Of a stretch of 64,000 nt of DNA, positions 1 to 64,000 are shown in pieces (positions within the stretch are counted from its first letter, which is position 1; the number at the start of each line of letters is the position of its first letter). Source of the stretch: Arthrobacter silviterrae (GTDB lineage: Bacteria; Actinomycetota; Actinomycetes; Actinomycetales; Micrococcaceae); assembly GCF_011045165.1 (NCBI RefSeq), contig NZ_JAAKZI010000001.1:186001-250000 (forward strand), read 5' to 3'. A program made the position numbers and the translations under genes. Under the pieces are notes generated by a model, which searched no databases, was not told the origin of the DNA, and saw only the letters and a program-made list of their open reading frames with translations.

Positions 1-2
1 TG

Positions 3-893
3 ACCCTCAAGCAGGCCCGCACGGAGGCCATTCTCGAGGCGCGTCTCCGCAGCCTGGCCCCCGGCGCCCTCCGGCGCGGTGTCCGGGTCGATTCCGTGCA
101 CGACGCCGGAAGTCACGTCACGCTGCACACCTCGCCTTCCGCCGGGGCGGGAGAGGCGGGTGGCAGCCATGCGGTTGGCAGCGGTGCGGGTGACTGCGGA
201 GTCACGCGGGCCCGGCTGGCGGTGGGGGCCGACGGCGCGCACTCCACCGTCCGCCGGGAACTGGGCATCCCCACCAGGGGCCGCGACTACCCCGACACGT
301 ACCTCATGGGCGACTTCCCCGACTCGGGCGCGGACGGCGCCACGGCCGTACTTTATTTGGAGCCGGCAGGAATTGTGGAGTCCTTCCCGCTGCCGGGCGG
401 GCTGCGCCGGTGGGTGGTGCACACGGATGTTCTCCTTGACGGCGCCACCGCGGACTGCCTGGCCGGGCATGTGTTCCGGCGGACGGGCGTTGCCGTGGAT
501 CCGGGCGCCAATAGCATGCTCAGTGCGTTTGGTGTGCGGTCCCGGCTGGCCGTTCGGCTGGTGCAGGGCAGGGTGGTGCTGGTGGGCGACGCCGCGCACC
601 AGATCAGCCCCATCGGGGGCCAGGGCATGAACCTGGGCTGGCTGGACGCTGCTGCCCTCGCGCCGATCATGGCGGCTGCCCTGGCCGGCCGGCCCACGGG
701 CCGCCTGTTGGAAAGGTACCAGCAGGGCAGGATGGCCGCTGCGCGGCGGGCCTCGCGCCTGGCGGGACTGAACATGGCGCTGGGACGCCCCCAGCCGGCG
801 TCGTTCCTGTCAGTGCGCAACGCGGCCGTGGCCTGGGCTCTGCGGAATCCCGGGCTGAACAACGCCGTGGCCCGCCGTTTCACCATGCAGTAG
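3..893 (+). CDS. FAD-dependent monooxygenase, C-terminal part (5' end outside window)
   Basis: The reading frame is open from the left edge, so only the last 296 residues are present and the N-terminal FAD-binding Rossmann motif is missing. The visible part carries the GDAAH motif followed by GGQGMN, the second flavin-binding signature of the PHBH/UbiH group of flavin monooxygenases. An earlier VGADGAHSTVRREL stretch is the DG motif that binds FAD and NAD(P)H. Family members hydroxylate aromatic or polyketide-like substrates using NAD(P)H and oxygen. The substrate cannot be told from this part. Family assignment is firm; specific function is unknown. Confidence 0.88.
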   Translation, partial: TLKQARTEAILEARLRSLAPGALRRGVRVDSVHDAGSHVTLHTSPSAGAGEAGGSHAVGSGAGDCGVTRARLAVGADGAHSTVRRELGIPTRGRDYPDTYLMGDFPDSGADGATAVLYLEPAGIVESFPLPGGLRRWVVHTDVLLDGATADCLAGHVFRRTGVAVDPGANSMLSAFGVRSRLAVRLVQGRVVLVGDAAHQISPIGGQGMNLGWLDAAALAPIMAAALAGRPTGRLLERYQQGRMAAARRASRLAGLNMALGRPQPASFLSVRNAAVAWALRNPGLNNAVARRFTMQ

Positions 894-931
894 GCGGCGG
901 GGCTTCGGCTGGCGGACGGGGGCCGTCGGGG

Positions 932-1642
932 TCAGTACCCGGCGGGCCAGGTGAACGCGGCGGGCGCGGAGGCCGTGGCTGTTCCCTTGGTGATGACGAT
1001 GTCAACATCCTCGTGGTTGGCGAGTTGGATCGAGGCGGGGTCGCCCGCGCGCTGCTTGCCGTTCACGAACGTGGTGATGGTGTAGCCGCCGGAGGTGCCG
1101 TAGGAGCCCACCTGGCCGGCGGAGAGCGCCACATTCCATTCCGTGAACACTTCGCCCAGGTTGAAGGGCTTCACCACGGGCGATTCCACGTGGATGATGC
1201 CGGTGGTGTCGTGTGTGTGGAGGGGCGAGATCAGTTGGGCGTTGAGGTCTATGCCGATGTCGGCCGGCACCGTGACTGCCTTGCCGTCGGCGGTGATGCT
1301 GAGATGGGTGTGGATGTGTTCGGCCGTGCCTTCGGCCGTCAGCATGGACAGCCCGGCCGCCTGGGCCCGGGCCGAGGCGTCGGCCGGAGCGGCCCACGGC
1401 GGTGCCTGTGTGGATCCCTGGGCCGCTGAAACGGCCGTGGTTGCGCTCTTGCTGGCGGCTGCCTGGGCATTTCCACCGCCGCTGGTGCCGGCCACGACCC
1501 CCACCACAACGGCCACCGCGATCACGCCAACTCCAACACCGGACCAGGTCAGGATGCGGTTGCGCCGTTCCCTGGCCTTCTGTGCGGCAAGTACTCCCGC
1601 GGCCTTTTGGCGTGCGGCATCGATGTTCTTGTTGGGTTCCAT
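932..1642 (-). CDS. membrane-anchored histidine-rich extracytoplasmic protein, unknown function
   Basis: A 236-residue protein with a basic N-terminus (about 1-30), one hydrophobic helix at about 31-52, an Ala/Ser/Gln-rich linker to about 105, and a compact C-terminal domain. The domain carries two histidine clusters, H109-H111-H113 (motif HIHTHL) and H142-H144-H151 (motif LHTHDTTGIIHVE), arranged like a metal-binding site. Related uncharacterised proteins occur in actinobacteria and chloroflexi, sometimes next to thiol-disulfide or copper genes; this is from memory. A GAGGAG ribosome binding site seven bases upstream supports the ATG at 1642. The topology implies an external domain. Function is not known; metal binding is inferred from the histidine pattern. 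Confidence 0.75.
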   Translation of the reverse strand: MEPNKNIDAARQKAAGVLAAQKARERRNRILTWSGVGVGVIAVAVVVGVVAGTSGGGNAQAAASKSATTAVSAAQGSTQAPPWAAPADASARAQAAGLSMLTAEGTAEHIHTHLSITADGKAVTVPADIGIDLNAQLISPLHTHDTTGIIHVESPVVKPFNLGEVFTEWNVALSAGQVGSYGTSGGYTITTFVNGKQRAGDPASIQLANHEDVDIVITKGTATASAPAAFTWPAGY

Positions 1643-1811
1643 GCAAGTCTCCTCAGGGCCCCGGACGCAAGGGGGCCAGGATTCGATCGTCCCATGCCCG
1701 TTCCGGCCTCAGACGCCATTCCAGGATTTTCACAGGGAATACCCGGAATATGCCCAGCGAGGCGAGGAGTGCCCGGCGGCGCCAGCAGCCCCCAACCACC
1801 GGCCCCTCCCA

Positions 1812-1945
1812 CCGACCCTCGGTTCCAAACGGGGGTGTTTTCTCCGACCCTCGGTTGCAAACAGGGGTGTTTTCCCCGACCCTCGGTTGCAATTGTGCGG
1901 AAGCGTTCCGTAAAAGTGCCCCGATTGCAACCGAGCGTCGGTTTA
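1812..1945. repeat. 32-bp tandem repeat cluster with inverted closing unit (copy 1)
   Basis: Three units start at 1812, 1844 and 1876, exactly 32 bp apart, each beginning CCGACCCTCGGTT. Units 1 and 2 end in a GGGGTGTTTTC block, while unit 3 diverges after its first 17 bases. An inverted unit lies at about 1911-1941 and pairs with unit 3 over about 18 bases with one mismatch (1876-1893 with 1924-1941). The inverted unit runs into the end of the YibE/F gene and the TAA stop lies at its edge. The rest of the space back to 1643 shows nothing else recognisable. Confidence 0.85.
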
Positions 1946-3175
1946 AGCGGGGTGGGGTTCGGTGCTTCTGCCAGTGGCCTTGACGACGGCGACCGCCACC
2001 GCCGTCGTGACCGGAATGGCCAGGACCAGGCCAATGGAACCGACCAGGATGCGGACCACTTCCTCGGCCAGTTCCGCACTGGTGAGTGTGTCGATGAGCG
2101 GGCGGTCATACAGGGAAACAATCAGCAGCACCGGCAGCGCCCCGCCCGCATAGGCAAACGCGATGGTGTAGACGGTGGAGGCGATGTGGTCCCGGCCAAT
2201 GCGCATGGCGGAGGTGAACAATTCCCGCGCGCCAGTCCGTGGGGCCAGTTCGTACAGTTCCCACACTGCGGACGACTGGGTGATGGTGACGTCGTTGAGC
2301 ACGCCCAGCCCCGAGATGATGAGCCCGCACAGGATCATTCCCGAGAGCGACATGCCGTTCGTCAGGCTCAACAGCTGGTAGGCGTTGTCGCCCTTGGTTC
2401 CGGTCAGCGCGGCCGCATCAACGGCCCAGCCGGCCAGTGCCGCCGTCGCCCCTAAACCGAATAGGGTGCCCAAAAGGGCCGTGGACGTGCGGGCGGAAAA
2501 GCCGTGGGCGAAGTACAGCACGCCAAACATGATCGCGGACGACCCGACCACTGCAATCAGGAGGGGAGGTTTCCCTTCAGCCAGGGCCGGCAGGATGAAC
2601 CACGCCAGCACGGCAAAGGCGCCGCCCAGCCCCAGCATGGCCCGGAGCCCCCGCCACCTGGCCACAGCCACCACCACCACGGCGTAGAGGAAGGCCAGCA
2701 GGCCCAGTGGCACCGTGCGGACAAAGTCGATGAACACATATTGCGGGCCCATGGGCGCCACGCCCGCAGAGGCTTGGGGCAGCTTGAGGTACCGGATGTC
2801 CTCGCCCGCCTTCACGCCGCGGGCTTGGACAATGTCCGGGGTGACCATGACGGGGACCGCGGCACCGCCCTTGACGGCCGCGTACGCCGTCAGGCACTTT
2901 TGGCCCGCTGCGCCCGGGCAGTCTTCCGCAACGGTCCGCTGCACCGTGCCGGTGGCGAACGAGGCGCCGGGCGCCGCCGCATAAGGATTTCCTGCCGAGG
3001 GCGCGGAGGTGCCGCCGCCGGGCCACAGCATCACCATTGCGGCCACTGTCAGGACTGCCAGCGGGATGAGGATCCACCCCAGCAGCACTACGGCCCGACG
3101 GCGGACCACCTGGCGCCGCCGCAGCTCGGAGCGGTTCAACAGGGAGTCGTCACCGTGCGAATGGGTGTGGCCCAT
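1943..3175 (-). CDS. YibE/F family multi-pass membrane protein
   Basis: About 410 residues. The N-terminus is short and histidine-rich (GHTHSHG), followed by one membrane helix, an external domain of about 100 residues, then six or seven hydrophobic helices. The pattern, with motifs NDVTITQSSAVWEL and RIGRDHIASTVYTIAFAYAG, is characteristic of the YibE/F family, whose members are predicted inner-membrane transporters or channels of unknown substrate. I chose the ATG at 3175, because AAGGA lies 11 bases ahead; a TTG three codons earlier is the alternative. The stop codon lies inside an adjacent repeat cluster. The neighbouring histidine-rich protein could be a partner, but that is only proximity. 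Confidence 0.85.
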   Translation of the reverse strand: MGHTHSHGDDSLLNRSELRRRQVVRRRAVVLLGWILIPLAVLTVAAMVMLWPGGGTSAPSAGNPYAAAPGASFATGTVQRTVAEDCPGAAGQKCLTAYAAVKGGAAVPVMVTPDIVQARGVKAGEDIRYLKLPQASAGVAPMGPQYVFIDFVRTVPLGLLAFLYAVVVVAVARWRGLRAMLGLGGAFAVLAWFILPALAEGKPPLLIAVVGSSAIMFGVLYFAHGFSARTSTALLGTLFGLGATAALAGWAVDAAALTGTKGDNAYQLLSLTNGMSLSGMILCGLIISGLGVLNDVTITQSSAVWELYELAPRTGARELFTSAMRIGRDHIASTVYTIAFAYAGGALPVLLIVSLYDRPLIDTLTSAELAEEVVRILVGSIGLVLAIPVTTAVAVAVVKATGRSTEPHPA

Positions 3176-3238
3176 GGCTGTCAAGATCCTTCGGCTAGGC
3201 AGGGGGAGGTAGTGTTATCACTCCTCAACGGGGGCGGG

Positions 3239-4231
3239 CTACTCCCCGACGACGAACGTTTCGTCACCGCGAACCTTGGCTGCTCCCACCTCGATCATGG
3301 GGTTGACCACGGCGGCCAGTGCCTCCATGGAGTCGTCCAGCTCCAGCAGTACCGGGTACTGGTGGGTGATCAGCGCCAGCAGGTCGTAGACGGCCTGGAC
3401 TGCAGCGTCATGACCCAGCGAGGGCTCCACGCCGAGAAAAACCTCGGACGCCTGGGCCGGTGCATCAGGCTCCCCGGGCACCACATGCCCCTGGGAGTAG
3501 CTGACGGCAAACGCCTCGATGCGCCCCTTCCTGCTGGGCTGCACATCGGAACCGAACGCGCTGGCCGGTTCGGCGCGGAGCACCAGGGCCCCGTGGGCGC
3601 CCGTGAGGTCGTCCAGGAACATCCGCTGCACCGTGCCCGGGGACAGCGTGCCGGTGGGGTCCCACTGGTTCACTGCCTCGTAGTAGCGGCCCACAATGTC
3701 GGTCAGCTCCACCGAACCGGTGGCCAAATCCTGCACTCGTGCGGTGGCCTCCTCTTCGGTGCCGGAGCCGAACACCGGCAGCTTCAGCGCGCCGGGGCCC
3801 ACCTCCACCACCCTGTTCCGCTGCAGCACAGCCAACCCCATCGCCGACGCAAAGCCGGCGCCTGAGGTGCCGGGGGCAACCTTGGTGCGCAACGCCGTCG
3901 TGCCTGCCAGGCCGGAGGCAACAGCGGCGGCCGCTTCAGCGCGCAGCATGGTCAGCAGGGTGGCGCCCACGCCGGCGCGGCGGTGGTCCGTGGCAACTTC
4001 CACGTAGGCCCACAGGCGCGCCGGGTGCAGCGTGGTGGAATACACCACCGCTGCCGCAACCGGGATGCCCTGGTCCTCGGCCACAATGGTGCGCCGCCAC
4101 GGGCCACGGTCGGATTCCGGTGCCAGCGCGGCGCGGAACGCCCCGGCCGCAGCGGACTCGGCGTCGCCCCAGATTTCCCGCAGGGCCAGGTCGTCGCCGT
4201 CGCGCCACGGCCGGAAGGAAAGTTCAGCCAT
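3239..4231 (-). CDS. GNAT-like N-acetyltransferase
   Basis: A 330-residue protein whose N-terminal half has the GNAT fold core. It starts with LSFRPWRDGDD, and motif A (VATDHRRAGVGATLLTML, about residues 78-95) supplies the pyrophosphate-binding R-x-x-G-x-G/A loop for acetyl-CoA. The C-terminal half may be a second, degenerate GNAT module. The substrate is unknown. The ATG lies two bases after the glyQS stop codon (TAG then GAATGG), so the gene is almost certainly translated with glyQS. That linkage suggests a housekeeping role, but nothing in the sequence identifies it. Confidence 0.85.
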   Translation of the reverse strand: MAELSFRPWRDGDDLALREIWGDAESAAAGAFRAALAPESDRGPWRRTIVAEDQGIPVAAAVVYSTTLHPARLWAYVEVATDHRRAGVGATLLTMLRAEAAAAVASGLAGTTALRTKVAPGTSGAGFASAMGLAVLQRNRVVEVGPGALKLPVFGSGTEEEATARVQDLATGSVELTDIVGRYYEAVNQWDPTGTLSPGTVQRMFLDDLTGAHGALVLRAEPASAFGSDVQPSRKGRIEAFAVSYSQGHVVPGEPDAPAQASEVFLGVEPSLGHDAAVQAVYDLLALITHQYPVLLELDDSMEALAAVVNPMIEVGAAKVRGDETFVVGE

Positions 4232-4233
4232 TC

Positions 4234-5619
4234 CTAGGCACCCAGGAGGCGGGAAGCGAGGTACGCCTGGACCTTGTCGAGGGAGACACGCTCCTGGCTC
4301 ATGGTGTCGCGCTCGCGGATGGTCACGGCGTTGTCTTCGAGCGTGTCGAAGTCAACGGTGATACAGAACGGCGTGCCGATCTCGTCCTGGCGGCGGTAGC
4401 GGCGGCCGATGGCGCCGGCGTCGTCAAACTCGATGTTCCAGTGCTTGCGCAGCTGGTTGGCGAGGTCCTTGGCCTTGGGTGAGAGCTCCTCGTTGCGGGA
4501 GAGCGGGAGCACTGCGGCCTTGACGGGGGCCAGGCGCGGGTCCAGCTTGAGCACGGTGCGCTTGTCCACGCCACCCTTGGCATTGGGGGCCTCGTCCTCA
4601 ACATAGGCATCCACCAGGAAGGCCATCATGGAGCGGGTGAGGCCGAAGGAAGGCTCAATGACGTAGGGAGTGAAACGTTCGCCCGTGGCCTGGTTGAAGT
4701 AGTTCAGCTCGGTGCCGGAACCCTTCGTGTGGGAGCTCAGGTCATAGTCGGTGCGGTTTGCAACACCCATGAGCTCGCCCCAGCCGGAGCCCTTGAAGCC
4801 GAACTGGTATTCAAAGTCAATGGTGCCGGCGGAGTAGTGGGCGCGCTCGTCCTCGGGGACGTCGAAGCGGCGCATGTTTTCCGGGTTGATCCCCAGGTCC
4901 ACGAACCAGTCCCAGCACAGCTCGACCCATTCCTTGAACCACTTATCAGCGTCCTCGCCGGGCACAAAGAACTCAATTTCCATCTGCTCAAATTCACGCG
5001 TGCGGAAGATGAAGTTCCCGGGGGTGATCTCGTTCCGGAACGCCTTGCCGATCTGGCCGATCCCGAACGGCGGCTTCTTCCGGGAGGTGGTGAGCACGTT
5101 GTTGAAGTTCACGAAAATGCCCTGGGCGGTTTCCGGCCGCAGGTAGAACAGCCCTGCGGCGGCATCCACCGGGCCAAGGTACGTCTTGACCAGGCCGGAG
5201 AACAGCTGGGGTTCGGTCCACTGGCCCTTGGTGCCGCAGTCGGGGCACACAATGTCATCCATGCCGTTCTCGGGCGGGCGCTTCTTCTTTGCCTCATACG
5301 CCTCGATGAGGTGGTCCTGGCGGTGGCGCTTGTGGCACTGGGTGCACTCCACCAGCGGGTCGGTGAAGGTTTCCACGTGGCCGGATGCCTCCCACACGGC
5401 CTTGGGCAGGATGATGGAGGAGTCCAGGCCCACCATGTCCTCGCGGCCCCGCACAAACGACTGCCACCATTCGCGCTTGATGTTTTCCTTCAGCTCCACG
5501 CCGAGGGGGCCGTAATCCCAGGCCGACCGCGATCCACCGTAAATCTCACCGGCCTGGAACACAAAGCCGCGGCGCTTCGCGAGGGAAATGACCTGGTCAA
5601 GCTTGGATTGGGGGGCCAC
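4234..5619 (-). CDS. glyQS: glycine--tRNA ligase, single-chain alpha2 type
   Basis: A 461-residue class II aminoacyl-tRNA synthetase that charges tRNA-Gly in the cytoplasm. Seen in the sequence are the N-terminal [15 protein letters not shown] segment typical of this enzyme, two CxxC pairs (CTQCHK and CPDCGTK) of the zinc-containing insertion, the motif 2 region [13 protein letters not shown] followed by [11 protein letters not shown], and motif 3 [10 protein letters not shown]. The C-terminal anticodon-binding domain is present. Length matches the bacterial alpha2 form rather than the two-gene glyQ/glyS form. It starts at GTG 5619 with AGGAG upstream. No T-box leader was recognisable. Confidence 0.97.
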
Positions 5620-5744
5620 AGAGTACTCCTAATAATTACGAGGCCGCTGGGTGCGGTCCGTCCGTGGACTAGCCTACCGGTCCGTGGCGCGGGGCAGGAA
5701 TTGCTCCGGCGGGCGGTGAACCCGGCTTGAGTCCCGCGCCTGCA

Positions 5745-5830
5745 CTTCTCCCTGGGGCCAAACCCAGCCCGAGTTTTGCCCCCGGTGCACCCGGGGCACA
5801 ACCCACCGCGGGTTTTGCCCCACAGAGAAG
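5745..5830. repeat. 86-bp nested palindromic element, copy A
   Basis: This intergenic element contains four alternately oriented copies of a short TGGGGCAAAACCCA-like unit, around a central 8-bp palindrome GGTGCACC. The outer arms (CTTCTC...GGGGC with GCCCC...GAGAAG) and the inner arms both pair, so the whole can fold as one long imperfect cruciform. A second copy of identical length (86 bp, about 79% identical by eye) lies at 9747-9832. It sits between the glyQS promoter and the 3' end of the lactonase gene. The remainder of 5620-5895 holds the glyQS leader and nothing else I recognise. Confidence 0.85.
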
Positions 5831-5895
5831 TTGGCCGGCGGATGATGTACGACGCCGGCCCCCGGCTTGCGCCGCCTGCTCACCTTGGGCAGGGG

Positions 5896-6981
5896 TCAGG
5901 CAAGCACGACGCAGGTAGGGCTGCCGAATGCCACTGTTTGGACCGGTTCGGTACCGGGCAGGCCGTTTTCGTCGAGGTCGAAGACGGCAACATTGTTGGA
6001 GAGCTGGTTGGCCACGTAGATCTTGTGGTTCGCCACGGCGAAGTGACGGGGCCAGTTGCCGCCTGAGGGCACGAGGTTGAGAAATACCGGCGGCCGGGGC
6101 GAATCCCCTTCCACGCCCGAAACGTCCAGCACCACCAGCGTGTTGGGCCCGCGGACGGCGGCGTAGAGCTTGGTGCCGTCCTCCGAGAGCTGGATGTGGG
6201 AAGGGAAGAACTCCTTGGCCAGCCCAATCTCCCCTTCGGTCGGCGCAAGGGGCACCTTGAACAGCCACCGCCAGAAGTGTCCCGTCCCCTTGCCCGGTGC
6301 CATTTCCGCACGTCGGAGCACGTGCAGGTGTCCGTCCAGTTCACCCGCCACGAACATGAATCCGCGCTTCAGCGACACGTGGCGGGGCCCCGTGCCCGGC
6401 GGCAGTTCCGCAGAGTCAGCCAGCACGCGCGAATCCGCAAAGTAGACGTCCACCCTGTCGGCCCCCAGGTCCGACACGAGCACTGTGCCCCACGGCGTGG
6501 CCGTCACCTGGTGCGCGTGGGACTCCCCCTGCCGTCCGGTGACGGGCCCGGAACCAGGGTGGCTGAGCAGCTCCGGCCGTGCGGTGCCGGCCTCACTGCC
6601 GGGCTCAGTGCCTGGCTGGGCCCCTTCCAGCACCGCGGCCAGCGGCAGCACCGCAGCCGTCCCGGACGAATAGTTGGCCACCCAGACACTCCCGCCCAGG
6701 TGGATCACGTGGCAGGGGTCGGCCCCACCGGTGGATGCCCGCCCCAGGACCGCAAGCGTTTCGGGATCAAGGGCGGCGACCGTGCCGTCTTTCAGCTCCT
6801 CGACGGCAAGCAGCACCCCGCCGGCGCCGGCCAGGAATGACGCATTGCGGACTCCGGCTGCCTCCGCGGTCCGCTCCCCCACGGTACCGTCGTCCTGCAG
6901 GGCAAAGCGCTGCACGCCGGGCCCGGCTCCGTAGCCCGCCTCGGTGTAGCCGCTGACAATCAATGCGCCGGTTGTCGGCAT
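5896..6981 (-). CDS. lactonase family beta-propeller protein (6-phosphogluconolactonase-like)
   Basis: A protein of about 361 residues with no signal peptide. It shows the repeating blade pattern of the Pgl-type lactonase family, with motifs such as HAHQVTATPWGTVLVSDLGAD and WPRHFAVANHKIYVANQLSNN. The family includes E. coli Pgl (6-phosphogluconolactonase) and muconate-cycloisomerase-like fungal proteins; many bacterial members have untested substrates. I chose ATG 6981 because AGGAG lies eight bases upstream; a GTG three codons earlier is possible. It is a single gene that diverges from the S4-domain gene. The assignment to the fold is firm, the assignment to the oxidative pentose phosphate pathway is only likely. 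Confidence 0.85.
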   Translation of the reverse strand: MPTTGALIVSGYTEAGYGAGPGVQRFALQDDGTVGERTAEAAGVRNASFLAGAGGVLLAVEELKDGTVAALDPETLAVLGRASTGGADPCHVIHLGGSVWVANYSSGTAAVLPLAAVLEGAQPGTEPGSEAGTARPELLSHPGSGPVTGRQGESHAHQVTATPWGTVLVSDLGADRVDVYFADSRVLADSAELPPGTGPRHVSLKRGFMFVAGELDGHLHVLRRAEMAPGKGTGHFWRWLFKVPLAPTEGEIGLAKEFFPSHIQLSEDGTKLYAAVRGPNTLVVLDVSGVEGDSPRPPVFLNLVPSGGNWPRHFAVANHKIYVANQLSNNVAVFDLDENGLPGTEPVQTVAFGSPTCVVLA

Positions 6982-7150
6982 GGGTGGCACTCCTCGGGTA
7001 TTAATGTCGCTGCTGTCTTGCTTTCAACCGTAGCGCCGCAGCACTTGATTGCGCCCCTCGACGTTCCAAAACCCTGCCGGAATTTGGCCGATGGTCTGGC
7101 TCGGTTCCGGCCGTGTCTGCGGCAGCCAGTCAGTGCGGCACAATTGACCC

Positions 7151-7381
7151 ATGAGTTCACACGAGATCATTGACATCCCCATCCGCGACGACATGATCCG
7201 CCTGGGACAGCTCCTCAAGCTGGCCAGCCTGGTGGAGGACGGCGTGGAGGCAGCCGAGCTCATCAAGAACGGCCTGGTCAAGGTCAACGGCGAGATCGAT
7301 GAGCGCCGCGGGCGCCAGCTGCACCACGGAGACACCGTGAGCGTCAACGGCGAAACCGTCCGCATCACTACCGGGGCCTGA
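7151..7381 (+). CDS. small S4-domain RNA-binding protein
   Basis: A 76-residue protein that is essentially one S4 RNA-binding domain, with IRLGQLLKLASLVEDGVEA, then LIKNGLVKVNGE and the closing VSVNGETVRI strand. Stand-alone S4 proteins of this size (YaaA/RlbA/Hsp15-like) bind structured RNA, usually ribosomal. No clear Shine-Dalgarno precedes the ATG. A CACAAT hexamer about seven bases upstream fits a -10 element, so a leaderless transcript is likely. It diverges from the lactonase gene across a 170-bp promoter region (6982-7150). Confidence 0.88.
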   Translation: MSSHEIIDIPIRDDMIRLGQLLKLASLVEDGVEAAELIKNGLVKVNGEIDERRGRQLHHGDTVSVNGETVRITTGA

Positions 7382-7453
7382 GCAACCCGTCCCGCCCAAC
7401 CCTGCCACAGCGCAAGGGAAGCCGAGCGCGCAGGCCGGGTGCCGGCGTCGTGC

Positions 7454-8095
7454 TTACCCGGCGTTGAGCACCTTCAGCTGGAGGAACTCGCCCACGTGCG
7501 CCATTTCCTGGGCGTTGATGCCGTGCCAAATCCCCGTGTAGAGCACCTTTGTGAGCTTGGTGTGGGCGCGCAGCCACGTGTTGGTGTATTCAACGGACGT
7601 CTGCGGAATGACGGGGTCGGCCTGGTCGCGCCCCCAAAAGATCTCGGGCCTGGCAGCAGCCGTGGCGGCATCGTCAAACCACGGATTCCCGTCCGCTTCC
7701 ACTACAAAACCAGAAAGCCCGACGACGGCGGCGTAGTCTGCGGGCCGGTGCCGCAGGAGGCTGGTGGCCATGCACATGCCCTGCGAAAAGCCCAGCAGGG
7801 TGACGGAGGAATGCTCCTGGCGCACCGAATCCAGCCACTGCTCGACCTCCGCAGCCGCTTCGGTGACGCCGTCCAGGGTGTAGGAGAGGTCATTGCTCAG
7901 CGGGAACCAGGCGTAGCCCGGTCCGGCCTGCTGCGTGGCGCGGACGGAGGCCACCGTGAATTCTGCCGGAAGCTGGGCGGACAGGCCAAAAAGGTCCTCC
8001 TCATCGGCGCCGTAGCCGTGAAACATGACAAGGAGGGGCGTTCCGGCGCGCTGATCGGCGAGGCGGGACCAAATGACGGTGGGGGAATCAATCAT
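7454..8095 (-). CDS. alpha/beta-hydrolase, carboxylesterase/phospholipase family
   Basis: A 213-residue cytoplasmic alpha/beta hydrolase. LLVMFHGYGADE forms the oxyanion segment, GFSQGMC is the nucleophile elbow (serine), and the aspartate (ADPVIP) and histidine (TGIWHGI) of the triad follow in the order expected for the carboxylesterase/phospholipase (YpfH/EstB) group. Substrates of that group are short-chain esters or acylated proteins. I chose the ATG at 8095 over an open frame reaching to 8254, because the extension runs through the promoter region and repeated GCAAGGTGGC units. It diverges from the SGNH hydrolase gene. Confidence 0.88.
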   Translation of the reverse strand: MIDSPTVIWSRLADQRAGTPLLVMFHGYGADEEDLFGLSAQLPAEFTVASVRATQQAGPGYAWFPLSNDLSYTLDGVTEAAAEVEQWLDSVRQEHSSVTLLGFSQGMCMATSLLRHRPADYAAVVGLSGFVVEADGNPWFDDAATAAARPEIFWGRDQADPVIPQTSVEYTNTWLRAHTKLTKVLYTGIWHGINAQEMAHVGEFLQLKVLNAG

Positions 8096-8201
8096 GCGCC
8101 CCATCTTTCCATGCCGGCCCGGCCCCTTTCGAACCGGCTTGGCGGAACCGCAAGGTGGCGCAAGGTGGCGCAACCACGTGGTCAAAGTGCAGGATGGGAG
8201 G

Positions 8202-9053
8202 GTGAGTGATTCAACGGCATCTGAAAATATCGAAGCTGCGGGCACGGCAGTCATCGCCCGCCACCCCTGGAACCGCTATGTGGCCATGGGCGACTCCTTT
8301 ACCGAGGGCATCGGCGATCCCGAGCCCCACAGCCCCGGCGGGCATCGCGGCTGGGCGGACAGGCTCGCGGAGGAATTGAGCCGGGACAGGGACGATTTCC
8401 GCTACGCCAACCTGGCCATTCGCGGGCGCCTCCTGACCCAGATCCTGGCCGAACAACTGGAGCCGGCCCTGGCCCTCAAGCCGGATTTGATCAGCATTTC
8501 CGCCGGCGGCAACGACCTTATCCGGCCAGGTTCCGATCCGGACGCCCTGGCCGAAAAGCTCGACGCCGCCGTCGGTGCGATGTCCGCAGCCGGGGCCACC
8601 GTGCTGCTCTTCAACGGGCCCGACATCCGCGACACCCCTGTACTGGGCATGGTGCGCGGCCGGGTGGCCATCTATAACGAAAACCTGCGCACCGTCGCCG
8701 CCCGGCACGACGCCGTGATCGCGGACATGTGGTCCCTGCGGGCCCTCACGAACCCGCAAATGTGGTCCGCGGACCGACTTCACTTCGCCCCGCTGGGCCA
8801 TCACACCATCGCCATCATGGCCCTGGACGCTCTGAACGTTCCCCACCAGCTGCTGCCCCAGCGCCCGGAACCCCTCCCCACGCAAAAGTGGCAGGCGGCC
8901 CGTGCCGAGGACCTGGTCTGGGCCCGCGAATACCTGGTTCCCTGGGTGCTGCGCCGCCTGCGCCACCAGTCATCCGGCGATGGCATCTCACCGAAACGGC
9001 CCACGCCCGGCCCGGTGTTCGGGCCCGGAATGCCGGGCGGGGCCGGGGCTTAG
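8202..9053 (+). CDS. SGNH/GDSL-type hydrolase
   Basis: About 283 residues. Block I GDSFTEGIGDP (serine nucleophile), block III SAGGND, and block V DRLHFAPLGHH with the catalytic Asp/His dyad are all present, the full SGNH esterase set. There is no signal peptide. The start is set at GTG 8202 (reading VSDSTASEN), directly behind a GGGAGG sequence. An open frame extends back to 8073, but over the promoter of the divergent esterase. Substrate is probably an O-acyl ester on a sugar or lipid, which the sequence cannot specify. Confidence 0.88.
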   Translation: MSDSTASENIEAAGTAVIARHPWNRYVAMGDSFTEGIGDPEPHSPGGHRGWADRLAEELSRDRDDFRYANLAIRGRLLTQILAEQLEPALALKPDLISISAGGNDLIRPGSDPDALAEKLDAAVGAMSAAGATVLLFNGPDIRDTPVLGMVRGRVAIYNENLRTVAARHDAVIADMWSLRALTNPQMWSADRLHFAPLGHHTIAIMALDALNVPHQLLPQRPEPLPTQKWQAARAEDLVWAREYLVPWVLRRLRHQSSGDGISPKRPTPGPVFGPGMPGGAGA

Positions 9054-9059
9054 GCCTGA

Positions 9060-9366
9060 TTGCGGGCCCCGGCGCCGGAAGAGCAGCCCGGCCATGAATG
9101 TGCGTTTAGGACCCACGACGTCCGAGAGCTGGCCGCCGAGCAGCAGCGGGCTGCCGAAGGCAGGCGAGTACGCGGTGATGACCCACTGCCGTTCGCCGCT
9201 GGAAAAGCCGAGGTCGTGCTGGGCGGACGGGAGTGCGATGTTGGCGACGGTAGAGTCCAGGGCAACCATGAGTTGGGCCGGGTCCACTATGGTCAGCGTC
9301 CACCAACGGCGGGGTCGACCGCAGGACGCTGTCCCCAGCCGGCTGAGGTGCCTGGACCTGCGACAT
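9060..9366 (-). pseudogene. remnant of a DHA2-type MFS drug exporter
   Basis: A start region reading MSQVQAPQPAGDSVLR begins at ATG 9366 in one frame. Near 9290 the homology jumps to another frame and continues as QLMVALDSTVANIALPSAQ, then QWVITAYS, then GGQLSDVVGPKRTF, the hallmark TM1 to motif A segment of DHA2-family multidrug exporters. The frames differ by one base, and roughly ten codons of the first helix seem lost at the junction. Homology stops near 9065, after about 100 of an expected 450-500 residues. Motif A has changed from the usual GRKR to GPKR. It is clearly dead. Confidence 0.8.
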
Positions 9367-9436
9367 GGGCCACATTAAGCGGTGCCGTTGGGTGCCGGGT
9401 CCGAACTCCCTCCGAATCCCCGTTGAATTTTTTCCC

Positions 9437-9598
9437 CCGACGCTCCATCACTTTTTGCGGTCTTTTCCCCGACGCGGCATCACTTTCTGCGGTCTTTTCC
9501 CTGACGCTCGGTTCCAACCGGGGCACCTCCTGCGCACCGTCCCGCAGTTGATGAGGGAGGGTTGGCAAAAACACCCCGAAAGGTGATGGAGCGTCACT
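9437..9598. repeat. 32-bp tandem repeat cluster with inverted closing unit (copy 2)
   Basis: Units start at 9437, 9469 and 9501, again exactly 32 bp apart, with the anchor CCGACGCTC or a close variant and a TCTTTTCC end. The third unit switches to the GGTTCCAAC core seen in the cluster at 1812. An inverted unit at about 9564-9598 reads, on the other strand, TGACGCTCCATCACC and then GGGGTGTTTTT, the latter block being shared with units 1 and 2 of the 1812 cluster. So the two clusters are one family with an exchangeable middle. Confidence 0.85.
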
Positions 9599-9656
9599 CG
9601 GTGCTGGGCCGGGCGAAGCACAGTCCTCTGCGCGTGATGTGCTTGACCGCCCCCCG

Positions 9657-9745
9657 CACTGGCAATGCTCCACCCGCCCCCCACTGGCAATGCTCCACCC
9701 GCCTGCGCTGGCCACGCTGCACCCGCCCAGCACTGGCCATGATGG
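9657..9745. repeat. 24-25 bp tandem repeats
   Basis: Units begin at 9657, 9682, 9706 and 9731. The first two are nearly identical (CACTGGCAATGCTCCACCCG), the third is diverged (CGCTGGCCACGCTGCACCCG) and the fourth is partial (CACTGGCCATGATGG). The array runs straight into the 86-bp palindromic element. It lies in a roughly 970-bp non-coding space (9054-10025) that otherwise holds the transporter remnant and two other repeat types. Confidence 0.8.
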
Positions 9746-9746
9746 A

Positions 9747-9832
9747 CTTCTCGCTGGGGCAGAACCCATGCTGAGTTTTGCCCCGGGTGCACCGGGGGCC
9801 AAACTCAGCCTGGCTTCTGCCCCACAGGCAAG
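9747..9832. repeat. 86-bp nested palindromic element, copy B
   Basis: The second copy of the element at 5745-5830 has the same length and the same central GGTGCACC palindrome, with flanking GAGTTTTGCCCC and TGCCCCACAG blocks. About 18 of the 86 positions differ, mostly in unpaired or singly paired positions. The stretch from 9833 to 10025 carries the promoter and leader of the next gene, with no other structure I can recognise. Confidence 0.85.
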
Positions 9833-10025
9833 TTTGCGAACCGCCCGGCGAAGCCGCCCCGAAACCACCCCGCGCCGCGCACTCTGCCCCATCCCGGACC
9901 AAGACAGTGATGCTGGCCGGGCCAGGGAACCCTCGGCGGCATTGCCCGGTATGACGGCAGGCAAGCCGACTAGGATGGATGGAAGCGCGAATATTCCGCG
10001 CCCTGTCTTCGTGAAGAGGTGCGTT

Positions 10026-10496
10026 GTGCTGACATTGCTCGACCCAGTGGTGGCCGGAGACGTGGCCGCTTCGCAGTCCGGATCCTTTTCCCTGCAGCCC
10101 TTCCTTGTTTTCGTCATCATCGCCGTAGTGCTGCTGGCCAATTTTGCCAAGGCTGCCAGCCGCAAGAAGCGCGCCCGGAACGCCTCACCCTATGCAGCCC
10201 AACCCGTCCGCCCGGCGCAGGCCGGACGCCCCGGGCAGTCTAGCCGCCCCGGGCAGCAGGGCATCGCCCACCAGGCGGCGCCGGCCGCTTATGTTGGCAC
10301 GCTGCTCAACGGGGTGCCCATGAAGAACTACGACGCCGCGCACGGCCAGCAGACCACCGGTTTCGCCAACGAGCGCATGAAGGCCGAGGCCGAGCTCAAG
10401 CGGCAGCTTGACGCCCTTGACACCGCCCGCCGGGCCGGCCAGGTGACCGCCGAACAGTACGCCGCCCACCGGGAAGCCATTTTCCGCAACTTCTGA
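10026..10496 (+). CDS. small single-pass membrane protein with SHOCT-like C-terminus
   Basis: A 156-residue protein. It has a hydrophobic helix at about 18-38 (LQPFLVFVIIAVVLLANFA), a basic stop-transfer cluster, then a flexible Pro/Gln/Arg-rich linker. The C-terminal 35 residues (LKRQLDALDTARRAGQVTAEQY) match the two-helix SHOCT pattern often seen at the ends of membrane proteins. GAAGAGG lies seven bases before the GTG at 10026, which fixes the start; a longer open frame upstream merely translates repeats. Function is unknown. SHOCT modules are thought to mediate oligomerisation. Confidence 0.75.
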   Translation: MLTLLDPVVAGDVAASQSGSFSLQPFLVFVIIAVVLLANFAKAASRKKRARNASPYAAQPVRPAQAGRPGQSSRPGQQGIAHQAAPAAYVGTLLNGVPMKNYDAAHGQQTTGFANERMKAEAELKRQLDALDTARRAGQVTAEQYAAHREAIFRNF

Positions 10497-10529
10497 TCGA
10501 CGGCCCCGAGGCGCAGCGGCACTGGAACG

Positions 10530-11744
10530 CTAATCGGTGAAGAACTGCTCCCGCAGCAATTCGCCCACGGCCCCCACCTCGGTGAGGAAGCCGTCGTGGC
10601 CAATGGCCGAGTCGATCCGGCGCACTTCAACGCTGCCGGGCAGCGCCGCCGCCAGTTCCTCGGATTGGGCCGGGAAATACAGCCTGTCGCTGTTGACGGC
10701 GGCCACCAGGAATTCGACGCCGGCCGTCCGGGCCAGCGCCTCCTCCAGCGTGCCGCGCCCGCGCCCGACGTCGTGGCTCATGAGTGCCTCGGTGATGACA
10801 ATGTAGCTGTTGGCGTCGAAGCGGCCCACCAGCTTGCGTGCCTGGTGGTCCAGGTAGCTTTCCACCTGGTACCGCTCCTGCACCGGGCTCCCGCCGTCAA
10901 TGCGCAGGCGGCCGTGGCTGATGGGGTTTTCCCCGGCCTGGGAATTGCGGCCAAACCGCGTCCCCATCTCCGCCTCGGAACGGTAGGTGATGTGGGCAAT
11001 GCGCCGTGCCAGGCCCAGGCCCAAGGTGGGCGCCGCGCCGTCGTAGTAGTCCCCGTTGGCGAAGTTGGGGTCCTGGCGGATGGCAAGGACCTGGGCCTGG
11101 GCGAACGCGATTTGCTCGGCCGTGCTGGCGGCACAGGCCGCCACCACGGCGCACCGCCGGACCCGTTCCGGGAACGTCACCGCCCACTCCAGGGCCCTGG
11201 CGCCTCCCATGGACCCGCCAATGACGGCGTGCCAGGAGGTGATGCCCAGCTGGTCCGCCAGCCGGGCCTCCGCGTGGACCGAGTCGCGGATGGTGACGAA
11301 CGGGAAGCGGGAGCCGTACGGGGCGCCGTCGCCGGCAATGCTGGAGGGGCCGGTGGTGCCGTAGCAGCCGCCCAGCATGTTGGCGCACACCACGAAATAC
11401 TGATCGGTGTCGATCACCTCGCCGGGGCCGACCAGGCCCTCCCACCAGCCGTTCTCTTCCGAATCCCCGCGGCTGACGTGTGTGCTGCCCGTCAGCGCGT
11501 GCTGGATGAGCACCGCATTGCTGCCGGCCGCGTTCAGCGTCCCCCAGCATTCATAGGCCATGGTGACCGAGGGCAGTGACCCTCCGGCCTCCAGTTCCAG
11601 TGAACCGATGCCGACCGAGCGCAGGAGGCCGCCGCCCTGGCCGACGGCGGCCTGCCAGGAACTGTCCGATGGTCCGGATTCGCCGGTTTCGATGTCAGGG
11701 GTAAACACGTTCCGCTCCGCTGCACCTGGACTCACATGGGCCAC
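10530..11744 (-). CDS. metX: homoserine O-acetyltransferase
   Basis: A 404-residue alpha/beta-hydrolase-fold acyltransferase that converts L-homoserine and acetyl-CoA to O-acetylhomoserine, the first committed methionine step in many actinobacteria. GGSMGGARALEWA holds the nucleophile serine (about S178). QHALTGSTHV and NMLGGCYGTTGPSS are conserved MetX segments, and the C-terminal DRLYFP and GHDGFL carry the aspartate and histidine. The GTG start directly follows the TAA of metY with no gap, so the two are translationally coupled and under the same riboswitch. The order metY then metX places the sulfhydrylase first. Confidence 0.96.
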   Translation of the reverse strand: MAHVSPGAAERNVFTPDIETGESGPSDSSWQAAVGQGGGLLRSVGIGSLELEAGGSLPSVTMAYECWGTLNAAGSNAVLIQHALTGSTHVSRGDSEENGWWEGLVGPGEVIDTDQYFVVCANMLGGCYGTTGPSSIAGDGAPYGSRFPFVTIRDSVHAEARLADQLGITSWHAVIGGSMGGARALEWAVTFPERVRRCAVVAACAASTAEQIAFAQAQVLAIRQDPNFANGDYYDGAAPTLGLGLARRIAHITYRSEAEMGTRFGRNSQAGENPISHGRLRIDGGSPVQERYQVESYLDHQARKLVGRFDANSYIVITEALMSHDVGRGRGTLEEALARTAGVEFLVAAVNSDRLYFPAQSEELAAALPGSVEVRRIDSAIGHDGFLTEVGAVGELLREQFFTD

Positions 11745-13067
11745 TTAGTTCACGGACGATTTTGCTGCGCGGAAACCTGCTTCAAGGTCGGCAATAATGT
11801 CGTCCACACCCTCCAGCCCCACGGACAGGCGCACCAGCCCCGGGCGGACGCCGGCTGCGAGCCGCTGTTCCTCGCTGAGCTGGGCGTGGGTGGTGGAGGC
11901 AGGGTGGATCACCAGCGAACGCACATCTCCGAGGTTGGCAACGTGCGAGTGCAGTTCCAGGCCGTCAACGAAGCGCTTGCCGGCCTCCAGCCCGCCCTTG
12001 ATGTCGAAGGAGACGATGGCGCCGGTCCCCTTGGGGCCGTACTTGCGTCCGCGCTCAAACCAGGGGCTGGACGGGATGCCTGAGTACGCAACGGCCTCCA
12101 CGTTTTCATTCGCTTCCAGCCACTGTGCGACCTTGACGGCGTTGCTGACGTGGCGCTCCACGCGCAGGCTCAGCGTCTCGATGCCCTGGGCGATGAGGAA
12201 GGCATTGAACGGCGAGATGGCCGAACCGAGGTCGCGCAGCAGCTGCACGCGGGCCTTGAGGATGTAGGCCAGGTTGGCGCCCAGGGCGCTGCCGACGCCG
12301 AGGTCGCGGGCGTAGACCAGCCCATTGTAGGTCTCGTCAGGGGTGTTGAAGCCGGGGAACTTTTCCGGATCCGCGGCGAAGTCAAACTTGCCGCCGTCGA
12401 CAATCACGCCGCCGATGGCCGTGCCGTGGCCGCCGAGGTACTTGGTGGCGGAATGGATGACGATGTCGGCACCCCACTCGAGGGGGCGGATCAGGTACGG
12501 GGTGGCGAGCGTGTTGTCCACGATCAGAGGCACGCCAGCCTCGTGGGCGATGGTGCTGATCTCCTCGAGGTTCAGCACGTCCTGGCGGGGGTTGGAGACG
12601 GTCTCGCCGAAGAAGGCCTTGGTGTTGGGCTTGACGGCCGCACGCCATTCGTCCAGGTTGTCGGGGTCGGAGACAAAGGTGACCTCGATGCCGAGCTTCT
12701 TCAGCGAGTGGGCCAGCAGGTTGAACGTGCCGCCGTAGACGCTGGGGCTGGAGACGATGTGGTCCCCGGCCTGGGCCAAGTTGAGGATGGCGAAGGTGGT
12801 GGCCGCCTGGCCCGAGGACAGCAGCAGGGCGGCAACGCCGCCTTCCAGGCTGGCAACGCGCTGCTCGACGGCGTCGGTTGTGGGGTTGCCGATGCGGGTG
12901 TAGATGGGCTCCAGCTCGGCCAGCGCAAAGCGGGCTGCGGCGCTTTCCGTGGACGGGAACACGAAGGACGTGGTCTGGTAGATGGGGAGGGCGCGTGCAC
13001 CTGTGGTGGCGTCCGGCTCCTGGCCTACGTGGATCTGACGGGTTTCAAATGACCAACCATTGCTCAT
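11745..13067 (-). CDS. metY: O-acetylhomoserine sulfhydrylase (PLP enzyme)
   Basis: A 440-residue Cys/Met-metabolism PLP enzyme that makes L-homocysteine directly from O-acetylhomoserine and sulfide. The pyridoxal-binding lysine is about K209 in IHSATKYLGGHG. SGQAAT, DNTLATPYLIRP and RIGNPTTD are the other signature segments, and the insert after the lysine is of MetY rather than MetB/MetC type. AAGGAG lies seven bases ahead of the ATG. It is the first gene of the metY-metX operon, downstream of a SAM-IV riboswitch, so expression should fall when S-adenosylmethionine is plentiful. Confidence 0.96.
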   Translation of the reverse strand: MSNGWSFETRQIHVGQEPDATTGARALPIYQTTSFVFPSTESAAARFALAELEPIYTRIGNPTTDAVEQRVASLEGGVAALLLSSGQAATTFAILNLAQAGDHIVSSPSVYGGTFNLLAHSLKKLGIEVTFVSDPDNLDEWRAAVKPNTKAFFGETVSNPRQDVLNLEEISTIAHEAGVPLIVDNTLATPYLIRPLEWGADIVIHSATKYLGGHGTAIGGVIVDGGKFDFAADPEKFPGFNTPDETYNGLVYARDLGVGSALGANLAYILKARVQLLRDLGSAISPFNAFLIAQGIETLSLRVERHVSNAVKVAQWLEANENVEAVAYSGIPSSPWFERGRKYGPKGTGAIVSFDIKGGLEAGKRFVDGLELHSHVANLGDVRSLVIHPASTTHAQLSEEQRLAAGVRPGLVRLSVGLEGVDDIIADLEAGFRAAKSSVN

Positions 13068-13103
13068 GGGAGCTCCTTAAACACTAGAGGCCTGCAATAA
13101 GTG

Positions 13104-13140
13104 CGGCCCATCCGCGCCACAGGGACGCCGTGATGGGCCG
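13104..13140 (-). promoter_or_regulatory. candidate expression-platform hairpin of the metY riboswitch
   Basis: Two perfect 9-base arms (CGGCCCATC at 13104-13112 and GATGGGCCG at 13132-13140) enclose a GC-rich loop between the riboswitch and the metY start. There is no U tract after it, so it is not a simple intrinsic terminator. It shares GGCCC-type sequence with the 3' end of the riboswitch and could be the switching partner. This role is inferred. Confidence 0.45.
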
Positions 13141-13152
13141 AAGGAATTGTGC

Positions 13153-13271
13153 GGCCCGCGCTTGCACCGAAACCGGGTGGTTCGGTACCTGGTCTTCACC
13201 CGGGGCACCCCACCGCGGAAGGAGGGTTGCCGGCCAGCGAGCCGGGGCTTGTCGCTGGCGCTCATGACCTG
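13153..13271 (-). ncRNA. SAM-IV riboswitch
   Basis: Read on the minus strand, the leader begins GGTCATGAGCGCCAGCG and continues with AAGCCCCGGCT, GCCGGCAACCCTCC, GCGGTGGGGTGCCCCGGGTG and AAGACCAGGT. These are the conserved core blocks of the actinobacterial SAM-IV class, including the closing GGTC/GACC helix. After it come a short variable hairpin and the GCAAGCGCGGGCC element that forms the extra pseudoknot of this class. It lies about 85 bases upstream of metY. The RNA binds S-adenosylmethionine and represses the downstream methionine genes. Upstream 13272-13390 must hold the promoter; no strong -35/-10 pair stood out. Confidence 0.9.
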
Positions 13272-13390
13272 TATCCAGTGTGCGAGACCGGCGCTTCACG
13301 GCGCAACAATATGACTGGTTTGTGACTTATGCCGAACAAGTGCTGGACAAATCACGCAAATGGTGCCATGCGCTGAATGAGTGGATGACG

Positions 13391-15853
13391 CTACGGCTTC
13401 AGCCCCGCACGGCGCAGCGCCTCTGCCATGGCCGTGTTGGCCGGGGCCGGGGCCGCTGACTTGGCCGCGGCGGCTGGGGCAGTGCGTGACGGCGCGCCCT
13501 TGGCCCCCGCTGCCCGACCCTGGCGGGAGCCGCCCCCGGCGGCCGGCGAGGTGCGCGCCGGGGTCCGGGAGCCGGCGTCGTTCTTCCCCTTCCCGGCGGC
13601 AGCGTCCCCCGGCTGGTCATCCAGGCGCAGGGTGAGGGAGATCCGCTTGCGTTCCGGTTCTACCTCCAGGACCTTGACGCGGACCACCTGGCCGGACTTG
13701 ACCACGGTCCGGGGGTCGGAGACGAAACTGTTGCTCATGGCGGAGACGTGGACCAGCCCGTCCTGGTGCACGCCGATGTCCACAAACGCGCCGAACGCCG
13801 CCACATTGGACACCGTCCCTTCCAGGATCATGCCGGGGCGCAAATCGGTGATCTTTTCAACGCCGTCGGCAAAGGTGGCAGTTTCGAAGCGGGGGCGGGG
13901 GTCGCGGCCGGGCTTTTGCAGCTCCGCCACGATGTCCGCCACGGTGGGCAGGCCGAAGGCGCCGTCCACGAAGTCCGCCGGGTTCACGGCCGCGACGGCG
14001 GGCACCCCGCCGGAGATTTCGGCCTTGCCGGCGCCCACGGCGGCAAGGATTTTGCGCGCCACGCCGTAGGCCTCGGGGTGCACGCTGGAGGCGTCCAGGG
14101 GCTCCGCTCCCCCGGTGATCCGCAGGAATCCGGCACACTGCTCAAAGGCCTTGGGGCCCAGCCGCGCCACCTTTTTCAGTTCCGAGCGCTTGCTGAAGGG
14201 CCCGTTTTCATTGCGGTGCGCCACGATGTTTTCACTGAGCAGGGGCCCGACGCCGGCCACCCTCGCCAGGAGCGCGGGCGACGCCGTGTTCAGGTCCACG
14301 CCCACGGCGTTGACGCAGTCCTCCACGACGGCGTCCAGCGAGCGTTCCAGCTTGGCCGGGGTGAGGTCGTGCTGGTACTGGCCCACGCCAATGGATTTCG
14401 GGTCGATCTTCACCAGCTCGGCGAGGGGGTCCTGCAGGCGCCGGGCGATGGACACGGCGCCGCGCAGCGAGACGTCCATGCCGGGCAGTTCGGCGCCGGC
14501 CAGGGCGGACGCGGAGTAGACGGAGGCGCCGGCCTCGGACACCACTAGCTTGGTGACCTTGCGCCCCGGATTCCGGCGCTTCAATTCGGCAACTAGTTCG
14601 GCCGCCAGCTTGTCGGTTTCCCGGCTGGCCGTGCCGTTGCCGATGGCGATCAGCTCCACCTGGTGCTTTTCCGCCAGGCCCGCCAGCGTTGCCAGGGCCT
14701 CGTTCCAGCGCTTCGCGGGGGCGTGCGGGTAAACGGTGTCGGTGGCGGTGACCTTGCCGGTGCCGTCCACCACGGCCACCTTGGTGCCTGTCCGCAGGCC
14801 CGGGTCCAGGCCGAGGGTTGCCTTGTTTCCGGCGGGTGCCGCCAGCAGCACGTCCCGCAGGTTCGCCGCAAACACGCGCACGGATTCCTCTTCGGCGCTT
14901 TGGAACAGGCGCACGCGCAGGTCAACGGAAAGGCGGGTCAGAATGCGGGTGCGCCAGGCGAGCCGGGCACCGGTCATGAGCCAGGCGTCCGCGGCACGGC
15001 CGGATTCGGCAATGCCCAGGGAGTGGGCCACGGCACTTTCATAACGGGCGCGGGCGGCTGCGTGAGCGTCGGCGTCGCGCGTGTCCGTTTCCGCCAGGTC
15101 CAGGGTCAGCACGCCCTCCTTTTCGCCGCGCAGCAGCGCCAGCACGCGGTGGCTGGGCAGCGTGTGCGGTGGCTGGGCAAAGTCAAAGTAGTCCTTGAAC
15201 TTTTCGCCTTCCGACGCCTTCCCGGCCTTGACGGAGGAGCGCAGCCGGCCGGTTTTCCACAACCGTTCGCGCAATTCACCCACCAGGGCGGCGTCCTGCC
15301 CGGCGCGCTCGATCAGGATGGCCCGGGCGCCGGCCAGGGCGTCGTCGGCGGTGGCAATGCCGTGCCCGGCGTTCAGGAAACCGTCCGCGGTGACGGCCGG
15401 GGCCAGCGCCGCGTTCGCCAACAGGGAGTCCAGCAGGGGCTCCAGCCCGGCTTCGCGGGCGGCGTCGGCCTTGGTTTTCCGCGTGGACTTGTAAGGGAGG
15501 TAGAGGTCCTCAAGGTCGGACTTGCTCGCAGCAGCCTCAACGGCGACACGAAGTTCCGGCGTTAGCTTTCCCAACCCGTGAATGGTCTCCAGCACGGTGC
15601 GCCGCCGGGCCTCGAGCTCCCGCAGGTACCGCAGCCGCTCCTCCAAGGTGCGCAGCTGGGCGTCGTCCAGGGTCCCCGTGGCTTCCTTCCTGTACCGGGC
15701 AATGAACGGGACGCTGGCGCCGTCGTCCATCAGGGCCACGGCGGCGCGGACCTGCGCGGCCCGCACGCCCAGTTCGGCGGCAATCGCGGCGGCAATGCGG
15801 GCCTCCTGGGCGGCGGCGTCGGGCAGGGACAGGGGAGCTTGGGAATCAGTCAC
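13391..15853 (-). CDS. tex: Tex-family RNA-binding transcription accessory protein
   Basis: A protein of about 820 residues with the Tex layout. The N-terminal helical region contains PFIARYRKEATGTLDD. The YqgF-like RNase H fold contains LGLDPGLRTGTKVAVVD and AIGNGTASRETD. The helix-hairpin-helix segment (GVDLNTASPALLARVAGVG) follows, then an S1 domain (LEGTVSNVAAFGAFVDIGVH). A low-complexity basic/alanine tail with KGKND and repeated PAAAA-type residues closes it. Tex proteins bind RNA and RNA polymerase and influence transcription. GTG 15853 (VTDSQAPL) is chosen although GGAGG abuts it. The frame stays open to 15967, but only over an 11-bp repeat array. A GTG at 15871 is another option. Confidence 0.93.
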   Translation of the reverse strand: MTDSQAPLSLPDAAAQEARIAAAIAAELGVRAAQVRAAVALMDDGASVPFIARYRKEATGTLDDAQLRTLEERLRYLRELEARRRTVLETIHGLGKLTPELRVAVEAAASKSDLEDLYLPYKSTRKTKADAAREAGLEPLLDSLLANAALAPAVTADGFLNAGHGIATADDALAGARAILIERAGQDAALVGELRERLWKTGRLRSSVKAGKASEGEKFKDYFDFAQPPHTLPSHRVLALLRGEKEGVLTLDLAETDTRDADAHAAARARYESAVAHSLGIAESGRAADAWLMTGARLAWRTRILTRLSVDLRVRLFQSAEEESVRVFAANLRDVLLAAPAGNKATLGLDPGLRTGTKVAVVDGTGKVTATDTVYPHAPAKRWNEALATLAGLAEKHQVELIAIGNGTASRETDKLAAELVAELKRRNPGRKVTKLVVSEAGASVYSASALAGAELPGMDVSLRGAVSIARRLQDPLAELVKIDPKSIGVGQYQHDLTPAKLERSLDAVVEDCVNAVGVDLNTASPALLARVAGVGPLLSENIVAHRNENGPFSKRSELKKVARLGPKAFEQCAGFLRITGGAEPLDASSVHPEAYGVARKILAAVGAGKAEISGGVPAVAAVNPADFVDGAFGLPTVADIVAELQKPGRDPRPRFETATFADGVEKITDLRPGMILEGTVSNVAAFGAFVDIGVHQDGLVHVSAMSNSFVSDPRTVVKSGQVVRVKVLEVEPERKRISLTLRLDDQPGDAAAGKGKNDAGSRTPARTSPAAGGGSRQGRAAGAKGAPSRTAPAAAAKSAAPAPANTAMAEALRRAGLKP

Positions 15854-15880
15854 CCTCCAATTCTGCCCCACGACGGCGGC

Positions 15881-15957
15881 CGCGTTCGCGCCGCGTTCGC
15901 GCCGTGGCCGCGCCGCGTCCGCGCCGTGGCCGCGCCCTGGCCGCGCCGTGGCCGTCA
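15881..15957. repeat. seven 11-bp GC-rich tandem units in a divergent promoter region
   Basis: Seven consecutive 11-bp units start at 15881, 15892, 15903, 15914, 15925, 15936 and 15947. They alternate between CGCGTTCGCGC, CGTGGCCGCGC and close variants. The array is in perfect phase and lies between the start of tex and the start of the glyoxalase-like gene. Its period is close to one turn of the DNA helix. Confidence 0.85.
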
Positions 15958-16022
15958 GACATCCCATGTGGCTTAGGACACGCTAAGTCGAGCGGCCGAT
16001 CACAAAGTGCCAAGATGAACGC

Positions 16023-16661
16023 ATGCGAATGGATCATGTTTCTTACGCCTGTGAATCAGATGGATTGGCTGCCACCACGGAGCGAATCGCCACCGCCCTC
16101 GGGGTCGATGCAGTGCGTGGCGGAGTCCACCCGCGCTTCGGCACCCGCAATATGATCATTCCCCTCCTGGACCACCACTACCTGGAGGTCGTGGAGGTGC
16201 TTGACCACCCCGCCTCGGACAAGGCGCCGTTTGGCCAGGCCGTCCGGGCCCGCTCCCAGGCCGGCGGCGGCTGGATGGGCTGGTGCGTCGCCGTGGATGA
16301 TCTCACCCCCTTCGAGGAACGCCTGGGCCGCAGTGCCGTCCCCGGCAACCGCAAATTCCCCGACGGCCGCGAACTGGTCTGGCAGCAGATCGGCATCAAG
16401 GGCCTCATTGCCGACCCCCAGGTGCCCTACATGCTCAAGTGGGAGGGCGACCCGTCCCTGCACCCGTCCCTGGCCCGCCCGTCCACTGTCCGGCTGTCCT
16501 CGCTGACCATTGCGGGCAGCGCCGAACGCCTCACGGAGTGGCTGGGCGAGCCCGTGGAGCAGCCGCTGGAGGATGTGGCCGTGGAGTGGATCGCGCCCCG
16601 CGGCACGCCGGGCATCATGTCCGTCACCTTTGACACGGCGCACGGCCTGGTCACGATCTAG
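16023..16661 (+). CDS. VOC/glyoxalase-like domain protein
   Basis: A 212-residue cytoplasmic protein that begins MRMDHVSYAC. Its pattern fits the glyoxalase-like (VOC) superfamily: a first beta-alpha-beta unit with HVSY and the metal-ligand-like HHYLEVVEV, and a second unit with VRLSSLTIAG and VTFDTAH. VOC proteins use paired modules to coordinate a metal for isomerase, dioxygenase or resistance reactions, and the reaction here is unknown. No strong ribosome binding site precedes the ATG at 16023. It diverges from tex and faces the CPBP gene across a repeat-filled spacer. Confidence 0.8.
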   Translation: MRMDHVSYACESDGLAATTERIATALGVDAVRGGVHPRFGTRNMIIPLLDHHYLEVVEVLDHPASDKAPFGQAVRARSQAGGGWMGWCVAVDDLTPFEERLGRSAVPGNRKFPDGRELVWQQIGIKGLIADPQVPYMLKWEGDPSLHPSLARPSTVRLSSLTIAGSAERLTEWLGEPVEQPLEDVAVEWIAPRGTPGIMSVTFDTAHGLVTI

Positions 16662-16742
16662 CCTTTACGAAGCCATTTCGGCGGGCCCGACGGCGGCACC
16701 CACCCATTGCGGGAGGGTGCCGCTTTCGTGTGTCCCGACCAC

Positions 16743-16864
16743 GGCCCGCCCTCGAGTCAGCAGCGATGGCGGCTTAGACCCGCGCTAAGCCGCCATCGCT
16801 GCATACTGGCCGGACGGTCGGTGCCGCATGGGGACGTTTCAGCCGCAATCAGCCGAATCCGGGG
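16743..16864. repeat. 122-bp hairpin repeat, left copy
   Basis: It starts GGCCCGCCCTCGAGTCAGCA and contains a perfect 17-bp stem (16761-16777 with 16785-16801) around the 7-base loop ACCCGCG. It ends CAGCCGAATCCGGGGGC. The same 122-bp arrangement recurs 358 bp downstream at 17101-17222. It begins 80 bp after the end of the glyoxalase-like gene. Confidence 0.88.
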
Positions 16865-16895
16865 GCACCGCCGCGCGGGTGCGTCATGGGGACCC

Positions 16896-17088
16896 GAGTG
16901 TACAGATTCGGCGACACGCTATGTTGCCTGGGCGCCGAGTGTACAGATTCGGCGACACGCTATGTTGCCTGGGCGCCGAGTGTACATATTCGGCGGGCCG
17001 CGGCCGCCCCGACCCACCCCATCCGTACTCTCGGCGAGGATTCCTGGCCCCGACCCACCCCATCCGTACACTCGGCGACGAGATGCGC
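16896..17088. repeat. 41-bp tandem repeats in two inverted sets
   Basis: Set 1 has units at 16896, 16937 and a partial unit at 16978. Units 1 and 2 are identical, starting GAGTGTACAGATTCGGCGAC. Set 2 has units at 17007 and 17048, also 41 bp apart and starting CCCCGACCCACCCCATCCGT. Read on the opposite strand, set 2 shows the same CGCCGAGTGTAC anchor followed by a different body. The whole lies between the two 122-bp hairpin repeats. Confidence 0.88.
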
Positions 17089-17100
17089 ACCCTCGTCAAC

Positions 17101-17222
17101 GGCCCGCCCTCGAGTCAGCAGGGATGGCGACTAAGACCCGGGCTAAGTCGCCATCGCTGCATACTGACCGCAGTCAGGGCCGCCTGCGGACATTTCAGCC
17201 CCGCTCAGCCGAATCCGAGGGC
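17101..17222. repeat. 122-bp hairpin repeat, right copy
   Basis: The second copy of the element at 16743-16864. Its stem (17119-17135 with 17143-17159) has one G-C pair replaced by A-T, with both partners changed, plus two unpaired differences. The last 18 bases overlap the CPBP protease gene and supply its TGA stop at 17205-17207. Confidence 0.88.
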
Positions 17223-17984
17223 CGGGCCCAGCGTGAATGCGGCAATGTCCACCAGGGAGTGCGCCACCACCAGCGGCATGACGCGCCCATACTTTTTGTA
17301 CAGCCAGCAAAACAGCAACCCCATCGCAAAGTTGCCCACAAACGGCCCGAAGCCCTGGTACAGGTGGTAGCTGCCGCGGATCAGGGAGCTGGCCAGGACG
17401 GCAACAAGGGGCGTGAAGCCGATCCGCTCCAGCCGGTCCAGCAGCCAGCCCACCATGACCACTTCCTCCAGCAGGCCGTTGTGGATGGCGGAGAGCACCA
17501 GCACCGGCACCGTCCACCAGTACTGGTTCAGCGCACTCGGGATGATCTCCGTGGTGATCCCCAGCGCCCGCCCCGCCGCGTACAGCCCCAGCGACGGCAC
17601 GCCAATCACCACCAGCAAACCCAGGGCGCCGAGCCCGTCCCGGACGGGGCGCCGAAAGTCCAGCCCTATCCGGCGGAACACCGATTTTCCGGGCTCGGCG
17701 AGCAGATAAAACACCAAAAACACCGGCACCAGGGCAAAGAAAATATCCAGGATCTGGTACGTCAGGTCAAAAAATTCGCGGTTGCTGCGCACCACATTCA
17801 ACGTGGACGTGCCCTGGGCAATGGGCGCCCGGGACATCTTGTCCAGCAGCTGCACCACCGAGTACACCGCCGACTGCCCGAGCGAGAGCCCCAGCACCAG
17901 CAGCACCTCAAACACCAGGCGGCGCCTGTCCCGTTTCGCCAGTACGACGCCGACGCCTCCCGGGTCCGGCCGATTTTCACTCAT
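17205..17984 (-). CDS. CPBP-family intramembrane metalloprotease
   Basis: About 259 residues with six or seven hydrophobic helices. The CPBP (Rce1/CAAX protease-like) active-site motifs are present: HNGLLEEVVMVGW with the glutamate pair, RGSYHLYQG with the second-motif histidine, and HSLVDIAAF as the HxxxD-like third motif. The usual EExxxR has V-M-V-G in place of an arginine, a mild deviation. Members act in bacteriocin immunity, prenyl-protein processing or unknown membrane roles. ATG 17984 has GGAGG just upstream, so it is preferred over in-frame starts up to 18056. The last codons and the stop come from a repeat element. Confidence 0.85.
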   Translation of the reverse strand: MSENRPDPGGVGVVLAKRDRRRLVFEVLLVLGLSLGQSAVYSVVQLLDKMSRAPIAQGTSTLNVVRSNREFFDLTYQILDIFFALVPVFLVFYLLAEPGKSVFRRIGLDFRRPVRDGLGALGLLVVIGVPSLGLYAAGRALGITTEIIPSALNQYWWTVPVLVLSAIHNGLLEEVVMVGWLLDRLERIGFTPLVAVLASSLIRGSYHLYQGFGPFVGNFAMGLLFCWLYKKYGRVMPLVVAHSLVDIAAFTLGPALGFG

Positions 17985-18043
17985 GCCCTCCATCATGCCC
18001 TGCCTGCGGCGGGATTTCTCGGCGGCCGGGCTAGGCTCGGGGT

Positions 18044-18709
18044 ATGAGCGCCCCACGCCAGATCATCATGGTCCGCCACGGACAGTCGGCCGCCAATTTC
18101 GACCAGTCCATTTACAACAGGATCCCCGATTACCGGATCCCCCTGACCGAGCAGGGCCTGGCGGAGGCTGCCGCTGCCGGCGAACAGATCCGCCGGCGCC
18201 TGGACGGGCAGAAGGTGTGCGTGTACGTTTCCCCGTACCTGCGCGCCTACCAAACCCTGGAGGCGCTCAAGCTCGGGGACCTGGTGGAGCGCACCATGGA
18301 GGAGCCGCGGCTGCGTGAACAGGACTGGGCCAACTTTCAAAATCCTGCGGAAATTGCGGACCAGAAGGAGCTGCGCAACGCGTACGGCCATTTCTTCTAC
18401 CGCTTCCGCGAGGGGGAATCGGGCTCGGACGTCTACGACAGGGTCTCCTCCTTCATGGAAACCCTGTACCGCCACTGGTCCAAGCCGGACTATGCCCCCA
18501 ACACGCTGCTGGTGACGCACGGGCTCACCATGCGGCTGTTTTGCATGCGCTGGTTCCACTGGTCCGTGGAGTATTTCGAGTCGCTGAACAACCCGGGCAA
18601 TGCCGAGGTGCGGGCCCTGGTCGGCAGCGGCGGCAGCTACCTGCTGGACACGCCTTTTGAGCAGTGGACCACGGCCGAACCAGGCACCACGGTGCTGGAC
18701 TCGCTCTAA
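18044..18709 (+). CDS. histidine phosphatase family protein
   Basis: A 221-residue protein that opens IIMVRHGQSAANFDQ, the RHG phospho-acceptor motif of the histidine phosphatase (phosphoglycerate mutase-like) superfamily. SPYLRAYQT, the catalytic glutamate region EEPRLREQDW and the second histidine in VTHGLTMRL follow in order. Family members include broad phosphatases and 2,3-bisphosphoglycerate-dependent mutases; this one lacks clear features of GpmA, so it is best called a phosphatase. It is divergent from the CPBP gene with 59 bp between the starts. Confidence 0.9.
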   Translation: MSAPRQIIMVRHGQSAANFDQSIYNRIPDYRIPLTEQGLAEAAAAGEQIRRRLDGQKVCVYVSPYLRAYQTLEALKLGDLVERTMEEPRLREQDWANFQNPAEIADQKELRNAYGHFFYRFREGESGSDVYDRVSSFMETLYRHWSKPDYAPNTLLVTHGLTMRLFCMRWFHWSVEYFESLNNPGNAEVRALVGSGGSYLLDTPFEQWTTAEPGTTVLDSL

Positions 18710-18741
18710 TCCCCGGCCGGCCCGGCCGCCAGCGCACCAAC

Positions 18742-19533
18742 TTACGCGTCCGGACCCACGATGACTTCAGTGCCCGCATCCTGGAAGGCCGCCAGCTGCG
18801 CGTCCGTGATGCCGGAGTCGGTGATGAGCTTGTGGAAGCGGTGGTCCTCCATGGTGGCAAAGGCGCGCTGGCCGATCTTGGACGAATCCGCCAGCATGTA
18901 GGCCACCGACGCGCGGCGGGCCATGCGCGAATTCACCGACGCCTCGCCTTCGTCGTTGATGGTGGGACCGGTGCCGGGTTCAATGCCGTTCACGCCGATG
19001 AACGCAATGTCCAGGGCCACCTTTTGCAGGATGGAATCGGCGTACGGGCCCACCAGTTCGTAGGAGCGGGGGTTGAGGACGCCTCCGGTGACCATGATCT
19101 TGAAGTTGGGCCGGATGGCCAGCTGCGCGGCGATGTTGATGGCGTTCGTGACCACCGTCAGCGTGGGCCGGTTGGACTGCTCCATGAGGTCCTCGCGGGT
19201 CGAGAGGACCTGGGCCAGCGCGGTGCTGGTGGTCCCCCCGCACAGGCCGATGACAGCGCCCTTCTGGATCAGCGCGCTGGCGGCCAGGGCAATGCTGTGC
19301 TTCTGCGCCGCGTGGTCGTCCCTGTTGTAGCGGCCGGGCAGGTCGTAGGAGACGGAGCCGGAGGTCGCTCCCCCGCGGGTCCGGGTCAGCAGGCGCTCGT
19401 TGGCCAGCGAGTCCAGGTCCCGCCGGGCCGTGGCCGGGGAAACGCCGAGCTTGCCCACAATCTCGTCGACTTCCACCTGTCCGTCGGCAGCGAGGATGTC
19501 CAGGATTGCTGTCAGCCGTTCGGTGCGGTTCAT
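18742..19533 (-). CDS. DeoR-family sugar-catabolism repressor (AgaR-like by context)
   Basis: A 263-residue regulator. The N-terminal winged helix (RLTAILDILAADGQVEVDEI, then KLGVSPATARRDLDSL) is the DeoR signature. The C-terminal ISOCOT-type sensor has GLCGGTTSTALA and GVNGIEPGTG, which bind a phosphorylated sugar. It is the last gene of the five-gene minus-strand cluster after a 105-bp gap holding a terminator-like hairpin, so it may be partly uncoupled from the upstream genes. The natural assignment is repressor of the amino-sugar operon and perhaps the divergent GH101 gene, released by a sugar phosphate intermediate. That is inferred from position. Confidence 0.9.
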   Translation of the reverse strand: MNRTERLTAILDILAADGQVEVDEIVGKLGVSPATARRDLDSLANERLLTRTRGGATSGSVSYDLPGRYNRDDHAAQKHSIALAASALIQKGAVIGLCGGTTSTALAQVLSTREDLMEQSNRPTLTVVTNAINIAAQLAIRPNFKIMVTGGVLNPRSYELVGPYADSILQKVALDIAFIGVNGIEPGTGPTINDEGEASVNSRMARRASVAYMLADSSKIGQRAFATMEDHRFHKLITDSGITDAQLAAFQDAGTEVIVGPDA

Positions 19534-19560
19534 GAAACGCCTCCCTTGGAGAATGCCTGG

Positions 19561-19610
19561 AAAAACAAAGGCCGCGGACGACGGCGGTGCCTGGCCGGGC
19601 GGCCGCGGCC
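19561..19610 (-). terminator. intrinsic-terminator-like hairpin between aldolase and DeoR genes
   Basis: On the minus strand an 8-bp GGCCGCGG/CCGCGGCC stem (19603-19610 with 19570-19577) is followed at once by TTTGTTTTT. This is the best U-tract terminator in the window. It would reduce read-through from the sugar genes into the regulator. Confidence 0.65.
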
Positions 19611-19638
19611 GGTTCCAGCCGGCTGGAGTTGCGCCAGG

Positions 19639-20484
19639 CTAGTGCCGCGCGGCGCCCGCAAACAAAGCTAGCAGTCGGGCCACTTCGGGCACCAATGCGG
19701 CACGGCCGGCGCCCAGGTATTTGCGCGAGTCCACCACGGCCGGATTGGCGTCCAGGTACTCGCGCACGGCACGGGTGAAGAAGCCGTTCAGGTGCGTGGA
19801 GACGTTGATCTTCGTCATGCCCGCGGCAATGGCGGCGACGATGTTCGCATCCGACACCCCGGAGGAGCCGTGCAGCACCAGGGGCACGTCCAGCGCCGCC
19901 GAAAGCTCCGCAATCCGATCCAAATTCAGCGCGGCGGAGCGCTCCGTCATGGCGTGGGAGGACCCCACCGCCACGGCGAGCGCGTCCACTCCGGTGGCGG
20001 CCACGAAAGCGGCTGCTTCGGCCGGGTCGGTCAGCACGCCGGGTGCGTGGGCGCCGTCCTTGCCGCCCACCTTGCCGAGCTCGGCCTCAACGTATACGCC
20101 TCGTTCGTGTGCGTAGGCGGCCACCCGCGCCGTGGACTCGACGTTGGCACCGTACTCCAGGTGGGCGCCGTCGTACATGATGGACCCGAAGCCCAGGTCC
20201 ACGGCCTGCATGGCCAGCGTCTCGGATTCGGCGTGGTCCAGGTGCACGGCCACGGGCACGGACGCCTTGCGGGCGGCGGCCAGGGAGGCCAGCGCCACGG
20301 GCTCCAGCCCGCCGTGGAACGTGGCGCAGTTTTCGGAAATCTGCAAAATCACCGGCAGCCCGGCAGCCTCGGCGCCGCCAATCAGCCCCTCGAGCGTCTC
20401 GAGGTGGATGACGTTGAAGGCGCCCTGCCCGGAACCTGCCGCGGCGGCCTGGTCCATGATGGTGCGCGTGTTGGTCAATGCCAT
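19639..20484 (-). CDS. class II fructose/tagatose-bisphosphate aldolase
   Basis: A 281-residue zinc-dependent class II aldolase. The metal motif HLDHAES (H81, D83, H84) is clear, with GAFNVIHLET at the N-terminus, GKVGGKDGAH, HGSSGVSD and GMTKINVSTHL in the usual order. Length and motifs match the KbaY/GatY/AgaY branch that cleaves tagatose-1,6-bisphosphate to dihydroxyacetone phosphate and glyceraldehyde-3-phosphate. Fructose-bisphosphate is the alternative substrate. It lies 18 bp after the PfkB kinase gene in the same operon, which supports the tagatose reading. Confidence 0.92.
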   Translation of the reverse strand: MALTNTRTIMDQAAAAGSGQGAFNVIHLETLEGLIGGAEAAGLPVILQISENCATFHGGLEPVALASLAAARKASVPVAVHLDHAESETLAMQAVDLGFGSIMYDGAHLEYGANVESTARVAAYAHERGVYVEAELGKVGGKDGAHAPGVLTDPAEAAAFVAATGVDALAVAVGSSHAMTERSAALNLDRIAELSAALDVPLVLHGSSGVSDANIVAAIAAGMTKINVSTHLNGFFTRAVREYLDANPAVVDSRKYLGAGRAALVPEVARLLALFAGAARH

Positions 20485-20502
20485 GAAATAAGTCCTTGCG
20501 CG

Positions 20503-21528
20503 TCAGTGGTCGGTGATGATGAGTTGTGCGGCCAGCTCGGCGTGCCGGGGGGAAATTTCCCCGGCACCGGGCATGAGCACGGCGGCGGCGCTCCAGGCCG
20601 TGGCGCGGGCCAGGATCTCCCGCAGTTCCGTGACGCCGTTGGCGAGTGCGACGGCGGCCGCGCTCACCGCCGCGTCCCCGGCCCCCGTGGGGTTCCCGGA
20701 TAGGGGTGCAGGCAGCCTGGCCTGCAGGTAGCCGGGCCGGCCGGCTTCGAAGGCGAGCATGCCCTCCTCCCCCACGCTGACCAGGACGCGCCGGGCGCCC
20801 AGGTCCATGAGCTTGCGGGCGGCCGCCACCAGGTCCGTCTCACCCACGGCGTCCATGAGCTCGTGGTTGTTGGGCTTGAGCAGGTCCGCACCTGCCCGCG
20901 CCGCGGCGAGGATCCCGGCGCCGGAGGTGTCAATGATGGCGGGGACGCCTGCGTTGTGTGCCAGCGCCACCAGCCCCGGGTAGAAATCCTCCGGCGCCTG
21001 CTCCGGGAGGGAGCCTGAGCCCACCAGCACGCCCGGGCGGGCACCGGCGTCGTCCGGGTGAAAGCCGGCCTTGCCACTCCCGTCCGGCAGGGCGCCTGCC
21101 AGCTGACGGACGACGGCGGCGCTCAGGGCTTGCCATTCCGCCTCCGTCAGTGCGGGGCCGGCCTCGTTGAAGATGCTGGTCTGCCCGGCCGCAGTGTCCA
21201 CCAGGGCAATGGTGCGCCGGGTTTCCGCTACCACGGGGACCAGGTGGTGTGCGATGCCCGAAGCGTCGAGATCTGCCCGGAGTTGCGCCCCCGTGGCGCC
21301 GCCGGCGGTGGCGATGGCGAGGGTGGGAAAGCCCAGCTGGTGTGCCACGCGGGACACGTTCAGGCCTTTGCCGCCCGCGCGGTGGAGGGGCGCGGGGACG
21401 CGGTGCGAGGCGCCGAGTTCCACGCCCGCAACGGTGTACGTGAGGTCGACGGCGGCATTGGGTGTGACTGTCAGCACCAGCGGGCCGGGGGCGTTGAGGC
21501 CGGGGCTGTCCAGGCCGGGGGCGTTCAT
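20503..21528 (-). CDS. PfkB-family hexose-phosphate kinase (tagatose-6-P or fructose-1-P kinase type)
   Basis: About 341 residues. TVTPNAAVDLTYTVAG at the start and NPTGAGDAAVSAAAVALANG near the end are the two PfkB signatures; the aspartate of GAGD is the catalytic base. GGKGLNVSRVAHQLG binds the sugar. The subgroup is that of 1-phosphofructokinase and tagatose-6-phosphate kinase (LacC/AgaZ-like role). The ATG overlaps the upstream ROK gene stop in an ATGA arrangement, which fixes the start. Context favours phosphorylation of tagatose-6-phosphate to tagatose-1,6-bisphosphate for the adjoining aldolase. Confidence 0.9.
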   Translation of the reverse strand: MNAPGLDSPGLNAPGPLVLTVTPNAAVDLTYTVAGVELGASHRVPAPLHRAGGKGLNVSRVAHQLGFPTLAIATAGGATGAQLRADLDASGIAHHLVPVVAETRRTIALVDTAAGQTSIFNEAGPALTEAEWQALSAAVVRQLAGALPDGSGKAGFHPDDAGARPGVLVGSGSLPEQAPEDFYPGLVALAHNAGVPAIIDTSGAGILAAARAGADLLKPNNHELMDAVGETDLVAAARKLMDLGARRVLVSVGEEGMLAFEAGRPGYLQARLPAPLSGNPTGAGDAAVSAAAVALANGVTELREILARATAWSAAAVLMPGAGEISPRHAELAAQLIITDH

Positions 21529-22490
21529 CGCTCCCCCGCCGTCAGCAGGGTGCGGGCCTTGAGTGCGGAGCCGATGAGGCCGGCGTTCTCGCCCAGGGCT
21601 GCGTGCAGGTAGGCGGGGCGGGGTTGGAAGGTGAGCAGTGCATCCACCTTGCTGGCCAGCGGCGTGAACAGGGCATCCCCTGCCATGGACAGCCCGCCGC
21701 CCAGCACCACGGTGTCGGTGCCCAGCATGGCCACGCACTGGGCCACGCTGAACGCCAGGGCGTCCACCGCCTCGCTCCAGATGCGGCGCGCTGTTTCATC
21801 CCCGGCGCCGGCGCGCTTGAGCACCTCGCGGGCGCCATCCACGGGGGTGGAAGTGGCCTCCGTGTAGCGGCGGGCGATGGCGCCGGCCGAGGCCTGGGAT
21901 TCGAGGATCCGCAGGGTGCCGTCGGCGGCGGGGACCAGGGCATGGCCAATTTCCCCGGCGTAGCCGGCGCCCTGGATGCGGCGTCCGTCGCAGGAAAACG
22001 CACCCGCAATGCCTGTTCCGATGACCAGCACGGCCACGTTGGCCTTGCCGGCGGCGGCACCGATCCGGAATTCGGCTTCCCCGGCCATGCCCACGTCGTG
22101 GCCAAAGGCCACGGGCAGACCAAGCGCAGCCGTGAGGGTGGCCGTGAACGGGAAGTCCCGCCAGCCGAGGTTGGCTGAATACACCCCCACGCCCGCTGCC
22201 TCATCCACGATGCCGGGCACCGTGACGCCCACGGCAGCGATGGCCGTTTCCGGATGGGCCGCCCGATACTGGCCCACCAGTTCCACGATCCGGGCGCACA
22301 CGGTCTCACCTGACCGGCCGCCGTCGAGCGGGGTGGGGTGGCGCTGGAGGTCTTCGACGTCGTGGTTGGAGATGCCCGGTTCCCCGCGCACCAGGCCCAC
22401 CTTCATGTCAGTGCCGCCCACGTCAAAGGCCAGCACGGCGCTGGCCGGGACGGTACCCGCCCGGCCCCCGGCCCCCGGTCCCCGCACCAA
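21525..22490 (-). CDS. ROK-family sugar kinase lacking the zinc cluster
   Basis: About 321 residues. FDVGGTDMKVGL is the phosphate-1 motif of ROK sugar kinases, IGTGIAGA phosphate-2, and GEIGHALV the conserved ROK box. After GEIGH, however, the usual CxCGxxGC zinc motif is replaced by PAADGTLRILESQASAG with no cysteine, as in some actinobacterial ROK kinases. In this operon the likely substrate is N-acetylgalactosamine, galactosamine or another hexosamine. The first codons are uncertain: TTG 22490 and GTG 22487 are both possible, five to eight bases after the previous stop. Confidence 0.85.
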   Translation of the reverse strand: MVRGPGAGGRAGTVPASAVLAFDVGGTDMKVGLVRGEPGISNHDVEDLQRHPTPLDGGRSGETVCARIVELVGQYRAAHPETAIAAVGVTVPGIVDEAAGVGVYSANLGWRDFPFTATLTAALGLPVAFGHDVGMAGEAEFRIGAAAGKANVAVLVIGTGIAGAFSCDGRRIQGAGYAGEIGHALVPAADGTLRILESQASAGAIARRYTEATSTPVDGAREVLKRAGAGDETARRIWSEAVDALAFSVAQCVAMLGTDTVVLGGGLSMAGDALFTPLASKVDALLTFQPRPAYLHAALGENAGLIGSALKARTLLTAGER

Positions 22491-22494
22491 GGCC

Positions 22495-23406
22495 TTAGGC
22501 CTGCCCGGACAGGATGACGGAGCGGGTCAGGTTGCGCGGCAGGTCGGGGTTCATGCCGCGGGCACGGGCACGTTCCAGGGTGACGCGGTGCACGCGGGCC
22601 AGCTCCGCCAGCGGGTGCACGCTGCGGTTGAGGTACAGCGCACCGGTCTTGGCCATGTCCGCATCCAGGCCCTCGGGCTGCTCTCCAAACATCCAGGTGA
22701 CACGGTTCGGGGCGGCAATGGAGATGGGTCCGTGGCGGTATTCCTTGGCGGGGTAGGATTCCGTCCAGCCCTGCACAGCCTCCCGCATTTTCAGACCGGC
22801 CTCATGGGCCAGGCCCACAGTCCAGTTGGTGCCGAGGAAGGTGAACTGCTCGGCGTCGATGAGCTCCTGCTCCACGGGGGCCGTTACGGCCGTCTTGGCG
22901 TCCTCGATGGCGGCGGTGAGGTCCACGCCGACGCTGGTGAGCAGGTAGGCCAGGGCGGTGGTGGCGAAGCGGGTCTGCACCACGGACTTCTCATCGGCGT
23001 AGGGAAGCTCGACGACGGCGTCGGCCAGCGTCATGATCGGCGAGGTGGTGTCGCCCACCAGTGCCACGGTGCGGATGGTGCCCTTGATGGCCGTCAGGAT
23101 TTCCAGCACCTCGGTGGTGGTGCCGGAGCGGGTGATCGCAATGACGGCGTCGTAGCCGCGGGCTTCACCGAGGAAGGCCTCCGAGGCGGCGAAGGCATCC
23201 GTGACGCCCTTGCCGGCAGTTTCCCGGGCGGCAGCGTAACTTTGTGCCATAAACCAGGAGGTGCCGCAGCCAATCACGGCAACGCGCTCGCCGTCCGCGG
23301 GCAGCAGCGTTTCCGTCTGGGCCTGCGCGATGGCCCTGACCCAAACCTCCGGCTGGCTGGTCAGTTCGGCTTCCATGAACGGGCCAAGGGCGGTGTTTTC
23401 ACTCAT
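22495..23406 (-). CDS. SIS-domain sugar isomerase/deaminase (AgaS-like)
   Basis: About 303 residues with two SIS domains. VIGCGTSWFMAQSYAA and ITRSGTTTEVLE form the first sugar-phosphate pocket and KEYRHGPISI the second, as in GlmS isomerase domains and AgaS. AgaS-type enzymes deaminate and isomerise galactosamine-6-phosphate to tagatose-6-phosphate. That product would feed the PfkB kinase and class II aldolase later in the same operon. No deacetylase (NagA/AgaA) is encoded nearby. The ATG at 23406 follows a start-proximal AAGGAGT sequence. It is the first gene of the operon and diverges from GH101. Confidence 0.87.
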   Translation of the reverse strand: MSENTALGPFMEAELTSQPEVWVRAIAQAQTETLLPADGERVAVIGCGTSWFMAQSYAAARETAGKGVTDAFAASEAFLGEARGYDAVIAITRSGTTTEVLEILTAIKGTIRTVALVGDTTSPIMTLADAVVELPYADEKSVVQTRFATTALAYLLTSVGVDLTAAIEDAKTAVTAPVEQELIDAEQFTFLGTNWTVGLAHEAGLKMREAVQGWTESYPAKEYRHGPISIAAPNRVTWMFGEQPEGLDADMAKTGALYLNRSVHPLAELARVHRVTLERARARGMNPDLPRNLTRSVILSGQA

Positions 23407-23501
23407 GTTCTGCGTACTCCTTGAAGTGGCGGGCCCCGGAGGCAATGGGCGGCCCCGGACTTGCCCGCTAGATGCATTGTATGCTCCCCAGCCTACCATG
23501 A

Positions 23502-23540
23502 AATGATCATTGATGATTAAAACAATAGATAAACAATCAT
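23502..23540. promoter_or_regulatory. AT-rich candidate operator between the amino-sugar operon and GH101
   Basis: In otherwise GC-rich DNA this 39-bp stretch is AT-rich. It holds the perfect palindrome AATGATCATT (23502-23511) and an inverted pair ATGATT/AATCAT (23513-23518 with 23535-23540) around AAACAAT repeats. It lies about 95 bp upstream of the SIS gene and about 230 bp upstream of GH101. DeoR-family operators are commonly AT-rich repeats of this kind. The role is inferred. Confidence 0.5.
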
Positions 23541-23640
23541 GTTAACGCCATGGGATCGTGAGGAAACACTGCCCCGCAAGCGTCACGGCGCGAAAATCCC
23601 GATCTTGTAATCCACGCCACAACCGTGGAATACTCGACGC

Positions 23641-23654
23641 TGTTATGCATAACA
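23641..23654. promoter_or_regulatory. perfect 14-bp palindrome upstream of GH101
   Basis: TGTTATGCATAACA is self-complementary over all 14 bases and lies 117 bp before the GH101 start. It is of the size and symmetry of a repressor operator. No matching copy was found elsewhere in the window. Together with 23502-23540 it accounts for the 364-bp space 23407-23770. Confidence 0.5.
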
Positions 23655-23770
23655 ATGCTTCGGGCTGCCACCCGGACCGGCAACCCCGGCCAGGATGGCA
23701 GCCCGGGCACCCCGTCCCAGGCAGCAGTCCGGGGCACCCTTGCAATTACCTTCCCGCAAAGGACAACCAC

Positions 23771-26700
23771 GTGAAATCCCCGCAACCCTGCAAGACGACG
23801 GCCCCGCCGCCGCATCTTCGCCTGACGCTGCACCGCGCCACCGCCGCCGCGGCCACGCTGGCACTGCTGGCTTCCCTGAGCGTCGGCATTGGGGCCGCCG
23901 CCCAGGCCGCCCCGGACAGCTCCGGCGTGCCCATTTCCCCCTCCCAGTACACGCTGATCGGCGCTGATTCCCAGTCCCCCGCCTACCCGGCCCCGCCGGC
24001 ACTGGACGGGACCGCCGCCGGCGCGTTCGACAACGACTACTCCTCGCAGTGGACGGTGGCCTACACGGTGGTCAACGGCGTGGGCGTGGCCGCCCCGCTG
24101 CCCCACTGGATCTCCTGGGACGTGGGCGGCTCCTTCACCCTGACGGGCCTCGACTACTCCGTCAAGAACCAGTCCAACGGCCCCGTCAAGAACTACCAGG
24201 TCTTCGCCACGAATGACGCCGCCGTGGCCAACAACCCGGCCGGCAACTGGGGCGCTCCCGTGGCCAAGGGCTCCCTGGTCCAGCCCACCTCCAACACCCA
24301 GGTCCAGACCATCCTCTTCGACAGCCCGGTCAAGGCCCGCTACGTAAAGTTTGAGGCGGACAGCACCATCAACGGCAGCAACAATGTCTCCGCCTCGGAG
24401 CTGCGCGTCAGGGCCACGGGGGACACCACCCCTGCGCCTGTGCCCCCGGCCCCGCCCGCGGATCCGGCCACGCCCGTCACCATCAGCAATGGCAAGGGGC
24501 TGGACGTCGCCGTCGGGAAGGAATTCCCCCAGGTCATCTCCTACTCGCTGGACGGGAAGTCGCTGGCCGGCCAGGCGGACAAGCTCAGCAATTTTTCCCT
24601 GAACGGCAAGAACTACGCGGCCACCACCACCATGACGGCCAGCGGGGCCACGGCCACGTACAGTTCAACGTTTGCTGACTTCCCCAACCTGACCATTGAG
24701 TCCTCGCTGACCGCCACCGCGGCGAACACCGTGGAATTCGCTGTCACCAAGATTTCCGGCAGCGCCGCGGCCACCGTGGACCAGCTCGCCATCCCCAACC
24801 AGTCGCTCGTGTCCGTGGACTCCGGCGACCCGCACTCCCAGCTGGCCCGGACGAAGATCTCCACCGACTCCACCACCACGGCCGACCAGTTCACCGCCGT
24901 CACCGCCGCCACCAAGGCGGACAAGTCCGACGTCGGCACCCCCTACGGCTTTGTCAGCAACTCCCAGCTCTCCGCCGGACTGATGACGAACGCCACGGAC
25001 GATGCCGCCCAGGATTCCGGCACCAACTGGAACACCCGCCTGCAGTCACGGATTATCGACGCCGGCAACGGCGCCAAGCGGGCCGAACTCTCCGTGGGTA
25101 ACTACACCTACGCAGCCAAGGGCGCCACCGATCCGCGCGTGCAGTTCTACACGCTGCCCAAGACCACAGTGGTGCTTTCCGCGGATGCCAACAATGACGG
25201 CAATGTCACGTGGGAGGACGGCGCCATTGCCTACCGCAACGCGATGACCGCACCGGCCGGCGCCGCCCGCGTCCCCGAGCGCGTGGTCCAGCACATCCCG
25301 TTCAACTTTGCCTCGCAGGCCACCAACCCCTTCCTGAAGACCCTGGACAACGTCAAGCGGATTTCCCAGTCCACCGACGACCTGGGCCAGTGGGTCCTGG
25401 AAAAGGGCTACGCCAATGAAGGCCACGACTCCGGCCACCCGGACTACGGCGGAGACTACAACACCCGGGCCGGCGGCCTCGCGGACCTGAACACGCTCGC
25501 CTCCTCCGGCGCCGCGTACAACGCCGACATGGCCGTGCACGTTAACGTCACGGAAGCGTACCCGCAGGCCAAGAGCTTCAGCTCCGGCATGATTTCCGGC
25601 CAGGTCAACGGCTGGGACTGGCTGAACCAGTCGTACCACATCGACCAGCGCAACGACCTTGGCACGGGCGCCATCCTGGACCGCTTCGCCGAGCTCCGCA
25701 AGGAAGCCCCCGGCATCAAGACCGTCTACATTGACGCCTACTACTCCAGCGGATGGCTCTCTGACCAGCTCGCCACGCAGCTGCACAAGATGGGCTTCGA
25801 GGTGGCCACGGAATGGGCGTACAAGTTCGAGGGCAACTCCATCTGGTCGCACTGGGCCAATGACAAGAACTACGGCGGTGCCACGAACAAGGGCATCAAC
25901 TCCAACATTGTCCGCTTCATTGCCAACACCCAGCGCGATGTCTGGAACACGGACCCGCTGCTGGGCGGCGCGCAGCTGAAGGACTTTGAGGGCTGGACGG
26001 GCCAGGACAACTGGAACAACTTCTACAACAACATCTTTGTGAACAACCTGCCCACCAAGTTCATCCAGCACTTTGACGTGACCAACTGGGACTTTGGCAA
26101 GTCCGCCACGCTCACTGACGGGGTCGCCATCAAGATGGTCAACGGCCAGCGCCAGATCACCATGGGCAACGCCGTGGTGCTCGACGGCGGCACCTACCTG
26201 CTGCCGTGGCAGGACGCCGTGGACAACAGCCAGACCACCTCGCCACTGCACGCCGACAAGATGTACTTCTACTCGGCAGCCGGCGGCACCACCACGTTCA
26301 CGCTGACCAGCCAGTTCGCGAACAAGCGCAACTTCACGCTGTACAAGCTCACCGACCAGGGCCGCACCAAGGTGGCCGACGTCATCAACAGCAACGGCAC
26401 CGTGACGCTCACCGGAGACAAGGGCGTCCCGTACATCCTTGCCCCGAACGGCGACCAGCCCGTGAACAAGACCGCCAACTACGGCGACGGCTCCCTGCTG
26501 GTTGACCCGGGCTTCAACGCCGGCAACCTCGATGCCTGGAACCCGACCGGCGGCGCCGCCACCGCACGCACAGCGACAGGTGACAATGTTGCGGTGCTGG
26601 GGAACTCGGCGTCGTCCATCTCCCAGTCCGTGAAGAAGCTGGAGGCGGGCAAGAAGTACACGCTGAGCGCCAACGTGGAGATCGCCGCGGGCAGCCGCCG

Positions 26701-28366
26701 CGCCGTCACGCTGGGGGTGGCCGGGACCGGCCTGAGCGCCGCCAACACCTTTGACATCACCCCGCAGCAGAACATGGTGGCGGCCGATGCCAAGCAGGGC
26801 ACGTACTCGCAGCGGGCCTCGGTGCAGTTCACCGCACCCGTCAACCACAAGGTGGACGTGTCCATCAGCGCCGTGGCCGGTGCCGCGGCCGTGACCTTGG
26901 ACGACGTGCGCATCATGGAGGACACCACCACGCCGGTGGCCGTGCCTCCGGGCAGCCCGGGCACGCTGGTGGCCAGCGCCAACTTTGAGGGCAACCAGCC
27001 CGGCTGGGGCCCGTTTGTGAAGGGCGACGCCGGCGGATCGACAGACCCGCGCACCAGCATCAGCGACCTCCATGCACCGTACACGCAGAAGACCTGGAAG
27101 AACACGTACAGCCCGTACAACTCCGGTTCACTGAACGGGCAGGCCGTCGATGACGTGCTGAACGGGGACCACTCGCTGAAGGCGCACGAGGAAAACACCG
27201 GCCTGGTGTACCGCACGGTGCCGGCCACGGTGCCGTTCACGGCCGGGCATTCCTATACGGTATCGTTCAAGTACCAGACGAACGTGGCCGGGCAGTGGCA
27301 GTGGGTCACGGGCGCGGACACCGTTGCCAACGGCAAACTGACGTCCAAGGACCTCAAGGACGAAACCATGGCCCCGGCCCTGGACACCGCAACGTACTCG
27401 CGGACGTTCACGGCAGGCTGCGGCGACAACTGGGTGGGCCTGCGCAAGACCGGCGGGGCCAACGGCACCGACTTCATCCTGGACGACTTCACCGTCACGG
27501 ACCTCGGCGCCGTCAGCGGCGGCGCCGCCTGCGCTTCCGTGGCAGGGCCCGCCAACGCGGACCTGAATCCCGGCACCACGAACAGCTTCGTGACAACGTT
27601 CACCAACAACGAGACCACGGATGCCACGAACGTCGCCATGTCGCTGGGCACGCTGCCCGCCGGCTGGAGCGCCCAGGTGGCCACCGCTGGCGGAAACCTG
27701 GTGGGCACCGTCAAGCCGGGCGCCACGGCCACGACCACGTGGATCATCACCACGCCGGCCGGCGCCGCGGGCACAACGGCGGCAATCCACCCTTCGGCAA
27801 CGTACTTCAATGACTGCGTCACGAAGACAGTGGATTCGGATTCCAACCTGGCCGTCGCCACCCGGGCGATGGTGCCGACATCGAGTATGACGGCGACTGC
27901 GGACTCGGAAAACATGACGACTGGACCTGGCGCAGGGCCCGTCGCCAACGTCCTGGACGGCGATGCCAGCACCATCTGGCACACCGAATGGAATCCAACC
28001 ATCACGAACTACCCGCACTGGGTGCAGCTGGACCTCCACGGTGAATACACCGTCAGCGGCTTCGGCTACCAGGACCGCCAGTCCGGCGGGCAGAATGGCA
28101 AGGTGAAGAACTACACCATCTTCACCTCGATGGACGGCGCCACGTGGACCCAGGCGGCCACGGGCAATCTGGTGGACGCGACGGGAATGCAGTTCATCGC
28201 GTTCCCGGCTGTCCAGGCCAAGTTTGTGAAGTTCCAAGCCAACAGCGCCCTCAACGGATTGCAGTTCGCTTCGGCCGCCGAGATGCGCGTCTATGGCACC
28301 GGCGGCTCCGCGCTGACCGGCTTCGCACCGGCCACGCGCCCGGCAGACACGGCGTGCACACCGTAG
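23771..28366 (+). CDS. secreted endo-alpha-N-acetylgalactosaminidase, GH101, multidomain
   Basis: About 1531 residues from GTG 23771 (AAAGGA seven bases upstream). A signal peptide ends near AQAAP. An F5/8-type C module lies at about 57-210, then a beta-sandwich and the GH101 barrel at about 235-900. The barrel has TVYIDAYY (D655, candidate nucleophile), ATEWAY (E681, candidate acid) and SIWSHWANDKNYGG, matching the pneumococcal enzyme with a loop six residues shorter. Further binding modules lie at about 906-1060 and 1071-1240, an NPCBM/NEW3 domain at about 1258-1345, and a second F5/8C module to the end. GH101 enzymes release Gal-beta-1,3-GalNAc from core-1 mucin-type O-glycans. There is no sortase motif, so it is probably released. 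Confidence 0.95.
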   Translation: MKSPQPCKTTAPPPHLRLTLHRATAAAATLALLASLSVGIGAAAQAAPDSSGVPISPSQYTLIGADSQSPAYPAPPALDGTAAGAFDNDYSSQWTVAYTVVNGVGVAAPLPHWISWDVGGSFTLTGLDYSVKNQSNGPVKNYQVFATNDAAVANNPAGNWGAPVAKGSLVQPTSNTQVQTILFDSPVKARYVKFEADSTINGSNNVSASELRVRATGDTTPAPVPPAPPADPATPVTISNGKGLDVAVGKEFPQVISYSLDGKSLAGQADKLSNFSLNGKNYAATTTMTASGATATYSSTFADFPNLTIESSLTATAANTVEFAVTKISGSAAATVDQLAIPNQSLVSVDSGDPHSQLARTKISTDSTTTADQFTAVTAATKADKSDVGTPYGFVSNSQLSAGLMTNATDDAAQDSGTNWNTRLQSRIIDAGNGAKRAELSVGNYTYAAKGATDPRVQFYTLPKTTVVLSADANNDGNVTWEDGAIAYRNAMTAPAGAARVPERVVQHIPFNFASQATNPFLKTLDNVKRISQSTDDLGQWVLEKGYANEGHDSGHPDYGGDYNTRAGGLADLNTLASSGAAYNADMAVHVNVTEAYPQAKSFSSGMISGQVNGWDWLNQSYHIDQRNDLGTGAILDRFAELRKEAPGIKTVYIDAYYSSGWLSDQLATQLHKMGFEVATEWAYKFEGNSIWSHWANDKNYGGATNKGINSNIVRFIANTQRDVWNTDPLLGGAQLKDFEGWTGQDNWNNFYNNIFVNNLPTKFIQHFDVTNWDFGKSATLTDGVAIKMVNGQRQITMGNAVVLDGGTYLLPWQDAVDNSQTTSPLHADKMYFYSAAGGTTTFTLTSQFANKRNFTLYKLTDQGRTKVADVINSNGTVTLTGDKGVPYILAPNGDQPVNKTANYGDGSLLVDPGFNAGNLDAWNPTGGAATARTATGDNVAVLGNSASSISQSVKKLEAGKKYTLSANVEIAAGSRRAVTLGVAGTGLSAANTFDITPQQNMVAADAKQGTYSQRASVQFTAPVNHKVDVSISAVAGAAAVTLDDVRIMEDTTTPVAVPPGSPGTLVASANFEGNQPGWGPFVKGDAGGSTDPRTSISDLHAPYTQKTWKNTYSPYNSGSLNGQAVDDVLNGDHSLKAHEENTGLVYRTVPATVPFTAGHSYTVSFKYQTNVAGQWQWVTGADTVANGKLTSKDLKDETMAPALDTATYSRTFTAGCGDNWVGLRKTGGANGTDFILDDFTVTDLGAVSGGAACASVAGPANADLNPGTTNSFVTTFTNNETTDATNVAMSLGTLPAGWSAQVATAGGNLVGTVKPGATATTTWIITTPAGAAGTTAAIHPSATYFNDCVTKTVDSDSNLAVATRAMVPTSSMTATADSENMTTGPGAGPVANVLDGDASTIWHTEWNPTITNYPHWVQLDLHGEYTVSGFGYQDRQSGGQNGKVKNYTIFTSMDGATWTQAATGNLVDATGMQFIAFPAVQAKFVKFQANSALNGLQFASAAEMRVYGTGGSALTGFAPATRPADTACTP

Positions 28367-28389
28367 CCTGACCCGCTCGTCGAGCCCAC

Positions 28390-28458
28390 AAGGCCCCGGC
28401 GGTTGGCTTGTCGAAACCCGGTTTTTACGGAACTCGACAGGCCAACCGCCGGGGCCTT
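28390..28458. terminator. 25-bp near-perfect stem between convergent genes
   Basis: The arms at 28390-28414 and 28434-28458 pair over 25 bases with a single mismatch, around a 19-base loop containing GGTTTTTACGG. The stem starts AAGGCCCCGGCGGTTGGC. It lies 23 bp after GH101 and before the convergent hutI, so it could terminate transcription from both sides. The stem lacks a flanking U tract. Confidence 0.6.
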
Positions 28459-28462
28459 CGCC

Positions 28463-28590
28463 GTCGAGGTTGGAGATCACCACCTCCCCGGCCGTTGAGG
28501 TTGGAGATCACCACCTCCGCCATGGCGGATGAGCGGTGGTTATCTCGAATCTCAACGGGGGGGAGGCGTGGTGATCTCGAATCTCAACGA
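28463..28590. repeat. 31-32 bp tandem units in two inverted sets
   Basis: Two forward units, GTCGAGGTTGGAGATCACCA at 28463 and GTTGAGGTTGGAGATCACCA at 28494, are 31 bp apart. They are followed by two inverted units ending ATCTCGAATCTCAAC, with CTCAAC at 28551 and 28583 (32 bp apart). Inner and outer pairs can each form a stem with a few mismatches. The array fills the space between the terminator-like stem and the hutI stop codon. Confidence 0.85.
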
Positions 28591-28595
28591 AGGGG

Positions 28596-29798
28596 TTAGA
28601 CGACGACTCCGGCGCGCCACACCTGGTGCGTGAGCGGCATGCCCGGGCGGTACGCCAGATGGGTGGCGGAGGGCGCGTTGAGCATGTGGAGGTCGGCGCG
28701 GTGCCCGACGGCGATGGACCCCACCGCCCGCTTTCCGTCCTCGTCGGTGCCCGTTTCGCGGCCCAAGGCCAGCGCGCCGCCCCAGGTCGCCGCCCGGACA
28801 GCCTCGTGCACGGAGAGCCCCATCTGCAGCACCGCCGTGGTCACGCAGAACGCAACGGACGAAGTGTAGGAGGTGCCCGGATTGCAGTTGGAGGCAATGG
28901 CCAGCTGCACGCCGGCATCCAGCAGCCGCCGAGCGGGGGCCAGGGGCTGGCGCGTGGACAGGTCGCATGCCGGCAGCACCGTGGCAACGGTCCCCCGCTC
29001 ACCCGCACCGCCGTCCCAGCCGGACCACGACTGCGCCAGGAGGTCAAAGTCGCTGTCCGCCAGAAAGTTCACGTGGTCCACGCTGGCCGCGCCAAACTCC
29101 ACGGCGAGCGCCGTCCCTGCGCCAGGGCCCAGCTGGTTGCCGTGCACGCGCAGGCCCAGCCCGGCCTCGCGGCACGCCGTAAGCACGGCCCGGGACTGCT
29201 CCGGCGTGAACGCGCCGGTCTCGCAAAAAACGTCGGCCCAGGACACATATGGCCGCACAGCGCCCAGCATCTCCCCGCAGACCAGCTCCGTGTAGGCACC
29301 GGCGTCCATGCCGGCCGGGACCAGGTGGGCGCCGAGGTAGGTGACCTCGTCGGCCACGGTGGAGGCGATGCGGGCGCTGCGGGCCTCATGCTCCACGTCC
29401 AGCCCGTATCCTGTCTTGGTCTCCAGATAGGTGGTGCCCTGCGACGCCGCCTCCGACACCCGGCCCAGCGCCATCCGCGTGAGCTCGTAGTCGCTCGCGG
29501 CCCGCGTGGCATTCATGGACACCGCGATCCCGCCGGCGCTGTAGCTCTCCCCGGCCATCCGCGCCTCAAACTCGGCAGTGCGGTCGCCCGCAAAAATCAG
29601 GTGCGTGTGCGAGTCCACCCACCCCGGCAGCACGGCCCGGCCCTGCGCGTCGGTGGCGGTGTCGGCGGCGGGCGCGTTCCCGGCGTCGCCAATCCAGGCG
29701 ATCCGCTCCCCCTCCAGCACCACGGCGGCATTGCGCAGCGTGCCGAGTTCTCCGTCCTGGGTCATCAGTTCGCCGATGTTGGTGATTAGTTCGCTCAT
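28596..29798 (-). CDS. hutI: imidazolonepropionase
   Basis: A 400-residue amidohydrolase that opens the imidazolone ring to N-formimidoyl-L-glutamate in histidine degradation. Metal-binding HTHLIFAGDR, TTYLETKTGYG, HGNQLGPG, the second-shell SVDHVNF and the aspartate region SNCNPGTSYT all match HutI. ATG 29798 has AAGGGC just upstream; an open frame to 29906 is not needed. None of hutU, hutH or hutG lies next to it in this window, so it is separated from the rest of the pathway. It is convergent with GH101 and divergent from the first LysE gene. Confidence 0.95.
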   Translation of the reverse strand: MSELITNIGELMTQDGELGTLRNAAVVLEGERIAWIGDAGNAPAADTATDAQGRAVLPGWVDSHTHLIFAGDRTAEFEARMAGESYSAGGIAVSMNATRAASDYELTRMALGRVSEAASQGTTYLETKTGYGLDVEHEARSARIASTVADEVTYLGAHLVPAGMDAGAYTELVCGEMLGAVRPYVSWADVFCETGAFTPEQSRAVLTACREAGLGLRVHGNQLGPGAGTALAVEFGAASVDHVNFLADSDFDLLAQSWSGWDGGAGERGTVATVLPACDLSTRQPLAPARRLLDAGVQLAIASNCNPGTSYTSSVAFCVTTAVLQMGLSVHEAVRAATWGGALALGRETGTDEDGKRAVGSIAVGHRADLHMLNAPSATHLAYRPGMPLTHQVWRAGVVV

Positions 29799-29932
29799 GC
29801 CCTTAGCGTACGACGGCGGCTGGCCGGCCTGCGCTTGAGTCCGGCGGGCCGCGTCTGGCATCGCAGACAACAAAGCTTTCGCTCGGCTCCCCGTGTTCGC
29901 GCGCACCCCGGCGATGCCGGAGAATGGAATCC

Positions 29933-30574
29933 ATGACCCTGGTTTCCCTCATTGGCTTTGCTGGCCTCTGCCTCATGCTGGCCCTCATCCCCGGCCCGGA
30001 CACCTTCTTGGTACTGCGCATTTCCCTCAGCAATGTCCGCTCTGGAATCGCCGCCGGGCTTGGCTCGGGCACGGGCACGCTGGTCTGGGCCGCCCTGGTG
30101 GGCCTGGGCCTGGCCGCCATTTTGGAGCAGTCCGCCGAGGTGTTCCGCTGGATCAAGATTGCCGGCGGGCTTTACCTGCTGTACCTGGGCGTCTCTTCAT
30201 TTTTGAAGGCCCGCAAGGCCGCCAAGGAAGGCATGGCGGCCGACGGCGGTCAGGAACCGCTGCCGTATTCCAAGCGGGCAGCCTACGGCTCGGGCCTGCT
30301 GTCCACCCTGCTCAATCCCAAGGTGGGCCTGTTTTACCTGGCCGTGGTGCCCCAGTTCATCCCGCACAACGGCAACACACTGGGCATGGCGATGATCCTG
30401 GGCGTCACCCTGTGCATTATCGGGACGCTGTACCTGACCACCATTGCCATCCTGTCCTACAAGGCCATGAAGTGGCTGCGCAAGCCCAAGGTCAACAAGG
30501 CCATTGAGCGCGGCAGCAGCGCCGTGCTGGCAGTGCTGGGCGTGGGCGTGGCTGCCTCCGGGGCCACCAGCTAG
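29933..30574 (+). CDS. LysE/RhtB-family amino-acid exporter, copy 1
   Basis: A 213-residue, six-helix membrane protein with the LysE pattern: PGPDTFLVLRISL after the first helix, GLGLAAILEQSAEVFRWIKIAGGLYLLYLG, then LLSTLLNPKVGLFYLAVVPQFI. Family members export amino acids such as lysine, arginine, threonine or homoserine lactones. I place the start at ATG 29933, by alignment with the adjacent paralogue, ten bases after a GGAG. It is one of two tandem copies in the same direction. The specific substrate is not evident. Confidence 0.9.
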   Translation: MTLVSLIGFAGLCLMLALIPGPDTFLVLRISLSNVRSGIAAGLGSGTGTLVWAALVGLGLAAILEQSAEVFRWIKIAGGLYLLYLGVSSFLKARKAAKEGMAADGGQEPLPYSKRAAYGSGLLSTLLNPKVGLFYLAVVPQFIPHNGNTLGMAMILGVTLCIIGTLYLTTIAILSYKAMKWLRKPKVNKAIERGSSAVLAVLGVGVAASGATS

Positions 30575-30734
30575 ACGGGCGCAACGAGCCAGCGCAACGA
30601 GCCTTCGAAACGCTGGGGCAACGCTGGGGTAATGCTGACGCAACGGCAGCGCCGCACCGGCGGCCGGGCCCTGCGGCGAACAGCTTGCTGCTCCCCGTTG
30701 CACGCGCGACCCGGGGTGCCGGAGAATTGCACCC

Positions 30735-31382
30735 ATGACCATTCTTTCGCTGCTGGCGTTCGCAGGCCTGTGCCTGCTGCTTTCCGTCACGCCCGGGCCG
30801 GACACCTTCCTGGTGCTGCGCATTGCCCTGGGCCGTGCCAGTGCGGGTGTCGCCGCCGCGGCGGGTTCCGCAGCAGCTTCCGTGGCCTGGGCCGCCCTGG
30901 TGGGCGTGGGGCTCGCGGCCATCGTGGAGCAGTCTGCCGAAGTGTTCCGCTGGGTGAAAATTGCCGGTGGCATCTACCTGGTCTACCTGGGCGTCTCCTC
31001 CTTCCTGAAAACCCGGAAGGCCGCGAAGGCGGGCCTGGCGGAAGGGCCCGAGGCACCTGCGCCGGAACGCCCCTACAGCCGCTGGGCCGGCTTTGCGGCG
31101 GGCGCCCTGTCCACCCTGCTCAACCCCAAAGTTGGCTTGTTCTACCTTGCCGTGGTGCCCCAGTTCATCCCGCACGGCGGAAACACACTAGCCACGGCCA
31201 TGGTCCTGGGCGTGCTGGAGGCAGCCATCGCCTTCGCCTACCTCGCAGCCGTGGCCGCCGTCGCGTACAAGGCCATGAAGTGGCTGCGCCGGCCCAAGGT
31301 CAAAACCGGCCTGGAACGGGCCAGCAGCGGCATCATCACGGCCCTCGGCGTGGGCGTCATGGTCTCCGGTGCCGCCAGCTGA
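30735..31382 (+). CDS. LysE/RhtB-family amino-acid exporter, copy 2
   Basis: A 215-residue paralogue of the preceding gene, starting MTILSLLAFAGLCLLLSV, with the same PGPDTFLVLRIAL, EQSAEVFRWVKIAGGIYLVYLG and STLLNPKVGLFYLAVVPQFI segments. The leader just before the start (GCCGGAGAAT-T-G-CACCC) also resembles that of copy 1, so the duplicated unit included the ribosome binding site. The 160-bp gap contains short direct repeats of GCGCAACGAGCC. The copies differ most in the central cytoplasmic loop, where substrate or partner preference might have changed. Confidence 0.9.
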   Translation: MTILSLLAFAGLCLLLSVTPGPDTFLVLRIALGRASAGVAAAAGSAAASVAWAALVGVGLAAIVEQSAEVFRWVKIAGGIYLVYLGVSSFLKTRKAAKAGLAEGPEAPAPERPYSRWAGFAAGALSTLLNPKVGLFYLAVVPQFIPHGGNTLATAMVLGVLEAAIAFAYLAAVAAVAYKAMKWLRRPKVKTGLERASSGIITALGVGVMVSGAAS

Positions 31383-31460
31383 GCGGGGCTGGAGTTCGGG
31401 CTGCCGGCCGCGCAGCCGGCGGCGACCATCTCGGGTAGCTCGGGGCCCATCGTGATCAGC

Positions 31461-31958
31461 TCAGCCGGGCGTCGGCGGGGTATCGCTGCCTGTTGCCCCG
31501 CCTTGACCAGCCGATCGCCCCCGCGTAAGCGCCGCCATTACACGCGTTTGCGCACTGCCCCGATCCGCACCTGCATCGGCCAGCGCCTGATCCAGGCGGT
31601 CGCCATGGACACTCAGCACCCCGAACAACAGGTGCTTGATCCCGACGTGTTCCGAATGAAACTCCCGCGAGGCGCGCTGCGCGGCCTTGAGGGCGTCCAA
31701 AGCCCCGGGGGTGAACGGGAATGATGCTGAGGTGTCCAGCGGACCAGGGGCGGCGAAACGCATTATCGCCTCACGCACGTCATCGGGCCAGACCCCCAGC
31801 ACTGTCTGCACCGCGTCCGGTTCAGCGTGCAAAAGCCCCAATAATAGATGCTCGGGACCGATGTACCGGTCACACATAAACCTTGCATTCTCCTGAGCCA
31901 GGACCACAACCCGCACAGCCCTGTCGGTGTAGTTGCCAAACTCCGTCGACCGTCCCAT
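31461..31958 (-). CDS. stand-alone Clp N-terminal domain protein
   Basis: A 165-residue protein. Two Clp-N repeats are visible: VVLAQENARFMCDRYIGPEH with LLLGLLH, and KAAQRASREFHSEHVGIKH with LLFGVL. These are the modules that ClpA/ClpC use to bind adaptors and substrates. No AAA+ ATPase domain follows and none lies next door. The C-terminal tail is a short flexible GSDTPPTPG. Free Clp-N proteins occur in actinobacteria (ClpC N-domain-like) and may act as adaptors or sequester client proteins; some bind arginine-phosphorylated proteins. Its role is therefore inferred. Base composition looks slightly less GC-biased than its neighbours. Confidence 0.82.
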   Translation of the reverse strand: MGRSTEFGNYTDRAVRVVVLAQENARFMCDRYIGPEHLLLGLLHAEPDAVQTVLGVWPDDVREAIMRFAAPGPLDTSASFPFTPGALDALKAAQRASREFHSEHVGIKHLLFGVLSVHGDRLDQALADAGADRGSAQTRVMAALTRGRSAGQGGATGSDTPPTPG

Positions 31959-32038
31959 GCCCCAAAGCGTAGTCTTCGCGGCGCATCAGCACCACGGCAG
32001 GGAGAACAGCCCTCAGAACCCAAGCAACGGAACTGCCG

Positions 32039-33181
32039 CTATCCCAGCCCCGCACGCTGGGGGCTGAGCGCGCCGGCCAGCCAGCCGTCGTCGTCCGGCA
32101 GTGTTCCGGTCAGCAGCCCGGCGGCCAGCGTGGCGAGGGCCGCGGAGGTCTGGATGCCGTAGCCGCCCTGCCCGGCCAGCCAGAAAAGGTTGGGCACGTC
32201 CGCGTCGAAGCCCACCACGGGCAGGCCGTCCGCCGGCTGGGTGCGCAGTCCCGTCCAGGACCGTTCGACGCCGGTGATCCCCACCGTGGTGACCTCGCCG
32301 ATGCGGTGGATGAGCTCGGCGATGTCCTCATCCACCACCTGCGCATCACCTGGCTCAGCGGGGACGGACTCGCAGGGCGAGATGAGCAGGTGGGTGCCGT
32401 CGGGGCGGTAGTAGAACGATTCGTCCGCCGGCTCCACCATGGGCCCGGACGGGTCCACCGGGTGTTCCGTGGAAACGATGGCCACGCTGCGCCGGTGCGG
32501 CTGCAATCCCCGCGGGCGGGCGCCGAACTGGGCTGCCACCACGTCCGCCCAGGCGCCGGCGGCGTCCACCACGGTCCCGGCCGTGATGGAGTGCCGGCCC
32601 GCGGTGACGTGGAAGCGGGTGGGCAGGTCTTCCGCGCCGGCGCCCTCCGCGTCCGTCCCCCCGGCCGGCTCGGAGGCAACCACTTCGACGGCGGTGACAG
32701 GCGCACCGGTCAGCACCATGGCGCCCGTGCCGATAGCCTGCCGGCGGTAAAACTCCAGCAGCGCGGGCACGTCCACTTCCATGGCCGTGCCGTCCAGCGC
32801 CGACGCCTCAAACGTTTCGGGGCGCAGGTCGGGGCTGCGCTCCATGGTTTCGCTATGCGTGAGCGATTCCAGGTTCGCATTGGCCGCAACCAGGGCGGCC
32901 ACCTCCGTTTCGGTTCCCAGCGTCAGCATGGCACGCGGCACCATGATGGGCGCAGGGAGCCGTTCGGAGATTCCCTCCACCATGGCAATGCTCCGGCGGG
33001 TCAGCTCCTGGATGGCCGCCGGTCCGTAGCTGGGCTGCATCTGGCGGGCCGAGCGCGATGAGGTGTGGTACGCCAATGAACCCTCCGCCTCCACCAGCAC
33101 CACCGAACGGGACGGGGACAGCCGCCAGGCAAGGGAGAGCCCGGCAACGCCGCCGCCAACTATGAGTACGTCACAATCCAT
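32039..33181 (-). CDS. FAD-dependent amino-acid oxidase/dehydrogenase (DAO family)
   Basis: A 380-residue flavoprotein that starts DVLIVGGGVAGLSLAWRL, the GxGxxG dinucleotide-binding fold. It continues with the DAO-family ATG-like motif VVDAAGAWADVV and a C-terminal FWLAGQGGYGIQTSAA flavin segment. Such enzymes oxidise D-amino acids, glycine, sarcosine or 2-hydroxyglutarate. No signal peptide or membrane anchor is seen. Gene neighbours are unrelated, so the substrate stays open. A hairpin lies 57-111 bp upstream of the start. Confidence 0.87.
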   Translation of the reverse strand: MDCDVLIVGGGVAGLSLAWRLSPSRSVVLVEAEGSLAYHTSSRSARQMQPSYGPAAIQELTRRSIAMVEGISERLPAPIMVPRAMLTLGTETEVAALVAANANLESLTHSETMERSPDLRPETFEASALDGTAMEVDVPALLEFYRRQAIGTGAMVLTGAPVTAVEVVASEPAGGTDAEGAGAEDLPTRFHVTAGRHSITAGTVVDAAGAWADVVAAQFGARPRGLQPHRRSVAIVSTEHPVDPSGPMVEPADESFYYRPDGTHLLISPCESVPAEPGDAQVVDEDIAELIHRIGEVTTVGITGVERSWTGLRTQPADGLPVVGFDADVPNLFWLAGQGGYGIQTSAALATLAAGLLTGTLPDDDGWLAGALSPQRAGLG

Positions 33182-33237
33182 AGCGCCATCGTGGCACAGC
33201 AGCGTCCGTGCACAAAAATGGGGCCCCGGATCGATGG

Positions 33238-33292
33238 CGCAGCAGTTGGACCGAGTCCAGGCAAAAGCGACGATTTCCGTCCAACTACTGCG
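33238..33292. terminator. hairpin after the GNAT gene
   Basis: Arms of 14 bases (33238-33251 and 33279-33292, starting CGCAGCAGTTGGAC) pair with one G-T wobble around a 27-base loop. The position, 25 bp downstream of a minus-strand stop codon, suggests transcript termination or 3'-end protection. There is no U tract. Confidence 0.45.
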
Positions 33293-33316
33293 ATCTCCCT
33301 TGCGGCGGGACCGTCG

Positions 33317-33802
33317 CTAGAGTTCCTGGAACATCACGTGCAGGCCCACTAGTCCGTGTTCCGGATGGTCAAAGGCGCCTGGGACCGTCCCGATGATTTG
33401 GAAGCCGATTGACTGCCACAAGTGGACGGCCGGCAGGTTGGTCTCAACAACGGCATTGAACTGGATGCCACGGTAGCCCTCGCTGCGCGCCCAGCCGAGC
33501 ACATACTCGCCCAGGGCCCGTCCCACACCCTGGTCCTGGTGCCGTGGATCCACCAGGAAGGAGGCCGTGGCAATGTGCCCTCCGCGCCCTGGCCGGTTGG
33601 GGCCCATTTTGGCCGAGCCGACGATCTCCCCTGCGGCGACGGCCGCCACCGTCTGCCCGGGCGGTTGCTCCATCCACCATGGCCGGGCCTCCTCGAGCCC
33701 CTGGCCCTCGGGAAAGGCGTAGCTGCGGCCATCCTTCATGGTGGCACTGTAGAACCCGAAAATGGCGGGCCAGTCCTTGTCCGTGCACTGCCTGATCTCC
33801 AT
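33317..33802 (-). CDS. GNAT N-acetyltransferase
   Basis: About 161 residues. MEIRQCTDKDWPAIFGFY opens the fold, and DPRHQDQGVGRALGEYVLGWA is motif A with the Q-x-x-G-x-G acetyl-CoA loop. FNAVVETNLPAVHLWQSIGFQIIG is motif B, typical of PAT/RimI-like members that often detoxify phosphinothricin-type or amino-acid amines (the N-x-x-A-x-x-L-W pattern). I chose ATG 33802 because the frame further upstream is not conserved-looking. Substrate is unknown. Confidence 0.88.
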   Translation of the reverse strand: MEIRQCTDKDWPAIFGFYSATMKDGRSYAFPEGQGLEEARPWWMEQPPGQTVAAVAAGEIVGSAKMGPNRPGRGGHIATASFLVDPRHQDQGVGRALGEYVLGWARSEGYRGIQFNAVVETNLPAVHLWQSIGFQIIGTVPGAFDHPEHGLVGLHVMFQEL

Positions 33803-33934
33803 GGGTTCCAGCTTAACTGCCCGGTGGGGACTCCCGACGCCCGCGCATAGCCGGAGCACGGGCGGAGTGAGGTGAAGTCAACTGAAGTCAGGCCGGATTC
33901 ACCCCGGATTCAAGCGACGCCCCGGTGGAAGCGG

Positions 33935-35146
33935 CTAGCTGGCCCCGCCGCGGGCGGCAACGAACGCGCTGACGCACGCTTCGACGTCGTCCGCGCTGTG
34001 GGCGGCGGAGAGCTGGACCCGGATCCGGGCGGCGCCGCGCGGCACCACGGGGAAGCTGAAGGCCGTGACGTACACGCCGTGCGCCAGCATGGAGTCGGCC
34101 ACGCGGGCTGCCTCCATGGCGTCGCCGAACATGACGGGGACTATGGCGTGCTCTCCGGGGAGCAGCTCGAAGCCTTCCTCGGACATGCGGCGGCGGAACA
34201 GCGCGGCGTTCTCGAACAGGCGCGTGCGCAGTTCGGCGGAGCCGGCCACCAGCTCCAGGGCCTTGAGCGTGGCGGCGACTATGGCCGGGGCCAGCGAATT
34301 GGAGAACAGGTACGGGCGTGCCTTTTGGCGCAGCATGGCAACGATTTCGCCGCGGCCGGAGACGTAGCCGCCGGACGCGCCGCCCAGGGCCTTGCCGAAG
34401 GTGCCGGTGTAGATGTCGACACGGTCGGAGACGCCGGCATGCTCCGGGGTTCCGGCCCCCGTGGCTCCCATGAATCCCACTGCGTGCGAGTCGTCGACCA
34501 TGACCAGCGCGCCGTACTTGTCGGCGAGGTCGCAGATGGCTTCCAAGGGCGCCAGGAAGCCGTCCATGGAGAACACGCCGTCGGTGACGATGATGGTCCG
34601 ACGGGCCCCGCCGCCGTCGTTCATGGCAGCGGCAGCCTGCAGCTGGACCTCAAGGTCCGCCATGTCCTGGTTGGCGTAGCGGAAGCGCGCGGCCTTGGAC
34701 AGGCGGATGCCGTCAATGATGGAGGCGTGGTTCAGGGCGTCGGAAATGATGGCGTCCTCCGCGCCGAACAGCGATTCAAACACGCCGCCGTTCGCGTCGA
34801 AGCAGGAGGAGAACAGGATGGTGTCCTCCGTGCCGAGGAATATCGAGACCGCAGCCTCCAGTTCCAGGTGCAGGTCCTGCGTGCCGCAGATGAACCGGAC
34901 GCTGGCCATGCCGAAGCCGTGGCTGTCCATGGCGGACTTGGCGGCCGCGATGATCTGGGGGTGGTCGGCCAGGCCCAGGTAGTTGTTGGCGCAAAAGTTC
35001 AGCACGGGGGCCGCTGCGCCATCCAGGGGGCCGGCCGTCACGTGGCTGGACTGGGCGGAGGTGATCCGGCGTTCGGTCTTGAACAGCCCGGCGGTGCGGA
35101 TGTCGGCGAGCTCGGCGGCGAGCTGGCCCTTCATGGAGGTGTACAT
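33935..35146 (-). CDS. kbl: glycine C-acetyltransferase (2-amino-3-ketobutyrate CoA ligase)
   Basis: A 403-residue alpha-oxoamine synthase that splits 2-amino-3-oxobutyrate with CoA into glycine and acetyl-CoA. The PLP lysine is about K252 in [42 protein letters not shown] and [14 protein letters not shown] are the standard signatures. It follows tdh after a 94-bp gap that contains a perfect 16-bp stem. Together the two enzymes convert threonine to glycine plus acetyl-CoA. Confidence 0.96.
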
Positions 35147-35177
35147 CGGGACTCCTGGTGGGTGGGAGGGGCGGAAG

Positions 35178-35215
35178 GAGGACGACGGCGGAAGGCGGGT
35201 TCCGCCGTCGTCCTC
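35178..35215 (-). promoter_or_regulatory. perfect 16-bp intercistronic hairpin between tdh and kbl
   Basis: The arms 35178-35193 and 35200-35215 (GAGGACGACGGCGGAA and its complement) enclose the 6-base loop GGCGGG. It lies 25 bases after the tdh stop and 32 bases before the kbl start. It could set the ratio of the two enzymes by partial termination or by protecting the tdh transcript. Confidence 0.6.
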
Positions 35216-35240
35216 GCCGGGTGGCTAGAAAGGCGGGTGG

Positions 35241-36290
35241 CTAGGAAAAGACGGACCAGTCAAGGACCACTTTGCCACCGCGGCCGGACTTGGCGATCTC
35301 AAAGGCCTGTTCCCATTCGGTGGCGGGCAGGCGGTCGGTGACCACGGAGGCCACGGCGGTGCGCAGCACGGGGTTGGAGGAGAGCATGGCGGACATGGCG
35401 TACCAGGTCTCGAACATTTCGCGGCCGTAGATGCCCTTGAGCGTGAGCATGTGCGTGACCACTTTGCCCCAGTTGATGTCGATGGACTCGCTCGGCAGGC
35501 CCAACATGGCGATGCGGCCACCGTGGTTCATGTTGTCGATCATTTCCGGCAGGGCGGTGCGGTGGCCGGACATTTCCAGGCCGACGTCGAACCCCTCGCG
35601 CATGCCGAGCTCGCGCTGGGCGTCCTTGAGGCGGGTGGTGGCGACGTTGACGGCCAGGTCGGCGCCCATGGAGGCGGCCATGGCCAGGCGCGGCTCGGAG
35701 ATGTCGGTGATGGCGATCTTGCGGGCGCCGGCGTGGCGGGCAACGGCCACGGCCATGAGGCCGATGGGTCCGGCTCCGGTGATGAGCACGTCCTCCCCGA
35801 CCAGGCCGTAGCTGAGGGCGGTGTGGACGGCGTTGCCGAGGGGATCGAAGATGGCGCCCAATTCGGGGGTGATGGAGGGGTCGTGGTGGACCCAGACGTT
35901 GGATTCGGGGATCACCACGTATTCGGCGAAGGCGCCGTCCCGCTGCACGCCGACGGAGATGGTGTTGATGCACATGTGGCGGCGGCCGGCGCGGCAGTTC
36001 CGGCACATGCCGCAGACCACGTGGCCCTCGCCGGAGACCTTGTCGCCCACCTTGACGTCATGGACGTCCGCGCCCACTTCCACCACTTCGCCGTAGAATT
36101 CGTGGCCTGCAATGAGCGGGGCCTCGATGTTGGCTGCAGCCCAGGCGTCCCATGCCAGGATGTGCAGGTCGGTGCCGCACAGGCCCGTGGCGGCCACCTT
36201 GATTTTGACCTCGCGGATGCCGGTTTCCGGCTCGGGGCGGTCGACGAGTTCGAATCCTGCGTGCGCGCCGGACTTGTACAGAGCTTTCAT
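35241..36290 (-). CDS. tdh: L-threonine 3-dehydrogenase
   Basis: A 349-residue zinc-dependent medium-chain dehydrogenase that oxidises threonine to 2-amino-3-oxobutyrate with NAD+. Catalytic zinc ligands are visible at C38 (GLCGTDLHI) and H62-E63 (GHEFYGE). The structural zinc cysteines are C92, C95, C98 and C106 ([10 protein letters not shown]). The [13 protein letters not shown] Rossmann motif follows. ILAWDAWA and [19 protein letters not shown] are Tdh-specific segments. It is the first gene of the tdh-kbl operon and diverges from the LysR regulator gene. Confidence 0.96.
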
Positions 36291-36340
36291 GGGCGACTTT
36301 CCTGTTTTGGTGGTTGACTGTATCCATTACAGCCCCGGCA

Positions 36341-36396
36341 ACCATTTAGCACAATCGAATTTTGCTCCATCATCGATTTAGTGAACGCTAAATGGT
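36341..36396. promoter_or_regulatory. inverted repeat in the tdh/LysR divergent promoter
   Basis: ACCATTTAGC (36341-36350) and its exact complement GCTAAATGGT (36387-36396) enclose an AT-rich 36-bp core with a further ATTTAG at about 36376. The spacing and position, just before the LysR start, fit an autoregulated LysR-type operator controlling both directions. The role is inferred. Confidence 0.6.
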
Positions 36397-36407
36397 ACGC
36401 TGGCGGC

Positions 36408-37472
36408 GTGGAATTACATCAACTGCAGATGCTGCGCGAGCTCGGCGAGCTTGGCAGCGTCAAGGCAGTGGCGGAAACCCTGTCCGTGACGCCCTCCGCC
36501 GTGTCCCAGCAGATTTCCCTGCTCCAGCGCCAGGTGGACACCCCGCTCACGCGCAAGGACGGCCGGAACCTGGTGCTCACGGAGGCCGGGCAGGTGCTGG
36601 CCGATGCCGGCGCGGAGGTCATCAACGCCATGGCCACGGCGAAGGCCGCCATCGGCGCCTACCAGCACGACGCCCGCGGCACCGTCACCGTCAGCGGCTT
36701 CCACAGCGCCGGTCAGGCGCTCTTCGCCCCGCTGGTCCGCCGGCTGGCTTCCCTGCGCCGCGACGCTGGCATGCGGGAAACGCCCCTGGCGGACGACGGC
36801 GGCGGGCAAGGTCTGGCGGGCGGTCCCGGCTTGGGCGCGGGCCTAGCGGGTTCGGCGGGTTTGGCGGGCGGAATCGGTTTGACGGGTGGGCCGGGTTGGG
36901 CGGGTGCCGCCGTCGGCGTTCCCCGGGTCCGGCTGTCGGATGAGGACGTGGCCCAGCACGACTTCCCCGCGTTGACCGCGCGCTACGACCTGGTCCTGGC
37001 CCACCGCATGGACCACAGCCCGGCCTGGCCGGAGTCTCGGGTGCGCGTCATCCCGCTGGCCCACGAGCCGCTGGACATTGCCGTGGCCGCGGGCCACCCG
37101 CTGGCAGCCAAGGCCTCCCTGTCCCCCGAGGACGTGGTGGCGTACCCGTGGGTGGCCAGCCGCAGCGGGTACTCGCCGGCGGACGTGCTGACGGCCATCG
37201 GCGCCGTCGCCAGCCGGCCCGTCAACGTGGTCCACCGGATCAACGACTATTCGACGGCGGCGGCGCTGGTGTCCACAGGTGACGTGATCGGCCTGCTCCC
37301 CCGCTATACGGCCAGCCCTGCCCTGAACCCGGGCGTGGTGCTGCGGCCCCTGACGGGCATCAGTACCCGCCGCCGGATCGACCTGCTGGTCCGGCCGGAA
37401 AACCTCAAGCGCGCCTCGGTCACGCTGGTGGCGCAGGCCCTGCAGCAGGTCATGGCAGAGCTGGCTCGCTGA
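36408..37472 (+). CDS. LysR-type regulator with a glycine-rich insertion
   Basis: About 354 residues. The N-terminal winged helix-turn-helix is clear (ELHQLQMLRELGELGSVKAV, SVTPSAVSQQISLLQ). The effector domain is recognisable but carries a glycine/leucine/alanine-rich run at about 131-170 (GGGQGLAGGPGLGAGLAGSA and onwards) that is absent from ordinary 300-residue members. GTG 36408 is preferred, since the usual LysR N-terminus begins there; a GTG at 36381 would start inside the operator. It diverges from tdh-kbl and is probably its regulator, responding to threonine or glycine; that is inferred from position. Confidence 0.88.
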   Translation: MELHQLQMLRELGELGSVKAVAETLSVTPSAVSQQISLLQRQVDTPLTRKDGRNLVLTEAGQVLADAGAEVINAMATAKAAIGAYQHDARGTVTVSGFHSAGQALFAPLVRRLASLRRDAGMRETPLADDGGGQGLAGGPGLGAGLAGSAGLAGGIGLTGGPGWAGAAVGVPRVRLSDEDVAQHDFPALTARYDLVLAHRMDHSPAWPESRVRVIPLAHEPLDIAVAAGHPLAAKASLSPEDVVAYPWVASRSGYSPADVLTAIGAVASRPVNVVHRINDYSTAAALVSTGDVIGLLPRYTASPALNPGVVLRPLTGISTRRRIDLLVRPENLKRASVTLVAQALQQVMAELAR

Positions 37473-37545
37473 GTGTTCGTGATTGTTTTGGGTCATTTTT
37501 ATCCACTGTTTGCCACGCTCCCCGATTCGGGATAAAACGGAATAC

Positions 37546-38895
37546 ATGACCACCATCACACAAGTGCCCACTGTCCCCCTGACCGCCGAACAGCTGGCCG
37601 GCATGAACAGCGCGTTCGCCGCCGACCCTGTCTTGAAGCGCACCCAAAACGCCATCGCGAGGGTCAGCGTTGACGAGCTCGCCATCGACCACCAGCTCGC
37701 CACGGCACTGTCCACCACCGTCTCGAACCGCATTGACGACTGGAAGGTGACGAACCAGAAGAAGTCCGGGCGCTGCTGGCTCTTTGCGGCACTGAACCTG
37801 CTGCGCGCAGGCGCCAAGGAAGTGCTGGACGTCAAGGAGTTCGAGTTTTCGCAGAACTACGCCATGTACTTCGACAAGCTGGAGCGGGCCAACTACTTCC
37901 TGCAGTCCATCCTGGACACGGCCGAACGCCCCGAGGACGACCGGCTGGTCTCCTACCTGTTGCAGACCTTGATGGGCGACGGCGGCCAGTGGGACATGGC
38001 CGTCAACGTTTTCCGCAAGTACGGCGCCGTACCCAAGGCCGCCATGCCGGAGACCGAATCTTCCTCCAACACGGGCCGGATGAACGCCGTGCTCTGCTCC
38101 CTGCTGCGGCGGGGTGCCCATGAGCTGCGGGCCCTCCGCAGCGCCGGCGACACCGCCGCGGAAGGGCAGGCCCGGGAGCGGATCATCGCCGAAGTGCACC
38201 GGATCCTCACGCTCCACCTGGGCACGCCGCCGTCGTCCTTTGAGTGGGAGTACACCGATGACAAGAAGGCCTTTCACCGCGAGGGCGTGCTGACTCCGCA
38301 GGAATTCCTCGCCAAGTACACCACCATCACGCTGGACGACTACGTCTGCCTGGTGGACGATCCCCGCGCGGAGCACCCCAAGGGCAGCACTCTGACGGTG
38401 GAGCACCTGGGCAACGTGGTCGGCGCCGCGCCCGTGCTGTACCTCAATGTGGACATCGCCCTGGCCAAGCGGCTGGCCAAGGAGGCCATCCTTGACGGGC
38501 AGCCGGTCTGGTTTGGCTGCGATGTGGGACCGCAGATGGTCCGCAAGGACGGCATCTGGGATGCCCGGCTGTACGACTACGCGGGCCTGTACGGCGCCGA
38601 GCTGGCCATGGACAAGGAGACCCGGGTCCGCTTTGGTGAGTCGGCCATGACTCATGCCATGCTGCTGACGGGCGTTGACGTGCTCGACGGCGAAGCCCGG
38701 CGCTGGCGGGTCGAGAACAGCTGGGGCGACGAGAACGGCGACCAGGGTTTCTACACCATGGCTGACAACTGGTTCGATGAGTACGTCTTCGAGGTGGTTG
38801 TGGACAAGTCACGGTTGTCTGCTGAGCTGCAGGAGGCGCTGCAGGCCAATCCCATCGTGCTGCCGGCATGGGACCCCACGGGCGCCCTGGCCTAA
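37546..38895 (+). CDS. pepC: aminopeptidase C / bleomycin hydrolase-type C1 peptidase
   Basis: A 449-residue cytoplasmic papain-family peptidase. The active-site cysteine is C77 in KKSGRCWLFAALN, the histidine lies in MTHAMLLTGVDV, and the asparagine in VENSWGDENGDQGFY. Family members are homohexamers that trim N-terminal residues from peptides; the C-terminal residue usually lies in the active site, and here the tail ends WDPTGALA. The ATG at 37546 begins the conserved region; the frame upstream is promoter. There is no signal peptide. Confidence 0.95.
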   Translation: MTTITQVPTVPLTAEQLAGMNSAFAADPVLKRTQNAIARVSVDELAIDHQLATALSTTVSNRIDDWKVTNQKKSGRCWLFAALNLLRAGAKEVLDVKEFEFSQNYAMYFDKLERANYFLQSILDTAERPEDDRLVSYLLQTLMGDGGQWDMAVNVFRKYGAVPKAAMPETESSSNTGRMNAVLCSLLRRGAHELRALRSAGDTAAEGQARERIIAEVHRILTLHLGTPPSSFEWEYTDDKKAFHREGVLTPQEFLAKYTTITLDDYVCLVDDPRAEHPKGSTLTVEHLGNVVGAAPVLYLNVDIALAKRLAKEAILDGQPVWFGCDVGPQMVRKDGIWDARLYDYAGLYGAELAMDKETRVRFGESAMTHAMLLTGVDVLDGEARRWRVENSWGDENGDQGFYTMADNWFDEYVFEVVVDKSRLSAELQEALQANPIVLPAWDPTGALA

Positions 38896-38912
38896 ACCAA
38901 GCACGACGGCGG

Positions 38913-40394
38913 CTATTTCCCGGCGGCAATCCGCTCTCGCGTGCGCGCCAGAATCGAGACAACAGGCCGGCCTGTCACCAGCTCTCCGTCCTGCACAAAG
39001 CCCTCCTCACGGCCGTCAAGGGTCTCCACCATTCTGGCCCGCCAAAGCTCCAGCAACGGCGAAGAGGCCTCGTCATGGGCCAGGTTGCGGCATTCATCGG
39101 GATCCGTTGTCAGGTCAAAGAGCTGCTCCACGCCCTTGGCGGAACCCCACACATATTTGATCCTGCCGTCCGTCAGCCAGTGGATGTTCTGGGAAAAATA
39201 AATGTGCTCGCCGTGCAGCCAGTCCCTGACCGGGCCGGCGGCCGCTTCGCCGCGAACGTGCGGCGCGAGCGACTTGCCGTCCACCGAATCCGGAATGTCC
39301 ACGCCGGCCAAGTCAAGCAGGGTGGGCATGATGTCCCGGAGCTCAACGACGTCGTCCATGACGGCGCCCCGGGCCGAGTCCTTGGCGGACGGTGCATCGG
39401 CGATGATGAAGGGGACGCGCGCCGAGCCTTCATAGGGCAGCGCCTTGCGGAACATGTGGTGGTCGCCCATCATTTCGCCATGGTCGGAGGTAAAGGCGAT
39501 GATGGTGTCCTCGGCGAGGCCGAAGTCCGCGAGGGATTCCCTGATCCGGTTGATCTGCAGGTCAATCTGGGCCATCAGGCCGTAATAGCCGGCCCGGGCG
39601 CGGTGGACGGTCCTGTCAGGCAGCTCGCCGAAGGCCGCCTGGTAGTCGCCGTCCTTGCGGAACTCATCCCAGTCCTGTTCCCAGTCACCTTCGACCGGTT
39701 TGTAGGGGTCAATGTCCAGGTACTGGTCATAGGCCCACTGGGGCGGGTCGTAGGGCGGATGCGGCCGGTGCCAGGAAAGATAGAGAAAGAATGGCTTGGA
39801 GGGATCGCGCCGATACATCCAATCGATCGCCTGGGTGCCGATCCAGTGGCTCGGGTGCAGGTGTTCGGCCTTGTCCCACGGCCGGGCCACGACAGAGTTG
39901 CAGTTGACCCCGTTGTCAAAGTACTCCCCTTCGGGGGTGCTGCCGGGCTGGCGGCGCAGCCACGGCACATAGTCGTCGAAGAAGGCAAAGTTTTGCTTGA
40001 AGTTTTTCCGCGAGTAGTGGAGGAACCCGTCGTGCAGGATGACGTCGTCGAACCCTATGCGCGACCGTTCCGGGTACACATGCATCTTTCCAATGGCCTG
40101 GGTGTGGTATCCGGCCTTCCTGAATTCTCCTTGGATGGTCACCGGGTGTGCCACGTCAAAGGGGACGCCTTCGTTGTATCCGACCCGGCCGTGCTTCTCC
40201 TGCGACTGGCCGGTGAAGAGTGCAACACGGGCCGGGACACAGGTTGGCGTGGCCGAATATCCCTTGGAAAACCTGACACCGCCCCGCGCCAGCTCGTCCA
40301 GGTGGGGAGTTTCCACGTACGGATGGCCGTCGGCTGAAAGGCAGTCGCCCCGCCATTCATCGACGCAGATCAAGATGACATTTGGCTTGCCCAT
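38913..40394 (-). CDS. formylglycine-dependent sulfatase (S1 type), cytoplasmic
   Basis: A 493-residue alkaline-phosphatase-fold sulfatase. The activation motif C-V-P-A-R with C52 (TPTCVPARVALFTGQ) is complete, so a cysteine is oxidised to formylglycine. NVILICVDEWRGD and FTSDHGEMMGDH supply the calcium ligands, and WHRPHPPYD and AIGKMHVYP fit glycan sulfatases. There is no signal peptide, so it should act on imported sulfated sugars. A formylglycine-generating enzyme lies 11 kb away in the same locus. The exact substrate (for example a sulfated hexosamine, uronic acid or fucose) cannot be decided from sequence alone. Confidence 0.93.
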   Translation of the reverse strand: MGKPNVILICVDEWRGDCLSADGHPYVETPHLDELARGGVRFSKGYSATPTCVPARVALFTGQSQEKHGRVGYNEGVPFDVAHPVTIQGEFRKAGYHTQAIGKMHVYPERSRIGFDDVILHDGFLHYSRKNFKQNFAFFDDYVPWLRRQPGSTPEGEYFDNGVNCNSVVARPWDKAEHLHPSHWIGTQAIDWMYRRDPSKPFFLYLSWHRPHPPYDPPQWAYDQYLDIDPYKPVEGDWEQDWDEFRKDGDYQAAFGELPDRTVHRARAGYYGLMAQIDLQINRIRESLADFGLAEDTIIAFTSDHGEMMGDHHMFRKALPYEGSARVPFIIADAPSAKDSARGAVMDDVVELRDIMPTLLDLAGVDIPDSVDGKSLAPHVRGEAAAGPVRDWLHGEHIYFSQNIHWLTDGRIKYVWGSAKGVEQLFDLTTDPDECRNLAHDEASSPLLELWRARMVETLDGREEGFVQDGELVTGRPVVSILARTRERIAAGK

Positions 40395-40470
40395 CGCTGG
40401 AAAGCATCTCCTTTATAGGGTCCGTAGGTTTGAGACGTGCACTAGCTGGGCGTATCAAGCACTCAGCAGT

Positions 40471-40716
40471 TTAGGCGTTGAGCCGCACACTAAGGACAGT
40501 TCCGCCCGGAGCGGTGACTGAAACGGTGATGGCATTGCCCGTATCTTCAACCATAACGTCCGCGGGCCCTGTCTCCACGGCACCGCCGGCCAGGCGCACG
40601 AGCGATGCGAAGGAGCGGCGAGGCCCCGTGAAGGCACCTTGAAGGTAAGGCACAATGGTGCGACTCCCCGTGGGGATAGTCCAATGGCAGCGGCCTTGAC
40701 AGGGTGCGGGGTGCAC
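40471..40716 (-). pseudogene. possible C-terminal gene remnant
   Basis: A short open frame ends in a run that looks like real protein: ETGPADVMVEDTGNAITVSV, then SVRLNA and a stop at 40471. This resembles the final beta-strands of a large polysaccharide-active enzyme, but the upstream part reads like a frame-shifted or unrelated sequence and has no plausible start. The rest of 40395-40789 shows only the sulfatase leader. I treat it as a decayed gene end with low confidence. Confidence 0.35.
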
Positions 40717-40789
40717 AGGGAAACGGCTCCCGGGAGCAACCGCCGGGAACCGCCCAGCGCCTGTCTTTTTCGGCCAGCAGCCGTCGTCG

Positions 40790-43090
40790 TTAGTTGAGCG
40801 GGGTCAACGTCAGGGTTTGCGCGGCCGCCTGCGCTCCGTTGCCCACTGTGCTGCCAGAGGAATCGGTCCAACTGCGGAAGGGTGTTGTCAAGGCCTGCCC
40901 GGAGCCGGCCGGCAGCGAAATGACCAGGCCGCTGTAGCGGTTAACCACACGGTAATTGCCCGTTGCCGTGCCGTCCGGTGTGGTTCCGGGGATGACAAAC
41001 CACTGCTGGGCCGTCTGGCCTGGCTTGGCGGTGGGAGTGACCGAGAGATTCGTACCCCAAGCGCGGCCTGCCGTGTCGTTCGAGACCCCGAGCGCATCGC
41101 CGCTTGCCGCATTGGTGAGGCTGTAGGAACCATCGCCGTTACTGGTGAAGGTCCACGCTGCCGATGCCTTGGCCGAGGTGCTGGAAATGATCTTGGTGGC
41201 GCTTGAACCGCCCTGCTGGGCTAGGGCAAGGCCAAGGCCATTGGTGACCGTGTAGCTCTTGCTGGTGTCGATCACGGGGGCCGGCGGGGCCGCGTTCTGG
41301 TCGATGGTGACGTTCGCGTACTCGCTGGCGGATCCGTTGGAGCAGCCGAAGGAGCAGTAGGAGCGGAAGGACTTGCCCACGATGTTCGAACTCGTGGCGT
41401 TGGCAGGGTCGATGAACCAGCGGTACCACGAGGCCGTAGTGTAGGACCCGGTGTCCCCCAGCAGGGTCCACTTGGGCGTTGCCAGGCTCTTGGTGGCGTA
41501 ATACTGTTGCGGGGCGTTGCCGCTCTGGTCAGGATTCTGCGGCTCGCCAATGTACAGGCCCAGGTAGGCGTCGTAAGTGACATCCATGACGAACAGCGGC
41601 GAAGTTGCCGGCATCAGGCCCGCTGCAATTTGCACGGACGCTGTGCCGGGCATGAGCGGGTTGTACTCGCTAGCCGTGGGGGTGTAGCCGGTGGTGTTGG
41701 CCGGGCTGACGGGAACCAGGTTGCTCTCCTTGCCGCCTAGTCCCGGCTGCTGCCAGGAGCCGTCGTAGTACTTGCTCCACGATCCTGGGGCCATCTTGTC
41801 AGCGATCGGTGCGCGGGCTACGTGTTCGTAGAATGCCGCCCAGCTTCCGGTCTTATCCACGATCCGCGAGCCGTAGTACATGTAGAAATAGCCGGAGGCG
41901 GTGTCTACGAAGAGGCGCGGGTCGCCGTCCCCGTAGTCGTAGGTCTGCTGCGGAAACGTGGAGGTGTCTCCCCTGACGGTGCTGAAAGGGGTGGTGATGA
42001 CCTGGTTCTTGATGGTCCAGGTCTTGCCCTGGTCGGCGGAGACGGCGAAGTCGATGGCGTCGAAGTGCAGTCCGTCGCCAAACGGCTGCGGCGTGAATTC
42101 GTTGTGGACCAGCCCGTACCAGTTCCCGGTGTCCGGGTCGACCCAGAGCTGGGTCAGGTCGCAGTAGTCGCGCTGGGCGTAGTTGGAACCGGCTGGCGCA
42201 AATGTGGCCGTCAGTCCTGTGGGACTGTTGTTGCAGCGCTCGGTTGTGTCGCTGTTCTTGTCAGCAGGGTTGGTGGGGCTGACCGCCTGGTTGATGGCGG
42301 CGTCGGGCACAGCAGTGTCCAAGTTGTCACCGGTGTTGAAGGACCAACTGCGCGAGTCCGTGAGGCCGTAAAGCGAGTGTGCCGATTCGTAGTGGAACGT
42401 GCCGTCCTTGTCGATGAAGGGGCTCGCTGACGTGTCGTCCGGGTTGGACCATGGCCCCAACGTCCCCACTGTGACGCCGTATGGCGGAGGCGCCACCGCC
42501 GCGCCGGATGTGAAAGCACTGATCTCGGAGATGGCGGCATAGTTGGAGCCGCTGACAGTGCTGTCAGCCTCCAGTTTGATGAAACGGGCGGTGACGGGCA
42601 TGTTGAAGGAGACGGACTGTACCTGTGTGTTGCTGTTTGGCTGGGTAAAGGCGCCCGTTGCCACCGGCTGCCCCCAGTCGCCGGTGGTGGACTGGGCAGT
42701 GGCGACGTTGTTGGTGGCGAAGACCTTGTAATTCTGGATGGGACCATTTGACTGGTTCTTCACCGAGTACTCGAGGCCAGTCACGTTGTATGTAGCGCCA
42801 AGGTCCACGGCAAGCCAGTGCGGCATCGCGGTGGCCAGCGAAGTCCATTCCGTGTTCACGTCCCCGTCGATGGCCGCCTTGGCCGTGCCGTCAAGCGACG
42901 GTGGGGCCGGGTATGCGGGCGACTGGGAGTCGAAGCTGGCAATGGAGTACTGGCTCTCCGGAATCACCGTACCGGGAGGCGCCGAGGTGGCCGCTACTGC
43001 GGGGGACATGCCGGAGAGAGGGGCGGCGGAAAGGGCCACGGCGGCCGCGATTGCGGCGAGAGTGATTTTCATGTGATTTGAGTGTGACAT
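40790..43090 (-). CDS. secreted F5/8C - Asp-box beta-propeller - ricin-lectin protein
   Basis: A 766-residue exported protein. A signal peptide ends near AVAAT (about 33). An F5/8-type C module at about 38-190 is closely similar to the first module of the GH101 enzyme (AYPAPP-LDGTA, YSVKNQSNGP, NTQVQ, KLEADST). A region of about 390 residues with a beta-propeller-like pattern contains one exact Asp box, S351-A-D-Q-G-K-T-W358, as in sialidases, and GDGDPRLFVDTASGYFYMYYGSR. A ricin-type trefoil follows from about 610 to the end. It is probably a carbohydrate-active enzyme or lectin that works outside the cell. I cannot assign it to a known GH family. Confidence 0.8.
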   Translation of the reverse strand: MSHSNHMKITLAAIAAAVALSAAPLSGMSPAVAATSAPPGTVIPESQYSIASFDSQSPAYPAPPSLDGTAKAAIDGDVNTEWTSLATAMPHWLAVDLGATYNVTGLEYSVKNQSNGPIQNYKVFATNNVATAQSTTGDWGQPVATGAFTQPNSNTQVQSVSFNMPVTARFIKLEADSTVSGSNYAAISEISAFTSGAAVAPPPYGVTVGTLGPWSNPDDTSASPFIDKDGTFHYESAHSLYGLTDSRSWSFNTGDNLDTAVPDAAINQAVSPTNPADKNSDTTERCNNSPTGLTATFAPAGSNYAQRDYCDLTQLWVDPDTGNWYGLVHNEFTPQPFGDGLHFDAIDFAVSADQGKTWTIKNQVITTPFSTVRGDTSTFPQQTYDYGDGDPRLFVDTASGYFYMYYGSRIVDKTGSWAAFYEHVARAPIADKMAPGSWSKYYDGSWQQPGLGGKESNLVPVSPANTTGYTPTASEYNPLMPGTASVQIAAGLMPATSPLFVMDVTYDAYLGLYIGEPQNPDQSGNAPQQYYATKSLATPKWTLLGDTGSYTTASWYRWFIDPANATSSNIVGKSFRSYCSFGCSNGSASEYANVTIDQNAAPPAPVIDTSKSYTVTNGLGLALAQQGGSSATKIISSTSAKASAAWTFTSNGDGSYSLTNAASGDALGVSNDTAGRAWGTNLSVTPTAKPGQTAQQWFVIPGTTPDGTATGNYRVVNRYSGLVISLPAGSGQALTTPFRSWTDSSGSTVGNGAQAAAQTLTLTPLN

Positions 43091-43152
43091 GACGTTACCT
43101 AGCTGAGATGGTAGGGCCGGAACGGGGTGAAGTACGCTCTAGATTACAGAAA

Positions 43153-43182
43153 TGATATCGATAACACAATGAAAATTTTCAT
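43153..43182. promoter_or_regulatory. candidate operators upstream of the Asp-box protein gene
   Basis: The imperfect palindrome TGATATCGATAACA (43153-43166, 12 of 14 bases symmetric, central CG) is followed by the perfect palindrome ATGAAAATTTTCAT (43169-43182), 63-92 bp ahead of the start codon. The first is LacI-like. The surrounding 43091-43399 holds the leader and decayed sequence with nothing else recognisable. Confidence 0.45.
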
Positions 43183-43399
43183 GACCGAGATGGCATTCAG
43201 ACCCAGTCGACCGCCATGTTGCCAAGACTCCACCGCCGCGCGCCATGTCACGTCCCGGCATCGCGTCGCCGTTTGGCGCCGGCTGCGGAGGGTGGGCGCG
43301 GTCCCTGTGTTCTCCGGCGTGTGCGCGCTGCCTGCCGGGCCGGCCTTCAAATCGGACATGGCCAGGTCATCCCGGAGTGCATTCATGGTCTGCGCCCCT

Positions 43400-44630
43400 T
43401 CATGCGGTCGCCACATCGCCGCGGAGCATCGCAAGGTGGAAATCGTGGCCTATTTTTACAACACCGCCAACGGACCAGCTCGGCTCCCGGCCGTCGACGT
43501 TGTTCCGGATCCGCACCGTGCCGTCCCGGCCGGCAACAACCGTGAGCGAGGTGGTGACGTTGCCTTGCCTGCCGACCGCAACCCCGAACCCGCCCGCCGC
43601 GCGCAGCTCGGTGAAGCTGGCGCCGGCCCGTTGTGCTGGAACGGCGGGGAAAATCCGCAGGACCTCCGATTCCGGTGTGCCCGGCGTCGGACTCCAACTT
43701 TGCAGCAGCATTTCCTGGACCACCTGCATCGCTGCGAAATTGCCTTCCAGGGTGAACGGCCGATGGGTGTAGGCCGAGTGTCTCAGTCCGGACTGGTCGC
43801 CTTTGGAGGCGTTGTCCCACTTCGGCACACCAGGGGTAGGCGCGTTTGGCCAGAATCTCCGAGCCACGGGCAAAACGTCAGTGCAGGTAAAACCTATGCC
43901 CGTTCCAGGCGCCCATGGATGGCGACATCGCATACTGGCTCCACCCGGCCAGTGGCTGGCCTTTGCCGGACATTCCCCCCGGTGAGGCCAGCCCGGACGT
44001 GCCCTAAAAGTCCCAAGCAAACTGGCGGAATACGGGGGCCGGTTCCCACAGAAAATCCAGGTTGGACTCCCCCGACTCAAAATCCCCCGACGCCTGGCAT
44101 ACCGACTACCTCAGCTGCGTTGAGGCCATTGTGGCAATCGCCCTTCCACGGGGGCAGGCCGCCGTCCGCACTCCCTGGATCGGCCTGGGCGGGGGCACCC
44201 TTCCGCGAACCGGCGCCGCAAAGGTAACGGTTGAACCGGAAGTTGCGTTGGATGCCCGCGTCGGGAAGTTGCATGGACGCTTGCCCGGCAGTTGTTGTGG
44301 CGGTGCCTTGGGCGGTGGCGAGGTCCAGCTCGAATTCTTTCAGCCTCTGCCCGGGCTCCAAGCGAAGTTCCAAGCGTCCGGCCGGAGGCTTGGTGGGTGT
44401 CAGGCCGCGGTAGAACTTGCCCCATGGATCGGGGTCGTCGCCGGCCCCGTTCCATGGATGCTCTTTCCACCACTCCTGTTCGCCATGGGTGCGCTCATCC
44501 CAGAGGTCACCGCGGTCCAGGGAAAGGCGCAGCACATTTCCCTCACCCCACAGGAGCCCGCCCAGCAGCCCGTTGCCCAGTGGAAGTGCATCCTATCCTC
44601 CCAGGACGTGGCGGTCAGCGATGGATGGAT
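43400..44630 (-). pseudogene. degraded GH95-like alpha-L-fucosidase-type gene
   Basis: Fragments of one protein occur in several frames. The N-terminal part reads LGNGLLGGLLWGEGNVLRLS then DRGDLWDERT and EWWKEHPWNG near 44440-44600. The middle, in another frame, reads SPSMGAWNGHRFYLH and KRAYPWCAEVGQRL near 43780-43920. The C-terminal part, with its own stop at 43400, reads EGNFAAMQVVQEMLLQSW, LRAAGGF and KIGHDFHLAMLRG. These resemble the start, catalytic helix region and end of GH95-type glycosidases of about 750 residues. Only about 1.2 kb is left, so large deletions and frameshifts have occurred. No intact start remains. Confidence 0.7.
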
Positions 44631-44645
44631 GGCGAAGCCTTTGCG

Positions 44646-45902
44646 TTAGACGGCGGTGCGGACGGGCTGGCCGGCTTTGAAGTACTCCACGAGTTTCGCG
44701 GGCAGTTCAGGCACTTCCAGGGCGCCACCGCCGGAGCGCAGCGACTGGGCGGCAAGCACGCCTGCGGCCACGGCTTCTCTGGCCGCGACCGGGGAAGTTG
44801 CGGTGGCGCCGCCGTCGCGGGCAAAGCGCAGGAACTCCGCGATCAGGAGCGGGTCCGCACCGCCGTGGCCGCCGTCACCGTCCCGGATCTCCACCTTTTG
44901 GTCGGGCTCCACGAAGCCGTCCTGGGACCTAGTCGTCCAGACATGGATCTTGTCGCCGGGGTTGTCGCCAAAGTTTTCGATGCGGCCCTTGGTGCCAATG
45001 ACCGTGTAGTTGCGCCAGTAGTCGGGCGTGAAGTGGCACTGCTGGTAGGAGGCCAGGGCGCCGTTGTCCAGGACCATCTGCATCATGGAGATGTCCTCGA
45101 CGTCGATGACGGGGTTCAGGTCTGTCTGTTCGGTGGGCGGCCAGTTCTCCAGCGAGAACCAGTCCCACATGCGCCTGTCCGAGTTGTCCCGCCGGCTCTT
45201 CACGTCCCCGTACACGGCCAGGTCGCCGATGGCGGACACGCGCCGGGTGTAGCCGCTGGCCAGCCAGTGGATCACGTCAATGTCATGGGCACCCTTTTGC
45301 AGCAGCAGCGAGGTGGTGTTGGCGCGCTCGGCGTGCCAGTCCTTGAAGTAGTAGTCCCCGCCGTTGCCCACAAAGTGCCGGCACCAGACCGCCTTGACCT
45401 CTCCGATGGCCCCGGACTGGATGAGCTCGCGCATCTGCACCACAACGGGCATGTGGCGCATGTTGTGCCCCACGTACAGGCGGGTTCCGGTCTCAAAAGC
45501 AGTGGTCAAAATGGCATCGGCAGCCTCCAGTGTCACGTCGAGGGGTTTCTCGCAGAAGGTGGGGATCCCGGCCTTGAGGGTTTCCAAGGCAATCAGCGCA
45601 TGCTTGTTGTCCGGCGTCAACACCAGCACCGCATCCAGCCCGGCGTCCAGGAGTTCCTGAAGGTCGCCCGTGACAGCCGCCGTCGGAATCTTGTCTGCGG
45701 CGTCCGCACGGCCGCGCTCCGAAACATCGCAGACCATCACCACTTCCGAACCTTCGCCGGGCCGGTGCACGTGGCGCCACAGCGAAGCCCGCAACCCGAA
45801 GCCAACAAGGCCAACGCGCATGTCGCGGGTGGTCCGGGCAGGCCCGGGCACAGCTTCAACCAAATCTGTCACAACACTTCTTCTCTCTTGCTTGAAATTC
45901 AT
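44646..45902 (-). CDS. Gfo/Idh/MocA-family oxidoreductase
   Basis: About 418 residues. MRVGLVGFGLRASLWRHV is the N-terminal NAD(P)-binding fold, CEKPLDVTLEAAD the conserved EKP motif, and QKGAHDIDVIHWLASG the catalytic histidine-containing helix. The C-terminal half is the usual alpha/beta substrate domain. Such enzymes oxidise or reduce sugars, inositols and their derivatives. It follows the LacI gene with nine bases between them, so it is in the same transcript. ATG 45902 has a weak AAGG; GTG 45872 and an ATG at the Rossmann start are alternatives. It probably acts on a sugar delivered by the ABC importer. Confidence 0.9.
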   Translation of the reverse strand: MNFKQERRSVVTDLVEAVPGPARTTRDMRVGLVGFGLRASLWRHVHRPGEGSEVVMVCDVSERGRADAADKIPTAAVTGDLQELLDAGLDAVLVLTPDNKHALIALETLKAGIPTFCEKPLDVTLEAADAILTTAFETGTRLYVGHNMRHMPVVVQMRELIQSGAIGEVKAVWCRHFVGNGGDYYFKDWHAERANTTSLLLQKGAHDIDVIHWLASGYTRRVSAIGDLAVYGDVKSRRDNSDRRMWDWFSLENWPPTEQTDLNPVIDVEDISMMQMVLDNGALASYQQCHFTPDYWRNYTVIGTKGRIENFGDNPGDKIHVWTTRSQDGFVEPDQKVEIRDGDGGHGGADPLLIAEFLRFARDGGATATSPVAAREAVAAGVLAAQSLRSGGGALEVPELPAKLVEYFKAGQPVRTAV

Positions 45903-45911
45903 GGCCTTGTA

Positions 45912-46937
45912 TCAATGTGTGGAGCCCGGTGCGGAGTCCCGCACAAACAGCTGCCATGGGAACTCCAGGACCTGCGCCGGCGCGGAGGGGTCCTTGGCCC
46001 TGTCAACCAGGAAGCGGGCCAGGCCGTCAAAGAAGCCTGCCGGACCCACGCTGGTCAACGACGGCGCCATGGCCTCGCCCTGCAGGGTGTTGCCGATGCC
46101 CACCACAGCAACGTCCTCGGGCACTGACAGCCGGAGCCGCTGGGCCGCATGTATCGCCGCAATGCCGACAAAGTCGGAGGTGGCGAAGATGGCGGTGGGC
46201 GGGTCCGGCTGGCTGAGCAGCTGGACAGCGGCCTGGTAGGCACTCAGTTCGTCGCCGTCAAAGGTCGCCACGTATTTGTCCTGGAGCGCCAGTCCCGCCC
46301 TTTCCAGGCCCCGCACGTAGGCGCCATACCGGCCCGCGCGCGCATTCTTGAGGCTGCTTGTCGAAGCCAGCGCAGCCACCTTGGTGTGCGTGGCGGTCAA
46401 GTGGTCCATGGCCTGGTCCATGGTCGTTCCGGCCATGGAGCGGACCACGTCGAAGCCGTTGGGTTCAAGGGTTTCACTGAACACGACCAGCCTGTTGCTG
46501 CCGGCCAGCTCGGCGAGCAGTCCGGCGTCGCCCTCCTGGTCCGCTGCGTCGATGAAGACGACGTCGGCCCCTTGGCGCCGGATGGCCGTCCGCCAGTCGG
46601 TGTCGGCAAGGATCATGGGCGTGATGCCCACATCCGCCACGGCCGCACCGACGGCCTTGCTCACGGACAGCGACCAGGGGTCGGAGAGCATGGTCAGCGA
46701 CAGCATCATCAGGTTCGATTTTCCGGTGCGGATGGTCCGCGCCGCCTGGTTGGGCCGGTAGCCCAGACCCAATGCCGCCTGCCGCACGCGGAGTTCTGTC
46801 TGGCTCGAAACGCCGGGGGAACCAGCCTTGCCGGACCGTCCGGAGAGCACGTAGGAAACCGTGGCCGTGGAGACCCCGGCGGCCTGGGCCACGGTGCGGA
46901 TGGTGGCGCGCCGCGCCGGTGTGACTGGCGAATTCAT
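45912..46937 (-). CDS. LacI-family transcriptional regulator
   Basis: A 341-residue repressor. The DNA-binding head is typical (RTVAQAAGVSTATVSYVLSG, with the YRPNQAARTIRTG hinge helix). The periplasmic-binding-protein-like effector domain follows, with PTAIFATSDFVGIAAIHAAQ and VAVVGIGNT near the C-terminus. GGGGAG precedes the ATG. It heads a two-gene unit with the Gfo/Idh dehydrogenase. Palindromes with a central CG in front of this gene, the importer operon and the secreted protein gene are plausible targets, making it the likely regulator of the 39-55 kb locus. Confidence 0.93.
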   Translation of the reverse strand: MNSPVTPARRATIRTVAQAAGVSTATVSYVLSGRSGKAGSPGVSSQTELRVRQAALGLGYRPNQAARTIRTGKSNLMMLSLTMLSDPWSLSVSKAVGAAVADVGITPMILADTDWRTAIRRQGADVVFIDAADQEGDAGLLAELAGSNRLVVFSETLEPNGFDVVRSMAGTTMDQAMDHLTATHTKVAALASTSSLKNARAGRYGAYVRGLERAGLALQDKYVATFDGDELSAYQAAVQLLSQPDPPTAIFATSDFVGIAAIHAAQRLRLSVPEDVAVVGIGNTLQGEAMAPSLTSVGPAGFFDGLARFLVDRAKDPSAPAQVLEFPWQLFVRDSAPGSTH

Positions 46938-46995
46938 GGGCTCCCCTTGTTTCCTTGGATGATTCCCGGCATCCGGGCCATCTCTGACATGGTCC

Positions 46996-47009
46996 GTAAA
47001 CCGCTTGAC
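46996..47009. promoter_or_regulatory. candidate LacI operator upstream of the LacI gene
   Basis: GTAAACCGCTTGAC has ten of fourteen bases in palindromic agreement about a central CG. It matches the importer operator at ten of fourteen positions after alignment on the centre. It lies 59-72 bp before the regulator start, fitting autoregulation. Confidence 0.45.
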
Positions 47010-47093
47010 TGCACTTTTGTCGAGCCTACATGCGCCGTGGCGTCAAGGATTTCCTGCCGCCACGGCCCCTTCCCCTGCAGCCGGTGGGCCCGG

Positions 47094-47123
47094 CCGGGCG
47101 GGCCTTCTGGAAGGCCCGCCCGG
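47094..47123 (-). terminator. 14-bp perfect stem after the ABC importer operon
   Basis: CCGGGCGGGCCTTC (47094-47107) and its complement (47110-47123) sit four bases after the solute-binding protein stop codon. The stem is strong but has no U tract, as is common for actinobacterial 3' ends. It separates the importer operon from the LacI-dehydrogenase unit. Confidence 0.6.
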
Positions 47124-47127
47124 CGTC

Positions 47128-48765
47128 CTAGGCGAGCGCCTTCTGGTATTCCTCGCGCATCTTGTCTCCGCCGCCGTTCTTCCACTTGGTGACGGCCGCG
47201 TCCCAGGTGTCCACGCCGGCCCGGCCGGTGAGGATGTCCGTGGCCGTGTCCCGGGCGGCAGTGGTCAGCTTGGCGCCAACCTTGGAGTTGGTGTCGGAGT
47301 ACGTGCCGGCAGTGGGGTTCCGGCTGGCGTACTTCAGCAGTTCCTTGGAAGCGTCATAGATGGCCTGGGTGTCCTTGGTGAACTGCGCGCTGTAGATCGG
47401 GTTCTCCGGGCTGGACATGATGTTCAGGGCGCTGACCAGGCCAGGGGCATTGGTGTTTCCGTCCTTGGTGAAAACGGGGTTGCCGGACTGGTCGAAGGTG
47501 AAGTCGGCTCCTTCCGTGCCGTAGTTCTTCTGCAGGTATTCCGCGCTTCCGAAGGGCGCGGCCATCCAGTTGTAGAAGTCCAGGACTTCGCGGATTCGCT
47601 TGTCATCCGAGGTCTTTTTCAGCGGCGTAAAGCCAACGGTGCCGTAGCCCATGTCATACACGGGAGTGATCTTGCCGTCATGGCCAAAGGGAATGAGCAC
47701 CTCCCCGAAACGGGTGGGGTCGGCGGACCGGGCCTCGCTGATGCCCTTGGGACCCACCGAAACATACGCGGCCAGCTTGTTGGCCACGAAGGGGGTGCTG
47801 AAACTGGAAAGGGTGGTGTCCGGGTTGAAGAATCCGGTCTTGAACACCTTGGCGGCGAATTCCAGCATGGCCTTGTATTCAGGTGTCTCATACATGTGGG
47901 TCAGCGTCTTGTCCTTGTTCAGGCGCCACGTGGTGGGCACCCCGAACCACTCGCCGAACATGTGCATTTCGTTGATGTAGTCGCTGCCTAGCACAAAGCT
48001 CCCGGGGAATGCCTTGGCAACCTCGGCACCCTTCGCCATGAAGTCGTCCGTGGAGGTGAACTTGAAGCCCCCCACCTTGCTCCACATCTGCGGGTTTCCG
48101 ATCATGACCTGGCCCATGGGGGTGGACGGGATGGGCGCACCCCAGATCTTCCCGTTGACCACGGCAGTTTTCCAGGAGGCCGGCTTCAGCGCAGCGAGGT
48201 TGGGGTACTGCAGCACGGCGTCACCTGAAAGGTATTTAGTCAAGTCGGTGAACTTGGCTTCGAGCATGGGGCCGACGTTGGGGATGCCCTGGTTCGGCGG
48301 CAGCCACATGAGGTCCGGGATGTCACCGCTGGCCAGCATGGTGGCGAACTTGTCCGGGTAGCCCGGGTCTGTGCCGATGGTCAGGTTCAGATTGGCGCCG
48401 AGGGCCGAGTTGAGGCGCTTCCAGAACGGGTTGGAGTCCATTCCGGGAGGCGGCGTTTCGAACGTTTCCGTGTACGCGGAGAGGCTCTGCGTCAGGGGCG
48501 CCTTGCTGGTTGTCTTGACAAACGTTCTCGGCATGGACAGAAAGGCCGGCTGCAGGCCTTCCGCATTGCCCGGGAGGTCCGGTTTGATGCCGGTGAACTC
48601 CTTGTAGGTGGGCAGCTTGACCGCGGCCGAGGCGGCTGCGTCGCCGCCGGATGCGGACGGGCCGCAGCCCGTCAATGAGGTGCCGATGGCGATGGTCGCG
48701 GCGCTGACGCCGAGCATGCCCAGGAATCCCCTCCGGCTGTAGCCGGTGGTGGTAGCTGATGACAT
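47128..48765 (-). CDS. sugar ABC importer, solute-binding lipoprotein
   Basis: A 545-residue extracellular solute-binding protein of the large LplA/YtcQ-like carbohydrate group. The N-terminus has a twin arginine (SRRGFLG, R11-R12) followed by a hydrophobic stretch and the lipobox LTGC with C34, so it may be Tat-exported and lipid-anchored. The body has the tryptophan- and aspartate-rich pattern of oligosaccharide binders. GAAAGG lies eight bases ahead of the ATG. It is the third gene of the permease-permease-SBP operon. The size suggests an oligosaccharide rather than monosaccharide ligand, which is inferred. Confidence 0.93.
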   Translation of the reverse strand: MSSATTTGYSRRGFLGMLGVSAATIAIGTSLTGCGPSASGGDAAASAAVKLPTYKEFTGIKPDLPGNAEGLQPAFLSMPRTFVKTTSKAPLTQSLSAYTETFETPPPGMDSNPFWKRLNSALGANLNLTIGTDPGYPDKFATMLASGDIPDLMWLPPNQGIPNVGPMLEAKFTDLTKYLSGDAVLQYPNLAALKPASWKTAVVNGKIWGAPIPSTPMGQVMIGNPQMWSKVGGFKFTSTDDFMAKGAEVAKAFPGSFVLGSDYINEMHMFGEWFGVPTTWRLNKDKTLTHMYETPEYKAMLEFAAKVFKTGFFNPDTTLSSFSTPFVANKLAAYVSVGPKGISEARSADPTRFGEVLIPFGHDGKITPVYDMGYGTVGFTPLKKTSDDKRIREVLDFYNWMAAPFGSAEYLQKNYGTEGADFTFDQSGNPVFTKDGNTNAPGLVSALNIMSSPENPIYSAQFTKDTQAIYDASKELLKYASRNPTAGTYSDTNSKVGAKLTTAARDTATDILTGRAGVDTWDAAVTKWKNGGGDKMREEYQKALA

Positions 48766-48824
48766 CGTGCTTGCCTTTCGTTGGTGTTCGTATCGGTTGG
48801 TCTGGCTGGTTGGTTTGGGAGGGC

Positions 48825-49748
48825 CTAGCCCTTGACGGCGCCGGTGATGACGCCCTTGGTGAAGTGCCGCTGCAGGAACGGGTAGACAAGCAGGATCGGC
48901 ACCAGCGCCACCACCACCACTGCCATTTGGAGTGACTGCGGCTGGGCATGTACCGCAACGCCCAACTGGTCTGCCGCCATGGACTTCCCTTGCAGGACGT
49001 AGGAGCGAAGCACCACCTGGACAGGCCACTTGGCCGTGTCATTGAGGTACAGGAGCGCGTTGAAGAACGAGTTCCAGATGCCTACGGCGTAAAAAAGCCC
49101 GACGACGGCGGTCACGGCCTTGGACAGCGGCAGCACCATGGTCCACAGGATCTTCCAATCGCTGGCCCCGTCGATCCGGGCGCTTTCGATCAGTTCGCCG
49201 GGGATGTTCATGAAGAAGGAGCGCATGACGACAAAGTTGAAGCCGCCCAGGGCCCCGGGCAGGATCAGCGACCAGAGGCTGTCAATGAGGCCCAGCTGCT
49301 TGATCATCAGATACATGGGAATGATCCCTGCGCTGAAGAGCATGGTGAAAAGCACGGCGAGGACCACGGGGCGGCCAAACAGCACCGGGCGGCTGGTGGC
49401 GTACGCCAGCAGGATCGTGACGAACAGGGCAATGGCGGTGCCAACGACCGTAATGAAGGCGCTGACCCCCAGGGCGCGGATCATGAGGTTCCCGGAGAAG
49501 AGGGTCCGGTACGCATCAAGGTTGGGGTGCGTGGGCCACAGCACGTAGCCCCCGGACTGGATGATCTGCTGGTTGTCCGCGAACGACGTCGCGAAGACCA
49601 CCAGCACGGGCAGGCCGATGCAGGCGGTGACCACCACCACGATCAGGACCTTGAGCCCTGAGTACAGGCGCGACGGCTTTTCCTTCCAGGCTGGCCTGGT
49701 GGGGGAATAGCTGAGCCCGGACGCCTTGCGCTTCAAGAGCGAAGTCAT
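48825..49748 (-). CDS. sugar ABC importer permease (LplC/MalG type)
   Basis: A 307-residue permease with six hydrophobic helices. The EAA loop reads ESARIDGASDWKILWTMVLPLSK, where the conserved glycine contacts the ATPase. Length and the long periplasmic N-terminal segment fit the LplC branch. It lies between the other permease and the lipoprotein gene. No ATPase gene is present in this operon or anywhere in the window, so the importer must borrow a shared MsiK-type ATPase, as is usual for actinobacterial sugar importers. Confidence 0.94.
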   Translation of the reverse strand: MTSLLKRKASGLSYSPTRPAWKEKPSRLYSGLKVLIVVVVTACIGLPVLVVFATSFADNQQIIQSGGYVLWPTHPNLDAYRTLFSGNLMIRALGVSAFITVVGTAIALFVTILLAYATSRPVLFGRPVVLAVLFTMLFSAGIIPMYLMIKQLGLIDSLWSLILPGALGGFNFVVMRSFFMNIPGELIESARIDGASDWKILWTMVLPLSKAVTAVVGLFYAVGIWNSFFNALLYLNDTAKWPVQVVLRSYVLQGKSMAADQLGVAVHAQPQSLQMAVVVVALVPILLVYPFLQRHFTKGVITGAVKG

Positions 49749-49775
49749 GTGAGTTCTCCTTCCGGCAGGCGGTGC

Positions 49776-50837
49776 CTAGCCGACCTTCTTCTGAAAGAGC
49801 CCGGCTTCGCCGAACTTGTGGGCAAGGGAGTTGGCGCCCCAAATGAGCAGCGCGCTGATGACGCCCTTGGCGAGGCCGGCCGCGGCGCCGGCACTCCAGT
49901 CGCCGCCGATCACGCCCGAATAGTAGACGTAGGTGTCCAGGACTTCCGCGGCGCCGGGGCCCACGTTGTCGCGCTGCAGGATGAACTGCTCGAAGCCGAC
50001 GCTGAGAATGTCGCCGATGCGCAGGATGAGCAACAGGATGATGACCGGCCGCAGGGCAGGCAGCGTGACGTGCCACAGGCGGCGCCAGCGTCCCGCGCCG
50101 TCGGCCGCTGCCGCTTCGTAGAGGGAGACGTCAACCGTGGACAGGGCTGCAAGGAAGATGATCATGGCCCAGCCGGCATCCTTCCAGACCAGCTGGATGG
50201 TGGCCATCAGCGGAAACGTGGTGGGGTCCGTCATGAACGGGATGGACCCCATCCCCATCAGCTTGAGCATGTTGTTGATGAAGCCGGCGCCGCCCAGGAA
50301 TTCCTGAAAGAACGTGATGACCAGGACCCAGGACAGGAAGTGCGGCAGGTACACGATCGACTGGAACACGTTGCGGATGCGCCGTGGCGAGAGCGAGTCA
50401 ACCACCAGGGCCAGGATGATCGGCACCGGGAAGAACAGCACCAGCTGGGTGACTGCAAGAACCATGGTGTTGCGGAAGGCGTCCAGGAAGGCGGGGTCAT
50501 CGAACAGCCCCACGAACTTTTCCATGCCCACGAAAGGGGCCTCGAAGACGGTCAGGTACGGTTGGTAATCCTGAAAGGCGATCACGTTGCCGAGGATCGG
50601 GATGTAGGCGAACAGGAGCATGACCAGCACGCCGGGCACCATCATGAGCACCATCTGCCAGTCGCGGCGCCAGCGGACCTTGAACGGGACTGCGTGGGTC
50701 TTCGATTGCGCGGGGTTCTTGCTGCGGGATGCCCGCCCACGGCGGCGAGACGCCGTCTCGCCTCTTGCGTTCATTGGCCCGGCCTCCGCGGCGGGAGCCG
50801 AAGTCTCCAGGGTTTCCTGACGTGTCGTCGGGCTCAT
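49776..50837 (-). CDS. sugar ABC importer permease (LplB/MalF type)
   Basis: About 353 residues. A basic Ser/Arg-rich cytoplasmic N-terminus (to about 60) precedes six helices. The EAA loop reads EAAAADGAGRWRRLWHVTLPAL. ATG 50837 has AGGAG six bases upstream and is preferred to in-frame starts reaching to 50912, which would run into the operator. It is the first gene of the importer operon (permease, permease, lipoprotein) and diverges from the formylglycine-generating enzyme gene. Confidence 0.93.
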   Translation of the reverse strand: MSPTTRQETLETSAPAAEAGPMNARGETASRRRGRASRSKNPAQSKTHAVPFKVRWRRDWQMVLMMVPGVLVMLLFAYIPILGNVIAFQDYQPYLTVFEAPFVGMEKFVGLFDDPAFLDAFRNTMVLAVTQLVLFFPVPIILALVVDSLSPRRIRNVFQSIVYLPHFLSWVLVITFFQEFLGGAGFINNMLKLMGMGSIPFMTDPTTFPLMATIQLVWKDAGWAMIIFLAALSTVDVSLYEAAAADGAGRWRRLWHVTLPALRPVIILLLILRIGDILSVGFEQFILQRDNVGPGAAEVLDTYVYYSGVIGGDWSAGAAAGLAKGVISALLIWGANSLAHKFGEAGLFQKKVG

Positions 50838-50913
50838 TGGTGCTCCTGGCTTGGGTTCGGTGGGTGGCTTCCAAGGGTGGGAGGAGTCACAGGACTGTGA
50901 TGCCTGCCACACG

Positions 50914-50929
50914 TGTTAATCGTTTAACA
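50914..50929. promoter_or_regulatory. LacI-type operator in front of the importer operon
   Basis: TGTTAATCGTTTAACA is palindromic at all but the two positions next to the central CG, the classic LacI/GalR-family operator form. It lies 77-92 bp upstream of the first permease start. The LacI gene 4 kb away in the same locus is the obvious candidate to bind it. Confidence 0.7.
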
Positions 50930-50946
50930 AAGATAAGCCATGAAAA

Positions 50947-50970
50947 TGAATCATGCAAGATCATGATTCA
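50947..50970. promoter_or_regulatory. perfect 9-bp inverted repeat in the importer/FGE divergent promoter
   Basis: TGAATCATG (50947-50955) and CATGATTCA (50962-50970) are exact complements around a 6-bp spacer, in an AT-rich stretch. It lies 18 bp beyond the LacI-type operator towards the FGE gene, so it may be a second regulator site serving the divergent promoters. Apart from these two sites, 50838-51157 shows only leader sequence. Confidence 0.5.
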
Positions 50971-51157
50971 AATTCTCCAAATAAGTCACAATCACGCATG
51001 GTGAGGGATTTCCCGCTGCGTTTCCTGCCTGGACTTCCCTTGCCGGTCTGCCATCCGGCGCCACCGCGCGTGATGCGTCACAATGGAGGGTAGAGCCCCG
51101 CGCAGCTCCGGACGGCCGGCCGGACGGACGCGTGCCCAGGCCTGAGAAGGAGAACCA

Positions 51158-52141
51158 GTGTCCAGTTGCTGCAGCCCGAAAGGCCGCCAGGCATCCCCGA
51201 ACGCCCACGACGGACACGGACCGGAAGCCACCACCCCACTGGCGGTTGCGAACGCGGCCGCACCTGCCCACGAGGACGTGGCCATTCCCGCCGGCACCTT
51301 TGCCATGGGCGACCCTTTCGGCGAGGGTTACCCGGCCGACGGCGAAACGCCCGTGCACAGCGTTGCCATGTCCGCGTTCCGGATCGATGCCACGGCCGTC
51401 AGCAACACGCAGTTCGCAACATTCATCGACGCCACCGGGTACCGCACCGAATCCGAGGTGTACGGGACCTCCGCCGTTTTCCACCTGGCCGTCCAGGCGG
51501 GCACCCAAGACATCCTCGGCACCGCCTCCGGGACGCCCTGGTGGCTGAACGTCCGGGGCGCGGACTGGGCCCATCCGGCCGGGCGGCTCTCTTTCTGGGA
51601 AGACATCCCCGACCATCCCGTGGTGCAGGTTTCGCACACTGACGCACTGGCCTACTGTGCCTGGGCCGGCCGCGCCCTGCCCACGGAGGCGCAGTGGGAA
51701 TACTCAGCCCGCGGCGGTCTCGCCCAGGCCCGGTACCCGTGGGGCAACGAGCTTCACGGTATCGCGGCGGACGGCACTACTGTCCACCACTGCAACATCT
51801 GGCAAGGCACCTTTCCCACCGAAAACACGGGCGACGACGGCCACCTCACCACCGCGCCTGTGCGCACCTTCGGGCCCAACGGCCATGGGCTGTTCCAGAC
51901 CAGCGGCAACGTGTGGGAATGGTGTTCCGACTGGTTCCTGCCCAAGTACTACAAATCCTGCCAGGACTTGGGCACCGTGGCGGATCCCCCCGGCCCCACC
52001 ATCGGGCGGGGCCGGGTCATGCGGGGCGGCTCCTACCTGTGCCACGAGTCCTACTGCAACCGCTACCGGCTGGCCGCGCGCAGCTCCAATTCCCCCGAGT
52101 CGGCCAGCGGCAACCTCGGCTTCAGAACTGTCGCCCCTTGA
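51158..52141 (+). CDS. formylglycine-generating enzyme (sulfatase-activating)
   Basis: A 327-residue FGE/SUMF1-type protein that oxidises the cysteine of sulfatase CxPxR motifs to formylglycine using oxygen and copper. The FGE fold is clear from IPAGTFAMGD, LPTEAQWEYSARGG and SGNVWEWCSDWF. The active-site pair is C295 and C300 in GGSYLCHESYCNRYRLAARS. The N-terminus starts SSCCSPKG and has a short variable linker. GAAGGAG six bases ahead fixes the GTG start. It is divergent from the importer operon, and its 3' end overlaps the convergent glycosidase gene by 20 bp. Its obvious client is the sulfatase at 38913-40394. Confidence 0.95.
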   Translation: MSSCCSPKGRQASPNAHDGHGPEATTPLAVANAAAPAHEDVAIPAGTFAMGDPFGEGYPADGETPVHSVAMSAFRIDATAVSNTQFATFIDATGYRTESEVYGTSAVFHLAVQAGTQDILGTASGTPWWLNVRGADWAHPAGRLSFWEDIPDHPVVQVSHTDALAYCAWAGRALPTEAQWEYSARGGLAQARYPWGNELHGIAADGTTVHHCNIWQGTFPTENTGDDGHLTTAPVRTFGPNGHGLFQTSGNVWEWCSDWFLPKYYKSCQDLGTVADPPGPTIGRGRVMRGGSYLCHESYCNRYRLAARSSNSPESASGNLGFRTVAP

Positions 52142-55100
52142 TGACCAGCACAACACCGCGGCCCGGTTCAACAGTGATGGCAGTACCGGGTGCATAACCC
52201 GCTGCGTCCTGGAAGCCGGCGATCGCGGGCGCCGCAGCGCAGGCCCCGCCCAGGTGCGCAAACCCCGGCGCAAACTCCAACGTCACAGCCACCGGCGCCT
52301 CAGCCCAGCTGGCCAATGCGGTGACCAGCCCGGCGGGCGTGATCCAGCTGCTCGCCAGCACGCCGGGATGGCTGGTGCGCACGGGCGAGCCCGGGTCCCA
52401 GTGCCCCACCATGTCCGCCGCAGCCAGCCCGTGGTCGGCCCAGAATTGCCACAGCGGCCGGTTGTCCACCCGCGGGGCCCGCCCCGTCATGCCAAAGACC
52501 AGGCCGCGCCAGGGGTTGCCTCCCCCTTCAAGCATCTCCCCCATGAGGCCGAACGGGATGCCGGAGACTTCCACCAGCCAGAACGCCGCGTCCGTATTGT
52601 CATAGTCAAAGTACTCGCCGAGCCACAGCCTGTCCGTGTACGGCAGCTGTTCCATGTACAGGTTCGCCGACGGGTTCCAGCCGTCGCGCTCGGTGAATTG
52701 GTTGGCGGAGTGGAGATCGATCTCCGGGTCCTGGCACCGCCTCTCGAGCACCTTGCGGACGCGCTTCATGGCCTGCCGGTCATAGGCAATGTCATCGAGG
52801 TAGATGCCGTCCACGCCGGTGCGCCGCACCAGCTCGTCCAGCCCGCGGATGTACCAGTTTTGCAGCCTCGACTCCCCTGCCGTCACAACCGCCACATCAT
52901 CCACATTGGGTGCATGCCAGGCGGAAACGTAATTGCGGCCGGCATGTTCCTGCAGCCACATGTGCCCCAGGCCCGGACCCCCACTGAAAATTTCCCCGCC
53001 CAGCGACAGCATCGGCAGCAGGTCCGGGCTGTGCGCCGTCAGCTCGCGCACAGTGTCATACACCTTGACCTTGAGGCCCGCAGCATGAGCCTCCGCCGTG
53101 TAGCTGGCCAGGGTTTCCGCATGCAGCAAGGGGTCGTTGATGAACGGCGCCAGGGCGGTGGCGTGGTGAATGTTGATGACCGAGGCCCCGGTTTCGGCAA
53201 TAGCCTCCACGCTGCCCTGGTCGTGGAAGTAGCGGTTGGCAAGCTGGCGACCCGGCTGGATTGGCTTGAACGGGGTCAGCAGCAGTCGGAAGCCGTAGTT
53301 GAGGCTTTCCCCTGCTGCGAGGGTCCGGGGTCCGCTAAAGGCTTCAACGCGCACGACGCCGGCGCCCCCTTCCGCGGCCGCCTCACGCAGGGTGACTCCC
53401 GCGGCACCGGCACCGTCACCGGTGTTGGCCCAGGAGACGGGGGCGTTGAGCGGCTTTTCGTGGTAGAAATTCGTGTTCAGCGGGCGCTCGTAGTTGTCGT
53501 CGCGCAGGGCGAGCTGGACGCCGATGTTTGCATCCCCCAGCCACAGCGACTCCTGGTTGCGTGCGGTGACGTCCCAGGTCCAGTCGAGGCTGGTCATGCG
53601 GTTGCCGCCGGGCGTGCCCAGACCCATGGAATATGGCACCGCATCCTGGCGGAACGGCACCGCCAGGCGGACGTCGCCCAATTCCGCCTGGGCATCCCCG
53701 GTATTGGTGAGCCGGACGGCGAAGGAGGCTGCGCCGTCGGCCTCCAGCTCACCGTCAACGGTGACCTGCAGCTTGGTTAGCTTGTTGGACCAGGTGCAAC
53801 TCCAGCCGATGCGGGCCGGGCCGTGAACGCTGAACCGCAGCGGCGAATGTTGCCAGGCGGCCTGGCCGCCGGACACGGGGGTGAAGGCAAAGGGTCCGGC
53901 CAGCAGTTCGCGGGCAGGTCCATCCACAGCCGTGACGGCGGGCGTATAAGTGGAGGTGATTTGGGCCGGCAGGCCGTTGGCGCCCAGGGCCAGGGTTCGG
54001 CCTAGAATGCCCAGCGTGCGGGCCTGTTCATCCAGTGAAATGGCCGTGTAGGGGCGGACCAGTTCGTCATCCTGTGCCAGCGTCGAGTCCAGCCATGCCA
54101 GGCGGCGCAGCTTGCCAGGGTCGCCATAACCGCCCGCGGCAATGTCGGGCTCCGCTCCCGGCAGGACAGTCAGCTCAACCGGGACGGTGGCGCTGCCGGC
54201 CGGGGTGGCCACCGTGACGGCGGCCTGCAGCGTGCCGCCGGCCGCCCCAGTTGGGACAGGCAAAATGATGAACAGTGCCTGGACCGTTCCTTCCGTGACG
54301 TCCAATTCCTTGCTGAACGGCATGCCCAGCCGGTCCACGCCCTCGGTGTTGATGCACCGGCCGGCCACTTCCTGCCCGGCGGAGCTTGCCGCCACGGATA
54401 CTGAAACCCCCGCCACTTCCGTGAGGGCATACAGGCCCAGTTGCAGGACGTAGTCCTCGCCGGGCTGTGCTTGCCCGGTCACGGTGGCCTGCGCCGGCGT
54501 TCCGGCCGCGGCGACGGGGCCCCCGATGGCCCAGTGCGCTGGAACGCCGTCCTTCATGGAGATGAGGTGCTCCCGGTCCTGGGCAAAGAGGAGAAAGGCT
54601 GCGCCGCGGTGCCCGGCGTGCAACCCGTCCAGCTCAGCCGCCGTGGGGGTGAAATTCATCGGGGCAAAGGAGTCCCATTCGCTGGCCGCCTCGTAGCGGA
54701 CAGCCCTCGCTTCAGGGAATTTGCCGTTGGCGGGCCCGTTTTCTGCCGGCCAGACTCCGCCGGCAACCTCGTGCACCCAGCCCGGATCCGCCGTCGGCCT
54801 GGCCGGCAGGTACCGGGCCTGGGGGTAGTGGGCGTGCCCGCCCATGGCGTAGGGCAGGTAGTAAAAGTAATAGCTGCCGGGTCCGTCCAGGGGTTCAAAG
54901 GTGAATGCACCGCGTTCCCTGGTCACTTCCGAAGCGGTGACATTGCGCACGCGCCGGCCGGACGCTGCGGACACCACGATGACATCCACGCCCTCCGGGT
55001 TTTCATCCTGCCGCCGCCAGGGCAGCACCACCGTGTTGGCTCGGGGGCCGGCAGGGACTTCCGAGACCTCCACCACAATGCGGTGGTTTCCGTACAGAAG

Positions 55101-55232
55101 CTTGTCCCACTCCCCCACGCCGCAGGCAAGCTCGGGGTGGAGCTTTGTGGCTGTCGCGCCGGGGAGGGAGGGGTGGGTTGCAGTGGCAGGGACGTGCATG
55201 GGGTGATCAGCTCCAGGGTTGGCAGTGGTCAT
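52122..55232 (-). CDS. large unassigned glycoside hydrolase-type protein (DUF6067-like)
   Basis: About 1036 residues without a signal peptide. The N-terminal half looks like beta-sandwich domains. The C-terminal half looks like a (beta/alpha)8 barrel, with INIHHATALAPFINDPLL, RRTGVDGIYLDDIAYDR (D813, D814) and RLWLGEYFDYDNTD (E873), the pattern of an aspartate nucleophile and glutamate acid/base. The overall form resembles the uncharacterised glycosidase-like DUF6067 group seen in Bacteroides host-glycan loci; this is from memory. ATG 55232 has GGAAG ahead of it. Being cytoplasmic and next to the importer, it probably cleaves an imported oligosaccharide. Confidence 0.75.
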   Translation of the reverse strand: MTTANPGADHPMHVPATATHPSLPGATATKLHPELACGVGEWDKLLYGNHRIVVEVSEVPAGPRANTVVLPWRRQDENPEGVDVIVVSAASGRRVRNVTASEVTRERGAFTFEPLDGPGSYYFYYLPYAMGGHAHYPQARYLPARPTADPGWVHEVAGGVWPAENGPANGKFPEARAVRYEAASEWDSFAPMNFTPTAAELDGLHAGHRGAAFLLFAQDREHLISMKDGVPAHWAIGGPVAAAGTPAQATVTGQAQPGEDYVLQLGLYALTEVAGVSVSVAASSAGQEVAGRCINTEGVDRLGMPFSKELDVTEGTVQALFIILPVPTGAAGGTLQAAVTVATPAGSATVPVELTVLPGAEPDIAAGGYGDPGKLRRLAWLDSTLAQDDELVRPYTAISLDEQARTLGILGRTLALGANGLPAQITSTYTPAVTAVDGPARELLAGPFAFTPVSGGQAAWQHSPLRFSVHGPARIGWSCTWSNKLTKLQVTVDGELEADGAASFAVRLTNTGDAQAELGDVRLAVPFRQDAVPYSMGLGTPGGNRMTSLDWTWDVTARNQESLWLGDANIGVQLALRDDNYERPLNTNFYHEKPLNAPVSWANTGDGAGAAGVTLREAAAEGGAGVVRVEAFSGPRTLAAGESLNYGFRLLLTPFKPIQPGRQLANRYFHDQGSVEAIAETGASVINIHHATALAPFINDPLLHAETLASYTAEAHAAGLKVKVYDTVRELTAHSPDLLPMLSLGGEIFSGGPGLGHMWLQEHAGRNYVSAWHAPNVDDVAVVTAGESRLQNWYIRGLDELVRRTGVDGIYLDDIAYDRQAMKRVRKVLERRCQDPEIDLHSANQFTERDGWNPSANLYMEQLPYTDRLWLGEYFDYDNTDAAFWLVEVSGIPFGLMGEMLEGGGNPWRGLVFGMTGRAPRVDNRPLWQFWADHGLAAADMVGHWDPGSPVRTSHPGVLASSWITPAGLVTALASWAEAPVAVTLEFAPGFAHLGGACAAAPAIAGFQDAAGYAPGTAITVEPGRGVVLVIKGRQF

Positions 55233-55330
55233 CCCATGCTTCCGTGAATCTTTGCGATCGTAAAGTGGCATTACGAATCTCAATCACTCATATTGAGCAT
55301 TTCGAACCACCTGCCCCTCCCGCCCCCTCC

Positions 55331-55391
55331 CGCGAACCGGCACTTAACGTGGATTTTTCGGCGCAACATCCACGTTAAGTGCCGGTTCGCG
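55331..55391. terminator. perfect 24-bp stem between two minus-strand genes
   Basis: Arms 55331-55354 and 55368-55391 are exact complements (CGCGAACCGGCACTTAACGT... with its partner) around a 13-base loop TTTTCGGCGCAAC. Flanking CCCCTCC and GGGGTGGAGG runs can extend it. It lies 25 bp after the stop of the phosphotransferase gene and about 100 bp before the glycosidase start, so it probably ends the upstream transcript. Confidence 0.7.
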
Positions 55392-55415
55392 AGGGGTGGA
55401 GGGGCGGTTAGGGCG

Positions 55416-56366
55416 TCAAGGCGTGTCGAGGCGGAGCTTGAGCCACCCGACCAACGCGTCGGCCTGCTTGCGCTGGAATGCCCGCAGCGTGGGCATGCCG
55501 GGCGAGTCTGGCCGGCGGGACATGTCCATGAAGTAGCCCGCAAACCCTGCCAGCACCCCGTTGATTGCTGCAGCGGGGACACCGGAAAAAGCCGGATGGC
55601 TGTCCAGGAATCTTTCCGGGCGGCTGTCCGGGTCCAGGGACTTGACGTTGATGAGCACGCTCAGGGCATCCACCCAGAATGCGCCGACGGCGGCCCACGG
55701 CCAGTCAACCAGCACCGCCCGGGAACCTCCCGTGTCCCCGCCCGGACCACCGGTCAGCAGGATGTTGTCCGTGCGCAAGTCCCCGTGGACCAGTGAAGTG
55801 CCGGCCAGGCATTCCACTCCTGCCCGGGCCAGCGCAACCAACTCCGCTAAATTCACCAATGCCCACGGGTCCAGCCCCTCCATGGGCCTGCGCTGCAGCT
55901 TTTCCCACCCCATGAATGCGCCGCGCAGCGAGTCCTGGTACAGGGGAAGGTCCAGCCCGGCAGGCAGTTCCACCCGGGCCACCTCCGCCAGGGTATGCAG
56001 CACAACGCCGAGCTCGTCCTCCTGCCAGGGTTCCCTCGGATGCCGGCCGTCCACGTCGGTGAGGGCCAGCGCAACCCAAGTGCCGTCGTCGTACGTACCA
56101 AGGAGGCGGGGCATGGGCAGGGCGGGCGGCAGGGAGGCGGTGATGGCTGCCTCACGCCGGTGCAGCGTGGCGGACGTGGCGTTGACGTCCGCGCTGACCG
56201 CCTTGACGAAGGCCCGGCGTCCCGAGGCCAGCCGCACCCGGTCGGCGGAACCGGGCGAAAAGCCTCCGGACTGGGTGGCTGCCTCCACCACCGGCCCACC
56301 CAGGATTTCCTCGATGCCTGAGCGGACTGATGCCGGCAGTTCGGACCAGCCGATCCGTGAATTCAT
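55416..56366 (-). CDS. aminoglycoside-phosphotransferase-fold kinase
   Basis: A 316-residue APH/choline-kinase-like protein. The catalytic loop reads LVHGDLRTDNILL (HGD..N), and the metal motif is VDWPWAAVGAFW. A nucleotide loop appears as SGGFSPGSADRVRLASG with a following lysine (FVKA). Family substrates include antibiotics, sugars and amino alcohols; there is no sign of a resistance context. The ATG overlaps the stop of the upstream PP2C-like gene in an ATGA, so the two are translationally coupled. Confidence 0.88.
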   Translation of the reverse strand: MNSRIGWSELPASVRSGIEEILGGPVVEAATQSGGFSPGSADRVRLASGRRAFVKAVSADVNATSATLHRREAAITASLPPALPMPRLLGTYDDGTWVALALTDVDGRHPREPWQEDELGVVLHTLAEVARVELPAGLDLPLYQDSLRGAFMGWEKLQRRPMEGLDPWALVNLAELVALARAGVECLAGTSLVHGDLRTDNILLTGGPGGDTGGSRAVLVDWPWAAVGAFWVDALSVLINVKSLDPDSRPERFLDSHPAFSGVPAAAINGVLAGFAGYFMDMSRRPDSPGMPTLRAFQRKQADALVGWLKLRLDTP

Positions 56367-57202
56367 GGTGTGGCCGGCGCCAGGGTAAGGACGCAGGCGT
56401 CGTCGGCAACCTCCCCGATTTCGGCCTGCCGGGCGCGCAGTTCATGCATCAGGCCCAGGGCGCCAAGGGTTGTTTGGGTGCGTTCCAGGAACTCCTCCGG
56501 GCCGCTGACCAGGCCCAGGTCCACGGCACGCCAGGCACCGTCCGTGGCCATCACCATGAGCTCTGGCCGGTCCAGCTGGACCACATGGGCATGGTCTGCG
56601 GCTTCAGGTTCGCGCCGGGCCACCCACAGCCGTCCCTGGGTGTTGCGCAGTTGCCGGTCGTGGATGAGCAGGCGGCGGCGTTCGGCCGGGTCCACGGGAG
56701 GCCGGCCCTGCTCGGGACCAGCCGCAGGCGGCTCCTCCGCCGCGGGCGCCAGCGCGGCGTCGACGGCGGCGTTGGCGTCACCGGAGCGCACCAAGTGGGT
56801 GGCGCCGCCGGCCGTGCGCACCACCACCGAGCAGTCCGCCAGGCTGGCCACCTCCACCCCGTCGGCGTTGAGCTGCGCCACGGAGATTGCGGCGCTGGGA
56901 AAGCGGACCCGCTCGGCACCGACCAGCGGCATCGCCGCGGCGTCCACCGCGGCCAGCGCCGAGGCGAGCCTGGCCCGCACGCCCGTCCGCACCAGGTCGG
57001 TGCCCGGCCCGGCGAGGATCATGGTCAGGGCCTGGGCCAGCCACTGCGGGTCCGACGACGCCGGCAGCCCCAGCGGTTCCAGCAGCGGCGTGGCCCCGTC
57101 AATGACCCATGCGTTGGGGCCCTTGAACCCGCACGCATCCTCCATGACGTGGGCATCGCCCTCAAACAGCACGCGTGCACGGGTTTCCCAGGCAAGATTC
57201 AT
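56363..57202 (-). CDS. PP2C-like protein of unknown function
   Basis: About 279 residues. DACGFKGPNAWVIDGATPLLE, then SLADCSVVVRTAGG and LMVMATDGAWRAVDL, give the D-G and D-G/DD metal-binding pattern of PP2C-type phosphatases in a shortened form. The terminal EVADDACVLTLAP matches the last DD motif. The substrate is unknown; such stand-alone PP2C-like proteins may dephosphorylate proteins or small molecules. AGGATG lies five bases ahead of ATG 57202. It overlaps the phosphotransferase gene by four bases, so an opposing kinase/phosphatase pair is conceivable but unproven. Confidence 0.75.
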   Translation of the reverse strand: MNLAWETRARVLFEGDAHVMEDACGFKGPNAWVIDGATPLLEPLGLPASSDPQWLAQALTMILAGPGTDLVRTGVRARLASALAAVDAAAMPLVGAERVRFPSAAISVAQLNADGVEVASLADCSVVVRTAGGATHLVRSGDANAAVDAALAPAAEEPPAAGPEQGRPPVDPAERRRLLIHDRQLRNTQGRLWVARREPEAADHAHVVQLDRPELMVMATDGAWRAVDLGLVSGPEEFLERTQTTLGALGLMHELRARQAEIGEVADDACVLTLAPATP

Positions 57203-57291
57203 GCTTTCATCCTGCCACAACGAAAACCGCGCCCGCCCCCGCTTTCCGCGCCCGTTGGTAGGGGTGCAAAAAGCGCGGACGGGCGCGGCCA

Positions 57292-57447
57292 CTATTCGTT
57301 GTCGCCGACCCGGCGTCCCCAGCGGCGCTTGCGACCGATCTTGCGGTTAACGGCCCAGGGCGACTTCGCGGGACGCCCCTGTCCGCGCCACTGGTGCGGG
57401 CGGCAGATGGTGCAGCCCTTGTAGCGGCGGTGTGGTGAATGAGCCAT
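57292..57447 (-). CDS. 51-residue basic protein with a CxxC motif
   Basis: A short gene starting MAHSPHRRYKGCTICRPHQW with C12 and C15, then a very basic tail (RKIGRKRRWGRRVGDNE). It has AAGGAAG nine bases ahead of the ATG and strong codon-position bias. Similar small proteins are conserved in actinobacteria, often near gatCAB, from memory. A CxxC knuckle with a basic tail suggests RNA or ribosome contact, but the function is unknown. The space 57448-57592 up to gatB shows a leader and nothing else. Confidence 0.75.
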   Translation of the reverse strand: MAHSPHRRYKGCTICRPHQWRGQGRPAKSPWAVNRKIGRKRRWGRRVGDNE

Positions 57448-57592
57448 GGCGGCTTCCTTTCCGAGACGTTCCCCACCCGGATGGGCAGGGTAGGCAAGGG
57501 ATTCGGAAGCTCATGGTGGCGAGTTTACACCGAGGCTGGGCACGGCGGACGAAGGATTGAAACGCTGCCACAAGGAAAACCGGGCAAGGAAG

Positions 57593-59101
57593 CTACCCTT
57601 CGACGCCGAGCGTCTTGAGGATCAGCTCCCGGACACGGCCGGCGTCGGCCTGCCCGCGGGTGGCCTTCATGACACCGCCCACAATGGCGCCAACGGCCTG
57701 GACCTTGCCGCCGCGGATCTTCTCCGCAACATCGGGCTGGGCGGCCAGGGCCTCGTCGATGGCTGTCTGCAGGGCGCCGTCGTCGGACACCACGGCCAGG
57801 CCGCGCTTGGCCACCACTTCGGCGGGGGTGCCTTCGCCCTCGAGGACGCCGTCGAGCACCTGGCGGGCCAGCTTGTCGTTGATGCTTCCGGCGGCGATCA
57901 GCTTTTCAATTTCCACCACGACGGCGGGCGTGACGCCCAGTGCCGCAGGGTCGACGTCGGCCACCTTGGCGCGGCGGGCAATCTCGCCCATCCACCACTT
58001 GCGCGCGGCAGCGGCCGAGGCGCCCGCGGCAACGGTTTCCTCAATCTCGTCCATGAGCCCGGCGTTGACCACGTCGCGGAACTCGAGGTCCGTGTAGCCC
58101 CAGTCGGACTGGAGGCGCTTGCGGCGCTCGGCCGGCGGCTCGGGCAGGCGGGAGCGCAGTTCCTCAACCCACTCAGCGGTGGTGACGATGGGGACCAGGT
58201 CCGGTTCGGGGAAGTAGCGGTAGTCGTCGGCGTCGGACTTGGGGCGCCCGGACGTGGTGGACTTCGTGTCCTCGTGCCAGTGGCGGGTTTCCTGCGTGAT
58301 AAGCACGCCGGAATCCAAAACGGCCGCGTGGCGCTGGATCTCGAACTTCACGGCGTTTTCGACGGCGCGCAGCGAGTTCACGTTCTTGGTCTCGGTGCGG
58401 GTGCCGAATTTCTCCTGGCCGTGCGGGCGCAGGGAGACGTTGGCGTCGCAGCGGACGTTGCCGCGCTCCATCTTCGCGTCGGATACACCCAGGTTCTTCA
58501 CGATTTCCCTGACGGCGGCAACGTACGCCTTGGCCAGTTCCGGGGCCCGTGAGCCGGCGCCTTCGATGGGCTTGGTGACGATTTCCACCAGCGGCACGCC
58601 GGAGCGGTTGTAGTCCACCAGGGAGAAGTCGGCGCCCTGGATGCGGCCGGTGGCCCCGCCCATGTGCGTCAGTTTTCCGGCGTCCTCCTCCATGTGCGCG
58701 CGCTCAATTTCCACACGGAACACGGTGCCGTCCTCCAGTTCGATGTCCAGCCAGCCGTCGTAGCAGATGGGGTCTTCGTACTGGGAGGTCTGGAAGTTCT
58801 TGGGGGTGTCCGGGTAGAAGTACTGCTTGCGGGCAAAGGTGCAGTGCTCGGCGATTTTGCAGTTCAGCGCCAGGCCGATCAGGATCGAGGACTCGACGGC
58901 CTTTTTGTTGACCACGGGCAGCACGCCGGGCAGGCCCAGGCACACCTCGTTGACGTTGGTGTTGGGCTCGTCGCCAAATTCATTGGGCGCGGAGGAGAAC
59001 ATCTTGGTCTTGGTGTTCAGCTCCACGTGGACCTCAAAGCCAAGGACGGGATCGTACTTTTCCATGGCCTCGTCGAAGCTCAAAATGGTGTCAACGCTCA
59101 T
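57593..59101 (-). CDS. gatB: aspartyl/glutamyl-tRNA amidotransferase subunit B
   Basis: A 502-residue GatB subunit, which phosphorylates and amidates Glu-tRNA-Gln or Asp-tRNA-Asn using ammonia from Gat[43 protein letters not shown] and [13 protein letters not shown] are standard, and the YqeY-like tail domain is at the C-terminus ([24 protein letters not shown]). The ATG overlaps the gatA TAA stop by one base (TAATG). Third gene of gatC-gatA-gatB. Confidence 0.97.
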
Positions 59102-60660
59102 TATTTTGCCTCCTTGGCTGCGGTCTCGACAGGCTCAACCACCGATTCGGCCAGCGGCGGCGCCTGGTCCAGGATGGGGCCGCCCCACTGTGCCTCGAGC
59201 AGGGATTCCAGCACGGCGCCCACGCGGTACAGGCGGGCGTCCTCGCGGGCCGGGGCCAGCAGCTGGATGCCCACGGGCAGGCCGTCCTCATCCGCCAGGC
59301 CGCCGGGCAGGGTCAGGCCCGGGACGCCGGCCATGTTCGCCGGGATGGTGGCCACGTCGTTCAAGTACATGGCGAGCGGGTCGTTGAGCTTCTCCCCCAG
59401 CTTGAACGCCGTGGTGGGCGCCGTAGGGGAAATCAGCACGTCCACCTGCGCAAACGCGGCGGCGAAGTCGCGCTGGATCAAGGTGCGCACCTTCTGGGCC
59501 GAGCCGTAGTAGGCGTCGTAGTAGCCGGCGGAAAGGGCGTAGGTGCCCAGGATGATGCGGCGCTTGACCTCGTCGCCGAAGCCGGCGGCACGGGTGGCGC
59601 CCATGACGCGCTCAATGGTGAGCGGGCCTTCGGTGGGCAGCGTGCGCAAGCCGAAGCGGACGCCGTCGAACTTGGCCAGGTTGGAGGAGGCCTCGGACGG
59701 CATGATCAGGTAGTAGGCACCAAGCGCGTAGCCGAAGTTGGGGCAGGAGACCTCAATGATTTCAGCACCCGCGCCGCGGAGCAGCTCCAGGGATTCGTTG
59801 AAGCGGTTTTCGACGCCGGCCTGGTAGCCCTCGCCGTGCAGTTCCTTGATGATGCCGATCTTCATGCCGGCAACGTTGCCCAGGCGGGCGGCGTCGGCCA
59901 GGCCGGTGGAGGGGTCCGTCAGCGAGGTGGAGTCGAAGGGGTCGTGCCCGCCAATGACTTCCTGCAGCAGGGCGGAGTCCAGCACGGTCCGGGAGACCGG
60001 CCCGATCTGGTCCAGGGAGGAGGCCATGGCAATGGCGCCGTAGCGTGAAACCGCACCGTAGGTGGGCTTCACGCCCACCGTGCCGGTGACAGCGCCGGGC
60101 TGGCGGATGGAGCCGCCCGTGTCGGTGCCCAGGGCCAGGGGCGCCTCGAAGGCGGCGACGGCGGCCGCGGAGCCACCGCCGGAACCACCGGGAATGCGGT
60201 CCAGGTCCCACGGGTTGCGGGTGGGGCCGTAGGCGGAATGCTCCGTGGAGGAGCCCATGGCAAATTCGTCAAGGTTGGTCTTGCCCAGGATGGGCATGCG
60301 GGCGGCGCGGAGCTTCTTCACCACGGTGGCGTCATACGGGCTCATCCAGCCCTCGAGGATCTTGGAGCCGGCCGTGGTGGGCTGGCCCTTCGTCACGATG
60401 AGGTCCTTCACGGCGATCGGCACGCCGGCCAGTTCGTGGAGTTCCTCGCCGGCGGCGCGCCGCGCGTCGACGTCGGCCGCAACGGCCAGCGCCTCCTCGG
60501 CGTTGACGTGCAGGAAGGCGTTGACGCCACGGTCGCCGCCGTCGACGGCCGCAATGCGGTCCAGGTGGGCCTGGACCAGCTGCACGGAAGTGATTTCACC
60601 CGCGGCCAGCTTGGCTGCCATGTCGGCGGCACTGAAACGGATCAGGTCAGTTGCACTCAT
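59101..60660 (-). CDS. gatA: aspartyl/glutamyl-tRNA amidotransferase subunit A
   Basis: A 519-residue amidase-signature enzyme. The Ser-cisSer-Lys triad is K85 (IAVKDL), S160 ([12 protein letters not shown]) and S184 ([12 protein letters not shown]), with the same spacing (75 and 24 residues) as known GatA. It releases ammonia from glutamine for GatB. The C-terminal extension after [10 protein letters not shown] is of ordinary length. It starts four bases after the gatC stop and ends one base into gatB. Confidence 0.97.
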
Positions 60661-60663
60661 GGA

Positions 60664-60960
60664 TTAGCTCTCCTCCAAAATGGCGGGGACCTTGAAGCGG
60701 CCGTCCTGGGCGTCGGGGGCGCCGGAAAGGGCCTCTTCAGCGGTCAGCACATGGCCCACCACGTCCTCGCGCATCACATTGGTCAGCGGGATCGGGTGGG
60801 ACGTGGCGGGAATGTCGTCCCCGGCAGCCTCGCTGACGCTTTTCACCGAATCCACGATCACTGCCAGTTCATTGGCCATGCGGTCCAGTTCGTCGTCACT
60901 CATCTCGATGTGAGCCAGTTGCGCCAAGTGCGCCACGTCCTCACGGTTGATCGCAGCCAT
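60664..60960 (-). CDS. gatC: aspartyl/glutamyl-tRNA amidotransferase subunit C
   Basis: A 98-residue GatC, the small subunit that stabilises the GatA-GatB complex. INREDVAHLAQLAHIEMSDD at the start and PLRED-like LTNVMREDVV then DAQDGRFKVPAILEES at the end are characteristic. It has a GGGGAGATCC leader. It is the first gene of the gatCAB operon. Confidence 0.95.
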   Translation of the reverse strand: MAAINREDVAHLAQLAHIEMSDDELDRMANELAVIVDSVKSVSEAAGDDIPATSHPIPLTNVMREDVVGHVLTAEEALSGAPDAQDGRFKVPAILEES

Positions 60961-61032
60961 GGATCTCCCCTGCAGAAAAAGAAAAATTGTGTCCCCACCA
61001 GCTTAGTCGCCCGTGGACGGGGATAAATCCGG

Positions 61033-61530
61033 CTAGAGCTCCATCCGGTAGACGCGCAGCATCTTGCCGTTTTCCGGGATGGGCCAGTCGCGCTCCGGCA
61101 CGCGGGTGAAGCCAAGCTTGCGGTAGAGCGCATGGGCGCCGTGCCAGTCATCCCCCGTGGTCAGGCTCACGGCGCGGATCCCTTCGGTGTGCCTGGCCCG
61201 CTCCAGGATGGCCCCCACCATCGCCGCCCCCGCCCCGCTGCGCTGCACCTTCGGGTCCACCACCAGCAGCCGGAATTCCAGCTCCCCGGGCAGCGCGATG
61301 TCCGCCCATTCGTCCCCGTTGACGGCCAGCGTGGCGGAGCCAACCACCACGCCGTCGCGCTCGGCCACAATCACCGGAGCCACTGCCGCCCGCTCCGCCA
61401 CGCGCAGAATCTTTTGCACGTACGGGTGGGCAACGCTGTCAAAGTACCCCGCACCCAGGTAGGCGTCGGCGGTGATGCGGGCAACGGCGTCGTAGTCTTC
61501 AGCGGTGGCGGGGCGGACGGAAACATTCAT
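61033..61530 (-). CDS. GNAT N-acetyltransferase
   Basis: A 165-residue single-domain GNAT enzyme. VRPATAEDYDAVARITADAY is the opening element. EFRLLVVDPKVQRSGAGAAM, followed by VGAILERAR, is motif A, with Q-R-S-G-A-G as the acetyl-CoA loop. HALYRKLGFTRVPERDW is motif B. The substrate is unknown. It lies upstream of gatCAB on the same strand with a 72-bp gap, so it may be read with it, but nothing links the functions. Confidence 0.88.
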   Translation of the reverse strand: MNVSVRPATAEDYDAVARITADAYLGAGYFDSVAHPYVQKILRVAERAAVAPVIVAERDGVVVGSATLAVNGDEWADIALPGELEFRLLVVDPKVQRSGAGAAMVGAILERARHTEGIRAVSLTTGDDWHGAHALYRKLGFTRVPERDWPIPENGKMLRVYRMEL

Positions 61531-61631
61531 GCGGTCTTGGTTCTCCTAGGGAAGTACGACGGCGGGACTCGCCTTCCCCATTTTCCCGCACCCGGGTGCC
61601 GCGCAGGAAATTTGCGGCCACGGCCGGCTCG

Positions 61632-62423
61632 CTAGAGCGTTGCCGTCAAGACCCCGCCGTCCACGCGTACGGCTGCCCCGTTGCTGGCGGAGGCTGCCGG
61701 GCTGGCCAGGAAAACCACCATGTTGGCGATCTCCGCTGGTTCAATGAACCGTTCCAGCAGGGTGGTCTTGTTGCCGGCGATGATCTGCTGCTTCAGCTCT
61801 GCTGCCGGCACCCCCGACTGGCGCGCCAGTGTCTCCACTGTTTGGGCAACGCCGTCGGAGTAGGTGGGGCCGCCCAGCACGGAGTTGACGGTCACACCCG
61901 TGCCCCTGGTGAGTTTGGCCAGTCCGTTGCCCACCGCCAGCATGGCCGCCTTGGAGGCGCCGTAGTGGATCATGTCCGAGGGAACGTTGACTCCCGACTC
62001 GCTGCCCACAAAAATAATCCGGCCCCAGCCCCGCTCCAGCATGCCGGGCATGATTTGCCTGGCCAGGCGCACGCCGCTCTGCACGTTCACCTCGAAGTAC
62101 TGCCGCCATTCGTCGTCGGATATGTCTGCAAAGGCCTTGAGCCCAAAGAGCCCCACGTTGTTGATGAGCATGTCCACCTCGCCCAACTCGGCACACAGCC
62201 TGTCCACCTGTTCCGGCTTGTCGAAGTCGGCCGCGATGGCCGAAACGGACGCGCCGGGCACCTCACTGCCCAGTTGCTCCACTGCCGCCGACAGCTTCTC
62301 CCGGGTGCGCCCGTTGAGCACCACCTCAACCCCTTCCGCGGCAAGCCCCTTTGCGATGGCAAATCCAATTCCCTGGCTTGACCCGCTGATGAAGGCCCTT
62401 TTCCCGCCAAGTTGCAGATCCAT
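61632..62423 (-). CDS. SDR-family oxidoreductase
   Basis: A 263-residue classical short-chain dehydrogenase. ISGSSQGIGFAIA is the cofactor loop, NNVGLFG the NNAG-like motif, FVGSESG carries the catalytic serine, and YGASKAAML supplies Tyr and Lys of the active site. Arginine-containing RTREK after the second strand suggests NADP preference. Members reduce or oxidise sugars, polyketides and alcohols. ATG 62423 has AAAGGG eight bases upstream. It is divergent from the following regulator gene. Confidence 0.9.
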   Translation of the reverse strand: MDLQLGGKRAFISGSSQGIGFAIAKGLAAEGVEVVLNGRTREKLSAAVEQLGSEVPGASVSAIAADFDKPEQVDRLCAELGEVDMLINNVGLFGLKAFADISDDEWRQYFEVNVQSGVRLARQIMPGMLERGWGRIIFVGSESGVNVPSDMIHYGASKAAMLAVGNGLAKLTRGTGVTVNSVLGGPTYSDGVAQTVETLARQSGVPAAELKQQIIAGNKTTLLERFIEPAEIANMVVFLASPAASASNGAAVRVDGGVLTATL

Positions 62424-62558
62424 GTGTTGTCCCTTTCCCGCCGCGGGCAGCCGCGGCATCCTTCCCAGGCACCGGCCACTCCGGCGCACTTGCCGTCACT
62501 CTGGCAGCCGTGGATCAGCGCCCGATCAGCGGGGTCCGCATCGAATTAGACTGGGCGG

Positions 62559-64000
62559 ATGAGTCCGCTTCGAATCCGCGTCCTTGGTCCCATCGGGGCG
62601 GAGATCGGCGGCACTCCCCTGCAAATTTCCAAGCCGCGGCACCGTGAGCTCCTCGCCATAATGGTGGCTGCCCGCGGCGGAACGGTGTCCACGGCGCGGC
62701 TGGTGGACGAGCTGTGGGAGGACGCTGCACCGGCCGGTGCCGTGGGCACTGTGCAAACTTTCATCGGCGAGCTGCGGCGGATCATCGAGCCGGGCCGGAG
62801 TCCCCGCACGCCCCCGGCAGTCCTGGTGACGGCGGCCGGCGGCTATGCCCTCACCATCCCGGGAGCGGGCGTGGACCTGTGGCGGGCCGAGCAAGCCGTC
62901 CGGGCCGCGGCAGGGCTGCCTGCTGCCGAGCGGGAACCGCTGCTGGCTGCCGCGCTGCAGGAGTGGCAGGGGCCTGCCTTCGAGGAATTCAGTTCGCGCC
63001 CATGGGCCCGGGACGAAAGGGCCTGGATTGCCGAACTTCGCGCCGGGGCGGTGGAGCAGCTGGCGTCAACGCGCCTGGAGCTTGGCCGGCCGGAGGACGT
63101 CCCGCCCCTGCTCAATACGCACATCGCCGAGCATCCCTGGCGGGAGGAAGGGTGGCGGCTGCTGGCGCTGGCCCTGTACCGCACGGCACGCCAGCGGGAC
63201 GCCCTCGCCGTGCTCGCCCAGGCCCGCACCACCCTCCGGGAAAACCTTGGCCTGGAGCCCGGCAGCCCGCTGGCCGGGCTGGAACGGGACATCCTGCGCC
63301 GTTCCCCTTCGCTGGACTTGCCCGACGGCGGCGGATCGATCCTGCTGCGGGCCGCCACGGCCACCGCCCACACCGGCGCGCGGTCCCAGCTGGAAAGCGC
63401 CACCGTGCTGCTGCCCCGACTGGCCGTTTCGGGCGCCGTCCGGTTTGCCGGGGAACAGCGCCTGGCCGCCATCGCCGCGGCGGAGGAATTTGGCGACCCG
63501 GATCTGGCGGCACGGGTCATCGGCGGCTTTGACGTGCCCGGCAGCTGGACCCGCTCCGACGATCCGGCGCAGTCGGCGGCCGTCGTCGCGGCTGCACTCC
63601 GGACGCTTGCAGCCCTGCCCCCGGAGGCCTCACCGCGGGTGAGGGCCCGGCTGCTGGCCACCGTGGCGATGGAGTCGCGCGGCACGGCGGGCCGGCTGGC
63701 CGAAGCTGCTGAAGCCGAGGCGATTGCCCGCCGGCTGGGCGATCCCGCCCTGCTGTGCCTGGCGCTCAGCGCGCGTTACCTGCAGACCTTCGGAAGAGCA
63801 GGGCTTGCGGGGTCACGGGAGGCTCTCGGCGCTGAAATCACTGCCCAGGCGGTGGAGGCGGAGCTGCCAACCTTCGAGATTGAGGGGCGGTTGGTCAGGA
63901 TGCAGGCTCTGTGCGCCCTCGGCAACATCCCTGCCGCAGCAGTCGAGGCCGACGCGATTGACGCCCTGGCCGCGCGGTTTGACCGAGGGCTTGCCTCCGT
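62559..64000 (+). CDS. BTAD/AfsR-type transcriptional regulator (3' end outside window)
   Basis: The first about 480 residues of a large regulator. RIRVLGPIGAEIGGTPLQIS with PRHRELLAIMVAARGGTVST, then LVDELWEDAAP, form an OmpR-like winged helix at about 1-95. The bacterial transcriptional activator domain (BTAD) follows to about 245, with HPWREEGWRLLALALYRTAR and EPGSPLAGLERDIL. After it comes an alanine/arginine-rich helical region that may be TPR-like. Such SARP/AfsR-like proteins activate secondary metabolism or other operons. The ATG at 62559 is preceded by weak GGGCGG only. It is divergent from the SDR gene, a likely target. No stop is reached before 64000. Confidence 0.88.
   Translation, partial: MSPLRIRVLGPIGAEIGGTPLQISKPRHRELLAIMVAARGGTVSTARLVDELWEDAAPAGAVGTVQTFIGELRRIIEPGRSPRTPPAVLVTAAGGYALTIPGAGVDLWRAEQAVRAAAGLPAAEREPLLAAALQEWQGPAFEEFSSRPWARDERAWIAELRAGAVEQLASTRLELGRPEDVPPLLNTHIAEHPWREEGWRLLALALYRTARQRDALAVLAQARTTLRENLGLEPGSPLAGLERDILRRSPSLDLPDGGGSILLRAATATAHTGARSQLESATVLLPRLAVSGAVRFAGEQRLAAIAAAEEFGDPDLAARVIGGFDVPGSWTRSDDPAQSAAVVAAALRTLAALPPEASPRVRARLLATVAMESRGTAGRLAEAAEAEAIARRLGDPALLCLALSARYLQTFGRAGLAGSREALGAEITAQAVEAELPTFEIEGRLVRMQALCALGNIPAAAVEADAIDALAARFDRGLAS

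What the first reader, a model, noticed from the sequence alone, without database searches (positions are those of the whole stretch)
1812..28590. A class of intergenic clusters: fixed-period tandem units capped by inverted units with an exchangeable body
Four sites (1812-1945, 9437-9598, 16896-17088, 28463-28590) share one architecture: two or three units at 31-32 or 41 bp spacing, then inverted units. In each, a short anchor is conserved while the rest of the unit switches between versions, for example GGTTGCAAAC versus CATCACCTTT inside the 32-bp unit. The sites lie at gene ends, two of them between convergent genes. Tandem plus inverted copies can fold into long stems, so they may act as bidirectional terminators or recombination sites. 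I know of no named family like this.
Basis: seen in the sequence. Interest (0 to 1): 0.72.

Follow-up and report, generated by a model that had tools for sequence, protein, structure and literature searches.

The report
Phased repeat arrays at gene ends
In some soil bacteria of the genus Arthrobacter, about 22-base one-way sequence tags are lined up at an almost exact 31-32 base spacing just after the ends of genes, which looks like a row of docking sites for an unknown protein that may stop transcription there.

Summary
The window is from an Arthrobacter. Families A (32-bp), B (41-42-bp) and C (31-bp) recur through the genome: 80 clusters of two or more units in the 1.25 Mb examined. None of the 74 with both flanking genes known lies in a divergent gap, and 89 of 101 nearby gene ends meet a unit in the gene's own orientation.

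A unit is a conserved, one-way core of about 22 bp plus a spacer whose length is kept although its sequence changes between loci. Across two genera the A spacing is exactly 32 bp in 144 of 150 listed doublets, while species differ in the core. Distances between facing cores tend to step by about one DNA turn, with exceptions.

Long stems form at the window sites, but hairpins are not the common factor: 23 gene ends with sense-only arrays show no hairpin excess.

My preferred reading is phased, directional protein-binding arrays that end or insulate transcription. The protein and the termination are inferred, not shown. The main rival is a dispersing REP-like repeat: whole clusters are copied between loci, although no REP transposase (Y1_Tnp) was found. 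I found no description in the papers searched.

The parts
1813..1908 (+). Site 1: three forward A1 units (starts 1813, 1845, 1877; 32-bp period), the third truncated
1909..1940 (-). Site 1: inverted A1 unit, in sense with and 2 bp from the stop of the YibE/F gene 1943-3175(-)
   Evidence: facing distance 64
9438..9533 (+). Site 2: two A2 (CATCAC) units at 9438 and 9470 and one A1-like unit at 9502, 32-bp period
9565..9596 (-). Site 2: inverted A2 unit; facing distance 95. The block 9434-9621 recurs at 91% identity elsewhere in the genome (C12)
16893..16996 (+). Site 3: three forward B units (starts 16893, 16934, 16975; 41-bp period), the third cut short by the centre
17014..17076 (-). Site 3: two inverted B units (cores ending at 17035 and 17076; 41 bp apart); facing distance 61
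28463..28514 (+). Site 4: two forward C cores (28463, 28494; 31 bp)
28536..28588 (-). Site 4: two inverted C cores (28536-28556, 28568-28588; 32 bp), 7 bp from the stop of the amidohydrolase gene 28596-29798(-)
28390..28458 (.). Ordinary 25-bp-arm hairpin between the GH101 gene end and the site 4 array (separate from the array)
   Evidence: pair I6
1943..3175 (-). YibE/F-like gene whose 3' end abuts site 1
16152..16661 (+). Glyoxalase-like gene converging on site 3
17205..17984 (-). CAAX-protease-like gene converging on site 3
23771..28366 (+). GH101 endo-alpha-N-acetylgalactosaminidase gene converging on site 4
28596..29798 (-). Amidohydrolase-family gene converging on site 4

Best explanation
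Each unit is a directional binding site of about 22 bp for a sequence-specific DNA-binding protein, repeated at about three (A, C) or four (B) turns of B-DNA so that the bound proteins sit on the same face and touch. Arrays start right after a stop codon and point with the gene. Facing arrays serve the two genes of a convergent pair. The nucleoprotein array blocks or releases RNA polymerase arriving from its own gene, so it acts as a directional terminator or insulator, sometimes helped by the hairpin that facing units form. Shown here: the core/spacer anatomy, the kept spacing, the 3'-end position and orientation, the lack of hairpin excess in sense-only arrays, and species-specific core versions. 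Inferred: that a protein binds, which protein it is, and that transcription stops there.
For: Spacing: A 32 bp in 89 of 93 adjacent pairs (50 clusters), C 31 bp in 24 of 27 (14 clusters), B 41-42 in 7 of 7. Between-loci identity 0.70-0.91 in the cores, 0.40-0.57 in the spacers.

In 13 other genomes of two genera, a doublet search that allowed spacings of 20-44 bp gave 189 matches vs 1 control; 144 of the 150 listed rows are exactly 32 bp apart (the others 20, 26, 30, 31, 33, 36), with species-specific bodies.

Facing distances: C 44, 55-57, 64-65. Distinct A values from all genomes give R 0.70 at 10.57 bp vs 0.44 at 31.7, 0.17 at 15.85 and 0.40 at 7.93; off-register A values alone P 0.003. Twelve distances from other genomes have their highest R, of 11 periods tried, at 10.5 (0.68).

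Position: of 80 clusters 39 convergent, 35 co-directional, 0 divergent, 6 at edges. In 490 kb of end-to-end stretches without the window: 8 of 42 convergent, 3 of 126 co-directional, 0 of 66 divergent gaps (convergent vs divergent P 3e-4). Sense at 89 of 101 gene ends within 60 bp; 97 of 113 neighbouring gene ends within 60 bp, median 15.

Hairpin z below -2 at 2 of 23 sense-only ends vs about 47 of 110 and 44 of 110 array-free ends. At the site 4 position relatives carry, by eye, hairpins or a different 32-bp array.
Against: No protein, footprint or RNA 3'-end data. The phase test was chosen after seeing the distances, and clusters are not independent because whole clusters are copied. One homologous group (C41, C19, C21, C11) has facing distances 102, 136, 128 and 136, which do not differ by whole turns. 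The C distances have too few levels to pick a period (R 0.82-0.89 for 9 to 11 bp), and pooling all 22 distances from other genomes, many of them alike, gives R 0.63 at 10.5 with 0.4-0.5 at several other periods. In G019 the C-type facing pairs are continuous long hairpins, as an RNA or cruciform element would be. Outermost arms share the A sub-type in 24 of 27 clusters. Two-armed clusters do have hairpin excess. Twelve of 101 gene ends meet an antisense unit (ten convergent, two co-directional). C spacings of 30, 45 and 55 occur in relatives. Nineteen of 23 genus genomes lack the exact A1 core, and only about 20-50 kb of each of 17 other genus genomes was scanned for further array families. 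Spacings under about 20 bp could not be seen by the unit scan.
Confidence: 0.4

Rival explanations
1. Mobile or selfish extragenic repeats of a REP/MITE-like kind: units and whole clusters are copied from place to place and survive where they do least harm, after stop codons. Tandem copies come from slippage, and any host use is incidental.
For: Whole clusters recur at other loci (site 2 block at 91% over 188 bp; others at 79-97% over 186-285 bp, some with flank). Distribution is patchy and species-specific. Unit number varies between orthologous loci.
Against: Spacer length stays at 32 bp in unlike spacers and in two genera, which passive repeats need not do. Strong sense orientation (89 of 101). 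No Y1_Tnp (RAYT-type) gene found in this genome or in the other three with the exact A1 core.
Confidence: 0.3
2. RNA-level bidirectional terminators: the two arms pair in the transcript and the long stem ends transcription in both directions.
For: The four window clusters fold well (z -3.0 to -9.9). Two-armed clusters have hairpin excess (median z -1.75, n = 58 gene ends). The A core is followed by a conserved T run. Orthologous gene ends carry hairpins (by eye). Outer arms share sub-type in 24 of 27. G019 C-type elements are mostly single long hairpins.
Against: Sense-only arrays have no hairpin excess. No pair-like covariation among the top column pairs within units. Opposite arms not clearly more alike than units of different clusters (only the A2 spacers, 0.47 against 0.43, P 0.03). 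A stem does not need a 32-bp period.
Confidence: 0.2
3. Supercoil or nucleoid sites: the arrays are bound by gyrase or an architectural protein that absorbs positive supercoils where convergent genes meet, like E. coli BIME-2.
For: Enrichment in convergent gaps (8 of 42 vs 3 of 126 co-directional, P 8e-4). REPs are described as gyrase, Pol I and IHF sites that are frequent between convergent genes (PMC1525189, passages seen).
Against: Does not by itself explain sense orientation in co-directional gaps or the start a few bases after the stop codon.
Confidence: 0.08
4. Recombination or inversion sites.
For: Inverted and direct copies exist; copy number differs between species at orthologous loci.
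Against: No inversion seen; the genes around the four sites are found together in the fetched stretches of most relatives. Recombinases were not searched for, apart from Y1_Tnp.
Confidence: 0.02

Closest known systems
REP / BIME elements (with RAYT transposases)
   Same: Extragenic, many copies, species-specific, at gene 3' ends and between convergent genes, inverted copies in clusters
   Different: Sense-only arrays show no palindrome signal; runs of direct units at a fixed 31-32 bp; forward block then inverted block rather than alternation; no Y1_Tnp gene found
Mycobacterial MIRU/VNTR loci (recalled; the searches gave no paper that I used)
   Same: Direct repeats between genes with variable copy number in an actinobacterium
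   Different: MIRU units are recalled as 46-101 bp and not as a 22-bp core with a free spacer; not compared by sequence here
Bidirectional intrinsic terminators
   Same: Position between convergent genes; hairpins in two-armed clusters; relatives carry such hairpins at the same place (by eye)
   Different: Sense-only arrays lack hairpin excess; fixed period; repeated sequence shared by many loci
Protein roadblocks (Reb1, orientation-dependent Rap1, Tus; review PMC10310618, passages seen)
   Same: Would explain directional sites after genes
   Different: Those are sites of known proteins; here no protein is known and the sites form evenly spaced arrays (a likeness in working, not membership)
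TAACTGA intergenic direct repeats of Beggiatoaceae (PMC4679880, abstract and outline seen)
   Same: Short intergenic direct repeats, patchy across lineages, function open
   Different: Heptamers, mostly just upstream of start codons, not gene-end arrays with a 32-bp period

Membership tests
REP/BIME (RAYT-associated) | Extragenic, high copy, at 3' ends of genes | tested here: met
REP/BIME (RAYT-associated) | Unit is an imperfect palindrome / stem-loop | tested here: not met
   families A-C of this genome: sense-only arrays have median hairpin z -0.16; no pair covariation in the top column pairs of A1, A2 and C. The G019 C-type facing pairs are palindromic as a whole
REP/BIME (RAYT-associated) | Cognate Y1 transposase (RAYT) in the genome | tested here: not met
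   PF01797 found in 2 of 23 genus genomes, not in G000, G006, G013 or G022
REP/BIME (RAYT-associated) | Alternating inverted units (BIME) | tested here: not met
   forward block precedes inverted block in 45 of 47 mixed clusters; 33 clusters are one-way
Intrinsic terminator | GC-rich hairpin followed by a U run | tested here: inconclusive
   two-armed clusters have hairpin excess, sense-only arrays do not; T run within A units
Intrinsic terminator | Transcripts end there | not testable with these tools
   needs RNA 3'-end sequencing
Protein roadblock terminator | Protein bound to the site | not testable with these tools
   spacing is compatible
Protein roadblock terminator | Sites oriented with respect to transcription | tested here: met
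   89 of 101 gene ends sense
MIRU/VNTR | Tandem intergenic repeats whose copy number varies | tested here: met
   between species only: site 1 orthologues 2, 3 and 4 inverted units; G019/G018 site 4 3 and 5 units
MIRU/VNTR | Sequence relation to mycobacterial MIRU units | not tested
   no MIRU sequence was compared
Rfam RNA families | Match to a curated family at the four sites | tested here: not met
   whole-window scan at E up to 1 gives 3 matches, none at the four sites

The most novel reading that the evidence does not exclude
Some Micrococcaceae end or insulate many genes with a DNA-protein system: a protein assembles on helically phased, one-way arrays after the stop codon and stops RNA polymerase coming from that gene, a bacterial counterpart of the protein-bound terminator arrays of eukaryotic ribosomal DNA (recalled). 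The geometry is kept while the recognised sequence drifts from species to species.
Probability: 0.25. Interest if true: 0.85.

Novelty: new variant of a known kind. Interest (0 to 1): 0.6.

Why it matters
Gene-end repeats of bacteria are usually palindromes explained by RNA hairpins or by REP transposases. Here the conserved things are a one-way core and a spacing close to a whole number of DNA turns, which points to a protein on DNA. If termination is confirmed, these bacteria would have a widespread factor-bound, sequence-specific terminator, and the species-by-species change of core would make it possible to follow a protein and its genome-wide sites changing together. If it is only a dispersing repeat, it is still a large repeat class with an unusual fixed geometry that I did not find described in the listings of my paper searches.

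Tried and rejected
Looked for a hairpin inside the unit by column covariation: none among the strongest pairs. I first thought that the two arms of a cluster were of independent type; counting showed the same A sub-type in 24 of 27, so that argument was dropped for the unit-identity comparison, in which opposite arms differ from units of different clusters only slightly and in both directions (A1 cores 0.82 against 0.86, P 0.001; A2 spacers 0.47 against 0.43, P 0.03). RAYT/REP membership rejected. Rfam: nothing at the sites. A strict helical-phase rule is not claimed: four homologous clusters have 102, 128, 136 and 136. The 25 single-unit matches were dropped from all cluster counts; 8 lie inside predicted genes and 1 (family B) in a divergent gap; the unit thresholds let through about two shuffled matches per family. 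The listings of four paper searches on Arthrobacter or Micrococcaceae repeats were empty or irrelevant, and two on MIRU gave nothing that I used. RepRanger (PMC12306157, one passage seen) lists REP counts for Arthrobacter livingstonensis; the rest was not read.

Limits: genes are from my own caller, not an annotation. The 1.25 Mb was partly chosen around hits. One search gave counts for 594 kb that still held the window and one stretch picked for a hit; one search repeats them on 490 kb of end-to-end stretches without these, but the contigs were picked after the hit lists were seen. Unit numbers at orthologous loci were read by eye.
Full report
WHAT IS THERE. They belong to three sequence families. 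A has a 32-bp period with core CGACSCTC followed by GGTTGCAANCGGGG (A1) or CMTCACYTTTCGCGG (A2). B has core GCCGAGTGTACNNAT and a 41-42-bp period. C has core GTYGARRTTSGAGATMACCAC and a 31-bp period. Shuffled controls, reversed-pattern controls and an unsupervised lag scan exclude chance.

HOW MANY AND WHERE. In 1.25 Mb of this 4.29-Mb genome (partly chosen around hits) position-weight scans give 284 units: 80 clusters of at least two units, holding 259, and 25 singles. Of the 80 clusters 53 are family A, 18 C, 7 B and 2 mixed; 47 are two-armed and 33 one-way. Flanks of the 80: 39 convergent, 35 co-directional, 0 divergent, 6 at contig or stretch edges. In 490 kb of end-to-end stretches without the window, 8 of 42 convergent, 3 of 126 co-directional and 0 of 66 divergent gaps of at least 60 bp hold a cluster (convergent against divergent P 3.4e-4; all gaps with a gene end against divergent P 0.04). 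Clusters lie a median of 15 bp from the neighbouring gene's 3' end (97 of 113 within 60 bp). In convergent pairs a median of only 40 bp of the gap lies outside the cluster. At gene ends within 60 bp the nearest unit is in the gene's orientation in 89 of 101. Of the 12 others, 10 are in convergent gaps with a one-way array that is in sense with the opposite gene, and 2 are co-directional. Forward units precede inverted ones in 45 of 47 mixed clusters; the two exceptions involve family B matches.

ANATOMY. Within arrays the period is 32 bp in 89 of 93 A pairs, 31 bp in 24 of 27 C pairs and 41-42 bp in all 7 B pairs. Between loci the cores are 0.79-0.91 identical for A and C (0.70 for B, 3 comparisons) but the spacers only 0.40-0.57. 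So the length of the spacer is kept while its letters are not. Facing distances between innermost cores are also restricted: C 44, 55-57 and 64-65; B 61 in all 6; A mostly 64 and 94-96, with 84, 102, 105, 126-128, 135-136 and 159 (45 clusters). For A, with values from other genomes added, the distances fit one DNA turn better than the 32-bp unit alone (distinct values: R 0.70 at 10.57 bp, 0.44 at 31.7, 0.17 at 15.85, 0.40 at 7.93; off-register values alone P 0.003). Twelve distances from other genomes have their highest R, of 11 periods tried, at 10.5 bp (0.68). With ten more, mostly alike G019 elements, R is 0.63 at 10.5 and 0.4-0.5 at several other periods. The C values alone do not pick a period. 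I call this a tendency: it was noticed after the fact, clusters are partly related, and one homologous group (102, 128, 136, 136) breaks it.

NOT SIMPLY HAIRPINS. All four window clusters fold, as any inverted repeat does. But 23 gene ends carry sense-only arrays, and these have no hairpin excess (median z -0.16; 2 of 23 below -2), while array-free gene ends do (medians -1.34 and -1.35; 0.43 and 0.40 below -2, of 110 sampled each from 116 and 261; Mann-Whitney P 0.02 for each; Fisher P 0.002 and 0.003 on rounded counts). Opposite arms of a cluster are not clearly more alike than units of different clusters: A1 cores slightly less (0.82 against 0.86), A2 spacers slightly more (0.47 against 0.43, P 0.03), the rest without significant difference. 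Against this, the outermost arms share the A sub-type in 24 of 27 clusters, two-armed clusters do have hairpin excess (median z -1.75), and in G019 the C-type elements are mostly single long hairpins.

RELATIVES. The exact A1 core occurs in 4 of 23 genus genomes. A wider A core occurs in force in G000 (54) and G019 (45), and 6-10 times in three genomes of a second genus, among 149 family genomes of which 8 are of this genus; 23 of the 149 have any match, most at the level of the control. A doublet search that allowed spacings of 20-44 bp in 13 picked genomes gave 189 matches in 11 of them, against 1 in the reversed control. Of the 150 listed, 144 are exactly 32 bp apart; the others are 20, 26, 30, 31, 33 and 36. 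Species differ in the body: G014 CTCTATCACCTTCCGGGG, G006 CTCCTTCAGATCCGGGG, G018/G019 CTCGCTCACTCCACGTCGTG, G083 CTCTCTCACATCCC, G105 CTCCCTCACCTTTGG. In 396 genomes of the order (2 of this genus), 11 have the 32-bp doublet. Those with more than three matches are this genome and five of the second genus; G401, of another family, has three of a different body. The exact 15-base C core is in 3 of the 8 genus genomes and, once, in 1 of the 141 others. At the site 1 position G013, G000 and G022 carry one forward unit, a centre and 2, 3 and 4 inverted units (read by eye). At the site 4 position relatives carry hairpins, or in G019/G018 a sense-only 32-bp array of 3 or 5 units (by eye). The same place is thus filled by exchangeable gene-end devices.

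DISPERSAL. Whole clusters are copied between loci: site 2 at 91% over 188 bp to C12, others at 79-97% over 186-285 bp, some with flanking sequence. No Y1 transposase (RAYT type) was found in this genome or in the other three with the exact A1 core. How copies spread is unknown.

MECHANISM. I commit to phased, directional protein-binding arrays that end or insulate transcription (0.4). Steps shown: core plus kept spacer length, position, orientation, absence of hairpin excess in sense-only arrays, and change of core with conserved geometry. Steps inferred: a protein, its contacts, and polymerase stopping. Roadblock proteins that stop polymerase, some depending on orientation, are known (Reb1, Rap1, Tus; PMC10310618, passages seen). 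The main rival is a REP-like dispersing repeat (0.3), then RNA hairpin terminators (0.2), then supercoil sites (0.08).

KNOWN OR NEW. REP elements share the location and species-specificity (PMC1525189, passages seen) but differ in the palindromic unit, the alternation and the transposase. No Rfam family matches the sites. I found no description of this class in the searches listed under Tried and rejected and Why it matters; I saw listings, not whole papers, and most subscription journals are not held. I rate it a new variant of a known kind (gene-end extragenic repeats); the protein-terminator reading would be more than that.

Noticed in passing
window 13153-13269 (-): SAM-IV riboswitch, 116 bits, E 7.8e-21, upstream of the 11745-13067(-) gene; ordinary.
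   Followed up: no
window 55310-55412: Fourth repeat family (D): inverted pair around CACTTAACGTGGATG; nine more such pairs in the 808-kb sample, all with starts 26 bp apart and none in a divergent gap, plus one single match inside a gene.
   Followed up: partly
window 16736-16877 and 17094-17233: Site 3 lies between two direct copies (77-90%) of an intergenic block that contains a long hairpin; relative G016 has one such hairpin at the same place and no B array in the flank printed, as if the array arrived with a duplication.
   Followed up: partly
window 5754 and about 9707-9872; G000 C96:59946, C96:72631: Family with 39-bp period around GGGGCAAAACTCG..CGGGTTTTGCCCC; relative G005 has a similar 39-bp unit with changed letters (GGCGCAAAACTT..AGTATTGCGC).
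   Followed up: no
G000 contigs C2, C12, C19, C96 (ends) and C52 (start): Five contig ends of the draft lie within about 220 bp of an A or C unit, so the arrays may break assemblies.
   Followed up: no
G401 C2:37398, C4:30291, C37:33715: Genome of another family with three 32-bp doublets of a different body (ACGCTCGGTNGG..GGCAACCA), perhaps an independent array family.
   Followed up: no
L284 (G019 C1:975752-976147): Four forward and four inverted 32-bp units about 170 bp apart, facing each other.
   Followed up: no
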